This document shows, in pieces, positions 1 to 64,000 of a DNA stretch of 64,000 nucleotides (positions are counted from its first letter, which is position 1; each line of letters starts with the position of its first letter). Source of the stretch: Haliscomenobacter hydrossis DSM 1100. GTDB taxonomy: Bacteria > Bacteroidota > Bacteroidia > Chitinophagales > Saprospiraceae. A model generated the notes under the pieces. The model had not been told where the DNA came from, did no database searches, and was given only the letters and a program-made list of their open reading frames with translations. The stretch lies in the NCBI RefSeq assembly GCF_000212735.1, contig NC_015510.1, forward strand, positions 1,798,001 to 1,862,000, given 5' to 3'. Position numbers and translations under genes: made by a program.

Positions 1-125
1 ATCTGACCAAGTTTGATGCGACTACTTACAAACAAGCTTTATAATGCAATGACAAATAGGCATTACTCATCACTAGTGTACTAATTTAAACCAATTTCAA
101 TGAACTACTTAAACTCAAATGTAGC

Positions 126-3100
126 ATGACCAGAAGTATACGATCGCAGATCAGAATTTGCTTAATTCTGGTTTTAGGTCTCTGCTTTGCAGATGCCTTT
201 GCTCAAGGAACAGTGAGAGGTACCGTTACCTCAAAAACAGATGGATTGCCGCTCCCTGGTGTGAATATACTAGTCAAGGGGAGGACTGTCGGTACCGTTA
301 CGGAAGTAGACGGCCGTTTTTCGCTTCAGGTTAGTCCTGGTGAAACACTTACCCTCTCCTACACCGGATTCGCTACGCAGGAAGTGCAGGTGACTAACCA
401 GACTGAGTTGAACATTGTCCTTGTAGAGGATGTACTCACGATGCAGGAAGCCGTGATAACGGCACTTGGCATCAGTAAAGAAAGCAGAAAATTGGGGTAT
501 GCCGTTTCTACCATTAATGGTGATCAATTGAATAAGGCTAGAGAAACCAACGTAGCTTTATCCCTCCAGGGCACAGCTCCGGGGGTAACCGTGAGAGGTA
601 CCAATGGCGGCCCCGGCGGAACAGCTCAAGTGCTGCTGCGTGGAATGCCCAGCATGAACAGCGGTGGCTCACCACTCTATGTTATCAATGGTATTCCCAT
701 GGATAACACGCAGCGCGGTAGTGCTGGCGAGTGGGGTGGCGGAGACAATGGAGACGGCATAGGTAACCTTAACCCGGATGACATTGAGAGTATGACCATT
801 CTAAAAGGTCAGTCCGCTTCTGCTTTGTATGGAGCTCGCGCTTCCAACGGTGTAATTTTAATTACCACCAAAAAGGGTAAGAAAAACGATTTTTCCGTTG
901 AGTACAACACGAATTACATGACTGACAATGCCATGAATCTTACTGATTTTCAGTACGAGTATGGCCAAGGTCTTTTGGGGGTTAAACCAGTGGATGCCAA
1001 CTCCGCGCTCTCATCAACTCGAATGAGTTGGGGGCCTAAGCTAGATGGTAGCTCTACACCTCAATTTGATGGTAAGTCTTATCCTTACAGTGCGCAAAGG
1101 GACAACATCAAGAACTTCTACAGAACTGGTTCCTCCTTTACAAACACTGTTTCTGTTTCAAAAGGAAATGAGTCAGGTTCTTTCAGATTGTCGGCCTCAA
1201 ACCTTTCCAATCAATCCATGGTGCCCAACAGTGGCCTCGAACGAAAAACTTTTAACTTTAGCCTGGATCAAAAAATCACTAAAAAGCTTTCGGTTACTGC
1301 TGTTGCAAACTACGTAGATGAAAAGGCAGACAACAGGTCATACCTGAGTGATGGGCCAATGAACGCGAACAATATCTTGTTTTTGGCAACCAACGTAAAT
1401 GAGAACATTCTAGCCCCCGGATTTGACGCTTCAAAGAATGGAGCCGAAGTTCGGTGGAGTGATGATGAGTACGTAAGCAACCCTTACTTTGTAACCAATC
1501 AATTTGAAAATGACCACAGCCGTAGACGTATGATTTCATCGTTTATGGCACGTTACGATGTAACCAGCTGGTTGTACGCACAGGCTCGGGTGGGCTATGA
1601 TTTAAGCAATGACAAGTCTTTTAACGTAACTCCTTGGGGAACTGCCTACCAAACCAGACCTGATGGAAGTGGATCGATGGGGCAATCTCAAACCCAGCGT
1701 TCTGAGTTGAACATCGAAGGGATTCTTGGTGCGAATAAGAAGATTACCGATGATTTAACGATCGATGCCTTAATTGGAGGTAACATTCGTAAGAATGAAT
1801 CAGAATCAGTAGGGGTTGGTGGCTCGTTTTTTACACTTCCCTATGTATATACATTGTCAAACTTGTCACAACGATCAGGGGGTGATTATGGATTTTCGAA
1901 ACAGGGCGTTCATTCAGGGTTCTACTCAGTGGATTTTTCCTACAAGAATTTCCTGACCGTAAACACAACTGGACGGTACGATGACTATTCCACGCTTTAT
2001 TCTTTAATCAATCCGGAAAAGCAGACGGGAATCTTTACGCCATCGGTCTCCACCAGTTTCTTGTTCAGTGAATTGGGCAATTTCGGGAAATTGAGCTTTG
2101 GGAAAATACGTGCTTCCTTCGCTCAAACCAGTGGTGAGCTAGGTGACCCATACCAAACATCATTGTACTATAACTTGGATCGTTCATTCAATGGTCGGCC
2201 CATGGGTACATTCCCTGGAACTGCACCCAACTCTACTTTGAATCCCTTTACCCTTACCGAAATTGAAATCGGTACCGAACTTAAGTTCTTCCAGAACCGC
2301 TTGGGATTTGACTTGGCCTGGTTCAACCGTACGACCAAAAATGAAATCATGCGCGCTAATTTTAGCCCAGCAGCTGGATTTACTGGTGGTTTTGTAGGCA
2401 CGGGTTCAACAGAAAACACGGGTATTGAGCTTCAAGTTAAAGGTGTAATTGTTCGCACAGCAAATTTTGAATGGAACGCAACGCTGAATTACACCAACGT
2501 TAGCAACAAGATCATCTCCACTGACCTAAACAACACAAATCTGCAATTGGGCTCCAACCGCGCCACCTTAGGCAATGCCATTACCGCTTTTGTGCCAGGC
2601 CTGGCTGGCCCGCAGATCATGGCGTATGACTACAAAAGAAGCAATGGTGAAATTGTAGTGAACGCAAGTGGAATTCCAGTGAGGGGTGATTTAATCCCAA
2701 TGGGAAGTGTTTTGCCTACCCAATATGGCGGCTTAATGAATCAACTGTCCTATAAAGGTTTCAATCTTGCATTTCTCATTGACTATAGTTTCGGGAATAA
2801 AGTACTTTCTGCAACCGAGCACTATTCCATTGCCCGTGGCTTAAACAAAATCACCCTGGAAGGCCGTGATGGAATAACAACGGGTGTTATCGAATCAGGT
2901 ACACCCAATACGGTGAAAGCCCCAGCTCAATTGTATTACCAAGCCGTTGCACAACAGATTACCGCAAGTAGCGTAGTTGATGGTGATTTCATAAAATTCC
3001 GCCAGCTTACCTTAGGCTACCAGATTCAAGGCTCAAAACTTGGAAAGCTTCCTTTCCAGTCTATTCAATTGTCCGTGGTTGGGCGTAACCTTGCCATCTT

Positions 3101-3230
3101 AATGCGCAAAGCGAAGAATATTGATCCTGAATCTTCATTTGGGTCTAATCTCCGCTACTACGGCATTGAGGGAACAGGTTTGCCTTCTGCCCGTTCAATC
3201 GGACTCAACCTTAACTTTAAATTCAAATAG
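126..3230 (+). CDS. SusC/RagA-type TonB-dependent outer membrane receptor
   Basis: This 1034-residue protein is an outer membrane importer that works with the SusD lipoprotein encoded 8 bases downstream. A signal peptide ends near residue 27 (ADAFAQ). A carboxypeptidase-regulatory-like beta-sandwich follows at about 28-112, then a plug domain at about 115-250 with the SusC hallmarks IESMTILKG and ALYGARASNGVILITT, then a 22-strand-type barrel ending in LNFKFK. Family knowledge says TonB-driven uptake of an oligomer bound by SusD; the substrate cannot be read from sequence. The segment ALGISKESRKLGY before the plug closely matches the second SusC of this window (ALGIRKESKKLGY at 54.9 kb), so the two are paralogues. 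The start is supported by the signal peptide beginning right after it. Codon and base use look more AT-rich than in the 10-20 kb region. Confidence 0.95.
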   Translation: MTRSIRSQIRICLILVLGLCFADAFAQGTVRGTVTSKTDGLPLPGVNILVKGRTVGTVTEVDGRFSLQVSPGETLTLSYTGFATQEVQVTNQTELNIVLVEDVLTMQEAVITALGISKESRKLGYAVSTINGDQLNKARETNVALSLQGTAPGVTVRGTNGGPGGTAQVLLRGMPSMNSGGSPLYVINGIPMDNTQRGSAGEWGGGDNGDGIGNLNPDDIESMTILKGQSASALYGARASNGVILITTKKGKKNDFSVEYNTNYMTDNAMNLTDFQYEYGQGLLGVKPVDANSALSSTRMSWGPKLDGSSTPQFDGKSYPYSAQRDNIKNFYRTGSSFTNTVSVSKGNESGSFRLSASNLSNQSMVPNSGLERKTFNFSLDQKITKKLSVTAVANYVDEKADNRSYLSDGPMNANNILFLATNVNENILAPGFDASKNGAEVRWSDDEYVSNPYFVTNQFENDHSRRRMISSFMARYDVTSWLYAQARVGYDLSNDKSFNVTPWGTAYQTRPDGSGSMGQSQTQRSELNIEGILGANKKITDDLTIDALIGGNIRKNESESVGVGGSFFTLPYVYTLSNLSQRSGGDYGFSKQGVHSGFYSVDFSYKNFLTVNTTGRYDDYSTLYSLINPEKQTGIFTPSVSTSFLFSELGNFGKLSFGKIRASFAQTSGELGDPYQTSLYYNLDRSFNGRPMGTFPGTAPNSTLNPFTLTEIEIGTELKFFQNRLGFDLAWFNRTTKNEIMRANFSPAAGFTGGFVGTGSTENTGIELQVKGVIVRTANFEWNATLNYTNVSNKIISTDLNNTNLQLGSNRATLGNAITAFVPGLAGPQIMAYDYKRSNGEIVVNASGIPVRGDLIPMGSVLPTQYGGLMNQLSYKGFNLAFLIDYSFGNKVLSATEHYSIARGLNKITLEGRDGITTGVIESGTPNTVKAPAQLYYQAVAQQITASSVVDGDFIKFRQLTLGYQIQGSKLGKLPFQSIQLSVVGRNLAILMRKAKNIDPESSFGSNLRYYGIEGTGLPSARSIGLNLNFKFK

Positions 3231-3238
3231 CCAGAACC

Positions 3239-4873
3239 ATGAAAATACAATATAAGAATATCCTTAAACAAGGAAGACTTGCCTACTTAGTGTTGGTACT
3301 TACTTTCTTTACCTTCTCCTGCGACGATTTGGCCGAGTTGAACGTAGACCCAACCAGGTCTTCACCCGAAAACTTTGACCCAAATTTCTTCTTGTCTTCT
3401 AGTCAGGCGAATTATTTGGGTGCAACTACGGGTTATAGTGGCCCTATTCTATTTCAGAGCGGCTGGGTACAAATTTTGGCCAGTACCTCTACCTTAGGTG
3501 CCAACTACTACTCCAACATGGACAAGTATGTTCCATCTACCAACACAGCGAATTATCAACAAGGTGGCTGGAACAGTGGTTATCGATCAGCTACCCTGGC
3601 CAATCAAATCTTGTTTGATACCGAAGGCAAAACTGGGTTTGAAAATTTGAGGGCGGTGGCCAAAATCATGATTATCCTGAACATGCAGCACATTACCGAT
3701 GTTTATGGAGACATACCTTACTCGGAAGCATTGCAGGCTGCTGCCGGGCTCACCCAGCCTGAATATGACACCCAGGAGGCTCTTTACCAGGCTCTGCTTA
3801 AAGATTTGGACGCTGCGGTAAGCAGTTTAGACGTTTCCAAAAAAGGCCCAACTGCGGATCTGATGTACAATGGGGATGTTGCCAAATGGAAAAAATTTGG
3901 TTACTCACTCATGCTGCGCATGGCCATGCGATTGGTGAAAATAAGTCCAGCCACTGCCAAGTCTTATGCCGAGAAAGCAGCAGCAGGCGGCACATTTGCC
4001 AGTGCAGCTGATGACGCTTTTATCAAGTATGACAATACCAATGGCTATACGAACGGCAATGCAGGACCTTTGAATACTGCTTCTGATTTTTATGAGGTTC
4101 GCTGGAGCAAAACCATCATTGATTATTTGAAGACCAAAAATGATCCTCGTCTGGGATTAATTGCTGAAGTTCCACAAGATGGCTTTGCGGCGAACAACAA
4201 CGCTGCACTGAGTGGCAATTCTACTCCTGCAAACCAGCTTGGTTTACCCAACGGATTTGATATAGCTGGAGGAGCTACCGACATCACTACCTCTCCTGGC
4301 TATCCAGGTGCAACAGGCTCTGGCTCAGATGCTACCAAAATTGGGAAGTACTCACGTCCAACAGCTATCTACCGCAATGTAAATGCCCCCGCATTTATTC
4401 TGACTTACGCGGAGAGTGAATTACTCTTGGCAGAGGCAGTTGTAAGGGGCTTTACGGTATCGGGTACTGCTGCTAGTCACTACAGCAACGCGCTTCGAGG
4501 TGCCTTGGCTGGCATGGCACCATTTGGCGCCAGCGCAGCTATTGATGCGGCTACGGTAAACGCATATGTTACAGCAAACCCGCTTGACGTTTCTTCCCAA
4601 GCCAATTCTCTAAAGATGATCAATGAGCAGTATTGGGCAACCACTGGCCTTTTGTTCAACTTTGTGGAGGCATGGAACAACTGGAAACGTTCGGGCCATC
4701 CAGTGCTAACACCTGTTAAATTTACTGGTAATTTCTCGAATGGAGCAATTCCCCGCAGACAGCCTTATCCAACTGGAGAAGCTGGCCAGAATGGTGATGC
4801 TTACACCAAGGCAGTCACCAGACTTCCAGGCGGTGATCAGTGGACTTCCCGCATTTGGTGGGACGCGAATTAA
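3239..4873 (+). CDS. SusD/RagB family outer membrane lipoprotein (SusD-like_2 type)
   Basis: This 544-residue lipoprotein is the surface substrate-binding partner of the SusC encoded just upstream. The N-terminus is a lipoprotein signal with the acylated cysteine at residue 28 (FFTFSCDDL). The segments LNVDPTRSS after the signal, HITDVYGDIPYSEA in the middle and YAESELLLAEAVVRG towards the end are typical of the SusD-like_2 family, which uses TPR-like helices to hold glycans or peptides. The 8-base gap to susC and the terminator hairpin directly after the stop indicate a two-gene transcription unit. There is no enzyme in the unit that would identify the substrate. Confidence 0.94.
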   Translation: MKIQYKNILKQGRLAYLVLVLTFFTFSCDDLAELNVDPTRSSPENFDPNFFLSSSQANYLGATTGYSGPILFQSGWVQILASTSTLGANYYSNMDKYVPSTNTANYQQGGWNSGYRSATLANQILFDTEGKTGFENLRAVAKIMIILNMQHITDVYGDIPYSEALQAAAGLTQPEYDTQEALYQALLKDLDAAVSSLDVSKKGPTADLMYNGDVAKWKKFGYSLMLRMAMRLVKISPATAKSYAEKAAAGGTFASAADDAFIKYDNTNGYTNGNAGPLNTASDFYEVRWSKTIIDYLKTKNDPRLGLIAEVPQDGFAANNNAALSGNSTPANQLGLPNGFDIAGGATDITTSPGYPGATGSGSDATKIGKYSRPTAIYRNVNAPAFILTYAESELLLAEAVVRGFTVSGTAASHYSNALRGALAGMAPFGASAAIDAATVNAYVTANPLDVSSQANSLKMINEQYWATTGLLFNFVEAWNNWKRSGHPVLTPVKFTGNFSNGAIPRRQPYPTGEAGQNGDAYTKAVTRLPGGDQWTSRIWWDAN

Positions 4874-4892
4874 TTTGAAACTTAGAAATAAG

Positions 4893-4926
4893 AATAAAAG
4901 GCTGGACTCCAATCCAGCCTTTTATT
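4893..4926 (+). terminator. Intrinsic terminator hairpin after susD
   Basis: A 14-bp inverted repeat (AATAAAAGGCTGGA / TCCAGCCTTTTATT) surrounds a 6-base loop and carries A-runs on one side and T-runs on the other. It starts 20 bases after the susD stop and before the next gene, so it should end the susCD transcript. Confidence 0.8.
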
Positions 4927-4992
4927 TCTTCTACGGGGCATATAAATTGTGGTTGAAAATTGCGTTTGAACGTGACGAAATGCTCAGTATAC

Positions 4993-7900
4993 ATGAAACA
5001 AGTATTCGCAGTTGCTCTTTATTTGCTCACCTTGATCTCTACCACGGCGCAAAGTGTATTCGAGCCCGTTAACTCCTCGCGTTCAGGTGTAACATTTAAA
5101 AACATCATTGTTGAAAATGCAACTCAAAACGCACTTACCTACGAAAACTTATTCAATGGTGGTGGTATTGCCGTTGGCGACATCAACAACGATGGCCTCG
5201 AAGACATCTACTTCGTTTCTAACATGCAACTCAATAAGTTGTACCTCAATCAGGGCAACTTCAAATTCAAAGACATTACTCAATCGGCCGGAGTAGCTGG
5301 CCGCATGGGATGGAAAAGTGGCACCTCGATGGTAGACATCAATGGCGATGGGCTGCTCGATATCTACGTGTGTTACTCCGGCAAAACGGATGCAGAAAAA
5401 AGGCGCAATCAGTTTTTTATCAACCAGGGAAATCTCACCTTCATCGATAAGGCTCAAGAGATGGGTCTTGACGATCCATCATACACCACACAAGTCTCAT
5501 TCTTCGACTACGACCGTGACGGTGATCTTGATGCTTTCTTAATCGCTACCAATGTAAACGTGATCCGCGATCTGGAATATTCACAGGCACGCAAATCAAA
5601 ACACCCCTATGCAGGAGATAAATTGTTTCGCAATGACAATGGGCGCTTTACCGAAGTAACGGAGCAAGCGGGTATTCTTTCCAATGCACTCGGCTTTGGT
5701 TTGGGGGTGGCCGTATCGGATGTAAACAAAGATGGCTGGCTGGATATTTATGTCTCTAATGACTATGCCGAACCGGATTACCTCTACATCAACAATCACG
5801 ATGGAACATTCACCGACAAGCTGGATATTTCACTTCAACATATTTCGCAATTCTCTATGGGTTCAGACATAGCTGATGTCAACAATGATCTGTTACCGGA
5901 TATTTTCACTGCCGACATGTTGCCGGAAGACAATAAAAGACAGAAGCTATTGTACGGACCGGATAACTATGAGCAATTCGCACTCATGGTGAGTGAGGGC
6001 TATCATTACCAGTTCATGCGCAATATGCTGCACCTCAACAATGGTAATGGCACATTTTCCGAAGTAGGGCAACTCGCGGGCGTATCCAACACCGACTGGA
6101 GTTGGGCACCTCTATTTGCCGATTACGATAACGATGGCTGGAAAGATCTATTCGTTACAAACGGATATTTCCGGGATTATACAAATCGAGATTTTCTTAA
6201 ATACAAAGGGGACTACTATTTTCAGAAAGTATTGGCACATGAAAAAGCGGATACGCTGGAGTTGGCCAAGTCAATGCCTTCAACACCGGTGCACAATTAT
6301 ATTTTTAAAAACATGGGCAACGCTCAGTTTGAAGATCAGAGCAAGGCCTGGGGATTTTCAACGCCTACTTTTTCAAATGGTGCTGCTTATGCCGATCTGG
6401 ACAATGACGGCGATCTGGATCTGATTGTAAACAATCAGAATGCTGAGGCTTCGCTTTACCGGAATCTCTCGCGCCAGCAAAACGCATCGCGCCATTACAT
6501 CGCTTTGCAACTGAAGGGTGCTGGACTGAACACCCAAGCTATTGGTAGCGCTGTGACGATTTACACGGTACAGGGCAGGCAGTTTTTTGAAATGATGCCC
6601 GTGCGCGGTTATCAGTCATCCGTTACGAGCAGAATTCATGCTGGTTTAGATGGCCTAACCCAGATCGATTCGATAGTTGTGGTTTGGCCTACAGGCAAGA
6701 AAAGTAAAATTACCAACATCATGGCCGACCAGTTGCTCGTGTTGGAAGAAGTAAACTCGAAATCTACAGATCATTATTCTACCCCACAAACAGCTACACT
6801 TTTCAAAAGCGAAAAATCACCTCTTGTCTATCGTCACACCGAATATGGGGCAAACGATTTTAAACGACAACCACTGCTCACGACCATGCTATCGCCTTGC
6901 GGCCCCGTGATGGCGAGTGCCGATGTCAATAAAGATGGCACGCTGGATATTTTTGTTGGGGGTACCAAAGAAAATCCCGGTCGATTGTTCGTACAGTTGA
7001 GCAACGGCATCTTCCGGATGATGGGTAATTTTGATTTCAAAGAAGATGCAAATTGTTCGGATGCGGATGCCCGCTTTTTCGATGCTGACGGTGACGGCGA
7101 TCAGGATTTATATGTAGTGAGTGGCGGTTATCACGAATACCAGCCGGATCAAGAAGTCTTGCAGGATCGCTTGTACATCAATGATGGTAAGGGAAATTTC
7201 ACCAAGGCGCGTGACGCGATACCACATATGTCTCCAGCCAAATCCTGTGTACGGCCAATAGATTTTGATCACGATGGCGATCTCGACTTATTCGTGGGAG
7301 GAAGAGTAATGCCCGGTTCATATCCGCAAACTCCTGCAAGTTATCTCTTGCTCAATGATGGTTCGGGGCGTTTCACAGATGCCACAGAAAAGCTCTTGCC
7401 TTTACTGCATAATTTGGGAATGATTACTGATGCAGCATGGGTTGATGTAAACGAAGATACTTTTGCTGACCTTATCGTAATGGGAGAGTTCATGCCGATA
7501 AGCTTATTTATCAATAAGCAAGGGCAGCGTTTTGAGGAAGCCACCAATCAATATTTTAAAAACCTGGAATCTGGATGGTGGAGTAGACTGGCTGTGGCAG
7601 ATTTTGACCATGATGGTGATGACGATCTGATTGCGGGTAATTTCGGTTTGAATGCTCAATTCAAAGCAAGTGAATCGGAACCTATCAGTCTGGTATATAC
7701 TGACTTTGATAGCAATGGTAGCATAGATCCAATTCTGGTTTCGTATGTGCAGCACAAACCTTACCCTTTTGCTGGTCGCGATGAAATGTTGGATCAACTT
7801 TTTCCGTTGCGCAAGAAGTTCACGACCTATGCGCCCTATTCTGAAGCAACACTTACGGATCTATTCACTTCGGCAGAGCTTTCGCAAGCGAAAAGATTAA

Positions 7901-8283
7901 CCGCGACTGAACTGCGAACCGTTTACTTCGAAAATCAGGGGAAGCAGTTTGTCAAACACATTTTGCCACCTGAGGCACAGTATGCGCCGGTACATAGTAT
8001 TGAAGTACTTGATTTTAATCGCGATGGTCACCTTGATTTTATCCTAGCTGGAAACCAGAGCGCGATACGCATCCGTTTGGGTAGTATTGATGCAAACTTT
8101 GGGCAGGTTTATGAAGGCGATGGCAAAGGAAATTTCAGGTACGTACCACAGGCGGAATCTGGATTGTCTTTGACTGGCGATGTCAAATCATTAAAGTGGA
8201 TCAAAACCCCCGCCGGGGAATTCCTGCTTGCAGGTATCAATAATTTTGGCATTGTAGCCTACAAAGCAGTGGGGCAAAAATAA
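4993..8283 (+). CDS. FG-GAP/VCBS repeat protein with ASPIC/UnbV domain (CRTAC1-like)
   Basis: The protein has 1096 residues from the chosen ATG at 4993, which starts a clear signal peptide (MKQVFAVALYLLTLISTTAQ). An in-frame ATG at 4960 would only add an 11-residue polar extension. At least fourteen calcium-loop motifs of the type DxNxDGxxDIxV are spread over the length, for example DINNDGLEDIYF, DYDRDGDLDAFL, DADGDGDQDLYV and DFDHDGDDDLIA. This predicts two seven-bladed FG-GAP propellers. Between them lies an ASPIC/UnbV domain (around IDSIVVVWPTGKKSKI). The family is secreted and binds calcium; its job in Bacteroidota next to SusCD pairs is not known. The next gene is a haloperoxidase-like protein on the same strand, separated by a large palindrome. 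Confidence 0.9.
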   Translation: MKQVFAVALYLLTLISTTAQSVFEPVNSSRSGVTFKNIIVENATQNALTYENLFNGGGIAVGDINNDGLEDIYFVSNMQLNKLYLNQGNFKFKDITQSAGVAGRMGWKSGTSMVDINGDGLLDIYVCYSGKTDAEKRRNQFFINQGNLTFIDKAQEMGLDDPSYTTQVSFFDYDRDGDLDAFLIATNVNVIRDLEYSQARKSKHPYAGDKLFRNDNGRFTEVTEQAGILSNALGFGLGVAVSDVNKDGWLDIYVSNDYAEPDYLYINNHDGTFTDKLDISLQHISQFSMGSDIADVNNDLLPDIFTADMLPEDNKRQKLLYGPDNYEQFALMVSEGYHYQFMRNMLHLNNGNGTFSEVGQLAGVSNTDWSWAPLFADYDNDGWKDLFVTNGYFRDYTNRDFLKYKGDYYFQKVLAHEKADTLELAKSMPSTPVHNYIFKNMGNAQFEDQSKAWGFSTPTFSNGAAYADLDNDGDLDLIVNNQNAEASLYRNLSRQQNASRHYIALQLKGAGLNTQAIGSAVTIYTVQGRQFFEMMPVRGYQSSVTSRIHAGLDGLTQIDSIVVVWPTGKKSKITNIMADQLLVLEEVNSKSTDHYSTPQTATLFKSEKSPLVYRHTEYGANDFKRQPLLTTMLSPCGPVMASADVNKDGTLDIFVGGTKENPGRLFVQLSNGIFRMMGNFDFKEDANCSDADARFFDADGDGDQDLYVVSGGYHEYQPDQEVLQDRLYINDGKGNFTKARDAIPHMSPAKSCVRPIDFDHDGDLDLFVGGRVMPGSYPQTPASYLLLNDGSGRFTDATEKLLPLLHNLGMITDAAWVDVNEDTFADLIVMGEFMPISLFINKQGQRFEEATNQYFKNLESGWWSRLAVADFDHDGDDDLIAGNFGLNAQFKASESEPISLVYTDFDSNGSIDPILVSYVQHKPYPFAGRDEMLDQLFPLRKKFTTYAPYSEATLTDLFTSAELSQAKRLTATELRTVYFENQGKQFVKHILPPEAQYAPVHSIEVLDFNRDGHLDFILAGNQSAIRIRLGSIDANFGQVYEGDGKGNFRYVPQAESGLSLTGDVKSLKWIKTPAGEFLLAGINNFGIVAYKAVGQK

Positions 8284-8284
8284 A

Positions 8285-8505
8285 TGTTCATTTTTTCTGA
8301 GCCAAACATGAGTCATCCCGAATTTTTTAGTACAACAAAAGCGACACTTTTTTAGCACAAAGGACACAAAGGAAAGCACAAAGAACACAAGGCAGCGCTT
8401 GTTTTTGTGCACTTTGTGCTTTCCTTTGTGTCCTTTGTGCTACTTTTTTGATCCGCTTTGGTCTTTTTAAAAATTCGGGATGACTCATGTTTGGTAAAAT
8501 GAACA
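8285..8505. repeat. Nested modular palindrome (CACAAAGGA word type)
   Basis: The whole 249-base gap between the FG-GAP gene and the haloperoxidase gene is a nested inverted repeat. The outer arms are 8285-8329 and 8468-8505 (shared core AAACATGAGTCATCCCGAAT and its complement). The inner arms are 8354-8390 and 8403-8441, made of repeated words such as GCACAAAGG and GACACAAAG. The signature AAAGCGACA lies at 8338-8346, just outside the inner left arm. The transcript would fold into one long hairpin. Confidence 0.85.
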
Positions 8506-8562
8506 ATTTATTTTTTTATCGCCCCAAAAGAAATGAATCAAGTTCAAAGTAAATTTTGCCTG

Positions 8563-9876
8563 ATGAAATATTTTTTCAGCATAAGCTTCTTTTTGATTCT
8601 AACGACACACCTGTTTGCGCAGAGAGATGAGCAGGCCGCAGCCCAGTTTATCCAATCAGCTTTTCATCTTTCAGAAGTAATGCTACACGACGTGGCCAGT
8701 CCGCCAGCTGCAGCCCGCTTTTACGCCTATTCCATGTTAAGTGCCTATGAAGTATTGCAGCGCAATCAGCCCGATATGCTTGCGCTCAGTAAAAACTTTC
8801 ATGTCGTTCCTGACTTTTTTGAGGTAAGCCTTCCAACAAAATTTAACCCTGCATTTTGTGCTACCTATGCCATGCTTGAAACAGGTAGGTTGATTCTACC
8901 TTCTGGTTACATGCTGGAAGAGAAGCAACTTGAATTGATAAAGATTTTCCAGAAAAACTATAAACTGAATGTAAAGGACATTGAACCCAACCGGCAATAC
9001 GCCAATCAGGTGGCAGCTCAGATAGTGGCCCACGCAAAGAAAGATGGCTACTTTTCACTCAGCATACTCCCGCGCTACAAACCCAGCACCAAAGAAGTGG
9101 GGAGGTGGTACCCAACTCCCCCCGAATACATGAGTGCGGTAGAGCCTCAATGGAAAACCATTCGAACATTCTTTCTCGATTCAGCCAATCAATTTGTGCC
9201 CGACGCTCCTGCGCCTTTCAGTACCGAGAAAGGAAGCAGTTTTTTTAATCAGTTAGAAGAAGTGGTTGCGGTAGCTAAAAATCTTACTCCAGAACAAAAA
9301 GCCATCGCTGGATTTTGGGATTGCAATCCGTTTGCGGTTACTTACTCGGGGCATGCCGCTATGGGCGTGAAGAAAATTTCACCGGGTGGCCATTGGATTG
9401 GCATCACAGGTATTGCTTGTCGCAAGGCAAATGCCTCACTACAAAAGACAATTGAGGCACACGCACTCATCGCGCTTTCGTTGCACGATGCCTTTGTAAG
9501 CTGCTGGCACGAAAAATACCACAGCGACCGCATTCGTCCAGAATCTGCTATCAACAAATATGTAGATGAAGCGTGGCGACCACTCCTGCAAACTCCACCG
9601 TTCCCGGAATACACCAGCGGCCATAGTGTAATCTCTACCACCAGTGCCGAGGTGCTGAGTTACCTCTTCGGAGAGAACTTTGCATACGTGGACACCTCAG
9701 AGGAGTATTTTGGTTTACCGGCCAGGTCGTTCAAGTCATTTAGAGCTGCATCGCAAGAAGCTGCCATCTCTCGACTTTATGGTGGCATCCATTTTCGTGA
9801 TGCTATTGAGGCAGGCCAACGCCAGGGTGAAGCCATTGGAAAATACATAGTAGATAAAATCAAAAAACTAAATTGA
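8563..9876 (+). CDS. Vanadium haloperoxidase/PAP2-type acid phosphatase, exported
   Basis: The ATG at 8563 is preferred over 8533 because it opens a signal peptide (MKYFFSISFFLILTTHLFAQ); the product has 437 residues. The three PAP2/vanadium-haloperoxidase motifs are present: K318-x6-R325-P326, S352-G353-H354 and R404-x5-H410. These residues bind phosphate or vanadate in the family. An all-helical N-terminal half of about 280 residues precedes them, as in the vanadium-dependent haloperoxidase-like group of Bacteroidota. Whether it is a halogenating peroxidase or a phosphatase cannot be decided from the motifs. It follows the FG-GAP gene on the same strand. Confidence 0.85.
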   Translation: MKYFFSISFFLILTTHLFAQRDEQAAAQFIQSAFHLSEVMLHDVASPPAAARFYAYSMLSAYEVLQRNQPDMLALSKNFHVVPDFFEVSLPTKFNPAFCATYAMLETGRLILPSGYMLEEKQLELIKIFQKNYKLNVKDIEPNRQYANQVAAQIVAHAKKDGYFSLSILPRYKPSTKEVGRWYPTPPEYMSAVEPQWKTIRTFFLDSANQFVPDAPAPFSTEKGSSFFNQLEEVVAVAKNLTPEQKAIAGFWDCNPFAVTYSGHAAMGVKKISPGGHWIGITGIACRKANASLQKTIEAHALIALSLHDAFVSCWHEKYHSDRIRPESAINKYVDEAWRPLLQTPPFPEYTSGHSVISTTSAEVLSYLFGENFAYVDTSEEYFGLPARSFKSFRAASQEAAISRLYGGIHFRDAIEAGQRQGEAIGKYIVDKIKKLN

Positions 9877-9905
9877 GCCCGTAACAAAAACTTTACAAAT
9901 CAGCT

Positions 9906-9936
9906 CAATTATACCTCACAGACTGCGGTATAATTG
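9906..9936. terminator. Small stem-loop between haloperoxidase and cytochrome genes
   Basis: A perfect 10-bp inverted repeat (CAATTATACC / GGTATAATTG) encloses an 11-base loop, 30 bases after the haloperoxidase stop. The stem is AT-rich and lacks a clean T-run, so it may be a weak terminator or an operator for the downstream cytochrome operon. Confidence 0.4.
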
Positions 9937-9983
9937 GCATAATTTTGTATTTTCACCAACACTGTTGCCAGATAAAACGACAA

Positions 9984-12320
9984 ATGATCATGCAAGGGAA
10001 TTTCCTGAAAAAAAGCTGGCTTTGGCTGGCGGGGTTGGGTGCTATTGGCAGTATTTTATTGCTCTCTGAATGCGCCAAAGGGCCAGATGCGCTGGGCACT
10101 GCCCTACCCGATGTTGTTGATTTCAATTTCCACGTCAAGCCCATTCTTTCCGACCGCTGCTTCAAGTGTCATGGGCCAGATGCCCAAAAGCGGGAAGCCG
10201 ATCTGCGTCTCGATACCAAAGAAGGGCTTTTTCAGGCTTTGGAAAAACACAAAGACCAGTTCGTAATTGTACCGGGAAAGCCCGAAAGCAGCGAAATGTG
10301 GCGGCGTTTGATCCACGAAGATCCTGATCAATTGATGCCCCCGCCCAACAGCAACCTCAGTTTGAATGAAACCGAAAAGACCATCATTCGTCGCTGGATT
10401 GCCCAAGGGGCCAAATACCAAAAGCACTGGGCTTTTCTTGCTCCGCAAAAAGCGCCGCTGCCCAAAGTCAAGCGCAAAGGTTGGAACGATAGTCCGATCG
10501 ACCGCTGGGTACTGACCAAAATGAAGGATGTCAACCTCGAACCCAACGAACGGGAAGAATGGCCGCGCCTCATCCGCCGGGTTTGCCTGGATTTGACGGG
10601 CTTGCCCCCCACGGAGGCCGTCATGCAAAAATTCAAGGATGACGATTCTCCGGCCAATTACCGCCGATTGGTCGATTACCTGCTCAAACAGCCCTCTTTT
10701 GGGGAAAGGATGGCGGCTCACTGGCTCGATGTATCGCGATATGCCGATTCACACGGGTATCAGGACGACGGGCCCCGCACAATGTGGCCCTGGCGCGATT
10801 GGGTCATCCATGCTTTCAACACCAATATGCCTTACAACCGCTTTGTCAGTTGGCAATTGGCTGGCGATATGTTGCCCAATCCCACCAAAGAAATGCTACT
10901 GGCTACAGGTTTCAACCGCAACCACAAAATCACCCAGGAAGGTGGGGTCATTGAGGAGGAATACCGCATTGAATACGTGACCGACCGCACCAATACCTTT
11001 AGCAAAGCCTTTATGGGCCTGACCATGGAGTGCTCCAAGTGCCACGATCATAAGTACGACCCCATCACCCAAAAGGAGTATTACGAGCTGTTTTCCTTTT
11101 TCAACAGTGTACCTGAAGAAGGGCTATACGGAGATATTTCGCTCGTATCGCTGGCCGATCCGCCCCGAATGTACATCTCCAATGCCACCGTGCGCGATAC
11201 CTTGCCGTTCATCAACAAAAAACCAACAGATACGGCGGTCGTGATGATCATGCAGGAAATGCCCAAACCGCGTACCACCTATATCCTCAAACGGGGGCAA
11301 TACGATTTGCACGCCGATTCGGTCCAAAGAGGCACCCCACGTTCCGTTTTGGCTTTTGATAAAAAATTCTCCCCGAACCGGGTCGGGCTGGCCGATTGGT
11401 TGTTCAGCCCCAAGCACCCCCTCACCGCCCGGGTATTCGTCAATCGAATGTGGATGGAGTTTTTTGGGACGGGGATTGTCAAGTCTTCCGAAGATTTTGG
11501 CAACCAGGGTGAGTTGCCTACCCATCCCGAGTTACTAGACTGGATGGCCGTTGATTTCCGGGAACACAACTGGGATGTCAAACGCCTGATTCGCGAAATC
11601 GTCTTGTCGGAAACCTATCAACAATCAAACGACATCAGCAAACGCAAACAAGAGGTAGACCCTGAAAACCGCTACCTGGCCCGCGGGCCACGCATCAGGA
11701 TGAGCGCCGAGATGATTCGCGACAACTGGTTGGCTACCTCTGGTTTGCTCAATTCCGAGGTAGGCGGCCCCAGTGTAAAACCCTACCAACCCGAAGGCCT
11801 GTGGGAAGATACCAATCCTGGCCGGGGGCCTTTGATGTTTTACAAGCAAGACAAGCGGGAAAAACTGTACCGCCGAAGTCTGTATACCTTCTGGAAACGC
11901 ACCGCTCCCCCACCCTTCATGCTGACTTTTGACGCACCGATGCGCGACTATTGTGTACCCAAACGGACCAGTACCAACACGCCGCTGCAAGCCCTCAACA
12001 TGCTGAATGACCCACAAATGCTGGAATCAGCTCGTTGGTTGGCCGCGGCTTTGCTCAAAAAAACCGGTGGTGGCGAACCCGCAGTGCGCCGGGCTTTTGA
12101 ACGCATCCTGACCCGCAGCCCGGAGACTAAAGAGCTCAAACAACTACTCAGCTATTTCCAGGAACGGCGCAAGGAACTGCAAAAAGACGCCGCACGGGCT
12201 GAAAGAATGCTCCTGGTAGGTGAGGTTGCCCAAGCCAAAGGGGTAAACCCCAGCGATTGTGCAGCGCTCAGCGAAGTGGTACAAATTATTTACAACATGG
12301 ATGAAACCATCACCAAGTAA
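9984..12320 (+). CDS. PSCyt1-DUF1549-DUF1553 c-type cytochrome domain protein
   Basis: The protein has 778 residues from the ATG at 9984 (an ATG at 9990 is equally possible); both open a hydrophobic export signal (WLWLAGLGAIGSILLL) followed by SECAKG, a possible but non-standard lipobox. A planctomycete-type cytochrome c domain carries CFKCH at about residues 59-63. DUF1549 follows with a second haem-like motif, CSKCH, in LTMECSKCHDHKYDP. DUF1553 fills the C-terminal half (PLTARVFVNRMWMEFFG and LNMLNDPQ). The family is exported; its reaction is unknown. The next gene, DUF1501, begins 11 bases later, the usual partner order. It is shorter than many relatives because no concanavalin-like domain lies between the two DUFs. 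Confidence 0.9.
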   Translation: MIMQGNFLKKSWLWLAGLGAIGSILLLSECAKGPDALGTALPDVVDFNFHVKPILSDRCFKCHGPDAQKREADLRLDTKEGLFQALEKHKDQFVIVPGKPESSEMWRRLIHEDPDQLMPPPNSNLSLNETEKTIIRRWIAQGAKYQKHWAFLAPQKAPLPKVKRKGWNDSPIDRWVLTKMKDVNLEPNEREEWPRLIRRVCLDLTGLPPTEAVMQKFKDDDSPANYRRLVDYLLKQPSFGERMAAHWLDVSRYADSHGYQDDGPRTMWPWRDWVIHAFNTNMPYNRFVSWQLAGDMLPNPTKEMLLATGFNRNHKITQEGGVIEEEYRIEYVTDRTNTFSKAFMGLTMECSKCHDHKYDPITQKEYYELFSFFNSVPEEGLYGDISLVSLADPPRMYISNATVRDTLPFINKKPTDTAVVMIMQEMPKPRTTYILKRGQYDLHADSVQRGTPRSVLAFDKKFSPNRVGLADWLFSPKHPLTARVFVNRMWMEFFGTGIVKSSEDFGNQGELPTHPELLDWMAVDFREHNWDVKRLIREIVLSETYQQSNDISKRKQEVDPENRYLARGPRIRMSAEMIRDNWLATSGLLNSEVGGPSVKPYQPEGLWEDTNPGRGPLMFYKQDKREKLYRRSLYTFWKRTAPPPFMLTFDAPMRDYCVPKRTSTNTPLQALNMLNDPQMLESARWLAAALLKKTGGGEPAVRRAFERILTRSPETKELKQLLSYFQERRKELQKDAARAERMLLVGEVAQAKGVNPSDCAALSEVVQIIYNMDETITK

Positions 12321-12331
12321 TCCAACCCATC

Positions 12332-13786
12332 ATGCAAAAGGAAATTCTCGAATCAAAACTCAATATCAACCGCCGGGCTTTCTTTTCCAAAATGAGCATC
12401 GGTATCGGTTCACTGGCGCTGGGGTCACTGCTGATTCCCGACTTGTTCAAAGGCGATGAAGACGATGTTGCCGCGATGATCCCCGGCCTCTCGCATTTTG
12501 CGCCCAAGGCCAAACGGATCATTTATTTGTTCCAGTCTGGTGCGCCCTCCCAGCTCGAAACTTTTGATTACAAGCCCAATCTCCGCGCGATGTTTGGGCA
12601 GGAGCTTCCTCCATCCATCCGCCAAGGCCAGCGCCTGACGGGGATGACCAGCGGACAGACCTCTTTTCCCCTGGCGCCATCGGCCATTAACTTCAAACAA
12701 TACGGGCAAAACGGCACCTGGATCAGCGACTTTTTTCCCCACATCGGAAAAATCGCCGACGACATTTGTGTGATCCGTACGCTCAATACCGAAGCCATCA
12801 ACCACGACCCGGCGATCACTTTTTTCCAAACGGGCAATCAACAATCCGGTCGCCCCAGCATGGGTGCCTGGATGAGTTATGGCCTGGGCAGTGAAAACGA
12901 AAACCTGCCCGCTTTCATGGTACTCACCAGTCGGGGCAAAGGCAATAGCCAGGGTTTGTACGCCCACTTGTGGGGCAGTGGCTTTTTGGACTCTGTGCAC
13001 CAGGGCGTCATGCTGCGCGGGGGCAAAGATCCCGTGTTGTACCTCAAAGACCCCGAAGGCATGAGCCAGTTGGAACGTCGGCGCATGCTGGATCAAATTG
13101 CCGAGTTGAACCAAAATAGCTACGATAAAATTGGCGATCCTGAAACCATGGCCCGCATCCAGCAGTACGAAATGGCGTATCGCATGCAAACCTCGGTGCC
13201 CGAGCTGATGGACTTGAAGGATGAATCGGACTATACCGTAAAACTTTATGGTCCCGATTGTTTGGTGCCGGGCACTTACGCTTCCAATTGCTTGATGGCG
13301 CGCCGATTGGCCGAGCGCGGCGTACGTTTTATCCAACTCTACCACCAGGGCTGGGATCAGCACGGCAACTTGCCCAATGAAATGGGTGGCCAGGCCAAAG
13401 ACGTGGACCAGGCTTCGGCGGCATTGGTCACCGACCTGAAACAACGCGGACTGCTGGAAGATACCCTCGTGATCTGGGGTGGCGAGTTTGGGCGTACCGT
13501 CTACTGTCAGGGCAACTTCCAGGCCGACAATTATGGGCGCGACCACCACCCGCGTTGCTTCAGCATCTGGATGGCGGGAGGTGGAATCAAGCCGGGCATT
13601 ACTTACGGCGAAACCGACGACTTCAGCTACAACATCGTGCGCGATCCGGTACACATTCACGATTTCCAGGCCACCATCATGAATTTGATGGGCATTGATC
13701 ACGAAAAACTGATTTTCAAACACCAGGGTCGTCGTTACCGCCTTACGGATGTGAGCGGCAAGTTGGTGCCTGGAATCATAGCTTAG
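12332..13786 (+). CDS. DUF1501 family exported protein
   Basis: This 484-residue protein belongs to the DUF1501 family, an alkaline-phosphatase/sulfatase-fold group encoded beside DUF1549/DUF1553 proteins in Planctomycetes and some Bacteroidota. The N-terminus has a twin-arginine-like export signal (NRRAFFSKMSIGIGSLALG). Family landmarks include the segment around YLFQSGAPSQLETFDYKP, the stretch HQGWDQHGNLP and the late segment IWGGEFGRTVYCQG followed by GRDHHP. It is translated 11 bases after the DUF1549/1553 gene, so both should be co-expressed. The substrate and reaction are not known for the family. Confidence 0.9.
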   Translation: MQKEILESKLNINRRAFFSKMSIGIGSLALGSLLIPDLFKGDEDDVAAMIPGLSHFAPKAKRIIYLFQSGAPSQLETFDYKPNLRAMFGQELPPSIRQGQRLTGMTSGQTSFPLAPSAINFKQYGQNGTWISDFFPHIGKIADDICVIRTLNTEAINHDPAITFFQTGNQQSGRPSMGAWMSYGLGSENENLPAFMVLTSRGKGNSQGLYAHLWGSGFLDSVHQGVMLRGGKDPVLYLKDPEGMSQLERRRMLDQIAELNQNSYDKIGDPETMARIQQYEMAYRMQTSVPELMDLKDESDYTVKLYGPDCLVPGTYASNCLMARRLAERGVRFIQLYHQGWDQHGNLPNEMGGQAKDVDQASAALVTDLKQRGLLEDTLVIWGGEFGRTVYCQGNFQADNYGRDHHPRCFSIWMAGGGIKPGITYGETDDFSYNIVRDPVHIHDFQATIMNLMGIDHEKLIFKHQGRRYRLTDVSGKLVPGIIA

Positions 13787-13799
13787 ATATTGGAAAATC

Positions 13800-14036
13800 A
13801 AAGCGACATTAATGGGAACGCGGATGACGCGGATTGAGCGGATTAACGCGGATTTTGTTTTGCCTGCGGCAAAATTTTCGCCACTAAGGTAGGAAGAGAC
13901 TAAGCACTGCGAACCAAAATGGCTCCTTGGGGCTTTGTGTCTTCGTGCCAATTATTACATCATCACGCCGAAGGCGTGAAAAACCCGCGTTAATCCGCTC
14001 AATCCGCGTCATCCGCGCTCCTATTAATGTCGCTTT
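13800..14036. repeat. Modular palindrome (GCGGATGACGCGGATT word type)
   Basis: Left arm 13800-13861 and right arm 13978-14036 are long inverted repeats composed of the word GCGGAT with small insertions (GCGGATGAC, GCGGATTGA, GCGGATTAAC). The outer ends are AAAGCGACA (13800-13808) and its complement TGTCGCTTT (14028-14036). The 116-base centre holds GCCTGCGGC at 13862-13870 and a CGCCGAAGGCG mini-palindrome near 13969. It fills the gap between the DUF1501 and membrane-cytochrome genes. Confidence 0.88.
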
Positions 14037-14075
14037 AGGAAATATCCGCCGCATGCGGAAAAACAGACATCGATA

Positions 14076-16226
14076 ATGAAAAATCGTTTTGCCACCATAC
14101 TCGAAAACCTGCGTTTATTCCTGAGTATTCTACTCGTATTTTTGCTGGTTTTTGAAAAATACATACACCTGCCCGCTATTTTGGCGGTGTTGGGACGCAT
14201 GCACCCGCTGATCTTGCATTTCCCCATTACCCTGGCCGCAGTGGGCGGATTGGGCTTGTTGATTCCAGCCAAATATGAATTGGCCAACTGGGCGCGACGG
14301 ATGGAGTTCTGGTCCATCACGGCCTCCATCACTGCATTGACGGCCTTGTTTGGTCTGTTCCTCTCCAGGGAAGGTGGGTACGATGAAGCTACACTGAATT
14401 GGCACAAATACTCTGCCGCTGCATTGACCCTGGGCGCTGGTTATCTGGCCTGGCGCTTTGGTCGGAAGTTTTCATCGCGTTGGGATTTGGCATTGGGGAT
14501 GGGAACACTGATTTTGACCCTCATTTGTGGGCATCAGGGGGGGGTACTTACCCACGGCAGCAATTTTCTGCTCGAACCCATTCGCCCCAGCGTGGCCGCC
14601 ACCCCTGTCGTGGTGGATGTGCAGCAAGCCGAAATGTTTCGGGATGCCGTGCGGCCAATCCTCGAAAAGAAGTGTTTTGCTTGCCACAATCCCAACAAAA
14701 CCAAAGGTGAGTTGCTCATGACCACTTTGGAAGGCATCAAAAAAGGAGGGGAAAATGGAGCGATTTTTACCCCTTTCCGTCCTGATTCGAGTCAGATGAT
14801 CCAAATGGCCCTGTTGCCGGAAGCCGACGATCGACATATGCCTCCGCAAGGCAAGCCACAATTGACTCCTGATGAGCTCAAAGTGTTGCATTTTTGGATC
14901 AAAAAAGGGGCCGATTTCGGCGCAAAAGTGAGTGCATTTTTGCCCAACGACACCTTGGATGCCTGGGTAAAATCGATTCCCACCGCAGCAGCGGCGCTGC
15001 CCAAAATTTCCGCCGCTTCACCGAAAACAATCGAGGGGTTGAAAAGCAATTTTTGCAACATCCGCCCGATTGCGCAGGGCAGTCCTTATTTGGAAGTTGT
15101 CGTATTCAATCACCAGGATTACCAGGCGGAGGTGTTTAAAAAATTGCAAAAAATCAGCAAAAACATCTATCGCCTGGAGGCTTCTGGCGCACCTGTGACG
15201 GATAAGGAGTTGAAAAACATTACTGGTCTCGCCAATCTGCGGGAACTGGGGTTGGGCAAAACCAAAATCACGGGTAAAAACCTGGCTCAATTGCGCGAGC
15301 TTAAACACCTCCAAATCCTCAAACTGCACGGCAACCAACTCAAAGTCAAGGACATTGAGCCGCTGCTGGGTTTATCCAGTTTACATTCCCTGTACCTCTG
15401 GGGCAACCCCATGCAAGAAAAAGATTTGCAAAAGCTGCGCAAAAAAGCGGGCAAGATGCAATTGGACATCGGTACACCACCCGATACCGCCGTATTGCAA
15501 CTCAACAAACCCGTGGCGGAAAAACCCCTGGCTTATTTTCAAAACAGCACACAACTCGTGTTGACTCATCCCATGCGAGGCGTGAAAATAGTTTACACCA
15601 CCGATGGCCGAAATCCAGACGGAAAAGCGGGCATTGGGAAGATGTATACCCAACCCATTGTGGTGAAAACGGATCAAAAAATCAAATACCACGCCGAGTT
15701 GGACGGATGGCATGCCAGTGTACTGGATTCTCTGGAGTTCAAAAAAGCCCGCTTTGTTCCTGATAAATTTAGCCTCAAAATACCCGCCAATCCAAAGTTT
15801 TTAGGCGGTGGCGACTCCGTGATTTTCAACCTGACCAAAGGTGCCCCCAACCACACCGTCAACGATGGCTGGTTAGGTTTTGAACGAGCTGAACATTTGG
15901 ATGTAGAGTGTTTTTTCAAAAACCCGGCAGAGGTAAAAAAAGTGAGTATCGGCACCCTGTTGGTAGACAACGCTTACATCGTCCCTCCGGCCAGTTTAGA
16001 GGTTTGGGCGGGTAACACCCCTGGTCAATGGGAAAAAATTGGCACCCAAAGTTTCCCGGTTCCCGATGGACCCCAATACGGCAATCGATTTTACCACTGC
16101 GAAGTAAAACCGGGCAAATATGCTTACCTGAAAATTGTGGCCAGACCCATTCCAAAACTCCCCACCTGGCACCGCGGCAAAGGGGAACCCGGCTGGTTGT
16201 TTGTGGATGAAGTGTTGATCAATTGA
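14076..16226 (+). CDS. Membrane-anchored PSCyt1 cytochrome with LRR, beta-hexosaminidase-like and discoidin-like domains
   Basis: This 716-residue protein begins with four predicted membrane segments between residues 13 and 155 (a DUF2231-like block, RMHPLILHFPITLAAVGG). A planctomycete cytochrome c domain follows with C200-F-A-C203-H204. Leucine-rich repeats occupy about 380-460 (LRELGLGKTKITGKNLAQL). A chitobiase/hexosaminidase C-terminal-type domain includes VYTTDGRNPDGKAGIGKMY, and a jelly-roll domain ends the protein. The order membrane block-cytochrome-LRR is common in the PSCyt gene sets, so it is probably the membrane anchor or electron-transfer partner of the two genes upstream. The large palindrome separates it from them, but all three share a strand. 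Confidence 0.85.
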   Translation: MKNRFATILENLRLFLSILLVFLLVFEKYIHLPAILAVLGRMHPLILHFPITLAAVGGLGLLIPAKYELANWARRMEFWSITASITALTALFGLFLSREGGYDEATLNWHKYSAAALTLGAGYLAWRFGRKFSSRWDLALGMGTLILTLICGHQGGVLTHGSNFLLEPIRPSVAATPVVVDVQQAEMFRDAVRPILEKKCFACHNPNKTKGELLMTTLEGIKKGGENGAIFTPFRPDSSQMIQMALLPEADDRHMPPQGKPQLTPDELKVLHFWIKKGADFGAKVSAFLPNDTLDAWVKSIPTAAAALPKISAASPKTIEGLKSNFCNIRPIAQGSPYLEVVVFNHQDYQAEVFKKLQKISKNIYRLEASGAPVTDKELKNITGLANLRELGLGKTKITGKNLAQLRELKHLQILKLHGNQLKVKDIEPLLGLSSLHSLYLWGNPMQEKDLQKLRKKAGKMQLDIGTPPDTAVLQLNKPVAEKPLAYFQNSTQLVLTHPMRGVKIVYTTDGRNPDGKAGIGKMYTQPIVVKTDQKIKYHAELDGWHASVLDSLEFKKARFVPDKFSLKIPANPKFLGGGDSVIFNLTKGAPNHTVNDGWLGFERAEHLDVECFFKNPAEVKKVSIGTLLVDNAYIVPPASLEVWAGNTPGQWEKIGTQSFPVPDGPQYGNRFYHCEVKPGKYAYLKIVARPIPKLPTWHRGKGEPGWLFVDEVLIN

Positions 16227-16320
16227 GGGTTTGGGGGTTCGAGGGTTTGGGGGTTCGAGGGTTTGGGGGTTCGAGGGTTCGAGGGTTCGAGGGTTCGAGG
16301 GTTCGGGGGTTCGGGGGGTT
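16227..16320 (+). repeat. G-rich tandem repeat (16-nt then 8-nt units)
   Basis: Three units of GGGTTTGGGGGTTCGA are followed by about four units of GGGTTCGA and degenerate copies. It starts directly after the stop codon of the membrane-cytochrome gene. Runs of three to six G at short spacing on the plus strand fit a possible G-quadruplex; it may also help end transcription. Confidence 0.9.
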
Positions 16321-16424
16321 AATCTGTCGCCATCCGAACGTATTGAACACAAACTAGCCATTCTGTGTTCTTTCTGCAAACCAATCGCTTGCACTTAAGC
16401 GTATATTGTAGAAAATAAAGACAC

Positions 16425-16970
16425 ATGATCCGATTGAGTTTTTTGTTTTTCATCATTAGCATCAGTGTAGCCAGTTGCCAAAACAAACCTGCTGCGCCCA
16501 AAGCTGATGCAAAACTTGTAAGCATGCACAACCACAATCCCTATTACTCACGCACCGATACCACCCATTTGAACGTATCCGATGCTGAGTGGAAAAAAGT
16601 ATTGTCTGAAGACGTATACATGATCGCCCGGAAAAAAGGTACCGAGCGTGCCTTTACAGGCAAATATTGGGATTTTGAAGGGCTTGGCACTTATTATTGT
16701 GCAGCTTGTGGCAATGCCTTGTTTCGTTCAGATTCAAAATTTGCCAGTTCCTGCGGCTGGCCAAGCTTTTACGAAGCATTGCGCCCCAATAGTGTCAAGT
16801 ATGAAAATGATACTTCTTACGGCATGATCCGCACCGAAGTACTTTGTGGGCGTTGCGATGGCCACCTTGGGCACATTTTCGACGATGGCCCCGAGCCTAC
16901 CGGAAAAAGATTTTGTATGAACTCGATTGTTCTGGATTTTGAACCCGATTCGGGAAAAAAATCCAAGTAA
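16425..16970 (+). CDS. msrB: Peptide-methionine (R)-S-oxide reductase, lipoprotein form
   Basis: This 181-residue enzyme reduces methionine-R-sulfoxide in proteins. A lipoprotein signal has the acylated Cys at residue 18 (SVASCQNK), so it acts outside the cytoplasm. The SelR domain spans about 55-175. Zinc-binding pairs are C92/C95 (CAACG) and C141/C144 (CGRC). The catalytic cysteine is C164 in RFCMNS, and C110 in SSCGWPSF is a candidate resolving residue. No msrA is nearby. A hairpin terminator follows. Confidence 0.95.
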   Translation: MIRLSFLFFIISISVASCQNKPAAPKADAKLVSMHNHNPYYSRTDTTHLNVSDAEWKKVLSEDVYMIARKKGTERAFTGKYWDFEGLGTYYCAACGNALFRSDSKFASSCGWPSFYEALRPNSVKYENDTSYGMIRTEVLCGRCDGHLGHIFDDGPEPTGKRFCMNSIVLDFEPDSGKKSK

Positions 16971-16995
16971 TATTGCACCGATTTTATCGTTTCTG

Positions 16996-17025
16996 AAGGG
17001 TTAAAGCACAATTGCTTTAACCCTT
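16996..17025 (+). terminator. Terminator hairpin after msrB
   Basis: A perfect 13-bp inverted repeat (AAGGGTTAAAGCA / TGCTTTAACCCTT) with a 4-base loop lies 25 bases after the msrB stop and before the next gene. Confidence 0.75.
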
Positions 17026-17061
17026 TAGCATTTCCCATTCTCCCCAATGATTAGTCCTGTT

Positions 17062-18126
17062 ATGAAAAAATGTTTGTTGCAGTTGGTGCTGCTACTCTCG
17101 CTGATCCATACTGTGCAAGCCCAGGAAAAAGTGGACAGCAACAAGGTCAAAGTATTTGCGCTACCCCTCTTTTTTTATTCTCCGGATACCCGTTTTGGCA
17201 TCGGAGCAGGGGGGATAACCACCTTTCGCACGCCAGTTTCCACGCAGCCATCCAGTGTTACGTTTAGTTTCGCATACACCCAACGCAAGCAAATTCTGGC
17301 CTGGTTCCCTTATCAGGTTTATTTTGGCCGGGGGAAATACCTGAGCTATGGCGAATTGGGGTGGTACAAATACGTGTACCAGTTTTTCGGCATCGGCAAT
17401 GAGTACGACAATGAGTACCTGGAAAAATACACGGCTCAATATCCACGCCTTCGGGCCACTTTTTTGCGCAACTTGAATCATGGAAATGCAGTAGGCATTC
17501 GCCTGGCCATGGACAATTTTAAAATCACTCAATACGATTCTTCGGGCCTTTTGCTCAAAAAAAACATTACCGGTTGGCAAGGTGGTCGTTCTTTTGGCGC
17601 GGGATTGGTGTGGTGGAAAGATTCCCGCGACAACCGTTTTTATCCCGGAAGAGGCTCGTTTATTGAAAGCTCCTGGTACTTCGAAAACAAGTTCACTGGC
17701 TCTGATTTCGAATTTTCCCGCCTCAATCTAGAATTGGCCAAATTTTTTACGCTAGGTAAAAAAACGATCCTGGCACTGGAAGGCACGGCGGTAGTCACCA
17801 TGGGTAATGCCCCCTTTTTCAATATGGCCCAATTGGGTGGAACCCGGCGTTTACGAGGATATTTTGAAGGAAAATTCCGGGATAAACATTTACTTCTGGC
17901 TCAGGCGGAACTACGGCAGGAAGGTTTTGGTCGTTTTGGTGGCGTGGCATTTGCAGGCATGGGAACCGTATTTGGCAGCGCTGGCGAATCGCTCGAATGG
18001 CGTCCTAACGGAGGCATCGGGCTACGCTATCAATTGGACAAAAAACAAAAACTCAACATCCGGGCAGATTATGGATTCGGGGTAAAAAGCCAGGGCTTTT
18101 ATTTGACGTTTGGGGAGGCGTTCTGA
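17062..18126 (+). CDS. BamA/TamA-family outer membrane beta-barrel (surface antigen D15-like)
   Basis: The ATG at 17062 opens a signal peptide (MKKCLLQLVLLLSLIHTVQA); the ATG at 17047 only adds five residues. The 354-residue product is short for the Omp85 superfamily and lacks POTRA domains: the barrel starts almost at once (FALPLFFYSPDTRFGIGAGG). The C-terminal half has the D15-type segments LGGTRRLRGYFEGKFRD, with the RGY-like motif, and LRYQLDKKQKLNIRADYGFG. It ends in a beta-strand with a terminal aromatic residue. Without POTRA domains it is unlikely to be the main assembly factor and could be a small porin-like relative. It stands alone between msrB and a convergent ABC transporter. Confidence 0.8.
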   Translation: MKKCLLQLVLLLSLIHTVQAQEKVDSNKVKVFALPLFFYSPDTRFGIGAGGITTFRTPVSTQPSSVTFSFAYTQRKQILAWFPYQVYFGRGKYLSYGELGWYKYVYQFFGIGNEYDNEYLEKYTAQYPRLRATFLRNLNHGNAVGIRLAMDNFKITQYDSSGLLLKKNITGWQGGRSFGAGLVWWKDSRDNRFYPGRGSFIESSWYFENKFTGSDFEFSRLNLELAKFFTLGKKTILALEGTAVVTMGNAPFFNMAQLGGTRRLRGYFEGKFRDKHLLLAQAELRQEGFGRFGGVAFAGMGTVFGSAGESLEWRPNGGIGLRYQLDKKQKLNIRADYGFGVKSQGFYLTFGEAF

Positions 18127-18172
18127 TTACGGGGAGTTGTCTCACAATGATCATTCGTAAAAGTTTAGCACC

Positions 18173-18300
18173 CCGCCTGCGGCGGTAAATGATACCGATA
18201 ATTTCACCACGGATTCCACGGATTTTCACAGATTTTTTGACATATCTATAAAATTTGACTTCACAAGAAAATAATCTGTGAAAATCTGTGGTGAAAAAAT
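18173..18300. repeat. Modular palindrome (CACGGATT/CACAGATT word type)
   Basis: Left arm 18201-18238 (ATTTCACCACGGATT then CCACGGATTTTCACAGATT) pairs with right arm 18272-18300 (AATCTGTGAAAATCTGTGG then TGAAAAA) across a 33-base loop. A CCGCCTGCGGCGG mini-palindrome lies beside it at 18173-18185. The element separates two convergent genes and may end both transcripts. Confidence 0.8.
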
Positions 18301-18310
18301 TGGGGATATC

Positions 18311-20128
18311 CTACACGTATCCCTGGGCCTGCAGGGTGAACAATTCGGCATATTTCCCACCCTTGGCCAACAATTCTTCATGGCTGCCGATTTCCACCAT
18401 CTGCCCATTTTCCAGTACCAAAATGCGGTCAGCCATCCGCACCGTCGAAAAGCGGTGGGAAATCAATACCGCCGATTTACCGCTGATCAGCTCTGCAAAA
18501 CGGAGAAATACTTCGTGTTCAGCACGAGCATCCAAAGCGGAGGTTGGCTCATCCAAAATCAGCAATTGGGCATCGCGCATGTAGGCCCGGCCAAGCGCAA
18601 TTTTTTGCCACTGCCCTCCCGAAAGGTCTACCCCATTTTTGAAACGGCGGCCCAACATTTGCTCGTAGCGTTCGGGCAATTGATCGATAACCAGGTTGGC
18701 CAAACTTTTCTCAGCAGAGGAAACGACATCCTCGTGTTTGTCTTTCTGAGCGATATCGCCCACGGCAATATTTTCCGCAGCCGTCAATTGAAAGCGGATG
18801 TAATCCTGAAAAATGATCCCGATGCTTTGGCGTAAGGATTGTAAATTATAATCGCGAATATCAACTCCATCAATCAGAATTCGACCTTCCGTGGGTTCGT
18901 ACAAACGCGCCAACAATTTGACCAAGGTGGTTTTTCCGGCTCCATTTTCACCTACCAACGCCAGTTTTTCTCCTGCCTCCAACGTAAAAGAAAGATTGCG
19001 AACGGCCCAACGCTCCTGATCCGGATAGCGAAAACTCACATTTTCGAATACAAAACCTCCTTGTAATTTTTCGGGAAAAGGAAGACTGCCCGGTACAGAG
19101 ACAATGTCCGGCTTGATGTTAAAAAAGTCGAATAAATCTTTGAGGTAGAGGGCGCTTTCGGCAATTTTGGAAAAACGGGTCATCACCCCTTCCAATAGTC
19201 CATGCAAACGTTGAAAAGAACCCGTTAAAAAAGTCAGCGTACCCACTGTGATCAAACCGCCCACAGTTTGCAGCGCAATGAGTACATAGGCACCGTAGTA
19301 GGCTGCCGAACCCAGCGCAGCCAGCAAAAGTCCCCAAATGGAGCGCTGGATAATGATTTTGCGGTTGGCCAAAAAATATTTGTGCGACAGTTTTTTGAAG
19401 CGCTCGATGATGAAGTTGGAGAGGTTGAAAATTTTGACTTCTTTAGCCGTTTCATCACTGGCACCAATATAGCGCAGGTAGTCCAGTTCGCGGCGCTCGG
19501 GCGTCCAACTGAGCGATAGGGAGTAACTCTGTTGGTTGAAGTACGACTCCCCCAAAAAAGAAGGAATCACGGCAACAAACAAAATCAAGATCAGCCAGGG
19601 ATTAAATGCCACCAGGCCTGCGCCTAAAAAGAAAATGGTGATGATGTCCTGAAATTGCGTCAATACCTGGGTCATCAACACGGTGCGGTTGGTGGTTTGG
19701 CGGCGCGCACGCTCCAGTTTGTCGTAGAATTCCGGGTTTTCAAACTGAAACAAATCCAGTTTTGCCGCGTGCTGCATGATGTCGACCGAAGTGCGGTTTG
19801 ATACCAGATCGCCCAACAGGTTTTCGGTGAGTCCGATGCCCCGGTTGAGCAAATCTGAAACAATGACTACGGCAAACTCAGCTCCTAACAACAACCAAAG
19901 TTGACTCAGTTCCTTCTCGGAGGCGCTCATCAAACGGATGATCTCGTCGACAATCAATTTGCCCAGGTACAAAGTTAGTAGTGGAACACCAGCCTTCAGT
20001 AAGCGCAAACCAATATTGATGGCTGCCAGGCGGGGTTCCGTTTGCCAGATGAGGGTGAAAAACGAGGGTAAATTTTTAAGTGCAGAGAATTGATCTGCCA
20101 GCTTGACTTTTTTTGGTGTGGTGCTCAT
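18311..20128 (-). CDS. ABC transporter, fused permease and ATPase
   Basis: This 605-residue half-transporter has a membrane domain of about six helices in residues 30-330 and a nucleotide-binding domain at about 358-595. Walker A is GENGAGKTT (393-401), the signature is LSGGQWQKIALGRA (502-515) and Walker B is LLILDEPTSALDA (522-534). The architecture is that of type IV exporters (MsbA/LmrA-like) that act as dimers. The signature reads SGGQWQK where many have SGGQRQR. Substrate is not deducible; no membrane fusion protein or peptidase gene is adjacent. It is convergent with the BamA-like gene and divergent from the helicase gene. Confidence 0.92.
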   Translation of the reverse strand: MSTTPKKVKLADQFSALKNLPSFFTLIWQTEPRLAAINIGLRLLKAGVPLLTLYLGKLIVDEIIRLMSASEKELSQLWLLLGAEFAVVIVSDLLNRGIGLTENLLGDLVSNRTSVDIMQHAAKLDLFQFENPEFYDKLERARRQTTNRTVLMTQVLTQFQDIITIFFLGAGLVAFNPWLILILFVAVIPSFLGESYFNQQSYSLSLSWTPERRELDYLRYIGASDETAKEVKIFNLSNFIIERFKKLSHKYFLANRKIIIQRSIWGLLLAALGSAAYYGAYVLIALQTVGGLITVGTLTFLTGSFQRLHGLLEGVMTRFSKIAESALYLKDLFDFFNIKPDIVSVPGSLPFPEKLQGGFVFENVSFRYPDQERWAVRNLSFTLEAGEKLALVGENGAGKTTLVKLLARLYEPTEGRILIDGVDIRDYNLQSLRQSIGIIFQDYIRFQLTAAENIAVGDIAQKDKHEDVVSSAEKSLANLVIDQLPERYEQMLGRRFKNGVDLSGGQWQKIALGRAYMRDAQLLILDEPTSALDARAEHEVFLRFAELISGKSAVLISHRFSTVRMADRILVLENGQMVEIGSHEELLAKGGKYAELFTLQAQGYV

Positions 20129-20162
20129 AACATGAAATTACAATGAAAAGGGAGAAAAGTTT

Positions 20163-20280
20163 AAATGTTGAAGAGTTGAAGGGGTGAAAAGAAGGATAAA
20201 AGTTTGAAAGTTCATAAGATGATTTTGGTTGCTGCCTGTTTCTTTTCAACTCTTCAACATTTCAACTCTTCAACTCTCTT
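20163..20280. repeat. Modular palindrome (TTGAAGAGTTGAA word type)
   Basis: Left arm 20163-20193 (AATGTTGAAGAGTTGAAGG then GGTGAAAAG) pairs imperfectly with right arm 20241-20280 (TCTTTTCAACTCTTCAACA then TTTCAACTCTTCAACTC). The words are variants of AGTTGAA. It occupies the divergent gap upstream of the helicase start and closely resembles the element between gldK and gldL. Confidence 0.8.
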
Positions 20281-20296
20281 CACTACCTTTATCCCT

Positions 20297-22201
20297 ATGG
20301 AGAATGAGTTGCAAGAATTGATCGATATTTCTGAGTTACTGAAAATCGAAAAAAAGGAGGACTTCGAACAACACCGCAAGCTGATGGATAGCCTAAGCCC
20401 TGAACAGCGGCGGGCCAAGGGCTTGGCATGGTATCCATTGAATGTGGTTCAACAAGGCTACACCATTGGTGAACGGGCTTTTGTAGTGGTTGAACGCACC
20501 CAGGGCAAGGGACAGGAGCACCAATTCAGGTCAGGTAAAACCGTGCGTTTTTATACCCAACAAGCCGGAGTACACAACCCCGAGCGCAATGGGGTCATCT
20601 ATTACGTGGACAAAGACAAAATGCGCATTATCCTGAATACCCGCGACTTGCCCGACTGGATGGGCATGGGTCAACTCTCCGTAGACATCCTATTTGACGA
20701 GCGCACCTATATTGAAATGGAAAAGGCCATGCATAAAGTCATTTCTGCTACCAAAGGCCGCATTCAAGAATTGCGTTCGGTGCTTTTGGGGATAAAGCCT
20801 GCCCATTTTACGCCCTTAGACATGCCCATCAATATTCCAGCGCTTAATCCTTCGCAAAACCTTGCCGTCAATCAAATTTTGGCGGCCCAAGATGTAGCGG
20901 TTATCCACGGCCCTCCCGGAACTGGCAAAACTACTACCCTGGTGCAAGCCATCAAATTGTTGGCCGAAAGAGAAAAAACGGTCCTGGTCACGGCTCCAAG
21001 CAATACCGCAGTGGATTTGTTGAGTGAAAAATTGGCGGAGCTAGACCTGCGGGTGGTGCGCATTGGGAACATCTCGCGGATAGATGAGAGCATTTTGCGC
21101 CATACCCTGGAGTACCAAATCTCTCAACACCCCGATAGTAAAAACGTCAAAAAAGTCAAAATTCAGGCGGCAGATTACCGCAGACAGGCCAATCGACTGC
21201 GTAGCAAACGTGGATATGAAGCCTATGAAGAGCGTAAACGCCTCGAACAAGAGGCCTCCGAACTCTCTGCTTGGGCCAACTCTCTAGAACAACGCCTGGT
21301 AGACATGATTTTGGACGAGGCTCAGGTCATCACCTGTACCCTCGTTGGTGCCGCGCACCCTGTGTTGGATCAGCGTAAATTTCGTACCGCCATCGTCGAT
21401 GAAGCAGCCCAGGCCCTGGAGCCTGCTACCTGGATTCCGATTACCAAGGCCTCGAAGTTGGTATTGACAGGTGATCCTTTTCAATTGCCGCCCACGGTTA
21501 AGTCACAGGAAGCAGCCAAAAAAGGCTTCAACATCACCATGATTGAAAAATGCTTGAAACGCCTCCAGCAGGTGAACCTGCTCAACATTCAATACCGCAT
21601 GAATGAAGGCATCATGGGGTTCAGCAATCGGCAATTTTACAACAATGAATTGATGGCAGCGCCCGAGGTGAAAGACCATCGTCTGGATATTGCGGCAGAT
21701 GCCCCAGTTATTTTTATCGATACTGCGGGCTGTGGTTTTGATGAAAAAGTTCACCATGCCTACCAGAGCAAGTACAATCCCGAGGAATTTCAGGTATTGC
21801 GAGAGCACTTGTACCAGATTGCCGAAGCCTTTTTAGAAAAAATCCCGCCCTCTATCGCCATTATTTCTCCCTATCGGGAACAAGCCTTACACATGGAAGA
21901 TGAACTCAAGGATGATCCCATGGTGCGCAAATTGGATCTAACGATCAATACCATCGATGGTTTTCAAGGGCAAGAAAAAGACCTGGTATTTATATCACTG
22001 GTGCGTTCCAATCCGAAAGGAGAAATTGGTTTCTTGAGCGATTACCGCCGCATGAATGTAGCCATGACCCGTGCCCGCAAACAACTCATCATTGTGGGAG
22101 ACAGCGCCACGATTGGCAACAACAAGTTTTATCGGGACTTCCTCGAGTACTGTGAGGTGGTTGGAGAGTATCGGAGTGCCTGGGAGTATATGAAGAGTTA
22201 A
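20297..22201 (+). CDS. Superfamily 1 helicase, IGHMBP2/Upf1-like
   Basis: The ATG at 20297 (MENELQELIDISELLKIEKK) is chosen because the upstream extension to 20204 is encoded by a repeat element; the product has 634 residues. Walker A is GPPGTGKTT (205-213), Walker B is IVDEAAQALEP (D368, E369), motif III is LTGDPFQLPPTV, motif V is TIDGFQGQEKDLVFISLVRSN without its last residue and motif VI is NVAMTRARKQLIIVGD. This is the bacterial branch of the Smubp-2/Dna2/Upf1 group, 5'-to-3' RNA/DNA helicases. A charged helical insertion (about 290-330) lies between motifs I and II. The gene stands alone. Confidence 0.9.
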   Translation: MENELQELIDISELLKIEKKEDFEQHRKLMDSLSPEQRRAKGLAWYPLNVVQQGYTIGERAFVVVERTQGKGQEHQFRSGKTVRFYTQQAGVHNPERNGVIYYVDKDKMRIILNTRDLPDWMGMGQLSVDILFDERTYIEMEKAMHKVISATKGRIQELRSVLLGIKPAHFTPLDMPINIPALNPSQNLAVNQILAAQDVAVIHGPPGTGKTTTLVQAIKLLAEREKTVLVTAPSNTAVDLLSEKLAELDLRVVRIGNISRIDESILRHTLEYQISQHPDSKNVKKVKIQAADYRRQANRLRSKRGYEAYEERKRLEQEASELSAWANSLEQRLVDMILDEAQVITCTLVGAAHPVLDQRKFRTAIVDEAAQALEPATWIPITKASKLVLTGDPFQLPPTVKSQEAAKKGFNITMIEKCLKRLQQVNLLNIQYRMNEGIMGFSNRQFYNNELMAAPEVKDHRLDIAADAPVIFIDTAGCGFDEKVHHAYQSKYNPEEFQVLREHLYQIAEAFLEKIPPSIAIISPYREQALHMEDELKDDPMVRKLDLTINTIDGFQGQEKDLVFISLVRSNPKGEIGFLSDYRRMNVAMTRARKQLIIVGDSATIGNNKFYRDFLEYCEVVGEYRSAWEYMKS

Positions 22202-22229
22202 GCGAAAAGCGAAAAGCGAAAAGCGAAAA
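22199..22229 (+). repeat. AGCGAAA tandem repeat at helicase stop
   Basis: Four perfect 7-base units of AGCGAAA start at the stop codon of the helicase gene. A partial complement (TAGCTTTTAGCTATTCGCT) lies at 22300-22319, outside the terminator, so the whole gap is again a palindrome of tandem words. Confidence 0.8.
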
Positions 22230-22249
22230 AATACAGGTAATAAGGTAAA

Positions 22250-22300
22250 AAACAAAGGCTCCGGCATCGATGAATTCGATATGCCGGAGCCTTTGTTTTT
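22250..22300. terminator. Bidirectional terminator between helicase and gldN
   Basis: AAACAAAGGCTCCGGCAT (22250-22267) pairs with ATGCCGGAGCCTTTGTTT (from 22281) across a short loop. The GC-rich stem is bordered by A- and T-runs, so it can work for both convergent genes. Confidence 0.85.
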
Positions 22301-22317
22301 AGCTTTTAGCTATTCGC

Positions 22318-23187
22318 TTAATAAGTCCAAAGGTCGTGTTCCAGGTTGAAAATTTCCTGCTTGATCTTGTCTGCTTCCATCAGCAAGTCACGACCAGTGA
22401 ATTGATCTTGCAAGCGCAAGTCTTTCACGTTGGAAGTTTTGTAAATGTAGCTAGAGAAATAGCGCATTTCGAATACGTCCTCCCAAGTCATTGGAGCGCC
22501 ATCGTTTTGATCATTGAAGATCTTTTCTTTGGCCAACAATTCGCGGGCATCTGGGTAATAAATCCAGAAAAGAACGTTTTCCCCCACTTTATCTCCTGTA
22601 GATGTTTTTACTGGCAATACCGGCGCAATACCAAGGATACGCACCTGCATGGTAGACGATTCTTTGTCGAAGAACCAGATTTCTTTCACCCGGATCCGCT
22701 GAACATCTGCGTTGATGTCCACGTCACTCTTGATGATTTGTTGCTTTTGCTCGTACGTAACGGGGTCAGTCACCATTACCGTATCGATTTTGTAAAGCAG
22801 GCCATTCACTGCTGAAGTATCCAAACGGGTTTTGAATTCTTCATCAGCAAAGATGCGCAAAGGCTTTTCTTTGTTGTTGATGGCTTCCAGCAAAATTGAT
22901 ACGAATGGGCGTTTAGGATAAGCGAACGGAAGGTTCATTTTTTCCCTTACGTCAATGATCCGCCAAATACGCTTCTTCCAGAAGATGTCTGCTTCACGGG
23001 GTTGATCGTAAGGAAGCACTCGTTTTTTGGCCGTAATGCTGCTTTCAACCACATCGTCGATTGGATTGGGTAAACCATCAACTGGCCCCGACTCCGTTTG
23101 GATGATATCGAGCTGCTGAGCCGCCAGGGGGCCGACAGCGATACACAGGATAAAAAGAAGACCGAATAATTTGGCGGCCATTTTCAT
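22318..23187 (-). CDS. gldN: Type IX secretion/gliding protein GldN (PorN)
   Basis: The ATG at 23187 (or 23181) is preferred: it starts a signal peptide (MKMAAKLFGLLFILCIAVG, cleaved near LAAQQ), while the longer frame to 23262 has a non-signal N-terminus. The 289-residue periplasmic protein shows GldN/PorN landmarks: KKRIWRIIDVREKMNLPFAY, VKEIWFFDKESSTMQVRILG and WEDVFEMRYFSSYIYK. In P. gingivalis PorN forms the periplasmic ring with the lipoprotein PorK. It is the last gene of the cluster, followed by a strong terminator. Confidence 0.95.
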   Translation of the reverse strand: MKMAAKLFGLLFILCIAVGPLAAQQLDIIQTESGPVDGLPNPIDDVVESSITAKKRVLPYDQPREADIFWKKRIWRIIDVREKMNLPFAYPKRPFVSILLEAINNKEKPLRIFADEEFKTRLDTSAVNGLLYKIDTVMVTDPVTYEQKQQIIKSDVDINADVQRIRVKEIWFFDKESSTMQVRILGIAPVLPVKTSTGDKVGENVLFWIYYPDARELLAKEKIFNDQNDGAPMTWEDVFEMRYFSSYIYKTSNVKDLRLQDQFTGRDLLMEADKIKQEIFNLEHDLWTY

Positions 23188-23275
23188 ATTTTTGCTTTTT
23201 ACTTTGACAAAAAAGTGTACCCAATAAACGAGTTTATTGGGTACGCTAGTATAAGTAAGCAATCAAAAAATTACT

Positions 23276-24856
23276 TTATTGTACTTTGAAAGCAACGTTG
23301 TTGATCTTGCGACCAGCAGCATCACCAGGACACTTTGCACGGATATTGTCAAAAATGAACTGGTCGCCCGGTTTGGCCTGGTTAATCAGGTTACGAGCCT
23401 GAGCACCAAACGCACCACCTGGGTTAACTGCTTGCAGTGGGTCTTGACGGCGTGGGCTATAGATTACGGTGTAACCTAAGATGTCGCAACGAGCGTCGAA
23501 GTCGAAACCTTCCAGGACGGGAATCACCCCACCTTGCGCTTTCAGTACCCCGTTGCCAATTTCACCACCCGTAGAGTTGTTGATTTTGGCCACTGGATCT
23601 GGAATAGGTTTCACGCGGAATTCGAATGAAGTGGATTTTAACCCACCACCAGAGACTGTAACCGTGGCTTTACCTGGAGCAGTACCTCTAACCGTGAATT
23701 TGTTGCCACCGCCGCCAGTTCTAGAAACGTTACCCCCAAAACTTACTCGAAGATCATTGGAAGAAACGCCCGCAGCAGCTACAGTTACCGGGTTTTCAAC
23801 GCCCATGTAGAACACGTTCATTTTATCCGCAGAAACGGTTACCGAACGGCGACCTACTTCATATTCGAAGGTTTCGCTGTTGGAGAATACTTCTCCGGTA
23901 GTTGGGTTTTTCACGGCGATTTCGACCTTGTAGGTTTTTACACCCGGTTCACCCGAACCTGAGGTGTATTTTGCCGAACCATTCTCCACTTTTAGTGCTG
24001 CACCGTTTACACGGATGCTGACGTTGTCGTTGAATGATTTTGAAGTAGCACCTACCGAGATGGTTGATTCAAATTGCTCTCCAGCAATGATGTAACTCTT
24101 GATTGGAGAAGAAATTGGAATGAACTGATCTACCTTTACCTCCGATTTACCGATCAAGCTTGACAGGTAGTTCAAGATGGCAGCTTCAGAACTTTTCATG
24201 TCGTTCTGAAATTTGGTCATCAGAGGGAAGGCAGCAGCCAGAGGCAATTGGTTGAAGGTGTACTCCGACCAGTTTTGCGCACCTCTTCCTTTTTTCCAAT
24301 CCTTATCAGTGATTTGGAGGGCGATGCTGTTTTCAAGGTTTTGCAATTCTTCTTCTTTGATGGCAAGTCCCGGGGTCCCTTTCATGCTGCGCAGCATGCC
24401 GATTAATTCTTCACGCGTTGCATTTACCTTTTGCTCCAGTTTGGCACCATTGCCTTGATTTACCAGGTAGCGGGTGGTAATGTCCTTATTTTTGTACCCT
24501 TTGGGTTGTCCACCGTGGGTTGCTTCTTCTGCGGGAAAGTATCCACCAGTTTGTTCAACCATTGCTTCCCGTAGCGTTTCTACATAAGCAATGAATTCTT
24601 TGGACTTGGCTTGCACTTCTTTTGCAGTAGAAACCACTTTCGCGTAACGCTCCCTGTTTTGTGCAGCATTGCGTTCCATGTCGCGGACGGTGGTATTGTT
24701 GGCATCGGCCAAACGAGAATTCGAGGTTTTGATACCTTTATCGATAACAAAAAAGGCATTGATGATCTTGGCTGAAACGTTGAGGGCCAACATGGCGGTC
24801 AACACAAGATACATGATGTTGATCATCAACTGCCGCGGCTCCTTTGGAATTGACAT
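23276..24856 (-). CDS. gldM: Type IX secretion/gliding motor protein GldM (PorM)
   Basis: This 526-residue protein spans the inner membrane once near the N-terminus (LMINIMYLVLTAMLALNVSA) and extends into the periplasm. The N-terminal helical domain is followed by Ig-like domains (around FEYEVGRRSVTVSADKMNVF) and a C-terminal domain (GFDFDARCDILGYTVIYSPR). GldM couples the proton-driven GldL/GldM motor to the GldK/GldN ring. It lies 52 bases downstream of gldL and 88 bases upstream of the chosen gldN start, in the conserved order. Confidence 0.97.
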   Translation of the reverse strand: MSIPKEPRQLMINIMYLVLTAMLALNVSAKIINAFFVIDKGIKTSNSRLADANNTTVRDMERNAAQNRERYAKVVSTAKEVQAKSKEFIAYVETLREAMVEQTGGYFPAEEATHGGQPKGYKNKDITTRYLVNQGNGAKLEQKVNATREELIGMLRSMKGTPGLAIKEEELQNLENSIALQITDKDWKKGRGAQNWSEYTFNQLPLAAAFPLMTKFQNDMKSSEAAILNYLSSLIGKSEVKVDQFIPISSPIKSYIIAGEQFESTISVGATSKSFNDNVSIRVNGAALKVENGSAKYTSGSGEPGVKTYKVEIAVKNPTTGEVFSNSETFEYEVGRRSVTVSADKMNVFYMGVENPVTVAAAGVSSNDLRVSFGGNVSRTGGGGNKFTVRGTAPGKATVTVSGGGLKSTSFEFRVKPIPDPVAKINNSTGGEIGNGVLKAQGGVIPVLEGFDFDARCDILGYTVIYSPRRQDPLQAVNPGGAFGAQARNLINQAKPGDQFIFDNIRAKCPGDAAGRKINNVAFKVQ

Positions 24857-24908
24857 GTTCTTTTCTTTTTTTCCGGGTTAGAAAAATGTGTCCGAAAAAT
24901 GTGACCGA

Positions 24909-25526
24909 TTACCCTTGGCGAACGTTGGCCATGGAAGTGATCACTGAGCCGTAAACAGTATTCAGTGAAGAATAGGTAGTGTTTAACTTGGAGATGTTTT
25001 TGTTCAACTCGGTCAAGCCGTCTTTTACTACTTTGGTTTCTTCAGCAGAATCAGTCAAGTCAGCCATTGCTTCGTTCAACTTGGTATAAAAGTTGTTCAT
25101 GGCCTTGAGCTGATCTTTCGTACCAGAAAAGTCTACTTCTTGCAATGCTTTCAGTGAACCCAAGCTTTTGGACATTCCTTGCAGCTCTTGCAACATGCCC
25201 CCCAATTGCTGTTCTACTACTTCGCCATTCAAACCTGGCATGTTGGGAGCGGCAACCGTAGAGATTCCCGTAGTGATGGGCTGAATTGGCGCATCATAAG
25301 CATCCAATCCTGGATACAATTTTTCCCAGTAGTAGTCTTTCTCCGGGCCAATTACCCCTAAGAAAAAGAAAAGGATGGCTTCGGTAATCATACCTGCGAT
25401 CAACATTTCGTCGGCAAGTGGCCAAGACATGATTTTGAAAAGTGCACCAAGCAATACTACAGATGCACCAACACCGATGATAAGGTTTTTGAGGTACTTG
25501 AATCCTTTCGTTTTCAGGAAGCTCAT
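24909..25526 (-). CDS. gldL: Type IX secretion/gliding motor protein GldL (PorL)
   Basis: This 205-residue inner membrane protein has two membrane helices near the N-terminus (KNLIIGVGASVVLLGALFKI and IAGMITEAILFFFLGVIG) and a long cytoplasmic helical tail. Glu49, inside the second helix, sits where the family has its essential proton-pathway glutamate. With GldM it forms the proton-motive-force-driven motor of the type IX system. The start is separated from gldK by 281 bases holding a palindrome and a hairpin. Confidence 0.97.
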   Translation of the reverse strand: MSFLKTKGFKYLKNLIIGVGASVVLLGALFKIMSWPLADEMLIAGMITEAILFFFLGVIGPEKDYYWEKLYPGLDAYDAPIQPITTGISTVAAPNMPGLNGEVVEQQLGGMLQELQGMSKSLGSLKALQEVDFSGTKDQLKAMNNFYTKLNEAMADLTDSAEETKVVKDGLTELNKNISKLNTTYSSLNTVYGSVITSMANVRQG

Positions 25527-25638
25527 TGTTCAGGATTTTTTTGATGGTTAGACAAAGAATATCGTTCGTTGGGATTATTTACCCATTTACAATCTTAATA
25601 ATGGAGAAAAAGGAAAAGGTTACAGTTTGCGGAAAAAA

Positions 25639-25738
25639 AGTTGAAAAGTTGAGGGTTGAAAAGTTGAAGAGAGCTCGGCAACGGAAAGCATTAAATGAGG
25701 ATTCCGGGCCTCTCTTCAACATTTCAACCCTTCAACTC
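25639..25738. repeat. Modular palindrome (AGTTGAAA word type) between gldK and gldL
   Basis: Left arm 25639-25673 (AGTTGAAAAGTTGAGGG then TTGAAAAGTTGAAGAG) pairs with right arm 25710-25738 (CTCTTCAACATTTCAACCC then TTCAACT). The words match those of the element at 20163-20280, 5.5 kb away. Confidence 0.82.
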
Positions 25739-25749
25739 TGCTAACAAAG

Positions 25750-25786
25750 CGTAAGGATACTGCACAACAAGTGCAGTATCCTTACG
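25750..25786. terminator. Perfect 16-bp hairpin between gldK and gldL
   Basis: CGTAAGGATACTGCAC and its exact complement GTGCAGTATCCTTACG enclose the loop AACAA, 21 bases after the gldK stop (minus strand). On that strand the stem is followed by GCTTTGTTAG, a weak U-tract. It may stop or process the transcript so that gldK and gldLMN are made in different amounts. Confidence 0.7.
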
Positions 25787-25807
25787 TTTCGTCGATCCTA
25801 ATCTGGA

Positions 25808-27064
25808 TTAGAAATCGTTGATAGAACGACCCAAGAAGGTGAGTACGCAACGGAAACCTACGTAAGACTTGGTAGTGTCCTGATATTCGTAGCTGCGTGT
25901 ACCTGTCTGAAGGAAGTGGTGAATATCCTTCCAGGATCCTCCGCGAAGCACTTTGCGTTTGTTTTCGGGAGTATCATCATCCTCGGCATCGTAACGGATG
26001 TCGGGGTTCAAATCATGAAGGAAAGAATAAGCATTCTCATAGTATGCTGTATTGGTCCATTCCGCAACGTTACCGGCCATGTTGTACAAGCCGTAATCGT
26101 TAGGGAAGTAAGCATCGGCGCGAACCGTGTAGAAACCACCATCTTCGGGGTAGTTACCACGGCCAGGTTTGAAGTTGGCCAACAAACATCCCTTGGCGTT
26201 GCGGATGTAAGGTCCTCCCCAGGGATACATTGCCCGATCCCGTCCACCGCGAGCAGCGTATTCCCACTCGTGCTCAAAAGGCAAGCGGTAGTTTTCGGTG
26301 TTCTGACCGTCTTTGCTGTCGGAACTGGCTTTGTTCCATAGCATGGTGCGCCAGTAGCAGAAGGCATTGGCGGTATGCCAATCGATCCCAACTACGGGAT
26401 AATCATCAAAAGCTGGGTGCCAGAAATAGTTACGGGCATAAGGCTCATTGTAAGAGTAAGCAAAATCGCGCACCCATACCAACGTATCGGGATATACATT
26501 TACTTCTTTCTCTTTGATGAATTCATTTCTTGGAGAACGACCCCGATCATTGGCGGCTTTCTTCCAATCGTACCAGCTGTACTTGTATTTCAAGTTGCGT
26601 ACATCGATTTCCTTTTTACCGGCAAACCGATCATCACCTTGATAGTACATTTCTTCCAGGGCACCGTCCGGATCCTCCCAGTCGATTTCCTGATCCCAGT
26701 CGATGCGACCTTCGTCGGAATCGTCTTCGTCACTTTCAAGAAAGTGCTCCAGGATGTTGTGGGCAATCGAATCCTTTACCCAGTAAACAAACTGGCGGTA
26801 TTCGTTGTTGGTAATTTCAGTGTCATCCATAAAAAATCCCTGGATAGAGATTTGTTTGGGTCGCTGAACAAAGGTGTTGCTGATGTCCTGATCACTGGGG
26901 CCAACCAATAATGTACCAGAGGGGACATAAACCATACCGTATGGATTGATACCTTTCCATACAGGCCGGTCGAATACACCGGTTAATTCTCCGCTTTCTT
27001 GCTTTCCGCAAGCAACCGCTACAAATACCAGCGCAACTAGTGCAAGCTTGAGTACGTTTTTCAT
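25808..27064 (-). CDS. gldK: Type IX secretion/gliding lipoprotein GldK (PorK)
   Basis: This 418-residue protein has a lipoprotein signal with Cys19 (VFVAVACGKQ) and a formylglycine-generating-enzyme-like fold over most of its length (YVPSGTLLVGPSDQD, NYRLPFEHEWEYAARGGRD, YNMAGNVAEWTNTAYY, KVLRGGSWKD). In PorK/GldK this fold is structural and forms the outer-membrane-linked ring with PorN. An acidic insertion (ESDEDDSDEGRIDWDQEIDW) lies at about residues 115-134. It follows porP/sprF on the same strand, the porPKLMN order known from Porphyromonas gingivalis. Confidence 0.96.
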   Translation of the reverse strand: MKNVLKLALVALVFVAVACGKQESGELTGVFDRPVWKGINPYGMVYVPSGTLLVGPSDQDISNTFVQRPKQISIQGFFMDDTEITNNEYRQFVYWVKDSIAHNILEHFLESDEDDSDEGRIDWDQEIDWEDPDGALEEMYYQGDDRFAGKKEIDVRNLKYKYSWYDWKKAANDRGRSPRNEFIKEKEVNVYPDTLVWVRDFAYSYNEPYARNYFWHPAFDDYPVVGIDWHTANAFCYWRTMLWNKASSDSKDGQNTENYRLPFEHEWEYAARGGRDRAMYPWGGPYIRNAKGCLLANFKPGRGNYPEDGGFYTVRADAYFPNDYGLYNMAGNVAEWTNTAYYENAYSFLHDLNPDIRYDAEDDDTPENKRKVLRGGSWKDIHHFLQTGTRSYEYQDTTKSYVGFRCVLTFLGRSINDF

Positions 27065-27258
27065 GTTAATACCCGAGTTTTCCTTCAGACTTTAAACAGT
27101 TTTTTGTTAAAAACTGCGTAAATATAGACCGTTTAAAAATTCAATAAAAGTTAATTGGTGCGTTCGCCATAAGTTTAACAATCCGATACCTCAAACGTGA
27201 AGCACACTGTGCTTATTTTAAAGAATCGAAAAAAGTTTGGCGGCGATTTTTTTACCAC

Positions 27259-28221
27259 TTACAATAAACGAGGGTTGTAGATAATTTTCGGTTTCCGACT
27301 CTTAGTACCCTGTTGTATGCGGTAATGCACCATTAGCTCGTGCGATCCGTTGCTCACTTCGCGCAGCGGGGACAAAACGAGATCATAAGCATAGGCTATA
27401 CTTAACTTCTCATTGAGCTTTGCTCCTGCGATCAAACCAAGGGCATCAATGCTATTGGAATTATACCCTCTAAACGATGCGCCGCCAAAGATATTGTCAT
27501 TATATCGAATTAACAAACCTACATCCGTTTGTATTTGAGTTAAATCTGTACGTACCAAAACGGAGGGTTGAATCAAGAAGCTGGTTCCCAAGGGAAAAGA
27601 GGTTTGTCCGTTAAAAAAAACAGTTCGGGTAGTCTGAAGTTCAAATTCACTCAATTGAATTGACGCAGAGGTGAGGTTGCGCATGGCTACTCCAAAACTC
27701 CATTTTTCGCTTTGGTAATAGGCTCCAAGGTCAAAAGTTGGGGCCAGTCCACTCATTGCACCCGCCGAAAGAATGTCGTCATTGTGGTTGATCAGGATAT
27801 CCTGATAGGCTCCCCCCGGTGTACGCAACTGCGAACCATCCAGTCCGTACTGGGTAAAACCGGCTGAAGCACCCAAACCCAGGATGCCCGAGCCCAGTTC
27901 CAGTTGGTAGTTGTACGTTGCCATCAGGTTGCTGTTGCGTTGGGCGCCTAACTCATCATTTTCAAATTTCACACCAAATGCTGCCCGGAATTGGGGCAAT
28001 GGAACCTGCAAAAGTGCAAACTGCGACATGGGTGCCCCGGGCAATCCACCCCATTGCTGCCGCACGCTGGCGGTCAAACTCAAGTCCTGATCGATGGCGG
28101 CTGCACCTGAGTTCCAATAATATGGACTCAACATGTGCAGGGTGTACTGCGCGGATTGTTGCGCATGGAGGCCAGCAAGTCCCCAACAGGCCCCTAAAAC
28201 GAGGGTGAAAAGTTTACGCAT
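27259..28221 (-). CDS. PorP/SprF family type IX secretion outer membrane protein
   Basis: This 320-residue protein has a signal peptide (MRKLFTLVLGACWGLAGLHA) and then QSAQYTLHMLSPYYWNSGAA, the typical opening of the PorP/SprF family, followed by a beta-barrel. Members sit in the outer membrane and link the type IX machine to cell-surface cargo or adhesins. Position directly before gldK suggests it is the core PorP of the system rather than one of the many SprF paralogues. A small AT-rich hairpin (CAGTTTTT / AAAAACTG, 27097-27116) lies between it and gldK. Confidence 0.92.
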   Translation of the reverse strand: MRKLFTLVLGACWGLAGLHAQQSAQYTLHMLSPYYWNSGAAAIDQDLSLTASVRQQWGGLPGAPMSQFALLQVPLPQFRAAFGVKFENDELGAQRNSNLMATYNYQLELGSGILGLGASAGFTQYGLDGSQLRTPGGAYQDILINHNDDILSAGAMSGLAPTFDLGAYYQSEKWSFGVAMRNLTSASIQLSEFELQTTRTVFFNGQTSFPLGTSFLIQPSVLVRTDLTQIQTDVGLLIRYNDNIFGGASFRGYNSNSIDALGLIAGAKLNEKLSIAYAYDLVLSPLREVSNGSHELMVHYRIQQGTKSRKPKIIYNPRLL

Positions 28222-28278
28222 AGCTCGGATTTACATACCATTTAGCGCATCCAGATCAAGGATAGCCCTAAAGATTTT

Positions 28279-30339
28279 TTATGTTAACAATGCCAAAGCT
28301 TCCGCCGTAGTGGAAACGGGCAATTGACACGTGTAATTTTGACAAACAAAAATTTGAGTCATTCCCTGGGTTTGCCTTCCTGCCAACAAAGGAAATGTGT
28401 CATCGGCCTCAAGCGCACCCATCAGGACTTTGTTGGGGATGTAGTTTTTTTGCAGTTCGCGACTCAACTCCTCTGCCTCTGGACCTACAATGGCGACTTC
28501 GTGCATCGGGTAAACCATGTAAATCAAGGCGTTGGCCCAGCGAGCAAATGAAGAAGGATAGCGCTCCAGTCCGGACAACATTTCTTTCAGCATTGCCGCG
28601 GCCAGCTCAATGTACTGCATTTTCCCCCAAAGCAAACCCAAGCGTTGTAAGTTTTGTACCATGCTGGAATTGCCAGAAGGCAATGCGTTGTCGTACAATT
28701 CGATTTTACGCAAAACCACATCTTGCTGATCCTTGGAAGTAAAATAGAACAAATTGCGCGTATCATCAAGAAAATGGGCTAAAGTATATTCAGTCAAGTC
28801 GGCTGCCTGACGTAAGTAGCGGGTTTCCAGAGAAATCTCGTAAACATCGATGAGTGCAGCAATAAAGTAGGCGTAATCATCCAGAAAAGCAGCATACTGC
28901 GCCTGGTCTTGATCCTTTACCTTCTTGTAGGTGTGGTACAATCCACCAATTTCATCCCTTTTGAATTTTTCCAATAAAAAATCAACATTGCGCAGTGCAG
29001 CCACCTTATAGGTTTCATTCCCCAAAGCGGTGTAGGCCTTTGCGTAGGCGGAAGCCATCAGGGCATTCCAGGACAGCAGTATTTTATCGTCCAGACCTGG
29101 TCGAATCCGCTCATCGCGTACCGCCATCAATTGGGTGCGGATGGGGGCAAACCGTGCTTCCAGCGCTTCTGGGGATTGCCCTGCCTCCACCGCAAATGCC
29201 GCAAGTGGTAAGGGGCACCACAAGATATTGTGGCCTTCCCAATTGCCCAGAGGCTCTACCCCATAATAACTGCTAAACAGTGCGGCATCTTCCACGGAAG
29301 GGCAAACTGCGGCGATTTCTTCTGCCGACCATACGTAAAATTTTCCTTCTTCCCCTTCTGAGTCGGCGTCCAGGGCGCTGTAAAAACCGCCGTCAGCGCT
29401 GGTCATCTCCCGCTCAATCCAGCCCAACGTTTCTTCGATGGCGCGTCTAAATATGGGTTGTTGGGTCACCTTATACGTGTCTGACAACAAGCCTACCAAA
29501 AGGGCGTTGTCGTACAGCATTTTTTCAAAATGAGGAACCAGCCAGGCACGGTCGGTGGCATAACGGGCAAATCCGCCACCGAGCTGATCGTAAATCCCGC
29601 CCCGGATCATCCGATCCAGCGAAAAAACGGTATGCTCCAAAGCCTCCTTTTCACCGGTAAAATGATGGTAATCGAGCAAAAACTGTAGCGCCATACTTCC
29701 GGGAAATTTTGGCGCAGCACCAAATCCACCGTCTTGCAGGTCAAAATTCTTTTTCAGGGTTTGAAAAACATTGTGCAGCACGACCGGATTGAAGGGATTG
29801 ATGCCACTGAGCTCGGCTTCATTTTTGGCCAAAAAATAGGAATTGGTTTGTTCAATGTTTCCAATCAATCGACTGGCTTGCTCTTCCACGTCCTTACGCC
29901 GGTTGCGGTAAACATCCGTCACATGGTGCAACAATTGTGGCCAGGAGGGACGGTTGAAGGCCGCAAGGGGTGGATAATAGGTTCCCGCCAAAAAAGGGCG
30001 TCCATCGGGCGTCAAAAAACAATTGAGTGGCCAGCCGCCTGAACCCGTCATGATCACACAGGCCTCCATATAAATGTGGTCAACATCGGGTCTTTCTTCG
30101 CGGTCGACCTTGATGTTGATGAAGTTTTCATTCATGATCGCCGCCACATCGGCGTTTTCAAACGACTCTCGTTCCATCACGTGGCACCAGTGGCAGGTCG
30201 AATAGCCAATGCTTACCAAAATGGGTTTGTCTTCTTTTTTGGCACGTTCAAAAGCTTCGGGTTTCCAGGCGTACCAGTCTACCGGATTGTGGGCGTGTTG
30301 GAGTAAATATGGACTGGTTTCAAATTGCAACCGATTCAT
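28279..30339 (-). CDS. Thioredoxin-domain/(alpha/alpha)6-barrel protein, YyaL/SSP411 family
   Basis: The ATG at 30339 is chosen because [20 protein letters not shown] is the conserved family start; the longer frame to 30423 adds a non-conserved tail. The 686-residue protein has a thioredoxin-like domain (1-130) with C49-H-W-C52 in STCHWCHVM, followed by a six-hairpin glycosidase-like barrel ([29 protein letters not shown]). Homologues exist from bacteria to human SPATA20; the function is not settled. It lies 57 bases upstream of porP/sprF on the same strand, so it may be transcribed with the type IX cluster. Confidence 0.92.
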
Positions 30340-30428
30340 GAATGAGTTTATTTGGAAAACAGTTATTGGGTATTTGAGTTGCCCAAACTGCAACAAAAAT
30401 CCATTTTTAGGTAGTAAAGGCAATACCC

Positions 30429-30446
30429 ATACCTAACATTAGGTAT
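30429..30446. promoter_or_regulatory. 8+8 bp palindrome in the feoA/yyaL-like divergent gap
   Basis: ATACCTAA-CA-TTAGGTAT is a perfect inverted repeat with a two-base centre in the 231-base gap between two divergent genes. Its TTAGGT half-sites recall those of DtxR/IdeR-type metal regulators, though their order differs from the classic box. An operator controlling iron uptake is plausible but unproven. Confidence 0.4.
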
Positions 30447-30570
30447 AAGCCCCCCTCCCTTAAGCTAGGTAATTTTCGTGTAATGATGATTTTTGTTAGT
30501 AGAAAAAGAAAAAAAACGATCTATTTTAGCGCCAAGTTGTTAATTAGATTAAATCAAAATAAGCAAACCA

Positions 30571-30810
30571 GTGGTCGCAACCAGTAATTCAGGAAAGCAA
30601 TTGGCCAAAATGAAAATTGGCAGCAAGGGACATGTCTCTCATTTCACCGATACATGCATGGCTTGCAAACTATTGTCAATGGGGATCTTGCCAGGTACAC
30701 AAATCGAAGTGATTCGCGCTGCCCCTTTTGGCGGGGGATGTTACATCAAAGCGGACAACTTGTTGATCGCCTTGCGCAAATCAGAAGCTTGCAGCATCGT
30801 TATACAGTAG
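30571..30810 (+). CDS. feoA: FeoA family ferrous iron transport accessory protein
   Basis: This 79-residue SH3-like protein is the cytoplasmic partner of FeoB. LAKMKIGSKGHVSHFTD, CKLLSMGILPGTQIEVIR and ALRKSEACSIVI are the conserved strands. The start is the GTG at 30571; the first ATG (30610) would cut into the first strand, and a TTG at 30601 is another option. FeoB follows 36 bases later in the same frame, so the pair forms an operon. Confidence 0.9.
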   Translation: MVATSNSGKQLAKMKIGSKGHVSHFTDTCMACKLLSMGILPGTQIEVIRAAPFGGGCYIKADNLLIALRKSEACSIVIQ

Positions 30811-30846
30811 CTATTTTTTCATTATTTCTTTAGTCCTGTCAACGGT

Positions 30847-32982
30847 TTGAAACCAGCGCATTTGCCCGAACAAGAGCCAAAAATTGCCCTCATTGGTAAC
30901 CCCAACAGTGGCAAAACCTCTATTTTTAACCAGCTTACTGGCCTACAACAAAAGGTAGGCAACTTTCCAGGAGTTACGGTTGACAAAAAAACCGGAACGC
31001 TGGAACTTCCCGGTGGCATCCGCGCCGAACTGATCGACCTTCCAGGCGCTTACAGTTTTTATCCCACGTCCAAAGACGAAAAACTGGTAGTTCAAAGTTT
31101 GGTACAACCCGGCAATGACAACTATCCCGATGCCATTGTGTACATCGCCGATGTCACCAAGCTGGAAAAACACCTCTTGCTGTTCAGCCAACTGAAAGAC
31201 CTCGGCATTCCGGTGGTTTTGGCACTCAACATGGCGGATGTAGCCGAACAGGAAGGCTTGCAATACGACCTGGATAAACTCTCGCAAAAATTGGGCGCCC
31301 CTGCCCTGCTCTTGAGTGGCCGCAGCGGCGAAGGCATGAACAAGCTGAAAACCATGTTGGCAGAATTATTGGCGCAACCCGCCATTGGCCCTGTCGACAG
31401 CACCCAATACCGACTTTCCCCCGAAGAATCCAAACTGATTCCGCAATTACAAGATAAATTTCCGGGCTACACGCCTTATCAGTTGGTGCTTTTGGCGCAC
31501 CACGTCAAGTGGCTGCCATTTTTGAGCCCGCTGCAAAAAGAACAAATCGAAGAAGCCATCAGCAACAGCGGTTTTCAAGACCTGCAATTACAGGTGTATG
31601 AAACCATGCAACGCTATGACCAATTCACCCCCATCGTACAGCAGGCCCGCGACAAAGACGGCGATCAATCGGCCAGTTTCACCGATCGGCTCGACGATTT
31701 GTTGACCAATCGCTTCTTCGGGCCCATCGTTTTTTTTGGCTTGATGCTCTTGATTTTCCATGCGCTGTTCACCTGGGCCGAATTGCCCATGAATTTAATC
31801 GAAGGGGCCATTGGCTCTTTGAGTACTTTTTTGCAAAACAGCTTACCAGAACACTGGCTGACCAATTTGCTCACCGAGGGCGTTTTGGCGGGTTTTAGTG
31901 GCATTGTGGTCTTTATCCCCCAAATTGCGATTTTATTTTTCCTGATTTCCCTGCTTGAGGAGGTCGGATACATGGCCAGGGCCGCCTTTATGTTCGACCG
32001 CATCATGCAGTTTTTTGGTTTGAATGGCCGCAGCATCGTGGCGCTCATCTCCGGAGGGGCTTGTGCCATTCCGGCCATTATGAGTACCCGTACCATCAGC
32101 AATTGGAAAGAGCGTTTGATTACCATCCTGGTCACGCCCTTCATCAGCTGTTCGGCACGCATTCCGGTGTATACCGTGCTGATTGGTTTTGTTGTACCGC
32201 CCACTAAGATAGGTTTCATCAACCTGCAAGCCCTGGCCTTTATGGGCTTATACCTCTTGGGCATTGCTGCGGCACTCTTGTCTGCGCTGGTGTTTAAATT
32301 GATTTTGCGCACCAATGAAACCAGCTTTTTAATGTTGGAGCTGCCCGCCTACCGCTTGCCCGTGATGCGCAACGTGTGGCTCACGGTGTGGGAAAAAGTA
32401 AAAACTTTTACGGTGGAAGCGGGTCGAATCATTTTGATCATTACCATTGTGCTCTGGGTATTGTCCTCCTTTGGGCCTCCGGGATCCATTCCCGCCGCAG
32501 AAACTGCGGCTCAACGCAGCGCCCAGGAACAAAAAATGAATGCGGATGAGACACAGGATTTGGTGGATGCCAAAGTGATGGAGGCTTCCTTTGCCGGGCG
32601 ATTGGGCAAATTCATCGAGCCGGTGATCAAACCGCTGGGTTTTGACTGGAAAATTGGCATTGCCCTGATTACTTCTTTTGCGGCCCGCGAGGTGTTTGTG
32701 GCCACCATGGCTACCATTTACAGCATTGGCCACCAGGATGACGAGTATTCCATCCGCGAAAAGATGGCCAATCAACGCGATCCGGTGACCAAAGAACTCG
32801 TCTACACGCCCGCTACTTCTCTTTCCTTATTGTTGTTCTACGTCTTTGCGATGCAGTGCATGAGCACCATCGCCGTGGTGCGCCGCGAGACGAAGTCCTG
32901 GAAATGGCCCCTGATTCAGTTTGGCTTCATGACCGGGCTAGCTTATTTGAGTAGCTGGTTGGCGTACATGTGGCTGAGTTGA
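30847..32982 (+). CDS. feoB: Ferrous iron transporter FeoB
   Basis: This 711-residue inner membrane protein imports Fe2+. The N-terminal G domain has G1 GNPNSGKTS (17-25), G2 T44 in PGVT, G3 DLPG (64-67) and G4 NMAD (128-131, the FeoB form). The membrane part (about 285-711) carries the Gate motifs, including GGACAIPAIMSTRTI and ISCSARIPVYTVLIGF. No in-frame ATG or GTG exists between the feoA stop and the G1 motif, so TTG at 30847 is the likely start. Confidence 0.95.
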   Translation: MKPAHLPEQEPKIALIGNPNSGKTSIFNQLTGLQQKVGNFPGVTVDKKTGTLELPGGIRAELIDLPGAYSFYPTSKDEKLVVQSLVQPGNDNYPDAIVYIADVTKLEKHLLLFSQLKDLGIPVVLALNMADVAEQEGLQYDLDKLSQKLGAPALLLSGRSGEGMNKLKTMLAELLAQPAIGPVDSTQYRLSPEESKLIPQLQDKFPGYTPYQLVLLAHHVKWLPFLSPLQKEQIEEAISNSGFQDLQLQVYETMQRYDQFTPIVQQARDKDGDQSASFTDRLDDLLTNRFFGPIVFFGLMLLIFHALFTWAELPMNLIEGAIGSLSTFLQNSLPEHWLTNLLTEGVLAGFSGIVVFIPQIAILFFLISLLEEVGYMARAAFMFDRIMQFFGLNGRSIVALISGGACAIPAIMSTRTISNWKERLITILVTPFISCSARIPVYTVLIGFVVPPTKIGFINLQALAFMGLYLLGIAAALLSALVFKLILRTNETSFLMLELPAYRLPVMRNVWLTVWEKVKTFTVEAGRIILIITIVLWVLSSFGPPGSIPAAETAAQRSAQEQKMNADETQDLVDAKVMEASFAGRLGKFIEPVIKPLGFDWKIGIALITSFAAREVFVATMATIYSIGHQDDEYSIREKMANQRDPVTKELVYTPATSLSLLLFYVFAMQCMSTIAVVRRETKSWKWPLIQFGFMTGLAYLSSWLAYMWLS

Positions 32983-33030
32983 GGAAATATCATAACTCTT
33001 CCTTAGATTGCACAAAAAACACCGCCACCT

Positions 33031-33924
33031 GTGGAAAAAACCATCTATCAAGGCAAGTTTACCTGGCTGGACGTCACCCAGCCCCACAAAATTCAACTGC
33101 TGGATATTGCTTCAAAATTCAATCTGCATGCTTATACGGTGCAAGATTGCCTGGAACCCGATCACTTGCCCAAATTCGAGATCGATGGCCTGGCTCGTTT
33201 TATCATCGTGCGCATTTACAACCCCAAGGATCTGGAAACACCGCACTCGGTGCAAGACCTCACCAGCAAGATTGCCCTATTTTATACCGATAATTATTTG
33301 ATCACCATCCATCGCCTTCCTCAGCCTTATTTTGAAGAAATTGAAAAAAAATACCTGGCTCCAGGCCATACCATGACTCCCTGCGATGTAGCTACCCACA
33401 TCATCTGGCATGCGGTTAATTCTTACCTGGAACCCGCACAATATCTGGATGATGAGGTAGATAAAATTGAATCTGCCATCTTTGCCCGCCATTCACGGGG
33501 TAAATTTGAAGAAAAACTCTACCATTTGCGGCGCATGATCAGCGTCAATAAAAAACTGCTGATTTTGACGGAAAGTGTCATCGATGAGGTCTATCGGGAT
33601 ACCAAGTCCAACCCTTTTATTCAGGATTTAAAAGACCTTAATCTCAAGTTGCACAGCAATTACGAGCACATCCATGAAGATGTATCCAACTTGCTCAACA
33701 TTTACATCTCTATTTCGGCCCACAAGACCAATGAGGTGATGAAGGTACTGACCATTTTTTCGGTCTTTTTTATGCCGCTCACTTTTATTGTGGGCATTTA
33801 TGGGATGAACTTCAAATACATGCCCGAATTGCAACTCAAATGGGGATATCCGGCCAGTCTGCTACTCATGCTGGTGATTATTGTGGTCATTTACACCTGG
33901 TTCAAACGCAAGAAGTGGTTGTAA
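33031..33924 (+). CDS. corA: CorA-type divalent cation channel
   Basis: This 297-residue protein has a cytoplasmic N-terminal domain and two C-terminal membrane helices separated by the family signature G258-M-N260 in IYGMNFKYMPEL. CorA proteins are pentameric Mg2+ (sometimes Co2+ or Ni2+) channels. The start is the GTG at 33031 (MEKTIYQGKFTWLDVTQP). The gene follows feoB by 48 bases on the same strand and may be part of the metal-transport unit. It ends one base before the stop of the convergent susD-type gene, leaving no room for a terminator. Confidence 0.9.
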   Translation: MEKTIYQGKFTWLDVTQPHKIQLLDIASKFNLHAYTVQDCLEPDHLPKFEIDGLARFIIVRIYNPKDLETPHSVQDLTSKIALFYTDNYLITIHRLPQPYFEEIEKKYLAPGHTMTPCDVATHIIWHAVNSYLEPAQYLDDEVDKIESAIFARHSRGKFEEKLYHLRRMISVNKKLLILTESVIDEVYRDTKSNPFIQDLKDLNLKLHSNYEHIHEDVSNLLNIYISISAHKTNEVMKVLTIFSVFFMPLTFIVGIYGMNFKYMPELQLKWGYPASLLLMLVIIVVIYTWFKRKKWL

Positions 33925-33925
33925 T

Positions 33926-35581
33926 TTAATACCCCTGGTTTTGCCGCAATCCCCCTCTGCGATTGAGTTCATCCTGTGGAATGGGCCAAAGCTCGTGTTT
34001 GTCCACTTTGAAATTGCTCCCCTTGTCCAGTTTTTCTCTTTTGTTGTTGCGTTCGTAGGCGTCAGCGTTGCTGATGTTGTGGCGAACAAAGGCTCCGTTA
34101 AGTCCCATTACTTTGTGGATCAGCGGTTTGCCATCGGATTTGATGCGGCGCAAATCAAACAAACGCTGGCCTTCAAAGGCCAACTCCGCTCTCCGCTCCT
34201 TGTACACAGCATCCAATAGGGCCGTTCCGCTGAGTCCCCCATCCAAAGTCAGCTTTACCCGTTGGCGCACAGCACCGAGATAATCACGGGTTTTTTCTGC
34301 AGCGTTGGTGTGGTAGGCAGCCTCGGCCGCAATCAACAACAAATCAGCGTAGCGCATGAAAATGAGGGTATTCGGCAATTTTGTACTGGAGCCGCCCAAA
34401 CGTTGATTGGAAGGGACGTATAATTTCCGGCAAAAACGAGCTGATTTGCTGACTTCCGGTCGGGCATCAAAACTACGGGTGGTATCGCCGGGCACGGGCT
34501 GTTGGTGTTTGATGATGGTCCACTTGAGGCGAATGCTGTCATTGTCCATCAGGTATTGGCTCTCCAAATTCGTCGTAGGGCACAAGTATCCCCATCCTTT
34601 TTCGGCCCTGCTGCCACAAATGACCGGAATTGGGTTCCCAAAAGCGTTAAACGACCAAACGCCCGTACCAATGCTAAAAATGAACTCGCGACTGTTGGCA
34701 TTCTGTGGGTTCCAAAGCTCGCCAAAGTCTGGCTCCAGCGCATAGGTTTGTTGCTCAATTATTTTTTCAGCCGCAGTCAGCGCAGCAGCCCAATTTTCGG
34801 TGTACAGTTCGGCTTTGGCCAAAAATGCCAAGGCGGCACCTTGGGTTGCCCGTCCACGGTCTTTGCCGCTTTGTTCGGTCAAAGTAGGCAATACCGCCGC
34901 CGCTTCCGTAAAATCCTGTTTGATTTGAGCATACACCCGCTGCGTTGAAGCCCTGCGCATGGTGTCAAGGTAAGCCGTAGGCACCACAGCCGTAACCAAG
35001 GGCACTGGGCCAAAATTTTTGACCAATTCAAAATAAAAAAAGCCGCGCAGGAATTTGGCTTCGGCCACCAGGCGGTTTTTTACATTATCCGGAATTTTGG
35101 CATTGCTCACACCGCCAATGGCGCTGTTGCACAAAAAAATGCCCTTGTAGTTCGACTGGTAAAAGTCGCGCAAACGCTCTCCGCGTGCATCCAGGGTATA
35201 ATGCCCGGCTTGCATGAGTTCAATTCGGCGCTGGAAGTAGGGGATTACAATGGTGTCCCGACGGGTTTTACTCGTATCGAGCGGGTTATTCGAAAATCGA
35301 GGTGGATTGATGTCGTAGTTTTTGATGGTATCGCCCACCCAGGCATCGTCGGTAGCGGCGTCGTTGCAAAGGCGCCAGAAATGTACTTGCCACCAATCGT
35401 CAAAGGCCAGGGCGTTATAACAGAGGCGCACTGCGCCATCGCAGTCATTTTCGGTCAAAAAACGTTGTTCTTGGGTCGAGATTTCAGTGGGACCGTCCAG
35501 GAGAGTTTCTTCCAGTTTTTCACAAGTAGCAAGCCCACACACCAACGACAGGAAGAACAATAAACGCAGCGTAAGTTTCAT
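33926..35581 (-). CDS. SusD/RagB family lipoprotein, no SusC partner in view
   Basis: This 551-residue lipoprotein has its acylated Cys at residue 20 (GLATCEKLEE). Segments such as AEAKFLRGFFYFELVKNFGP, FMRYADLLLIAAEAAYHTN, KERRAELAFEGQRLFDLRR and LWPIPQDELNRRGG are classic for the RagB/SusD family and differ from the SusD-like_2 type of the other two in this window. There is no SusC on either side. It begins 62 bases after the response regulator stop on the same strand, so it may be read from the same promoter as the two-component genes. Confidence 0.93.
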   Translation of the reverse strand: MKLTLRLLFFLSLVCGLATCEKLEETLLDGPTEISTQEQRFLTENDCDGAVRLCYNALAFDDWWQVHFWRLCNDAATDDAWVGDTIKNYDINPPRFSNNPLDTSKTRRDTIVIPYFQRRIELMQAGHYTLDARGERLRDFYQSNYKGIFLCNSAIGGVSNAKIPDNVKNRLVAEAKFLRGFFYFELVKNFGPVPLVTAVVPTAYLDTMRRASTQRVYAQIKQDFTEAAAVLPTLTEQSGKDRGRATQGAALAFLAKAELYTENWAAALTAAEKIIEQQTYALEPDFGELWNPQNANSREFIFSIGTGVWSFNAFGNPIPVICGSRAEKGWGYLCPTTNLESQYLMDNDSIRLKWTIIKHQQPVPGDTTRSFDARPEVSKSARFCRKLYVPSNQRLGGSSTKLPNTLIFMRYADLLLIAAEAAYHTNAAEKTRDYLGAVRQRVKLTLDGGLSGTALLDAVYKERRAELAFEGQRLFDLRRIKSDGKPLIHKVMGLNGAFVRHNISNADAYERNNKREKLDKGSNFKVDKHELWPIPQDELNRRGGLRQNQGY

Positions 35582-35643
35582 TCCAATTTTTCATTTGATA
35601 ACGCAAATCTAACGCTTATTGTCTATTCTAAATTTTTTGGTGC

Positions 35644-36270
35644 TTAAATAAAGCGTTTGTCCTTGGCCAACTTGATGGCATCGGCTTTGGAATGTACATC
35701 CAACTTCAGGTAAATGTTTTTGATGTGGGACTTTACGGTTTCCATATCGATGAACATTTCTTCGGCAATGCGTTTGCGGCTTTTGCCTAAGGAAATTTGT
35801 TCCAGAATTTCAGTTTCCCGACGGGTAAGTGGCGAGTTTTGATTGCGGTGGAAGGACTTGATCACCAGCCGTGCTACGTTGGCACTCATGGCCCCACCAC
35901 CTTCCATTACTTCTTTGATGGCGTCAACCATCTTCTGGGGGCTGGCGTCTTTGGTCAGATAACCACTGGCACCATTGACCAGTGCCTCAAAAATGGTGTG
36001 CTCATTTTCATACACCGTGAGCATGATGATGGGGGTATTGGGCAGGATCTTTTTGATCTTGAGCAGGGCATCAATGCCGTTCAACCCAGGTAATTCGATG
36101 TCGAGTAAAATTACATCCGGTGCATCAGCGTGCAGTTTTTTGGCAGCATCTTCATAAGAGGCATAGGTGCTGATGACGGAATAACCTTCCATTCCGCCGA
36201 TGAGGTAGGCGTAGCTATCGCGGATGGTTTCATCGTCTTCGATGAGGGTTACGTTTATGGTATATTGCAT
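35644..36270 (-). CDS. NarL/FixJ-type response regulator
   Basis: This 208-residue regulator has a receiver domain (residues 4-120) with acidic E11-D12-D13, phospho-acceptor D57 (VILLDIELPGLNG) and the switch lysine in YLTKDASP. A LuxR-type helix-turn-helix follows at about 145-205 (TRRETEILEQISLGKSRK). It is very probably phosphorylated by the propeller kinase upstream on the same strand. The 235-base gap to that gene contains three palindromes. Targets are unknown; the adjacent susD-like gene is an obvious candidate. Confidence 0.93.
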   Translation of the reverse strand: MQYTINVTLIEDDETIRDSYAYLIGGMEGYSVISTYASYEDAAKKLHADAPDVILLDIELPGLNGIDALLKIKKILPNTPIIMLTVYENEHTIFEALVNGASGYLTKDASPQKMVDAIKEVMEGGGAMSANVARLVIKSFHRNQNSPLTRRETEILEQISLGKSRKRIAEEMFIDMETVKSHIKNIYLKLDVHSKADAIKLAKDKRFI

Positions 36271-36296
36271 GTTGCTTGCTTTCGTCTGCGAAAATT

Positions 36297-36410
36297 CCCA
36301 TGAATAAATTCATGGGCTGATGCTTTTTGGTGCCTCCAATTCCCATGAATAAATTCATGGGCTGGTACTTTTTGGTGCCTCCCACGAATAAATTCGTGGG
36401 TTGGCTAGGT
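36297..36410. repeat. Three REP-like palindromes (CCCATGAAT/CCCACGAAT)
   Basis: CCCATGAATAAATTCATGGG occurs at 36297-36316 and 36342-36361, in 45-base tandem units that share the tail CTTTTTGGTGCCTCC. A variant CCCACGAATAAATTCGTGGG is at 36381-36400, followed by TTGGCTA. The gap lies between the kinase and its regulator. Confidence 0.9.
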
Positions 36411-36505
36411 TTATCATACGATATTTCTATTGTTCATTCAAGCACGGTCTTGCCATCTGCCGACATCACACCCTAACTCACACTCCAACCCACACCCTAT
36501 CTTGG

Positions 36506-39469
36506 CTAGGTGCTTACATTCTTTGTTTTCAGGCTAAAACGCAGTTCCAGCCTGGTACCGCCAATCGGGAGTATTGCAAAATCCAGGTCAGCCTGGATCC
36601 GTTTGGCGCGAATCTGCATGTTGTCGATGCCATGGCCTTTTTTGATGGTATTCAAACTAAAGCCCTTGCCATTGTCGCGCAGGATGATGCGCCAACTTTG
36701 GAATCCGTTGGGCATCACCTCAAAAGTAACACTTTGCGCTTGCGAGTGTTTTAAACAATTGTTCAATGCTTCTTTAAAAATCATGATCAGGTTGCGGCTG
36801 TAATCGATGGGCACTACGACCCCTCGATAAACATCCTGAATGCCCTCACAAGAAAATTCGATCCCGGTATCCGCAAACAAGTCGACGCCAAAATCACGAA
36901 TCCGGGTGAGTATTTCATACAGGTTGTCGCTGGAGGGATTGAGCGCCCAAATGATGTCCCGAGCGCCACCGTAAAGTTGGACCGCATTCTCTTTGATTTG
37001 ACTGACAATACCTTTTACATCCGGTTGTTGGGGGCCGAGTTTGTTTTGCAAGATCTCGGTCAACAGGGCGATGCGGGTCAATTTATTCCCCAATTCATCG
37101 TGAAAATCTTCGGCGGTGCGGCGGCGTACCTTTTCTTGTTCTTCCTGGCGCAAAAGGGCCATTTGCCGTTTGCGTCGCGAGCGCAAGCGTACCCTAAAAG
37201 ATTGGATAGCGATGCCCAATAAGACCAAAAAACCTACCGTACCCCCTCTAAACCAGGCGGTTTGGTAAAATGGGGTGATGATTTCAAAGTTGTAATTGAG
37301 GTTTTTTTGCGACCAACGTCCATTCTTGTTGCGCGCCCGAGCCTGGAAAACAAATTTCCCGGCGGGCAAATTGGGGTATTCCACTTTGTGGTTGTTGGAC
37401 AAGATGGACCAATTTTCATCCAAACCTTGTATCCGGTATTGGTATTGCATGCCTTGAGGGTCGCGCAAGGAAATAGCGGCAAACTCAAAACTCAGGTGGT
37501 TTTTACGTGGTGGCAAGCGCAATTGTTGGGGCAGGTGATAGCCTGGACTAAGGCCTTTGTTCCATTGCCCAACTTCCAGGGGCTTGGAAAACAGTTTGAC
37601 CGATTGCAAAATCACTTCTGCCGGAGGCACTGGTGCATCGGGAGCATGAGGATGATACCGAAACAGCCCTTTGGTCGTACCAAACCACACCGAACCATCT
37701 CGATCTATCAAGGTTGCGTGTTGATTGCTTTCCCAATTGGGGATGCCTGCAGTGGCACTAAAATTATCGATTTGATAGGTTTCTGTATTTGAATCAAAAG
37801 TCAATTGGGCAAAACCTTGACCCGTACCCGCATAAATGATGCCGCTTTTACTTACACTGAGGTTGTAGACAATATTGGACGGCAGGCCTGATTTTTGGCT
37901 GTAGTGTTTGAAAACATTGGTATTCAGGTCCCACAAAAACAGGCCATTGTCCGAACCGATCCAGACTTTTGATCCCTGTCTTGCAGCACAAATGACGGTT
38001 GATTTGCGCAGCAAGTCCGGTTGCTTGCGCAGGATATTGCGGTCGTGTTGCAGCAACAATATTCCGCTGGTACTGCCCACCAACAAAGAATCCTGGCCGA
38101 TGTCTAAAAAACAGGAGCTAAAAAAAGTATAGGCCTTCAGTTGCTCAAAACGGCCACTATCGTAGCGCATGATACCTGCGGGTGTCCCTACCCAAATGCG
38201 CTGCTTGCGGTCTTCATAAACGTTCAGTACCACCCCTTGTGGCAACCCATCTTTGGCGCTTAGCAATTGGGTGAATTTCCCTTGTTGGTAACGCCACAAC
38301 CCCAGTCCTTCGGTACCGATCCATAAACGGCCACTGTGATCGGTAATGATGGAATTGATGCGTTGTGCTCCAGCCTGGTCGTGGGGCAGACGAACCGTTT
38401 CAAATCCGTTTTTGCCCAGGCGCGCCAAGCCCCCACCGTAGGTACCTACCCAGATTTGCTGCGCCGAATCCCGGCAAATACTCATCACAGAAGAAGTCGG
38501 CAAACCTGTGGATTCATCGTATTGCTCAAAAGTATCGCCTGCATACCTAAAAAGTCCATCGCCACCAGCCATCGAAACCCAAAGTTGGTGCTCTCGATCA
38601 ATCAACATATCGGTGACAACATTTTGAGAAAAACCATTGCTTTGGTCAAATCTCCGAATGCCCTCAGGCTTAACTTGATACAATCCATCCTGTGTACCCA
38701 ACCACAGGTTTTTGTTTTGGTCAAAAGCCAAACGCCTTACACCTCCTTTGACCATTTCGGCAAAACCTGGCGGATTGAATTTTTCGTACACCCCTTTCTT
38801 ACGACGATACACGCCACCCCGAGTAAGCAGCCAAAGGTTGTGATCAGGGTCGGAATATAACCTGAAGGGGGCATGGGGTTCTTTGTCTCCAGTAGGCAGT
38901 TCAATTTCCTGCCATTGGCCTTTACGCAAAGTGTACAATGGTGCCTTCGGCCCACAAGCCCAGATTTGCCCCTGATGATCAGCAAAAACTTGCCGAAAAT
39001 CATGGTCTTTGGGTAAATCTGCTTTGATTATCTTTCCCTGGTCAACACAGTACACCTTGCCTTTCACCGTGCACCAGATGCGTCCACGTTGGTCTTCAGC
39101 CAGGGAGCTGACCTCGTTTTGTTGTGGTTTTTTGGAAAAAAAATAGTTGCGGAACCGTGAACCATCGTAGCGGGAAAGGCCATTTTGGGTGCCTACCCAA
39201 ATCCGCCCTTTGCGGTCGGATAGAATCGTCAAACAGATGTTGTTGGCCAAACCATCATTCATGGAGAAGCCTGTAAAATGTTGACCATCATAGCGGGAAA
39301 CCCCACCCATCGTGGCAATCCACAGGTGTCCCTGTTGATCCTGACACAGCGCAAGTGCTTGCGACTGAATGAGGCCATGCTCGACATTCAAATTGACAAA
39401 ATTGTACTTCTGCGCCCACAATCCCGTCAATACAACCCAACTTAGAACCCAACATGCTATTCTTTTCAT
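36506..39469 (-). CDS. Beta-propeller (Reg_prop/Y_Y_Y) sensor histidine kinase
   Basis: This 987-residue kinase has a signal/anchor, then about fourteen Reg_prop blades (repeats like GRIWVGTQNGLSRYDG and QQIWVGTYGGGLARLG) that build two periplasmic propellers, then a Y_Y_Y domain ending near residue 745. One membrane helix (TVGFLVLLGIAIQ) leads to a HisKA_3 dimerisation domain with phosphorylated H790 in FHDELGNKLTR, and a HATPase_c domain (RDNGKGFSLNTIKKGHGIDN). Unlike the hybrid HTCS regulators of polysaccharide loci it has no receiver or helix-turn-helix; these are in the separate NarL protein encoded downstream. Confidence 0.93.
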   Translation of the reverse strand: MKRIACWVLSWVVLTGLWAQKYNFVNLNVEHGLIQSQALALCQDQQGHLWIATMGGVSRYDGQHFTGFSMNDGLANNICLTILSDRKGRIWVGTQNGLSRYDGSRFRNYFFSKKPQQNEVSSLAEDQRGRIWCTVKGKVYCVDQGKIIKADLPKDHDFRQVFADHQGQIWACGPKAPLYTLRKGQWQEIELPTGDKEPHAPFRLYSDPDHNLWLLTRGGVYRRKKGVYEKFNPPGFAEMVKGGVRRLAFDQNKNLWLGTQDGLYQVKPEGIRRFDQSNGFSQNVVTDMLIDREHQLWVSMAGGDGLFRYAGDTFEQYDESTGLPTSSVMSICRDSAQQIWVGTYGGGLARLGKNGFETVRLPHDQAGAQRINSIITDHSGRLWIGTEGLGLWRYQQGKFTQLLSAKDGLPQGVVLNVYEDRKQRIWVGTPAGIMRYDSGRFEQLKAYTFFSSCFLDIGQDSLLVGSTSGILLLQHDRNILRKQPDLLRKSTVICAARQGSKVWIGSDNGLFLWDLNTNVFKHYSQKSGLPSNIVYNLSVSKSGIIYAGTGQGFAQLTFDSNTETYQIDNFSATAGIPNWESNQHATLIDRDGSVWFGTTKGLFRYHPHAPDAPVPPAEVILQSVKLFSKPLEVGQWNKGLSPGYHLPQQLRLPPRKNHLSFEFAAISLRDPQGMQYQYRIQGLDENWSILSNNHKVEYPNLPAGKFVFQARARNKNGRWSQKNLNYNFEIITPFYQTAWFRGGTVGFLVLLGIAIQSFRVRLRSRRKRQMALLRQEEQEKVRRRTAEDFHDELGNKLTRIALLTEILQNKLGPQQPDVKGIVSQIKENAVQLYGGARDIIWALNPSSDNLYEILTRIRDFGVDLFADTGIEFSCEGIQDVYRGVVVPIDYSRNLIMIFKEALNNCLKHSQAQSVTFEVMPNGFQSWRIILRDNGKGFSLNTIKKGHGIDNMQIRAKRIQADLDFAILPIGGTRLELRFSLKTKNVST

Positions 39470-39778
39470 CCGAAGGATTATCTCAAAGCAAATTACTCAT
39501 TGTTTTGTTAAAAATGAAACCCCTACCAAATGGGCAGGGGATCATGAGAAACTGCTCTATCGTCGGGTGAAAAAATGACTTTACCAGCAGATTTGATGCT
39601 GCTGCATGTAGATCTGTGGATGAAACAAAGTTACATTGGAAAGGTGGAATGGAAATCCCCCGGATGGGGGGAAAATGGGGTGTGAAGTGTGAGCGTGTGA
39701 AAGTGTGGGTGTGTTGGGTGGACTTCCTCAAAAAAGTAGACACGAAGATAAGCCAAAAAAAAGCTTATTTTCATCAAC
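39470..39778. other. Gap with GT-rich low-complexity tract
   Basis: No gene is seen here. The stretch 39678-39722 is a GT-rich low-complexity run (words like AGTGTGAGC and GTGTGGGTG). A CA-rich run of inverse sense lies at the other end of the kinase gene (36465-36503), so the two flank it as inverted, degenerate arms. Confidence 0.6.
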
Positions 39779-40144
39779 TTGACTGAACCCCATAGTCAGC
39801 AGGATTTCATCGTGTTGGTGCTTGCCTATTTTTACAAAAATTCGCAACTTGCAGAAGAAAAGATTCAAAGCTTCATTCAAAATCTACCAAAAACACTAAA
39901 CAAAACCGCCATGAGTACTTATGATATGATCTTGGAAGAAGGAATAAAGATCGGTGAAAGAGAACGTCAACGACTTGAAGAAGAACTGGAAGAGGTACGT
40001 CAACAAGTCAATAAAGTTATCCTCTACCTCTATCAAATTGACCAAAAAATTCCCGAGGAAATAGCTTTGATTGTAAGCAAAGACCTGGCCTATGTAGAAA
40101 CCGTAATCAGCAATTCAGAGGAAGAAAACATCGCTGACAACTAG
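39779..40144 (+). pseudogene. Probable C-terminal remnant of an Rpn-type nuclease/putative transposase
   Basis: The open frame has 121 codons from a TTG; an ATG at 39911 would give about 77. The segment MSTYDMILEEGIKIGERERQ resembles the tail of the Rpn (YhgA-like) recombination-promoting nuclease family, where a short helix leads into a charged coiled region (RLEEELEEVRQQVNK). The catalytic PD-(D/E)XK part that should precede it is not found upstream. It may be a decayed copy or a short independent protein. Palindromes of the REP type follow directly. Confidence 0.45.
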
Positions 40145-40153
40145 CAGCAGCCT

Positions 40154-40220
40154 TTAGCCAACCCACGACTTCAGTCGTGGGAGGTCACACAGCATCCCAC
40201 CCCATGAATTTATTCATGGG
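40154..40220. repeat. Two REP-like palindromes (CCCACGACT, CCCATGAAT)
   Basis: CCCACGACTTCAGTCGTGGG at 40162-40181 is preceded by TAGCCAA, and CCCATGAATTTATTCATGGG follows at 40201-40220. The first is the inverted counterpart of the palindrome plus TTGGCTA tail at 36381-36407, so the pair brackets the kinase and the nuclease remnant. Confidence 0.88.
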
Positions 40221-40275
40221 TGTCCTGGCAGCATGGCAGCCTAAGACAAAAAGAAAAATATCTGAAGCCACCCCC

Positions 40276-43200
40276 TCAATTCAACACATACTCCAGCCCC
40301 AATCTCCCCAACTCCCGGATAAAATCATTGTCCGCATTCACCTTCCGATCCAGGGACACCATGTTCACTTTCATCTTGGCGCTGTGGTCCAGAATTTCCA
40401 CTTTGAACTTGTGTGGGCCGGTGTGGGTACGACAAAGGCCGTCGAGGTCTGCGATGATGTCCGCAGAGATGCGTTCCAGCGGCAATTTAAGCGTGATTGA
40501 TTCGGTCATGCTCAGGGCAATGCCTTCCAGCAAGCGCACTTCCAGCACTTTGAAGTCCATTTCGCCGTCGTCTTTCCAGCCCTTTTGGAAGCGGCCTTTG
40601 ACGAAGATAGCGATGCCGTCCGTGAGCAGGTGGCGAAACTTTTGGTAGTCCTCGCCAAAAAGTTTGATTTCGTAGGAACCCGTGTAGTCGCTGATTTCAA
40701 AAATGCCCCACCCATTGCCATTTTTGCTGACCCGGTGGATGGTTTTGGTCACCATGCCGCCCACCTGCACGGTCGGTTTGTTTTGGTGGGTGCTCAGGGC
40801 ATCAATGGTACAGGTCATAAAATGTTCGATCTCCACGCGGTAATCGTCCAGCGGGTGGCCGGAGATGAAGATGCCCGTGACTTCCTTTTCACGGTTGAGT
40901 TTTTCCAACAATGACCAGGGCTCTACCTGGGGCAGCGGAGGCTCGGGCAACATCACGGAGTTGCTCATGTCGCCAAAGAGGGAATGGGCCGATTGGGAAT
41001 GCGTAGCCCGTACAGCGCTGGCAAACTTGATGGCGTGCTCCAGCAGAGAATCGTATTTGTCCGAAGGTGCAAAGTACTGCGCCCGGTGGGTATTCTCAAA
41101 ACAGTCAAAAGCACCACCCAGCGCCAGGCTTTCCAGGGCTTTTTTGTTGACGGCCTTCATTTGCAGGCGACGCAACATTTCGAAAAGGCTCGAAAATGGC
41201 CCATTTTTGCGCTCTTCCAAAATTTCCTCTACCGGGCCCTCTCCTACCCCTTTCAGCGCAGACATCCCGAAGCGGATCGCCCCGGCCTTGTTCACCGAGA
41301 AGTCCATTTCCGATTCATTGATGTCCGGACCCAATACGGGGATTCCCCCCCGGCGGCATTCCTCCAGGAAGAAGGTAATTTTGCCGATGTCGTTTTTGTT
41401 GTGCGTCAGTACCGAGGCCATAAATTCGGCGGGGTAATGCGCTTTGAGGTAGGCCGTTTGGAAGGCCACAAAGGCGTAACAGGTGGAGTGCGACTTATTG
41501 AAGGCGTAGGAGGCAAAAGCCTCCCAGTCTTTCCAGATTTTTTCCAGTTTGTCTTTGGGGTGGTTGCGTTTTTCGCCCCCTTCCAGGAATTTGGGGTACA
41601 TCGCGTCCAGGTCTGCTTTGAGTTTTTTACCCATCGCTTTGCGCAGCTTATCCGCCTGGCCTTTGGTGAACCCCGCCAGTTTTTGCGACAGCAACATCAC
41701 CTGCTCCTGGTACACGGTGATGCCGTAGGTGTCTTTGAGGTATTCTTCACAATCGGGTACGTCGTAGGTGATGGCTTCCCGACCATGTTTGCGCGCAATG
41801 AAGTTGGGGATGTATTCCAATGGCCCTGGGCGGTACAAGGCGTTCATGGCGATGAGGTCTTCAAACGTCGTGGGCACCAGTTCCTTCATGTACTTTTGCA
41901 TGCCCGTACTTTCATACTGGAAAATGCCGACTGTTTCACCGCGTTGGAAAAGTTTGTAGGTGAGCTCGTCTTCCAGTGGCACCTCGTCTACATCGAGCTT
42001 GACGCCGTGGTTTTTTTCAATCATCGACACGGCATCCTTGATGATGCTGAGGGTTTTGAGGCCGAGGAAGTCCATTTTGAGCAAACCCGCGGATTCGGCC
42101 ACCGAGTTGTCGAACTGGGTGATGTACATGTCCGAATCCTTGTCCACCTTCACGGGAACGTACTTGGTGATGTCGTCGGGCGTAATGACCACCCCGCAGG
42201 CGTGGATCCCCGTATTGCGCACCGAACCTTCCAGTTTGCGCGCCGTTTGGATCATTTGGCCGATCTGGTCTTTGCCATCGGCCAGTTGGCGGAATTGGTA
42301 GGCTTTTTCTACGTCTTCCGAGTTGAGTTCACTTTTGAGTTTGGGATCGATGTCGCCTTGGGCCAAGACCTTGCCCAGGGTTGCTTTGAGGTGGATCGGG
42401 AAGGTTTTGGCCACTTTATCCACTTCTGAAAGGTGGATGTTCATCACCCGGCCTACGTCGCGCAGGGAAGATTTAGCCGCCATCGTGCCGTAAGTCACGA
42501 TTTGCGCTACCTGATTGCGACCATATTTGTCGATCACGTAATCGATCACCTGCTGGCGACCTACGTCGTCAAAGTCGATGTCAATATCGGGCATGGACAC
42601 CCGCTCCGGGTTGAGAAAACGCTCAAAGAGCAGGTCGTATTTGATGGGGTCTACGTTGGTGATGCCAATGCAGTAAGCGACTGCCGAGCCCGCCGCCGAA
42701 CCCCGCCCCGGGCCCACCGAAACCCCCATTTGGCGGGCGGTGGTGGTAAAGTCCTGTACGATGAGAAAGTAACCCGGATAGCCCGAGTTTTGGATGACCT
42801 GCAACTCAAAATCCAGGCGCTCCTGAATCTCGGGCGAGATGTGCTTATACCTCCGCCTGGCGCCTTCGTAAGTCAAGTGCCTCAAATATGCGTCCTGGGT
42901 ATCAAAACCAGGAGGGAGCGGAAAAGCTGGAAGCAATACCTCGCGGGCCAGGTCCAAAAAGTCGACCTTGTCCGCGATCTCGATGGTGTTATCCAAGGCT
43001 TGGGGCACATCCGCAAACAACTGCCCCATTTCGGCTTTGGTCTTAAAAAAGAAGTCGGAACTCGGAAATTTGAAGCGACCTTCTTCTTCGAGGTAAGATC
43101 CCGTATTGACACAAAGCAGGATATCGTGCGGCAACCAATCGTCTTCGTTCACGTAATGCGAATCGTTGGTGGCAATAACTTTGAGGTTGTATTTTTTGGC

Positions 43201-43812
43201 AAAACCCAGCAGGGTCTGGTTGATGTCTTCCTGGCTGATGCCTCGCCCATCGATGTTTTCGAGCCCACGGTGGCGCTGGATTTCGATGTAATAATCTTCA
43301 CCGAACAAGTCGACCCACCAACGCAGTTGTTTTTCCGCTTCTTCCAATTTGCCGTGCATGATCAACTGCGGCACCTCTGCGCCGATGCAACAACTGCTGG
43401 CAATCAGGCCTTCGCTATACTGCACCAGCAATTCCTTGTCGATACGCGGATATTTGCCGTACAATCCTTCTATGAAGCCGAGGGAACAAAGTTTGGACAG
43501 GTTTTCGTAACCTTTGGCATTTTTGGCCAGCAAGAGTTGATGGTAACGGTTATCTGATTCCCCTTTAGCCCGGGAGAATGCTTTGATATGCCGATCCTCT
43601 ACCATGTAAAATTCGCAACCGATGATGGGTTTCAGGTTGCGTTTTTTGGCTTCCGCCACAAATTTAAATGCCCCGAACATGTTGCCATGGTCGGTCAGGG
43701 CGACGGCTTTTTGCTCGTCTTTAACCGCCTTGTCCATCATTTGGGTGATGGAGGAAGCGCCGTCCAAAAGTGAGAACTGCGTATGGCAATGGAGGTGGAG
43801 AAAATCGGGCAT
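40276..43812 (-). CDS. dnaE: DNA polymerase III alpha subunit
   Basis: The 1178-residue replicative polymerase begins with a PHP domain (FLHLHCHTQFSLLDGASS, VALTDHGNMFGAFKF). The polymerase core has the catalytic pair in P408-D409-I-D411-I-D413, plus VGPGRGSAAGSAVAYCIGI. A tandem helix-hairpin-helix region and an OB-fold (KPTVQVGGMVTKTIHRVSKN) complete it. Length and order match DnaE rather than PolC. It is a single-gene unit whose upstream side faces the Gly-rich protein gene. Confidence 0.97.
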   Translation of the reverse strand: MPDFLHLHCHTQFSLLDGASSITQMMDKAVKDEQKAVALTDHGNMFGAFKFVAEAKKRNLKPIIGCEFYMVEDRHIKAFSRAKGESDNRYHQLLLAKNAKGYENLSKLCSLGFIEGLYGKYPRIDKELLVQYSEGLIASSCCIGAEVPQLIMHGKLEEAEKQLRWWVDLFGEDYYIEIQRHRGLENIDGRGISQEDINQTLLGFAKKYNLKVIATNDSHYVNEDDWLPHDILLCVNTGSYLEEEGRFKFPSSDFFFKTKAEMGQLFADVPQALDNTIEIADKVDFLDLAREVLLPAFPLPPGFDTQDAYLRHLTYEGARRRYKHISPEIQERLDFELQVIQNSGYPGYFLIVQDFTTTARQMGVSVGPGRGSAAGSAVAYCIGITNVDPIKYDLLFERFLNPERVSMPDIDIDFDDVGRQQVIDYVIDKYGRNQVAQIVTYGTMAAKSSLRDVGRVMNIHLSEVDKVAKTFPIHLKATLGKVLAQGDIDPKLKSELNSEDVEKAYQFRQLADGKDQIGQMIQTARKLEGSVRNTGIHACGVVITPDDITKYVPVKVDKDSDMYITQFDNSVAESAGLLKMDFLGLKTLSIIKDAVSMIEKNHGVKLDVDEVPLEDELTYKLFQRGETVGIFQYESTGMQKYMKELVPTTFEDLIAMNALYRPGPLEYIPNFIARKHGREAITYDVPDCEEYLKDTYGITVYQEQVMLLSQKLAGFTKGQADKLRKAMGKKLKADLDAMYPKFLEGGEKRNHPKDKLEKIWKDWEAFASYAFNKSHSTCYAFVAFQTAYLKAHYPAEFMASVLTHNKNDIGKITFFLEECRRGGIPVLGPDINESEMDFSVNKAGAIRFGMSALKGVGEGPVEEILEERKNGPFSSLFEMLRRLQMKAVNKKALESLALGGAFDCFENTHRAQYFAPSDKYDSLLEHAIKFASAVRATHSQSAHSLFGDMSNSVMLPEPPLPQVEPWSLLEKLNREKEVTGIFISGHPLDDYRVEIEHFMTCTIDALSTHQNKPTVQVGGMVTKTIHRVSKNGNGWGIFEISDYTGSYEIKLFGEDYQKFRHLLTDGIAIFVKGRFQKGWKDDGEMDFKVLEVRLLEGIALSMTESITLKLPLERISADIIADLDGLCRTHTGPHKFKVEILDHSAKMKVNMVSLDRKVNADNDFIRELGRLGLEYVLN

Positions 43813-44152
43813 TTTGTTTAGATATTGGCAGTCAGGAGGTTAATCAAATTGTCAAAAACACGAAAAAATACAATCGAAAGATACAGCTTTTGGACTTTTG
43901 ATGGGCAGAAAATTGGCATTTATTTCACGAGGGGTTGTAAAAGCGAACTTCACAAATTAAACATTTGATAATCAATTATTAAATAAAATAATATTGAAAT
44001 AGATAACGAGTGGTCTTTATCTTTACAATCTGAAAAGTTCCTCTCCTTCGCACCTTATATATAAAAGCTTCCTACACTTATTGATTCCCATCAATTCCAG
44101 TGCACTTGACTGAAAATTGATTACTTGATTATCCTGTTAACTGTAATATACC
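43813..44152. other. AT-rich gap between dnaE and the Gly-rich cargo gene
   Basis: A 340-base divergent gap with no gene or strong repeat. It must hold promoters for both neighbours. Confidence 0.6.
43964..43996 (+). promoter_or_regulatory. Candidate Bacteroidota sigma-A promoter
   Basis: TTTG (43964-43967) is followed after 21 bases by TAATATTG (43989-43996), one mismatch from the TAnnTTTG box known in Bacteroidota. It would give a leader of about 150 bases for the Gly-rich protein gene. Confidence 0.3.
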
Positions 44153-46276
44153 ATGAGAAAACTACTAACAATATCCCTGCAAGCCATTGCGGCATTTGCA
44201 CACTTGACTTTTTTAATTGAGCTGAGTTCAAGCGTTCAAGCCCAGAATCCAGATGTGCATGTTTCTACACTCCTGAACCATTTTCGGGTTGCCGATGAAC
44301 ACCGCTGTAAACCAGCATTTCTGATTGGACAAGCGGCTCAACAAACGATGCAGCAAGCTCGATTGATGAAGCTTGCGGATCCTCAACTTGTGGAAAATCT
44401 ATCCGTTGTAAGGGACTTTAAGCTCCCTTTAGGCCAAACTTTGGTCTTGGATCAGGATCTACTGATCTTCAGCCGCGGCGATGTAAACATTGATGGAGAT
44501 ATTGTAGGGAAAGCCATTTCACAAAGCAACGCCTCCGGCCAAAACCTGATCATTTGCGCCGAAGGCACCATTGTCCTGAATGGCACCATTCAGTTGAGTA
44601 ATGGAGGTGATGGCCAGTTGCGCTTGCAACATCCGTTCAGCAAGCTCGAATACGACCATAGTTCCTGGAGTACAATTGGTTCCGCCGCTTTGAGCATTTA
44701 CCCTCAACTGCTCATACAACATCATGCAACCCGCAATTTGGAATTACAGCTTACTGGTGGTGCCGGAGGTAGCCTGCTGCTGCAGGCCAAACGTATCGTC
44801 ATCAATGGTCAAATAAAAGTGGGCAATGGCGGAAATGGTATTGCGGGAGCCAGGGGTGGCCAGGGTGGTGACCTGATCGCCTTTTTTGAACAATTGGATC
44901 TCGGGTATAATCCACCCACCTTTGATGCCGGTGATGGTGGTCATGGCGGCGACGCGTTGGAATGGCTCAATTGTGATGGTGGTCAGGGTGGACAGGGCGG
45001 AGAAGCGCTGTTCTTTGTATGCGCTAATGGCGACAATGGGTCCAATGGTAGCAGCGCCCCTACTACTCCGGGAGGAGATGGTTTGGCGGGTTACCCGGGT
45101 GGCAATAACACCGATGTAGCTTGTAGCGGAGGAAATGGCGGAAATGGCGGAAACGGTGGCATCAATATGACAAACGGCAACGGTCGCCGAGGTGGTGCTG
45201 GCGGTGCTGGTGGAAATGGCGGATTAGCCATTAATATGACCCCTGGCGGAGCTGCACTGGGCGGCAACGGAGGAAACGGAAGCAACGGAGGCCTGGGCGG
45301 AAACGCGGTAGGCATTAACGATAACGGCGGTAGAGGAGGGCACGGTGGAAACGGCGGTGCTGGTGGCGCAGCTTACGGTGGTGACGGTACCAATGGAGGC
45401 AGTTGTACTACCGTCAATGGTGGCAATGCTACCGGTGGTGCTGGTGGCGACGGAGGAGATGGAGGAGATGGAGGGTTTGGTGGTGCCAATGGAGTTGGCG
45501 GTAATGGCGGAAATGGTGGCGACCGAGGCCCCGGAGGTGATGCCTTTGGGGGCGATGCTGGTTATTGTACTGCGGTAGCCTGTACAACGCCAAGCGGAGG
45601 GCTGGGTACTGGTGGAGCTCGGGGTGCACGCGGTACAGGAGGCATGGGAGGTTCGGCAGGAACACCGGGCGCTCATGGAAGTGCTGGTGGAAACAATCCC
45701 AACGGGACAGGTACAGCTGGTGCCGATGGACTGTGTATTTTGCCCATCGAATTGAGCGCTTTTGAAGCCAGTATCAAGGACAATGGCGTACTCATCTCCT
45801 GGGCTACGGCCTCAGAACTCAACAACGATTACATGGCCCTCGAACGCAGTGCCAATGGTCTAGATTTTTTAGAAATCACCAGCGTGAAAGGTAAAGGCAC
45901 GACAGAAGAGGCTCAAGCATACCGCTATTTTGATGCTACGCCCTTGCTTGGCATCAATTATTATCGGCTGCGACAAGTCGATTTTAACGGCACAGTAGAC
46001 TACTCTAAAGTTATTGCCATCACGATGGACAAGGGAGAGCTACTTTCTATTTTCCCCAATCCAGCCAAAGATCGTGTATACATTCAGACACCCCTGACTT
46101 TGGTTCCCCAACAAGTTTATTTAATGGATGCGATGGGTCGAAGAGTTGGGCTGAACTTACAGGGAACCCCGGGTTGGTACGAGATAGCCTTGCCCACTGA
46201 ATTGCCAGCAGGTCACTACTGGCTGAGGTTGCAAGAAGGGGTTAAAGTCCACCGATTGATGGTGCTGAAAGAATAA
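44153..46276 (+). CDS. Glycine-rich secreted protein with type IX sorting tail
   Basis: This 707-residue protein has a signal peptide (to about residue 31, SSVQAQ) and an N-terminal region of about 190 residues. Residues 222-528 are dominated by GGX/GGN triplets (GGNGGNGGNGGINMTNG), close to one Gly in two. A short fibronectin-like segment follows (LPIELSAFEASIKDNGV, GINYYRLRQVDFNGT). The last 75 residues are a T9SS type A domain (LLSIFPNPAKDRVYIQ to LPAGHYWLRL). It should leave the cell through the type IX system encoded at 22-28 kb. Its Gly pattern suits a polyglycine-II-like bundle. Scattered Cys residues sit between Gly blocks. A structural surface or sheath role is inferred, not shown. 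Confidence 0.88.
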   Translation: MRKLLTISLQAIAAFAHLTFLIELSSSVQAQNPDVHVSTLLNHFRVADEHRCKPAFLIGQAAQQTMQQARLMKLADPQLVENLSVVRDFKLPLGQTLVLDQDLLIFSRGDVNIDGDIVGKAISQSNASGQNLIICAEGTIVLNGTIQLSNGGDGQLRLQHPFSKLEYDHSSWSTIGSAALSIYPQLLIQHHATRNLELQLTGGAGGSLLLQAKRIVINGQIKVGNGGNGIAGARGGQGGDLIAFFEQLDLGYNPPTFDAGDGGHGGDALEWLNCDGGQGGQGGEALFFVCANGDNGSNGSSAPTTPGGDGLAGYPGGNNTDVACSGGNGGNGGNGGINMTNGNGRRGGAGGAGGNGGLAINMTPGGAALGGNGGNGSNGGLGGNAVGINDNGGRGGHGGNGGAGGAAYGGDGTNGGSCTTVNGGNATGGAGGDGGDGGDGGFGGANGVGGNGGNGGDRGPGGDAFGGDAGYCTAVACTTPSGGLGTGGARGARGTGGMGGSAGTPGAHGSAGGNNPNGTGTAGADGLCILPIELSAFEASIKDNGVLISWATASELNNDYMALERSANGLDFLEITSVKGKGTTEEAQAYRYFDATPLLGINYYRLRQVDFNGTVDYSKVIAITMDKGELLSIFPNPAKDRVYIQTPLTLVPQQVYLMDAMGRRVGLNLQGTPGWYEIALPTELPAGHYWLRLQEGVKVHRLMVLKE

Positions 46277-46380
46277 AAAATGTTCCTTTTCAGGTTTTTT
46301 CTTAAATAAACGTCAAAGCTTAAATAGCAAATACTATTTTTTCAAGCGCGGCTCGTTAAAGAAAAACAAACCAAAGGAAT

Positions 46381-47706
46381 ATGTACCATTCCCGTAGAAA
46401 ATTCATCCACCATGCCGGAAAACTGGTCATCGGTGCAGGAATACTAGGCAGTTTACCCCTCGAACTGATCGCAGCGCAACGTCGCTACATCAGTCCCAAC
46501 GACCGTATTGGCGTGGGGGTAATCGGCTGCAATGGCATGGGATTTAGCGATTTGCAATCTTTTCTCAAAAATAGTGCGTGTTTTTGTGCGGCCTTATGCG
46601 ACGTAGACAGCAATGTGCTCAATCGCCGCAAGTTGGATTTGGAAAAAGCGGGGTTGACCGCCCCCAAATTGTACAAAAATTATCAGGATTTATTGGCCGA
46701 TCAAGCAGTAGATATCGTCATCATTGGCACCCCGGATCACTGGCATTGCCTGCAATTTTTAGACGCACTTTCCGCAGGAAAAGATGTCTATATCGAAAAA
46801 CCCATTGGCAATTCCATTGCCGAAATACGTGCGATGGAACTGGCTTCCGCCCGCTCGGGTCGAGTGGTACAGGTTGGGCAATGGCAGCGCAGTTTACCCC
46901 ATTTGGAAGATGCTCATCAATACATGCGATCTGGAAAATTGGGGCGTATTCGTACCGTCAAAGCATGGGCTTACATCGACTGGGTATCGGCTGTTCCCAA
47001 AGCACCAGACGGCCCCGTACCCGCCGGGGTTGATTATGATCTTTGGTTGGGACCTGCTCCCAAACGCCCTTTTAATCCCAATCGATTTCACTTCAATTTT
47101 CGTTGGTATTGGGATTATGCAGGTGGATTGATGACCGACTGGGGGGTGCATTTGATCGACACTGTGTTGCAATTCATGGAACCCGAAATGCCCCAAAGCA
47201 TCATGGCGTCAGGCGGGAAAATGGCTTTTCTGAACGATGCGCAAGAAACCCCTGATACCTTAACCGCTGTATACAATTTCAGGGATTTCAACCTGATTTG
47301 GGAACATACCCTCGGCATTGGAATTGGCAACTTCAACCGGCCACAAGGGGTAGCTTTTTTGGGTGAAAACGGCACCATGGTCATCAGTAGAGCAGATTGG
47401 GAAGTCATTCCCCACCATAAAAACATTGAGGCTGTTCCCTCCCAAAAATCCCAGGGCGCTTCTGGCCTGGATTTACACGTACAAAATTTTCTGGAAGCGG
47501 TTGCGGTAAAAGAACCCGAGGCGGCCAAAGCGAGCATTGGCATCGGTGCCAGAGTAGGTATCGTCAGCCAAATGGGCAACATCGCTTATCGCAGTGGACA
47601 AGCCCTACATTGGGATGCCGAAAAAGGAAAATTTAAAGAGAAGGAGGCGAATGGCTATTTGAGGCGGGAGTATTATAATGGATATAAATTATTGAGTGAA
47701 AAGTGA
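46381..47706 (+). CDS. Gfo/Idh/MocA family oxidoreductase, exported
   Basis: This 441-residue protein starts with a twin-arginine-like signal (SRRKFIHHAGKLVIGAGILG). The Rossmann domain has GVIGCNGMG, and the EKPIGNS segment carries the family lysine. The substrate domain includes LWLGPAPKRPFNPNRFHFN and MTDWGVHLIDTVLQF. Such exported members in Bacteroidota are thought to act on sugars or glycosides with tightly bound NAD(H). No sugar gene lies next to it. The stop is inside a palindrome shared with the convergent ACP gene. Confidence 0.92.
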   Translation: MYHSRRKFIHHAGKLVIGAGILGSLPLELIAAQRRYISPNDRIGVGVIGCNGMGFSDLQSFLKNSACFCAALCDVDSNVLNRRKLDLEKAGLTAPKLYKNYQDLLADQAVDIVIIGTPDHWHCLQFLDALSAGKDVYIEKPIGNSIAEIRAMELASARSGRVVQVGQWQRSLPHLEDAHQYMRSGKLGRIRTVKAWAYIDWVSAVPKAPDGPVPAGVDYDLWLGPAPKRPFNPNRFHFNFRWYWDYAGGLMTDWGVHLIDTVLQFMEPEMPQSIMASGGKMAFLNDAQETPDTLTAVYNFRDFNLIWEHTLGIGIGNFNRPQGVAFLGENGTMVISRADWEVIPHHKNIEAVPSQKSQGASGLDLHVQNFLEAVAVKEPEAAKASIGIGARVGIVSQMGNIAYRSGQALHWDAEKGKFKEKEANGYLRREYYNGYKLLSEK

Positions 47707-47746
47707 AAAGTGAATAATAAATGCTTTTCACTTTTCACTTTTCACT
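47695..47746. repeat. Palindrome of GTGAAAA tandem words, shared 3' end
   Basis: AGTGAAAAGTGAAAAGTGA (47695-47713) pairs with CTTTTCACTTTTCACTTTT in 47724-47746 across ten bases. It overlaps the stop of the oxidoreductase and touches the stop of the convergent ACP gene, so it probably acts as terminator for both. Confidence 0.85.
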
Positions 47747-47747
47747 T

Positions 47748-47999
47748 TCAAGCTGCATTCTGCTGTAAGAAATAACTAGCATCACGTACCGTATCAATTT
47801 TAGCAGCTTGTTCCTGATTGAGGAATACGCCAAATTGAGATTCCAATTTGGCAATCAATAAGTCTTTGTCAACCGAGTCGAGATACAAATCGTCAACGAG
47901 GTCAGTGTGGGGGTTGATGCGCGAGGAGGGGATGTTGAGTTCCCAGGCTATCAGTTCGATGATGCGGTCCTCGGCGGTCCATTTACTCTTTTTAGCCAT
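47748..47999 (-). CDS. Acyl carrier protein-like protein
   Basis: This 83-residue protein (ATG at 47999 preferred; 48005 adds two residues) has the four-helix carrier fold with the phosphopantetheine serine S42 in LYLDSVDKDLLIAKLESQFG, a DSV variant of the usual DSL. It carries an acyl or similar group as a thioester. There is no fatty-acid or polyketide gene close by, so it is not the main ACP and is probably a dedicated carrier. Its upstream gap is 400 bases of repeats. Confidence 0.85.
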   Translation of the reverse strand: MAKKSKWTAEDRIIELIAWELNIPSSRINPHTDLVDDLYLDSVDKDLLIAKLESQFGVFLNQEQAAKIDTVRDASYFLQQNAA

Positions 48000-48005
48000 T
48001 ACCAC

Positions 48006-48411
48006 GGTTTCTCAGTTTAGGTGATGAAATATTTGGGTTAAGAGGATCTTCTGTAAGACAATGAATAAGCGGTTCCGGTTTCCTTTTAGGATGCGATAAG
48101 ACTAGAAGTCCTAACATATTTTGGTACCGAAATCCACTAAAGAACGATTCCCACGTGCGATAGGTTGCCTAAGTGTGACAATATTTTTGACAAACCGGAA
48201 TGAATTGACGCTAAAGCGCCTTGAATTGACGATAAAGCGCCTTGAATTGTAAATGGAATTTTCAAAAACCTTTACTGCCGCATGCGGCGGATTTTTTCAC
48301 CACAGATTCACACAGATGTTCACAGATTTTATGGACATGACAAAAAATCTGTGCGAATCTGTGCGAATCTGTGCGAATCTGTGTGAATCTGTGGTGAATT
48401 ATGCTAAATTC
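48006..48411. other. Repeat-filled gap between ACP and LanC-like genes
   Basis: No gene is seen. Two 22-base units (GAATTGACGCTAAAGCGCCT type) lie at about 48202-48245, followed by GCCGCATGCGGC at 48278-48289 and a modular palindrome up to 48401. Confidence 0.75.
48291..48401. repeat. Modular palindrome (GAATCTGTGC word type)
   Basis: Left arm 48291-48330 (TTTTTTCACCACAGATTCAC then ACAGATGTTCACAGATTTT) faces right arm 48342-48401, where the 10-base word GAATCTGTGC is repeated four times and ends in CTGTGGTGAATT. The right arm is expanded relative to the left one. It resembles the element at 18201-18300. Confidence 0.85.
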
Positions 48412-49758
48412 TCAAAAACCCCGATAAGGTTCATCGGGAAAACGGATCAGCTGTTTTTTGCCTTGTTCCAATTCCAGCCAATGGCAGAACAAGATGCCAA
48501 TCCCCGCCGCACCTTGCATGTAGCCACTCTGGGCGGTGGTGACCTCAGGGTGAGTACGATTTTCGGCCTGGATCCAGCGCAAACCATGCGCATCTGCAGT
48601 TGCACGTTTTAGGAGGTCCAGGGTGTGCAGCCAGGCGTATGCTTTGTACTTTTTTTTGCCTTCCATCCGGTACAAAGTCAGAAAGAATTCGGCTACGCCG
48701 GCATTGCCACAACACTGGCTCACGTTGTTCCAAAACCCTGGTGTTCTTTGTTGCGGAATTGGCGATTTCAGCAACGTGTTGATGGATTCATCCCAGGCTT
48801 TTTTCCATATTTTGCGATCTTTTTTATACGAATTGAACAACACATAATACAGCCGGGCAGTACCTACGGGTCCATGACAATACCCATAATCAAACAGCTG
48901 TTTGCCCTCTCCCTCTTCGTGGTGGGGAATCAAACCCTCGGCGTTTTTTAAGGTTTGTAAATAGCGCGCACCATTCAGGGCAGTGCGCAAATAACGGCCT
49001 TCTTCCAAAATGGCAAATACCTCGGCGGCAAAGTAAGCCACCCCAGCAGTACCGTGCAAAAAATTGGGCATGGTGGTAGGCGCTCCTGGCCACATGCTCC
49101 ATTTCCACTGCTCGGCATTCACTCGTTTGGCGTGGGTGATCAGCCAATTGCAAGTATTGGCGGCCATCTCCAGGTACGTGAAATTTTTGGTTTCGCGGTA
49201 CGCATACAACAAAAACAAACCAATGCCCGCATTGCCCGAACTGATGTCGTTGATCTGGCCCCAATGGGTAATTTCTCCCCGTGTATCCGCTGCATTGAGC
49301 ATGAGTTTGAGCGTGCGCTGGAACCCCTCCTCATAGCGTGCATCTTTGCTCACCTTGTAGACTTCACGCAGCACAAAACCCGCACCGCAGATGCCCGAAA
49401 ACAAACCAGTCATGCCTTGGGGATCAGCGTCACTCAACTGATTGGGCATGCGCGAAAGCAGAAAATCCGCTCCACTTTGAGCCGCAGCAAGGTATTCAGG
49501 TCGGCCAGTAGCGTGATGGGCTTCCAGGTAAAAAAGCACGATCCCGGGAATGCCACTGTACAAGTCCAGGCCGATTCGTCCGCCGCCCTCCTCGGGTACA
49601 AGGGGCCAGGAACTGCCTTCCGGGGTAGTTTTGACGTGACTGGACAACCATACATGGATGCGTTGAATGCTGTCGGCCAATCCACTTTGTGCCTGAACAC
49701 TCAAGGAAAGGAATAACAAAGACAGGCCGATGATATTGCTGCGAAGGCGCATTTTCAT
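48412..49758 (-). CDS. Exported LanC-like (lanthionine synthetase C-type) protein
   Basis: This 448-residue protein has a signal peptide (GLSLLFLSLSVQAQ) and then a LanC-type double barrel of helices with seven GxxG repeats, such as GICGAGFVL, SSGNAGIGLF, HGTAGVAYF, CHGPVGTARL, CCGNAGVAEF and GAAGIGILF. In LanC enzymes zinc is held by two Cys and one His. Here C294 (YCHGPVG) and C349 are present, but the expected His after C349 is C350. No lanthipeptide precursor or LanB/LanM gene is near. It is 30 bases downstream of the LOG gene on the same strand. An extracytoplasmic thiol-handling or glycan-related role is possible. Confidence 0.88.
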   Translation of the reverse strand: MKMRLRSNIIGLSLLFLSLSVQAQSGLADSIQRIHVWLSSHVKTTPEGSSWPLVPEEGGGRIGLDLYSGIPGIVLFYLEAHHATGRPEYLAAAQSGADFLLSRMPNQLSDADPQGMTGLFSGICGAGFVLREVYKVSKDARYEEGFQRTLKLMLNAADTRGEITHWGQINDISSGNAGIGLFLLYAYRETKNFTYLEMAANTCNWLITHAKRVNAEQWKWSMWPGAPTTMPNFLHGTAGVAYFAAEVFAILEEGRYLRTALNGARYLQTLKNAEGLIPHHEEGEGKQLFDYGYCHGPVGTARLYYVLFNSYKKDRKIWKKAWDESINTLLKSPIPQQRTPGFWNNVSQCCGNAGVAEFFLTLYRMEGKKKYKAYAWLHTLDLLKRATADAHGLRWIQAENRTHPEVTTAQSGYMQGAAGIGILFCHWLELEQGKKQLIRFPDEPYRGF

Positions 49759-49788
49759 TTTTTTGAAACACTGATGATAAACTACGCA

Positions 49789-50514
49789 CTATAACAGCTC
49801 AAAGTTCGGCTTTAGTTTATTGGTGTGTCCATAAAAATCATTGATGATCTGGATTACCTCTTCAGGGTCGTCGGTTACGGGCAACAAGTCCAGATCGCCC
49901 GGGGAGATGTTGTGTTCTTGTTCCTGCATCACTTCAAACATCCAGGCTTTTAAGCCTGACCAAAATTTTGTACCCACCAAAATGACCGGCACCTTGTTGA
50001 TTTTTTTGGTTTGGATCAAGGTCAGCACTTCAAAAACCTCATCCATGGTGCCAAAACCACCGGGAAGCGCCACAAAAGCCTGAGCGTATTTGGTGAACAT
50101 CACCTTGCGGATGAAGAAATAGCGAAATTGCAGGTTTTTATCGTTGTCGATGAAGGGGTTACAATTGGATTCGAAGGGCAAATTGATGTTTAAACCCACC
50201 GATTTTCCGCCGTAGAGTGAAGCCCCTTTATTGCCCGCTTCCATGATGCCGGGGCCACCTCCGGTAATCACGCCATAACCTTCAATGGTGAGCCTGCGGG
50301 CGATGTCGATGGCGAGTTTGTAGTACGGGTGGTCTGCTTTGGTGCGTGCCGAACCAAAAATGGACACACAGGGGCCAATCACATTTAGGGTTTCGAAGCC
50401 TTCTACAAATTCCGAAATCACTTTAAACATGGTCCAGGAATTCTGGCCCTTCAGTTCCTGCGACCACTCCTTCATGTGGGGGTGCGCTTGGGTGGTTGGT
50501 TGGTTTTCCGACAT
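49789..50514 (-). CDS. LOG family (TIGR00730-type) Rossmann-fold protein
   Basis: This 241-residue protein carries ITGGGPGIMEAGNKGA and the signature PGGFGTMDEVFEVLTLIQT (PGGxGTxxE), which form the nucleotide pocket of LOG/lysine-decarboxylase-like proteins. Characterised members release the base from nucleoside 5'-monophosphates (cytokinin activation). The bacterial role outside plants is a nucleotide phosphoribohydrolase. It begins the two-gene unit with the LanC-like gene. Confidence 0.92.
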   Translation of the reverse strand: MSENQPTTQAHPHMKEWSQELKGQNSWTMFKVISEFVEGFETLNVIGPCVSIFGSARTKADHPYYKLAIDIARRLTIEGYGVITGGGPGIMEAGNKGASLYGGKSVGLNINLPFESNCNPFIDNDKNLQFRYFFIRKVMFTKYAQAFVALPGGFGTMDEVFEVLTLIQTKKINKVPVILVGTKFWSGLKAWMFEVMQEQEHNISPGDLDLLPVTDDPEEVIQIINDFYGHTNKLKPNFELL

Positions 50515-50804
50515 GGATTTCTGATCGTTTTTGAAAAGAAAAAGGACGGAAATATAGTTTTTTTTGGGAAATGTAGGCGGGTAAAAGTGGGGAAAGTTTG
50601 TTCGGTGGAAAACAAGGAGGGCTTAATTGTAGTTGTAACATACTGATAACATAATCTGCGAGAATGATTTCAGCGCAATAGCAATCCACATGAATAAAGT
50701 AAACTTAACAAAGGAAGACAGTACCGTACGTACATCTAGCAACAGATAGAGATATTTTAAGTAATTGATAACCTGATTTTTATAAATAAAGCCGAAGGTC
50801 GGTT

Positions 50805-51323
50805 CTATCGAACTGTCTTCAAGAGTTCACGATAAATCTCCAAATTCTCCCCATCAAAACAAACAAAAATCACCTTTTCAATTACTGCATTAACTGCCAA
50901 AAATTGTTGAACGGTATCCATCGCAATCTCCGCCGCCCGCTGCTTGGGAAAACGGTAAATACCCGTACTGATGTTTGGAAAAGCAATCGTATTCACCTCA
51001 TGCTCTACGGCGAGCTTAAGACTGCTCAAATACGCTGACGCCAACAAGGCTTCTTCATTGGATTTACCCTGGTTCCAAACTGGACCTACGGTGTGGATGA
51101 CGTATTTCGCCGGAAGTTTGCCCGCAGTAGTAATCACTGCTGTACCGACTGGACAGCCTCCTTGTTTACTGCGGATTTTTTTGCAATCCTCCAGAATTTC
51201 AGGGCCGCCAGCTCGATGGATAGCACCATCTACTCCACCACCACCCAGCAAGGAGGTATTGGCTGCATTGACAATGGCGTCGACGGGAATTTTGGTGATG
51301 TCTCCTTGGATTACTTCGATCAT
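50805..51323 (-). CDS. Macro domain protein, MacroD-type ADP-ribose deacylase/hydrolase
   Basis: The ATG at 51323 begins the 172-residue macro domain ([20 protein letters not shown]). The longer frame to 51548 reads through a palindromic repeat and is rejected. The ADP-ribose pocket is visible: NAAN (18-21 region), [14 protein letters not shown] and the STGIYRFP loop, where most relatives have GIYGFP. MacroD-type proteins remove ADP-ribose from acidic residues and hydrolyse O-acetyl-ADP-ribose. No ADP-ribosyltransferase is beside it. Confidence 0.9.
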
Positions 51324-51439
51324 GGGGGAAAAGTTAAGTAGAGAAAGCGTAAAATTATGGATTAATCTGATTGGTAAACTGCGACAGCGGTTGAATCGTG
51401 AATAGCCGCGGTCGTCCGAGGAGCTTCGCCTCTTTGCTA

Positions 51440-51590
51440 AAAGCGACATGATTGAAAACGGATGAAACGGACTAAACGGATAAAAACGGATTTTTTTCCG
51501 CCTGCGGCGGATAAGGGCGAGCCGAAGGCGAGTCAAAGTCCGTTCCAATCCGTTTAGTCCGTTTCATCCGTTTTACAATCATGTCGCTTT
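51440..51590. repeat. Modular palindrome (ACGGATGAAACGGACTAA word type)
   Basis: Left arm 51440-51490 and right arm 51539-51590 are near-exact inverted repeats of ACGGAT/ACGGACTAA words. The ends are AAAGCGACA (51440-51448) and TGTCGCTTT (51582-51590). The centre has CCGCCTGCGGCGG (51498-51510) and GGCGAGCCGAAGGCGAG. Layout matches the element at 13800-14036 although the arm words differ. Confidence 0.9.
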
Positions 51591-51621
51591 GGTTGAAAAG
51601 AACAAACCCCATCATGTATTG

Positions 51622-52017
51622 CTATGATTTTAATTTCTTCTTATTGTTGACCCACACTTTTCGTTCAAATTCTGGCTCTTTGCCAAAATTCAACAAAAGA
51701 CCAACCTCAATTTCTGTGGCTTTTAGATAGTTGACCAATTGCATTTCATGTTCCGGATTCAAGGCAACTGCTGCCTTTAGCTCGATGATGACTACATCAT
51801 TCACAATCAGGTCGGCAAAATAATCACCAACTTCCTTGCCTCTGAAAAAGACTTTTATCCTGCGTTGCGCCTCTACCTTTAAATCAGCCTCTTGCAGTGC
51901 AAAAAACATGGCGTTTTGGTAAACCCGTTCCAAAAAACCATGACCAAGCTCTTTGTATACTGCATAAAAATTTTTGAGGATGATGTCTGTGGTCTCTCGG
52001 TGTTTTAAGTACATCAA
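51622..52017 (-). CDS. GxxExxY family protein (PD-(D/E)XK-like nuclease fold)
   Basis: This 131-residue protein shows the naming motif G-F-L-E-R-V-Y in ELGHGFLERVYQNAM, followed by FADLIVNDVVIIELKAA, the D...ExK part of a restriction-nuclease-like active site. The family is widespread and of uncertain function. It is bounded on both sides by modular palindromes with the same words (a full copy at 51440-51590 and a half copy at 52077-52165). Confidence 0.88.
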   Translation of the reverse strand: MMYLKHRETTDIILKNFYAVYKELGHGFLERVYQNAMFFALQEADLKVEAQRRIKVFFRGKEVGDYFADLIVNDVVIIELKAAVALNPEHEMQLVNYLKATEIEVGLLLNFGKEPEFERKVWVNNKKKLKS

Positions 52018-52076
52018 ACATGGTTTTTATTATAAAAAATCCGTTCAATGCATTTTCCCTTCATCCTTATTCAACC

Positions 52077-52165
52077 AAAGCGACAGGATTTAAAACGGAC
52101 TAAACGGACTAAACGGATAACAACGGATTTTTTCCGCCTGCGGCGGATAAGGACGAGCCGAAGGC
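52077..52165 (+). repeat. Half copy of the ACGGACTAA-type modular palindrome
   Basis: AAAGCGACA (52077-52085), the ACGGACTAA words and the centre with CCGCCTGCGGCGG (52134-52146) followed by GGACGAGCCGAAGGC match the left half of 51440-51590 in order. The right arm is absent. The remaining gap to 52296 holds nothing recognisable. Confidence 0.85.
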
Positions 52166-52296
52166 ATCGTAGTTGTTTGCCATAATTCACATTGAGGGCT
52201 TTTTCAATGCAAATTAGGTTATCCAGGTTTCCGCGTCACGGCACTTTATACAACTTTTGACTAGGGCAAATTCGCGCAATTGAAGCTATCTATTGA

Positions 52297-53808
52297 TCAC
52301 TGTAAGCCCGCAATCATTTCAAACTCCTCCTCCAACTTCCCACTCAACCGTTCAAAAACCTCAAAATACCGCAGGTACAACTCATGGTTTTGGGCATTTG
52401 GCGTATAGGTCTCCGTAAAATGAGTACTCGCCGACGCTTCCTCTAAATTGTTGTAATATTTCATTCCCGTGAGCCCGATGAGTGCCGTCCCCAAGGCTAC
52501 ACTGTCTACTTTGGTGTTGACGTTAAAGGGCAAGCCAAAAATATCGGTCAAAATTTGGGCAAACAGGGGAATACTGGAGTACGAACCGGTCAAGCTGATG
52601 CTGCTGAAGGAACGGTGGTCGGTCAACAATTTGCCAATGCTGTACATCTCGAACAAGATGCCTTCGATGGTAGCGCGCAACAAGTGTTTTTGCTCGTGGG
52701 TAATGTTCAATCCAAAATATACCCCACGGGCGTTGGCATTCCAAATCGGCGCCCTTTCCCCGAGCAAGTAAGGCAAAAACAACAGCCCCTTGGCCCCGGC
52801 GGGCACCTGGGTTGCCTCGCGCAACAATTCTACCCTGACCTGTTCGAATTCCTGACCGGGGTTAAAACTGCCAAAAAACTGGGTATACCAATCAAAAACC
52901 ACCCCAACATTGTTGGTTGGACCTCCTGAGATGTAGTAATCCTCGGCTAGTAAATAGTTGAAAAAACGCTGCTTTTCATCGGCCAGAATCTCTTTACTCG
53001 CTACCCGTACGGCGCCACTAGAAGCAATGGTAACCGTAGCCCGGTCCGCGGCGATGTTGCCCGATCCGAGGGTTGCTGAACACCCGTCGCTGGAGCCAAG
53101 AATGACTTTGGTAGCACTGGAAAGGCCGAGCGATTTGGAATATTCTTTTTTAAGCGGTACTTCATCAAAAAAAATCGAAACCGGCGCCGAAAGTCTCTCC
53201 GGACTAATCCCGGCAAACTCCAGGGCTTGAGCGTTCCACTTCAACTGGTGGATATCGAACAAGCCTGTGGAGGAGGCGATGCTGTGGTCTATGAGATATT
53301 CCCCCGTGAGTTGCAACACGATGTATTCTTTTAAGGATACAAACTTGAAGGCCTGGGCAAAGCGCTCGGGATCCTGATGCCGCATCCAGCTGATTTTAAT
53401 GAGTGGCGACATGGGGTGAATGGGCGTGCCCGTAGCCTCATAAATCGGGGAACGAAAGGCACTTTTTTTCAACATCTTGGCTTCTTTGATGCCCCGATTA
53501 TCCGCCCAAATGATGGCATTGCCCAAGGGGCGCCCATTTTTATCGACGGCCAATACACTGTGCATGGCCGCACAAAAACACAGCGCTCTTACCTTGTATT
53601 TTTGGGGTTGAATGACTTCATTGATAAAATTCTTCAGTACATATAAGGTCGTAATAAAAACTTGTTCAGGGTCTTGCTCACTGTAATCTGCTTGGGGGTG
53701 AAAGGTGGGATAAGAACCTTTGCGCATGCCCAATACTTCTCCAGTCAGGTCAAATGCATGGATCCGAACCGATGAAGTATTGATGTCAATCGTGAGAATA
53801 CAATCCAT
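52297..53808 (-). CDS. FGGY family carbohydrate kinase (gluconokinase/xylulokinase-like)
   Basis: This 503-residue kinase has both FGGY halves: N-terminal LTIDINTSSVRIHAFD, ALCFCAAMHSVLAVD and IIWADNRGIKEA, and C-terminal LFLPYLLGERAPIWNANARG and LTGSYSSIPLFAQILTDIFG. WADNR and the LGERAP segment are typical of the gluconate/xylulose kinase branch. In the phosphate-1 loop the usual DIGT reads DINT (Asn10), an odd substitution. It lies downstream of the AraC gene on the same strand. A second, more regular FGGY kinase is at the other end of this locus. Confidence 0.92.
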   Translation of the reverse strand: MDCILTIDINTSSVRIHAFDLTGEVLGMRKGSYPTFHPQADYSEQDPEQVFITTLYVLKNFINEVIQPQKYKVRALCFCAAMHSVLAVDKNGRPLGNAIIWADNRGIKEAKMLKKSAFRSPIYEATGTPIHPMSPLIKISWMRHQDPERFAQAFKFVSLKEYIVLQLTGEYLIDHSIASSTGLFDIHQLKWNAQALEFAGISPERLSAPVSIFFDEVPLKKEYSKSLGLSSATKVILGSSDGCSATLGSGNIAADRATVTIASSGAVRVASKEILADEKQRFFNYLLAEDYYISGGPTNNVGVVFDWYTQFFGSFNPGQEFEQVRVELLREATQVPAGAKGLLFLPYLLGERAPIWNANARGVYFGLNITHEQKHLLRATIEGILFEMYSIGKLLTDHRSFSSISLTGSYSSIPLFAQILTDIFGLPFNVNTKVDSVALGTALIGLTGMKYYNNLEEASASTHFTETYTPNAQNHELYLRYFEVFERLSGKLEEEFEMIAGLQ

Positions 53809-53844
53809 TTTCGTTGATTATGTCGGTACGCAGAAATTGTTTTT

Positions 53845-54723
53845 CTATTGGGTTTTCCGGTATGCCCGGGGGGTATAGCCAGTCAGTTTTTTAAAGGTCG
53901 AAGAAAAATGCTGCGAAGAATAAAAGCCCGTATCGAAAGCGATATCCGTCAAACTCATTTTCGTTTGCCGCAGGAGTTTGATGGCCTCCGCAATCCGCAA
54001 ATTGATGAGGTAATGGAGCGGAGAAAACCCCGTAAAAGCTTTCACCTTCTCGGTAAATGCCGTTGTACCAAGTCCTACCAAACCCGCCATTTCTTCCACC
54101 GTCCAGGGATGAGCCAGGTTTTCGCGCAGGCTTTGCTCCAACTTTGAAAAGATTTGAGGAAAGTCCCGGCGGAAGTTCTCAGCTTTGCTAAGGTGCCGAA
54201 CCAGGCTGATCAACAACTCGTCAAGCAAATGGTTGACCCGGGTACGATAGCCGATCTCTTGCTGCAAAATTTCGTGTTCAATGCGTTGAAGGATCTGTGG
54301 ACCTGCACCAAACCGCGACAAAACGGGGTTTTTATTCATCGCTAATATTTTCCCAATTACCCTTTGTTCTGATTCCGGGATGCTACTCCATGCCCCGAAC
54401 TGCAATAAACCGCTGGGGTCAAAAAGCTCAGGACTGAGGCTTATCCAGCACAAGGCACCAATATCCAGTACGCCTTTGGGACTACCAATTTCTTGCCAGG
54501 GATAGATCAAAAAAGTATCTCCAGGAAAAAGGGTGTAGCCTTGTCCTGCAATGACCCAATCGAATTTCCCTTCGGTAATCAAGCCAATCCTGATCCCTTC
54601 GTTTGTTTTGACTGTAAAAGAATTCAGCTGAATATTCTGGATTTTTAGTTTTACCAATTCAGTGATGTAAGGAAAATCTCGAAGGTGTTCCGCCTTGCCT
54701 TCATGCAGATTCAATTGATTCAT
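53845..54723 (-). CDS. AraC family transcriptional regulator
   Basis: This 292-residue regulator has an N-terminal cupin-like sensing domain (residues 20-110) and the double helix-turn-helix at about 190-290 (WTVEEMAGLVGLGTTAFTEK and LTDIAFDTGFYSSQHFSSTF). It is divergent from susC with a 167-base gap and 36 bases upstream of the FGGY kinase, so it probably controls both directions of the locus in response to a sugar. Confidence 0.93.
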   Translation of the reverse strand: MNQLNLHEGKAEHLRDFPYITELVKLKIQNIQLNSFTVKTNEGIRIGLITEGKFDWVIAGQGYTLFPGDTFLIYPWQEIGSPKGVLDIGALCWISLSPELFDPSGLLQFGAWSSIPESEQRVIGKILAMNKNPVLSRFGAGPQILQRIEHEILQQEIGYRTRVNHLLDELLISLVRHLSKAENFRRDFPQIFSKLEQSLRENLAHPWTVEEMAGLVGLGTTAFTEKVKAFTGFSPLHYLINLRIAEAIKLLRQTKMSLTDIAFDTGFYSSQHFSSTFKKLTGYTPRAYRKTQ

Positions 54724-54890
54724 CGGCCGTATAGCGAGTGTTTAACCAACCTAACTTCCAACAAAAATAAGTCAATATTCCTTTGAAAAAGTACAAAATT
54801 CGCCGCCAGGCATAAATGGAAGTTATAAAGTTTCGAATCTCGGATATTTGTAATGGTCTTTTCTAATCTTTAAAATTTAATCATCGGATC

Positions 54891-57800
54891 ATGGAACAAA
54901 ATCAACTCATTGGTCACCTTTGGGCTACCAGCTTTCCCCGAGGTGCGTTACTAGCCGGCTTACTATTGTTTTTTTCGAGCCTGGTGATGGCTCAACAAGT
55001 TTCGGGAACCGTTAGTGACAAAACTTCCGGTCAGGGCATTCCCGGTGTACTGGTGCTGGTCAAAGGTACCACTACGGGAGCAGTTACCGATATTGATGGG
55101 AAGTTCAACATTAATGCCCGCAGTAGTGACACCCTCTCCTTCAGTTCAACGGGTTTCACGACTGTTGAAGAATACGTGGGTAACCGTACCCAAATTACCG
55201 TTTCAATGGATGCAGCCGTGTTGGAATTGGGCGAAATGGTGGTTACGGCCCTGGGTATCCGCAAGGAATCAAAAAAATTGGGCTATGCCACCACTACGGT
55301 TGGCGGTGAAGCCCTTACCGAAAACCGTTCCCCCAATTTCATGAATACCCTGCAAGGCAAAGTCGCCGGGGTCAACATTTCCGGTTTGGGGACTGGCCCG
55401 GCGGGTACTTCCAAAATCCGTATCCGGGGCCAGTCTTCCATTTCCGGGCAAAACAATCCACTGATCGTTGTCAATGGTGTACCCATCGACAACACCAACT
55501 TTGGCACCAACCCGGGCAACGCCGCCGCTGACAACTCCATCGGAGTACGTGGAGGGGGCAACACCTCCGACGGAGGCGACGGGCTTTCCAGCATCAACCC
55601 CGATGACATCGAAAGCATGACCATCCTCAAAGGAGCCACTGCGGCGGCCTTGTACGGCTCGCGTGCCAAGGATGGGGTCATCATGATCACCACCAAAACC
55701 CGAGGAAAAAGCAAAGGCATTGGCGTGAGTTTTAACTCCAACTACACCAATGAAACACCGCTCGATTTTACCGATTACCAATACGAGTACGGACAAGGGG
55801 AAAATGGCGTACGGCCCACCGCACCCAACCCCACTTCCGGGCAATGGTCTTTTGGGGAAAAATTCCAACCGGGCATGACCCAGGTCTTGTTTGATGGCGT
55901 GACGGTTCCGTACGAGCCACAATTCGATCGGGTGAGAAACTTTTTCCAAAATGGATCTAACCTGACCAATACCATCTCGCTCGCGGCGGCCACCGACAAA
56001 GGAGGTTTCAACCTGTCTTTTGCCAATATGGACAACCAAGGGATCATCAGCAACAACAAGTTCAACCGCAAAACGGTCAATCTGGGCTTTGCTTACGACT
56101 TGTCCAGCAAACTCAGTTTTACCGGAAACGTCAACTATTCCAACGAATACAACCAGAATCCACCCAACATTGCCAACCAGGACAACTCCATTCCAACCGC
56201 GCTCTACAACCTGGCTAATTCTATGCCGCTGAGTCTTTTGGATGAGAAAAAATACGATGCGGCTGGCAACGAATTTGTTTATTCCCGCTTCAGAAACCGT
56301 ACCAACCCTTATTGGACGATCGCTGAACAATTCCAAAACATCCGCCGCGATCGCCTTTTTGGCAACCTGGCCCTTAAGTACAACCTTACGCCCTGGTTGT
56401 TTGTACAAGGCCGTATAGGCCAGGATTACTGGTCTCGTGATCAGGATTTCAACAACTTCCCTACCGGTCACGCTTCAATAGCAGCAGCGCCAGCGGGCTT
56501 TGAGAATGGAACCTATACCCAGGAATCGCGCAGGTTCCGCGAGACCAACATGGACTTGTTGATTTCGGGTAGCCGTACCTTTGGAAAGTTTGGCATTGAC
56601 TTCAACGTGGGCGGCAACCAAATGTACCGTCGTTCCGATTTGAATTCAGTGCTGGTGAACGATTTTGTGGTTCGCGACCTGTACACGGTCATGAATGGCC
56701 GGGTGAAAGACCCCATCTACGGTTTGTCGGAAAGAGCGGTGAACTCAGTGTACGGATCGGCTGAATTTTCGTACAAAAGTTTCTTGTACCTCAACGTAAC
56801 CGCCCGTAACGACTGGTTCTCGACCCTTTCTGAGGAAAATCGTAGCATTTCATATCCATCTGTATCGGGTAGTTATGTTTTTTCTGAATCATTTGGCACC
56901 CTGCCCAAATGGTTGAAATTTGGAAAACTGAGAGCTGCCTACGCCGAGGTGGGTAGTGATACCGACGTTGCGCCTTATGCCAATAACCTTTTTTATGGCA
57001 TCAACGCCAACTTGTACCCCAATCCAGCGGGTGCAGCACAGCCCGTGGGTGGTTCACAAGGCAATACTTTACCCAATGCTGGCTTGCGCCCCATGCGCGC
57101 TACCGAAGCAGAAATTGGTTTGGAGTTGAGAATGTTTGACAACCGGGTCTCCCTTGATGCTGCAGTTTACCAAAAAACGACCAACGATCAAATTGTATCG
57201 GCGCAGATTTCTGATGCTTCTGGTTTTACCAATACCCTGATCAACAGTGGCAAAAGCCGCAACAATGGGGTGGAAATGTTGCTCAATTTGGTGCCCATCA
57301 AAAGCAGCAACTTCCGCTGGGATTTGAGCTTCAATGGATCGTACAACATCACCAAAGTACTGAGTTTATTGACCGATACACCCGGTGAAAGAATTACCGT
57401 GGGGACGCACGTCTTCAATGGTGAACTGCGCCAGGTGGTGGGTCAGGAAATGGGCCAAATCTACGGCTTCGGCTACCGCAGAGATGCTCAAGGTCGGCAA
57501 ATATTCGGCGGCAATGGTATTCCATTGCGCACCACCGACCTGATTTCGTTTGGCTCAGCCTTGCCCAAATGGGTTGGCGGGATCAACAACGGGTTTGTGT
57601 ACAAAAACCTGAGTGTTTCTTTCCTGATCGATTTCAAACTGGGCAACATGATGCTTTCAGGTACCAACTTTAACGCTTACCGCCACGGTCTCCACAAAGC
57701 TACCCTACAAGGCAGAGCGGAAGGCGGCGTAGTGGGTGTTGGCGTAAACGATAAAGGAGAAACCAACACCGTAAAAGCCAACGTTCAGCCTTATTGGGAA

Positions 57801-58088
57801 GTAGTCCGCTCATTGGCTTTGATTGAGCCGGTGGTGTACAACGGAGGTTACTGGAAATTGCGTCAAATCACTGCTGGTTACGATTTTGGCAAACATTTGC
57901 CCGCCAACTCTGCGATCAAAGGTTTAAAACTGAGCTTTGTGGCCAACAACGTCCTGATGCTCAAAAAATGGGTGGACAACATTGATCCAGAAACCTTTGG
58001 TTACAGCTCCGACAACCTGATTGGTATGGAATCTACGGGCTTGCCTTCTACCCGGAGTTTGGGCTTTAACCTCAATGTTCAATTCTAA
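54891..58088 (+). CDS. SusC/RagA-type TonB-dependent outer membrane receptor
   Basis: This 1065-residue receptor has a signal segment (GALLAGLLLFFSSLVMAQ), a carboxypeptidase-regulatory-like domain (QVSGTVSDKTSGQGIPGVLV), a plug with IESMTILKGATAAALYGSRA and the 22-strand barrel ending NLNVQF. Compared with the SusC at 126-3230 it shares the pre-plug and plug motifs but diverges in barrel loops. It forms an operon with the following susD (11-base gap) under the AraC regulator. It should import the sugar or conjugate later phosphorylated by the FGGY kinases. Confidence 0.95.
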   Translation: MEQNQLIGHLWATSFPRGALLAGLLLFFSSLVMAQQVSGTVSDKTSGQGIPGVLVLVKGTTTGAVTDIDGKFNINARSSDTLSFSSTGFTTVEEYVGNRTQITVSMDAAVLELGEMVVTALGIRKESKKLGYATTTVGGEALTENRSPNFMNTLQGKVAGVNISGLGTGPAGTSKIRIRGQSSISGQNNPLIVVNGVPIDNTNFGTNPGNAAADNSIGVRGGGNTSDGGDGLSSINPDDIESMTILKGATAAALYGSRAKDGVIMITTKTRGKSKGIGVSFNSNYTNETPLDFTDYQYEYGQGENGVRPTAPNPTSGQWSFGEKFQPGMTQVLFDGVTVPYEPQFDRVRNFFQNGSNLTNTISLAAATDKGGFNLSFANMDNQGIISNNKFNRKTVNLGFAYDLSSKLSFTGNVNYSNEYNQNPPNIANQDNSIPTALYNLANSMPLSLLDEKKYDAAGNEFVYSRFRNRTNPYWTIAEQFQNIRRDRLFGNLALKYNLTPWLFVQGRIGQDYWSRDQDFNNFPTGHASIAAAPAGFENGTYTQESRRFRETNMDLLISGSRTFGKFGIDFNVGGNQMYRRSDLNSVLVNDFVVRDLYTVMNGRVKDPIYGLSERAVNSVYGSAEFSYKSFLYLNVTARNDWFSTLSEENRSISYPSVSGSYVFSESFGTLPKWLKFGKLRAAYAEVGSDTDVAPYANNLFYGINANLYPNPAGAAQPVGGSQGNTLPNAGLRPMRATEAEIGLELRMFDNRVSLDAAVYQKTTNDQIVSAQISDASGFTNTLINSGKSRNNGVEMLLNLVPIKSSNFRWDLSFNGSYNITKVLSLLTDTPGERITVGTHVFNGELRQVVGQEMGQIYGFGYRRDAQGRQIFGGNGIPLRTTDLISFGSALPKWVGGINNGFVYKNLSVSFLIDFKLGNMMLSGTNFNAYRHGLHKATLQGRAEGGVVGVGVNDKGETNTVKANVQPYWEVVRSLALIEPVVYNGGYWKLRQITAGYDFGKHLPANSAIKGLKLSFVANNVLMLKKWVDNIDPETFGYSSDNLIGMESTGLPSTRSLGFNLNVQF

Positions 58089-58099
58089 AAAGTTTAGAC

Positions 58100-59620
58100 A
58101 TGAAAAAGCGTTTTCACTATATTTTTCTGATGCTTGTGCTGCTGATGACCGTGGCCTGTGATGAAGGTTTTGACGACCTCAACATCAATCAAACGGCTGC
58201 AACCAGTATCAATCCGGTTTTTTCCCTCAACAATGCGGTCATCAATGCTTCTTTTGTATCCACTATCGTACAAAATGAAATCGGGATTGTGCAACAAATG
58301 GTCTCGCCCAACTCGGGGGTGCTTACTGGTGCCAATTTTAACCAGGATAACCGTGACGGAACTTCACAAAACTGGATTCGTTACTACCGAACCGTCATTC
58401 GCTTCTCTGTCGACGTCCTAGAATCAACCAAGGATCAACCGACGCGTAGCAACCTGTATAACATGGCACGCATCTGGAAGGCTCATGCCATGATGGTAAT
58501 GACCGATTCTTATGGGGATGTGCCCTACACCGAAGCGGGTAAAGGCTACTCCGAACAGGTGTTGTTGCCAAAATACGACACACAACAGGCCATTTACAAT
58601 GACATCATTAAGGAATTGACCGAGGCTACCGCCGCACTTGATGCCGCCAAAACCGTGGAAACCGCCGATGTTTTGTACGGTGGAAACATCGCGCTGTGGA
58701 AAAAATTGGGCAATTCCCTGCTCCTCCGTGCGGGCATGCGCCTGAGCAAGGTAGATGCCGCACTGGCTCAATCAACCGTGCAAAAAGCCGTTCAAGGAGC
58801 CTTAATGGAAGTAAATGCCGACAATTGTGTGATCCGGCACGACGCCAACTACACCAACCAGGTTGGCAACATGTTGAACGCCACCGAAGCCAACAACTTT
58901 TATTTGGCGGCACCCTTTGCCAATCACCTGAAAAACACCAACGACCCACGATTGGGTTCGATTGCCGTGCGGTACGTAGGGGCCAAATCGGGTCCCGAGC
59001 AAAACGCAGCGAGGGCCAACATTGATCCAGCGGTGCAAATTGGCATGCCCTTTGGGTTCGACAACAGTGGTATCGTTGGCGAAGCCGCTAAAGCCGGATT
59101 GGCCAGTTTTTACGACTATTCGCAAGTGGACCGCACCCGTATGGTGAAAAACACCGCGCCCATGTTTTTGGTGACGGCAGCCCAAACCCAACTCTTGCTG
59201 GCTGAAGCCATTCAACGCGGTTGGGCAACGGGTTCGGCAGAACAAGCCTATCAAAAGGGCATTCGTTTGCACATGGAGCAAATGGCCTTATACGATGCCA
59301 GATCAGCTATCGCTGGTAGTGCGATTGATGCCTACATTGCGGCCAATCCATACGATGCCACCAAGGCTCGGGAGCAAATCAATACCCAGTACTGGATTGC
59401 GTCTTTCCTGAATGGCCCCGAGGCTTTTGCCAATTTCCGCCGCAGTGGATTCCCGGTGCTCACGCCGAATCCATTCCCTGGCAAAGCCATCAAAGGGAAT
59501 TTCATCAACCGTTTGACGTACCCCAACTCCGAAATTTCAGTCAATAAGGCCAACGTAGACGCAGCCATTGCTCGTCAAGGTGCCGATGACCTGGACACCA
59601 AAGTTTGGTGGGATAAGTAG
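58100..59620 (+). CDS. SusD/RagB family outer membrane lipoprotein (SusD-like_2 type)
   Basis: This 506-residue lipoprotein has its acylated Cys at residue 20 (LLMTVACDEGFDDLNIN). It shares with the SusD at 3.2 kb the segments VMTDSYGDVPYTEAGKGYSE, ALWKKLGNSLLLRAGMRLSK and AQTQLLLAEAIQRGWATGSA, all of the SusD-like_2 family. It is the substrate-binding lid of the SusC encoded directly before it. Confidence 0.94.
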   Translation: MKKRFHYIFLMLVLLMTVACDEGFDDLNINQTAATSINPVFSLNNAVINASFVSTIVQNEIGIVQQMVSPNSGVLTGANFNQDNRDGTSQNWIRYYRTVIRFSVDVLESTKDQPTRSNLYNMARIWKAHAMMVMTDSYGDVPYTEAGKGYSEQVLLPKYDTQQAIYNDIIKELTEATAALDAAKTVETADVLYGGNIALWKKLGNSLLLRAGMRLSKVDAALAQSTVQKAVQGALMEVNADNCVIRHDANYTNQVGNMLNATEANNFYLAAPFANHLKNTNDPRLGSIAVRYVGAKSGPEQNAARANIDPAVQIGMPFGFDNSGIVGEAAKAGLASFYDYSQVDRTRMVKNTAPMFLVTAAQTQLLLAEAIQRGWATGSAEQAYQKGIRLHMEQMALYDARSAIAGSAIDAYIAANPYDATKAREQINTQYWIASFLNGPEAFANFRRSGFPVLTPNPFPGKAIKGNFINRLTYPNSEISVNKANVDAAIARQGADDLDTKVWWDK

Positions 59621-59621
59621 G

Positions 59622-59832
59622 TTGGAAAAGTTGATGAGGGGTTGATGGGGGTTGATGGGGGTTGATAAAGGTTGATAAAGGTTGATAATGGTTGATAATG
59701 GTTGATACCGTAATATCAACCCTCATCAACTCCCATCAACCATTATCAACCTTTTATCACCCCTCATCAACCCTTTATCAACCTCCATTAACCCTTTATC
59801 AACTTTTCATCAAGCTCCATCAACCTTTTCAT
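59622..59832. repeat. Palindromic array of GTTGATNNNG words
   Basis: Left part 59622-59711 consists of about nine 10-12-base words of the type GGTTGATGGG, GGTTGATAAA and GGTTGATAAT. Right part 59715-59832 consists of the complementary words (CATCAACCC, TTATCAACC, CCATCAACC). The two halves fold on each other with several possible registers. It fills the gap between susD and the kinase gene. Confidence 0.9.
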
Positions 59833-59922
59833 AAACTCTAATAACTTTGCCGAGCTTCTCCTGAGCGTTCCAATTTGCGACTTTGGAAAAACCAAAGGGA
59901 GAAACTGCAATTGCATCCCATC

Positions 59923-61344
59923 ATGGCTCAATATGTTGGCATAGATATTGGAACCACTGCAACCAAAGCGGTGGTTTTTAGTGGCAAAGGTCAGGTCTTG
60001 TTTCAAGTAACCCGCGACTATGAAATGTACCATCCGCAGCCCAGCTGGAGCATTCAAAAGCCCGCCGAACTGCTGGATGCGGTACTGGATTGTATCCGTA
60101 GTGCTACCCAAAACCGCAATATTGCCTTTATTGCCTTCAGCTCGGCCATGCACAGCCTGCTATTGGTTGATGAAGCTGGCACTCCCCTCACCGATTGTAT
60201 CCTCTGGGCCGATAACCGCGCTGCTGAACAAGCAGAACAACTGCAAGCCTCTCCTGAAGGCTGGTCGATTTATCAAAAAACCGGCATTCCAATCCATTCG
60301 TTTAGTCCCTTGACCAAATTGCTGTGGTTTAAAGCCCAAGAGCCCTGCCTTTTTCAACGTGCCCATAAGTTCATCAGCGCCAAAGAATACATCTGGCATC
60401 AACTCACCGGTGCTTATCAGATAGATTCCTCGATGGCCTCGGGCACAGGTTTGATGCATTTGCAAACCCTGCAATGGGATGCTGATATTCTCGATTTTTT
60501 GGGCATTCAACCCGCTCAGCTCTCCAGCATTGTCTCTCCTTACCATTGCACCAGGGGACTGGATGGGCAACACACCTTCATCATCGGTGCGGGTGATGGG
60601 CCGCTGGCCAGTTTGGGTACTGGTGCCATGCAACCCGGCAAAATGGCCCTGACCATTGGTACCAGCGGTGCAGTGCGTTTGCCTGTGACGCAACCGACCA
60701 TCGACCCCCAGATGCGCACCCAATGCTACCACCTGGCTGGGGATCAATACCTGAGTTTGGGGGCAGTGAACAACGGTGCTGTGGTTTTACAGTGGTTGAA
60801 AGAAAGTGTGCTGCGCAGCGATGTGTCTTACGAAACCCTGTTTGAACAGGCGGCAACGGTAGCCGCAGGCTCAGATGGGCTATTGTTTATGCCCTATCTG
60901 TTGGGCGAAAGGGCACCCATCTGGGATGCTGGGGCCAAAGGCAGCATCATTGGACTGACCATCAATCACCAGCAAGCACATTTTGTACGCGCGGCCTTGG
61001 AAGGTATTGTGCTGGGGTTGCGGCACATTGCCGAAGTGCTGGTACCTGATGCAACTGCCTTGCAACAAATTGAACTCAAAGTCAGTGGTGGCTTCGCCAA
61101 AAGTGAATTGTGGCTGCAAGTGGTAGCCGATGTTTTTCAAATGCGGGTGGCGCTTTCGCAAACGGTGGAAGGTTCTGCCTGGGGTGCGGTGCTCATCGGG
61201 TTCAAATCCCTGGGCATTGAATACACCGAATTGCCGCAGGACGAGCAGATTTTTCTCCCCAATCCCGATCATGCGCAGGTGTACGCTGCGGCTTTTACGC
61301 GGTTCAAACAGGTTTATCCGCTGCTGAATGGGCTTGCTCGATGA
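59923..61344 (+). CDS. FGGY family carbohydrate kinase (gluconokinase/xylulokinase-like)
   Basis: The ATG at 59923 opens MAQYVGIDIGTTATKAVVFS, the canonical phosphate loop, so the longer frame is rejected; the product has 473 residues. CILWADNRAAEQAE, LLFMPYLLGERAPIWDAGAK and VSGGFAKSELWLQVVADVFQ are family landmarks. It phosphorylates a sugar or sugar acid in the cytoplasm. With the kinase at 52.3 kb it is one of two paralogues flanking the AraC-SusCD locus; this one has the intact active-site loop. Confidence 0.93.
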   Translation: MAQYVGIDIGTTATKAVVFSGKGQVLFQVTRDYEMYHPQPSWSIQKPAELLDAVLDCIRSATQNRNIAFIAFSSAMHSLLLVDEAGTPLTDCILWADNRAAEQAEQLQASPEGWSIYQKTGIPIHSFSPLTKLLWFKAQEPCLFQRAHKFISAKEYIWHQLTGAYQIDSSMASGTGLMHLQTLQWDADILDFLGIQPAQLSSIVSPYHCTRGLDGQHTFIIGAGDGPLASLGTGAMQPGKMALTIGTSGAVRLPVTQPTIDPQMRTQCYHLAGDQYLSLGAVNNGAVVLQWLKESVLRSDVSYETLFEQAATVAAGSDGLLFMPYLLGERAPIWDAGAKGSIIGLTINHQQAHFVRAALEGIVLGLRHIAEVLVPDATALQQIELKVSGGFAKSELWLQVVADVFQMRVALSQTVEGSAWGAVLIGFKSLGIEYTELPQDEQIFLPNPDHAQVYAAAFTRFKQVYPLLNGLAR

Positions 61345-61380
61345 GGCTCTTGCTTGGAGCCTTCGGCTCTGTCTATAAAT

Positions 61381-61482
61381 TTAATGGGAGCGCGGATGAC
61401 GCGGATTGAGCGGATTTACGCTGATTAAATCCGTGTAAACCCGCTCAATCCGCGTCATCCGCGCTCCCATTGTTGTCGCTTT
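61381..61482. repeat. Modular palindrome (GCGGATGACGCGGATT word type), short form
   Basis: AATGGGAGCGCGGATGACGC begins the left arm (61383-61425) and the exact complement ends the right arm (61428-61471), with a very short loop. The right end continues to TGTCGCTTT (61474-61482). Words match the element at 13800-14036, 47 kb away. It separates two convergent genes. Confidence 0.9.
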
Positions 61483-61493
61483 TTATGCATAAT

Positions 61494-62693
61494 CTAAGCC
61501 AAAGTACTCGTCAACGCTGGCGCACTCAAAGGCGCCACATAGCGCTGCACGTCTTCCTCACTAATCGTTTGTCCGCCCAGGATGACGAGCCGCTCCACCA
61601 CGTTGCGCAACTCGCGGATGTTCCCCGTCCAGTTCAGTCCCTGTAAGTGCGTGAGGGCCTCTGCGCTGATGTCTTTAAGGGGGATGCCGTATTCGGTGCA
61701 CACCAGGTTCAGGAAGTGCTCAACCAGCATGGGGATGTCCTCCCGCCGATTGTTGAGTGCAGGTACATCAATGATGATGACCGCCAGGCGGTGGTACAAG
61801 TCTTCGCGGAAAGTACCCAGGTTGATCTCCCGGCGCAGGTCTTTGTTGGTTGCCGCTACGACGCGTACATTGACCGGAAGCTCCTTCTCCCCTCCTACCC
61901 GGGTGATGCGGTTTTCTTGCAATGCGCGCAGCACTTTGGCCTGGGCGGAAAGGCTCATGTCGCCTATTTCGTCCAAAAACAGGGTGCCGCCATTGGCCTG
62001 TTCAAACTTGCCCAGTTTTTGTTTGTGCGCCGAGGTGAAGGAGCCTTTTTCATGCCCAAACAATTCACTCTCGATCAATTCAGAAGGAATGGCCGCGCAG
62101 TTGACCTCCACAATCGGCCCGGAGGCTCTGCTGCTAAGTTCATGCATCCAGCGCGCCACGAGTTCTTTGCCCGTTCCGTTGGGTCCGGTGACCAGCACAC
62201 GGGCCTCCGTGGGTGCTACGCGCTCGATGGTATCTTTGATGAATTGAATGCGGGCTGAGGAACCAATAATTTCCTGGACTTGTCGCCCGGCTACTTTGCG
62301 GCGTAAGGTTTTGGTTTCAGTCACCAAACTGGATTTGTCCAGGGCGTTGCGCAGGGTAATGAGCAAGCGGTTGAGGTCGGGTGGCTTGCTGATGAAATCG
62401 AAGGCTCCCCGTTTGACGGCTTCCACGGCGGTATCAATGGTGGCATGGCCCGAAATCATGATCACGGGGGTGTCGGGAGCCACTTCTTGCAAACGCTCCA
62501 GGGTGTCCATGCCATCGAGGTTGGGCATTTTGATGTCCATCAGAATGGCGTCGAAGGTTTGCTCCTTGAGCTTGGCCAAACAATCCAGGCCATCTGCGGC
62601 TTCGCTCACCTTGAACTTTTCAAATTCAAGGATTTCGCGTAAAGCCCGGCGGATGCTGGCTTCATCGTCTACAATCAGGATTTGGGTCGTCAT
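61494..62693 (-). CDS. NtrC-type response regulator without a DNA-binding domain
   Basis: The ATG at 62693 (MTTQILIVDDEASIRRALRE) gives 399 residues. A receiver domain (4-118) has D53 as phospho-acceptor (LMDIKMPNLDG). A sigma-54-type AAA+ domain (about 142-370) has Walker A GPNGTGKE (170-177), Walker B LFLDEIGD (238-245) and the arginine-rich sensor II region (GNIRELRNVVERLV). The sigma-54-contacting loop reads GSFTSA (217-222) instead of GAFTGA. The protein stops about 25 residues after the AAA+ domain, with no Fis-type helix-turn-helix. It is convergent with the kinase gene, and its stop lies 12 bases from the palindrome. Confidence 0.92.
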   Translation of the reverse strand: MTTQILIVDDEASIRRALREILEFEKFKVSEAADGLDCLAKLKEQTFDAILMDIKMPNLDGMDTLERLQEVAPDTPVIMISGHATIDTAVEAVKRGAFDFISKPPDLNRLLITLRNALDKSSLVTETKTLRRKVAGRQVQEIIGSSARIQFIKDTIERVAPTEARVLVTGPNGTGKELVARWMHELSSRASGPIVEVNCAAIPSELIESELFGHEKGSFTSAHKQKLGKFEQANGGTLFLDEIGDMSLSAQAKVLRALQENRITRVGGEKELPVNVRVVAATNKDLRREINLGTFREDLYHRLAVIIIDVPALNNRREDIPMLVEHFLNLVCTEYGIPLKDISAEALTHLQGLNWTGNIRELRNVVERLVILGGQTISEEDVQRYVAPLSAPALTSTLA

Positions 62694-62729
62694 GAGTGTG
62701 CTACTGGTTTGTGGTGGAAAACGTTTTCT

Positions 62730-62892
62730 ATACACCGCACGGGATGGCCAGGTGAAATTTTGGCGAATTTATTTTTTGACCTGCAAGGCGCAAAGCGCAG
62801 ACGTAGCCAAAGCTACGGCGAGCATTTGCAACGCGGCAGGGCGAAAAAAGAAAGAGACAAAAATCACCTGGTCATCCCGTGCGGTGTATAAA
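62730..62892. repeat. Inverted repeat upstream of the NtrC-type gene
   Basis: TATACACCGCACGGGATGGC then CAGGTGAAATTTTG (about 62731-62762) pairs with its complement (62863-62890, CACCTGGTCATCCCGTGCGG). The loop of about 100 bases holds CAAGGCGCAAAGCGCAGACG and an AGCCAAAGCTACGGCGAGC segment. It covers the region where the promoter of the regulator gene should be. Confidence 0.82.
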
Positions 62893-63137
62893 TGTTGGTA
62901 CGGATTTTTGAGGGAAAGGTTACGTTTGAGGGGTGAAAGTTGAAAAAAATATTTTTATGCGCTGGCTCCGCATTGCCTTGGTGTCTTTTGTGCTAAAAAA
63001 GCATTACGCGTCATCGCACGGCTACGCCCCAATCCCCTCAATTTGCCCTGGTCAAATCCCGCCAAAAGTGCCTTGACTGCTTTCCTGCATCCCTCTACCT
63101 TGGCAGCACAAAACTCGGACTCAGCCTTCCTCTTTAC
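62893..63137. other. Gap without a recognised gene
   Basis: Short open frames exist but none looks coding. Nothing else is recognised here. Confidence 0.5.
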
Positions 63138-63194
63138 CAGATGCCATACCCTGGTTTTCAAGAAAAACCCAGAAGGGATGACAGGATTATAGAA
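63138..63194 (+). repeat. Diverged upstream unit of the RAYT array
   Basis: AGATGCCATACCCTGGTTTT then CAAGAAAAACCCAGAAGGG and ATGACAGGATTATAGAA match, base by base with some changes, the 58-base unit repeated after the transposase gene. Confidence 0.75.
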
Positions 63195-63228
63195 TGATTA
63201 TTTTATTCGATTCACCAAAACGATAAAA

Positions 63229-63690
63229 ATGGCTGGAACCTATACTCAGATCTACATCCAATATGTTTTTGCAGTAAAAGGCAGACAAAATTTGCTACAG
63301 AAACCCTGGCGAGAAGAGGTATTCAAATACATGGCGGGCATCATTAAGAACAAAAACCAGAAGTCGATCATTGTAAATGGTGTGGCGGATCATGTCCATG
63401 TTTTTGTTGGTTTCAGGCCATCCATGTCGGTTTCAAATTTGATCCGCGATGTCAAAAACAACAGCAGTGATTTCATCAATGATCGGCAATTCCTTCCGTA
63501 TGAATTTTCCTGGCAAGACGGCTATGGCGCATTCTCCTACGCCCACTCCCAAATGGATGCGGTGTATAGGTACATTTTGAATCAGGAAAAACACCATCGC
63601 AAAAAAACATTCAAGGAAGAGTACCTGGAGTTTTTGCAAAAATTCGAAGTCGAATACAACGAAAAATACCTTTTTGATTGGTTGGAATGA
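63229..63690 (+). CDS. REP-associated tyrosine transposase (RAYT), IS200/Y1 family
   Basis: This 153-residue protein is a Y1-type HUH single-strand transposase. The HUH motif is H-V-H in VADHVHVFVGF (about residues 61-63). The catalytic tyrosine is in the helix VYRYILNQEKHH (about 123). N-terminal TYTQIYIQYVFAVKGRQ is the usual IS200-like opening. No TnpB partner or IS ends are seen; instead it lies between copies of a short palindrome-containing repeat, as RAYT genes do next to the REP elements they are thought to spread. Confidence 0.93.
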   Translation: MAGTYTQIYIQYVFAVKGRQNLLQKPWREEVFKYMAGIIKNKNQKSIIVNGVADHVHVFVGFRPSMSVSNLIRDVKNNSSDFINDRQFLPYEFSWQDGYGAFSYAHSQMDAVYRYILNQEKHHRKKTFKEEYLEFLQKFEVEYNEKYLFDWLE

Positions 63691-63697
63691 CACAATT

Positions 63698-64000
63698 AAA
63701 CCCCTAAGGGTGACTTGATCATAAATGCTATGCCCACGCCGTTTTCGGTGAGAAACCCCGAAGGGGTGACATAATTATAGAAATATGCGGTGCCCATGCC
63801 GTTCCAAGAGAAACCCCGAAGGGGTGACATGATTATAGAAATATGCCGTGCCCATGCCGTTCCAAGAAAAACCCCGAAGGGGTGGCATGATTATGTTTTA
63901 GGGTGACATGGAAAAGAATAATACCACCCCTTCGGGGTTTCTCTTGGGAAACCTAACCAATTGTCTTTGCTATAATCATGTCACCCCTTCGGGGTTTCTC
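63698..64000. repeat. RAYT-linked repeat array (AACCCCGAAGGGGT palindrome)
   Basis: Three tandem units of 57-59 bases (63722-63780, 63781-63838, 63839-63895) each contain TGCCCATGCCGTTCCAAGA, GAAACCCCGAAGGGGTGACA and TGATTATAG. A partial unit precedes them (63698-63722). Two inverted copies follow (palindromes at 63924-63945 and 63971-64000), reaching the end of the window. The head-to-head arrangement resembles bacterial BIME structures. Confidence 0.9.

Follow-up and report, generated by a model that had tools for sequence, protein, structure and literature searches.

BOX, RUP and SPRITE of Streptococcus pneumoniae are described as small non-coding repeats that form stem-loops; in BOX, a variable tandem section lies between constant ends (PMC3049150). 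The REP and REPIN sequences associated with RAYTs are likewise palindromic and non-coding, and occupy intergenic positions, mostly downstream of a gene or where two genes converge (PMC3733652). Template switching is described as producing homogenised arms and inverted loops (PMC8604942; PMC8794818). The elements analysed here, which come from a 64-kb stretch of the Haliscomenobacter hydrossis genome (hereafter the window) and from related sequences, are best read as small insertion elements whose manner recalls that of MITEs, REPINs and BOX elements. They resemble the pneumococcal repeats in being small, non-coding and stem-loop forming; however, in place of the three families described there we list 19 arm word types (our own list), and the arms consist of tandem words in inverted order, with one end standing over unrelated interiors. 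The features of REP and REPIN sequences named above are found here too, but the present elements are longer (approximately 100-300 bp) and their interior is not conserved. At the level of titles and abstract openings, we recognised no published account of word palindromes with exchangeable ends.

Results

The nine-letter motif AAAGCGACA occurs 249 times in the H. hydrossis genome, compared with 54 occurrences of the reversed word, and the motif or its complement is present at seven positions of the window versus 0.66 expected. All seven positions reported in the earlier note proved exact (left ends at 8338, 13800, 51440 and 52077; right ends at 14028, 51582 and 61474). That note had assigned them to four elements and one half element with perfectly matching arms. 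The inverted repeats and the half element at 52077 are indeed there, but the motif is internal at 8.3 kb, only the right motif exists at 61.4 kb, and the arms are 95% (8.3 kb), 95% (13.8 kb), 83% (51.4 kb) and 93% (61.4 kb) complementary. The features of the window are as follows (no strand is assigned unless given).

8266-8525: whole inserted element (8.3 kb), with outer shell GCAGTGGGGC...GCCCC, second shell AAACATGAGTCATCCCGAA, then AAAGCGACA and CACAAAGGA-word arms
8338-8346, plus strand: exact match to AAAGCGACA inside the 8.3 kb element
8353-8442: type A palindrome of CACAAAGGA words, arms 8353-8390 and 8405-8442
13800-14036: type B element with ends AAAGCGACA and TGTCGCTTT and GCGGATGAC-word arms (13800-13856 and 13980-14036)
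20149-20284: GTTGAAGAG-word palindrome without AAAGCGACA, from the inverted-repeat scan
22198-22321: AGCGAAA-word palindrome without AAAGCGACA, from the same scan
48296-48398: CACAGATTC-word palindrome without AAAGCGACA, from the same scan
51440-51590: type C element with both ends and ACGGATTGA-word arms, its loop holding GCCTGCGGC and GCCGAAGGC hairpins
52077-52165, plus strand: left half of a type C element, stopping after its central hairpins
59625-59808: GTTGATAAG-word palindrome without AAAGCGACA, a stop codon lying shortly upstream
61383-61482: type B element with the right motif only (61474-61482), arms 61383-61426 and 61428-61471

The element at 8266-8525 takes the place of the upstream gene's final codons, and a second copy of the whole element, 97% identical, is located at G000:C1:4486779-4487040. 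Its motif sits 72 bases within the larger element, and so is not the element's end; the right partner of the motif is a degenerate CCGCTTT. The loop of the 13.8 kb element contains small hairpins as well as what looks to the eye like a degraded inner palindrome (CACTAAG/CTTCGTG). The half element at 52077 matches another copy at 85% over 94 bases, and type C copies are many in G000, G001 and G002 and few in G004 among the matches listed.

In an unbiased contiguous 462 kb, 13 of 17 AAAGCGACA sites lie within 30 bp of a long inverted repeat, compared with neither of the two reversed-word sites, while the inverted repeats with their 30-bp margins make up 3.7% of the sequence; hence, the association between motif and palindromes exceeds chance. 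Since only 8 of the 102 inverted repeats of this region carry AAAGCGACA at their outer ends, the majority of palindromes lack it, and motif-ended palindromes are also a minority (34 of 272) among the inverted repeats found by direct scan. As the earlier note had perceived, a common end is followed by differing arm words, here those of types A, B and C. Other families and phyla also contain the A- and B-type words, there unaccompanied by AAAGCGACA, which indicates that the word types have separate histories; the possibility raised in advance, that the vocabularies belong to unrelated families, is thus partly borne out. In G017, AAAGCGACA occurs 112 times versus 30 for the reversed word. Among the plus-strand matches displayed for 30 of these loci, most belong to a different repeat, GGGTGATGCCCAAAGCGACAAAATGAAAT, and none, as judged by eye, leads into word arms; a wider use of the motif was set aside.

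Of the 102 long inverted repeats, 90 are intergenic. Taken as a set, the 102 share with REP and REPIN sequences a mainly intergenic, post-gene position and a palindromic form. Periodic arms were seen in 94 of 216 repeats compared with 4 of 216 shuffled ones, and the palindromes are frequently nested, one within another. According to crude ORF calls, from which gap positions and orientations were taken, repeats in co-directional gaps lie at a median of 26 bp past the upstream stop and 91 bp ahead of the next start (47 repeats), and a repeat is present in 23 of 37 convergent, 35 of 82 co-directional and 9 of 39 divergent gaps of at least 100 bp. Such a position after stops and in convergent gaps would suit selection at the RNA level, under which any strong post-stop stem-loop acts as a terminator or mRNA protector and its sequence is free as long as pairing is kept. 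We consider this highly improbable, given that the arms show no excess of G-U over A-C mismatches (84 versus 86 in 132 elements, a count without a positive control, only two tRNAs being available for one) and that pairing in conserved copies is lost through changes in single arms; on the equality of G-U and A-C mismatches, RNA stem maintenance was set aside as the main force. A terminator scan of 46-62 kb, which was limited to 3-8-base loops and is blind to long-loop elements, gave 22 sites versus 22.1 in shuffles, and the elements at 51.4, 52.1 and 61.4 kb carried none of these sites; Rfam models gave no match at gathering scores within the window.

Comparison with related genomes revealed that sites differ in their occupants. 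The insertion site at 8.3 kb is empty in G002 and G003 (two of four sister genomes). In both G002 and G004, palindromes of CTAAGGTG words occupy the gap orthologous to the 13.8 kb element, the 48.3 kb gap is short and palindrome-free in both, and the 59.6 kb gap has GGTGTGA words in both and a GGGGCAACC repeat in G001. In 23 comparisons of palindrome-bearing gaps of G000 with those of relatives, 14 showed an unrelated palindrome and nine lacked one above threshold, and in no case was the palindrome the same; this count covers gaps that do not align, and its 14 swapped loci include two that were chosen for the C element of the relative. Between the sister species G002 and G004, in which the flanks of placed palindromes are approximately 91% identical, a position in G004 could be assigned to 24 of the 46 palindromes of G002 (12 conserved, 9 replaced, 3 gone) and one in G002 to 22 of the 37 of G004 (10 conserved, 7 replaced, 5 gone). 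Hence, about half of the placeable palindromes are conserved, and most of the others stand opposite a different palindrome.

The two arms of an element vary jointly between copies. Within-element arm distances were 0.105, 0.101 and 0.107 for types A, B and C (16, 36 and 15 elements), compared with 0.154, 0.146 and 0.138 to the arms of other elements, and the observed values were reached in 0, 0 and 40 of 20000 permutations, respectively, with arms picked for their likeness to a consensus. A looser test, in which arms were taken from the motif inward and loops were included, was weak (241, 806 and 2501 of 10000). The 12 conserved copies (G002 versus G004), however, exhibited 46 single-arm changes and two joint ones, against a chance expectation of 2.13 for the latter; the reverse comparison gave 18 single-arm changes and one joint change, with 0.41 expected. 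The earlier note had held that both arms must be made or corrected together: the joint variation between copies is in line with the first half of that claim, and the predominance of single-arm changes tells against the second. A comparison of orthologous gaps, which the note had proposed for close strains, showed that the palindrome at one locus can differ between species; joint arm changes stayed at about chance level. Thus, its observation is confirmed with corrections and its interpretation is partly supported.

The process envisaged there, taken here as slippage and template switching at replication that write palindromes and correct them in place, is in line with the joint variation, the periodic arms, the lack of RNA bias and the known outcomes of template switching (PMC8604942; PMC8794818), as well as with one possible loop inversion. 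The latter, seen in an orthologous pair where L118 is the best match of L140, is uncertain, since two other copies resemble L118 more closely than L140 does; in a second inverted pair (L134/L137) neither is the other's nearest. Nevertheless, we judge in-place writing very unlikely, because conserved palindromes change one arm at a time and because it leaves shared ends, empty sites and dispersed families unexplained. In contrast to quasipalindrome mutation as described, which the elements otherwise recall in arm homogenisation and loop inversion, conserved copies bear no sign of correction and equality seems to arise at copying. Given that the arms co-vary between copies but not in conserved copies, and without a G-U bias, they are probably equalised at the DNA level during copying, and neither corrected in place nor kept as RNA stems.

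The elements have inverted ends and no coding capacity, and are too short for a transposase. Among 40 two-ended AAAGCGACA rows there was no clear excess of target duplications: the best counts for 3, 4 and 5 bases were 4, 3 and 2 rows, which were reached in 30, 15 and 14 of 300 shuffles, respectively. We saw no site cleanly lacking an element that terminates in AAAGCGACA itself, and no convergent pair 0.6-3 kb apart, as expected of a parent element with AAAGCGACA ends, was seen by eye among the first 100 of the 249 places. Transposases of the RAYT type move DNA as a single strand, with no known target duplication, which would fit the lack of clear duplication at AAAGCGACA elements. However, neither AAAGCGACA nor the A, B or C arm patterns occur within 1.5 kb of any of the seven Y1 transposase (PF01797) loci found in this genome, and a RAYT-borne REP was accordingly rejected. 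The shorter core AGCGACA is present once each at two of these loci, and other REP-like repeat types accompany at least five of the seven.

A shell related to the 8.3 kb family is cleanly inserted in G002 with TTA on either side, and G004 is empty at this place; contrary to the earlier note, which saw no fit with ordinary REPs, terminators or MITEs, the outer shell resembles an ordinary mobile element. The shell GTAGTGGGGC...GCCCC recalls MITEs in its clean insertion with a 3-base repeat, and a second shell, CACTGGACATTTTT, seems to behave so (one case); unlike in MITEs, copies of one shell enclose different palindromes. It could be argued that all elements are ordinary MITEs: DDE transposases would act at their ends, each family would go back to a few masters, the arms would match by descent and AAAGCGACA would be the binding site of one transposase. 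The clean shell insertion speaks for this, as do the copies of the 8.3 kb element, several of which are 89-99% alike (others 79-88%). Moreover, several CACAAAGGA-element copies have identical unmatched letters between their arms and were hence copied as a unit. Yet three unrelated interiors stand behind a single 9-base end, the AAAGCGACA elements show no clear target duplication, and in type B eight linker triplets besides the commonest are matched in both arms of some copy (by eye), so that many symmetrical masters would be needed. We therefore regard the simple MITE explanation as somewhat unlikely.

Discussion

We favour the explanation, to which we give an even chance, that these are lineage-specific small non-coding insertion elements with AAAGCGACA and TGTCGCTTT ends and an exchangeable word palindrome inside, new copies of which arise as units with arms equal at birth. 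The AAAGCGACA elements would form one layer in a genome-wide nest of palindromic elements that may insert into each other's loops and into the gaps after genes, where they would be replaced more quickly than genes diverge. New copies would be made probably via a single-stranded hairpin or a template switch in which one arm serves as the template for its partner, leaving the arms equal at birth and the loop possibly flipped; thereafter the arms would decay independently. This explanation rests on the motif's enrichment at palindromes, the nesting, the empty sites of outer shells, the swapped sites, the joint variation of arms between copies, their independent change in conserved ones and the lack of a G-U bias; the known outcomes of template switching (PMC8604942; PMC8794818) and the one possible loop inversion also speak for it. 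So does a common socket, flanked by a GAGGCTTCGCCTC-type hairpin to the left and an ACGCCGAAGGCGT-type hairpin to the right and forming part of the loop of CACGACG-word palindromes: with flanks read by eye, it holds a type C element in five and a type B element in one of the 40 two-ended rows. Against this explanation stand the failure to find a mobiliser, AAAGCGACA being absent from all seven Y1 loci, and the lack of clear target duplication and of a clean empty site for AAAGCGACA elements, and the joint variation could also stem from many already-symmetrical masters.

If the favoured explanation is right, this bacterial genome contains dense, layered small elements whose ends and interiors evolve separately, and a post-gene site keeps switching its palindrome. 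It would also offer a testable case for the origin of long inverted repeats, in which equal arms result from copying and not from later upkeep, and a warning that stems which co-vary among aligned dispersed repeats do not necessarily point to a functional RNA.

An unlikely further possibility is that one undescribed cellular process builds word palindromes and places them in sockets that can be exchanged for one another, be they AAAGCGACA ends, MITE shells or palindrome loops; the recurrence of the same words under different ends in distant phyla would then reflect a shared process and not a shared sequence.

The common end and its interiors

The nine-letter word AAAGCGACA occurs exactly seven times in the window (0.66 expected), at all the places that the earlier note had given. 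The window spans bases 1798001-1862000 of the Haliscomenobacter hydrossis chromosome, which is 8,371,686 bp long; the whole genome measures 8,771,651 bp (PMC3156403). The word exceeds its reversed control in four of the five genomes of the genus (motif/reversed 249/54 in H. hydrossis, G000; 179/40, 274/78 and 185/82 in the sister genomes G001, G002 and G004), unlike the fifth, G003 (81 vs 107). Among 25 more distant relatives, an excess was found in G017, from another genus (112/30), and a slight one in G007 (77/53). In most printed G017 rows the motif is part of a different dispersed repeat, GGGTGATGCCCAAAGCGACAAAATGAAAT (L168-L197), which seems to be the source of the excess in that genus.

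In 462 contiguous kb picked regardless of the motif, 13 of 17 sites are no more than 30 bp from an inverted repeat, and regions this close account for 3.7% of the sequence; the motif is enriched at palindromes there. The reversed word had 0 of 2 sites near an inverted repeat in this sample. The outer ends of the repeats carry the motif in 8 of 102 cases, and in a wider, partly motif-chosen sample it lies near 34 of 272. The base two positions ahead of it is C in 34 of 44 cases. As proposed, the common end precedes differing arm vocabularies, and three interiors were found:

Type A: inward from AAAGCGACA, a T-rich spacer, then CACAAAGGA words
Type B: inward from AAAGCGACA, AATGGGA, then GCGGATGAC words
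Type C: inward from AAAGCGACA, GATTGAAA, then ACGGATTGA words

Arms score at least 15 at 45 and below this at 32 of 77 distinct sites, a set mostly chosen around the motif in which some armed elements are counted from both ends; several of the 32 lie within loops of GTTGAGG-word palindromes. There are 40 two-ended rows, which include the L156 array, one pair due to chance and two loci that appear twice. In these rows one and the same hairpin pair flanks C in five cases and B in one (locus L140), so a single socket accepts either. At L156 (G000:C1:3640800-3645000), several type C elements form a tandem array.

Turnover at orthologous gaps

We made 31 gap comparisons between H. hydrossis and its sisters, leaving out aligning gaps and using regions partly picked for motif sites. 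H. hydrossis has a palindrome in 23 comparisons (12 gaps); in 9 of these the relative shows none above threshold, and in 14 it has an unrelated palindrome, two of the 14 being loci chosen for a C element in the relative. In the other 8 the relative also lacks one, which does not cleanly test whether sockets are conserved because many of these gaps are short or coding; 42% of long gaps contain a palindrome anyway. From G002 to G004 (flanks about 91% identical), 24 of 46 palindromes could be placed: 12 were conserved, 3 gone and 9 replaced, the last including two in one gap and one (C85 59804, ATTTCGGG words) that by eye is the same element in both genomes. In the reverse direction, 22 of 37 could be assigned a position, and of these 10 were conserved, 5 were lost and 7 had been replaced. 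Some replacing palindromes are REP-like, without word structure.

One possible loop inversion lies between L118 (H. hydrossis) and L140 (G004), which are one orthologous locus with the loop in opposite orientations; the L140 loop best matches L118, but L118 itself is closer to two other copies than to L140. In a second inverted pair, L134/L137, the copies are not mutually nearest, hence replacement is likelier.

Arm equality between copies and in place

The arms had been described as matching perfectly within an element; in the window they are only 83-95% complementary. Between copies they do vary jointly: with arms picked by consensus likeness and compared ungapped, own-arm distances in 16 A, 36 B and 15 C elements were 0.105, 0.101 and 0.107, against 0.154, 0.146 and 0.138 for arms of other elements. 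Such closeness was reached in 0, 0 and 40 of 20000 permutations, which do not remove the relatedness of copies. The signal was weak (241, 806 and 2501 of 10000) in a first version of the test on 21 A, 15 B and 4 C elements, which read the arms starting at the motif and kept the loops. Joint changes in type B fall chiefly in columns 4, 6, 8, 15, 19 and 25-27, with hardly any in the inner 36-45. In several A copies the mismatched letters are identical, which shows that these were copied as units.

For the 12 palindromes of G002 that G004 has conserved, 294 pairs could be aligned: 26 changes were left-only and 20 right-only, and 2 were joint (2.13 expected), none restoring pairing. The reverse direction (241 pairs) gave 11 left-only, 7 right-only and 1 joint change (0.41 expected), with 1 restoring. 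Of the 9 joint changes in a smaller set used earlier, 8 came from a single CTAAGGTG/CTTAGGTG replacement. Equality is thus not seen to be maintained in place. Hence, of the suggestion that arms are made or corrected together, joint variation between copies supports the first part, and correction in place is not supported; the palindrome at a locus can differ between species, but the arms of conserved copies are not seen to change together. Sense-RNA mismatches in 132 elements between co-directional genes were G-U in 84 and A-C in 86 cases (without a positive control), so, as far as this shows, pairing is not kept by RNA selection.

The wider palindrome population

A scan of 1,251,361 bases, about 0.79 Mb of them selected around motif sites, found 272 inverted repeats; a 200-kb mononucleotide shuffle gave none. 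The unbiased 462 kb holds 102, and 90 of them are intergenic. On the basis of crude ORF calls, a repeat lies in 67 of its 158 gaps of at least 100 bp (convergent 23/37, co-directional 35/82, divergent 9/39). For the 47 repeats in co-directional gaps, the median distances are 26 bp from the preceding stop codon and 91 bp to the next start. Of 216 cases with arms of at least 24 nt, 94 have periodic arms, mostly with periods of 7-10, against 4 of 216 after shuffling. Nineteen words listed by eye, some possibly akin to one another, account for 178 of the 272 repeats, and 17 of them are present in the 462 kb; the other 94 repeats, REP-like hairpins among them, match no listed word.

Nested elements

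In longer B copies, small GCCTGCGGC and GCCGAAGGC hairpins surround an inner CACGAAG-word palindrome. In another family of the phylum (L089, L090, L102, L114), small hairpins follow the second word of B-like arms, and some copies have them on both sides. Five of the 19 CACGACG-word palindromes found have C in the loop; at locus L144, a CACTGGACATTTTT shell with CACAAAG words breaks such a loop, seemingly with a 9-base repeat. The 8.3 kb element of the window consists, inside out, of an A palindrome, ATGAGTCATCCCGAA arms and a GCAGTGGGGC...GCCCC shell. Its site is empty in G002 and G003; about 30 bp off, G001 and G004 have GGGGC/GCCCC ends with arms of the ATGAGTCAT type and another interior. 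A kindred shell, again with another interior, is a clean insertion flanked by TTA in G002, and G004 is empty there. The 8.3 kb insertion supplies a new stop codon to the FG-GAP protein gene at window 4960-8283, and the protein end therefore differs from that of G002. At L159 (G002:C14, about 2150-2380), a ACAAGTCTCCAGACTTGT-type element lies between direct repeats of about 20 bases of a gene end.

Distribution beyond the genus

An 18-mer of the B arm was found in 12 of 296 Bacteroidota genomes, its own included, and its reversed form in 0 of 296. None of the 25 other-genome loci printed has AAAGCGACA in the 60 bases ahead of the match; four have AATAGC in its place. The A pattern gave 12 stretches in genome contigs. 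MAG contigs of Saprospiraceae, and one record that bears the name Chitinophagales, have A words led by AAAGCGACA or a near variant; this end is therefore not strictly confined to the searched genus genomes. One Spirochaetia genome has A words with AGAGAAGAATTTA as the end on two contigs, and Desulfobacterales and Bacteroidales records have A words with no facing arm within the 170 bases printed. Since the same words occur with other ends in other taxa, ends and words are uncoupled across taxa.

Possible mobility

These palindromes may be small insertion elements with exchangeable interiors, whose arms would be made equal when copied. No clear target duplication was found at AAAGCGACA elements in the 40 two-ended rows; this would fit movement as a single-stranded hairpin, or else recombination at short common ends. 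None of the seven Y1 transposases found in H. hydrossis adjoins the motif. One Y1 (IS200-like) gene, at window 63229-63690, lies beside a CCCCGAAGGGGTGACAT hairpin array at 63741-64000, and the two probably represent a RAYT and the REPs that belong to it.
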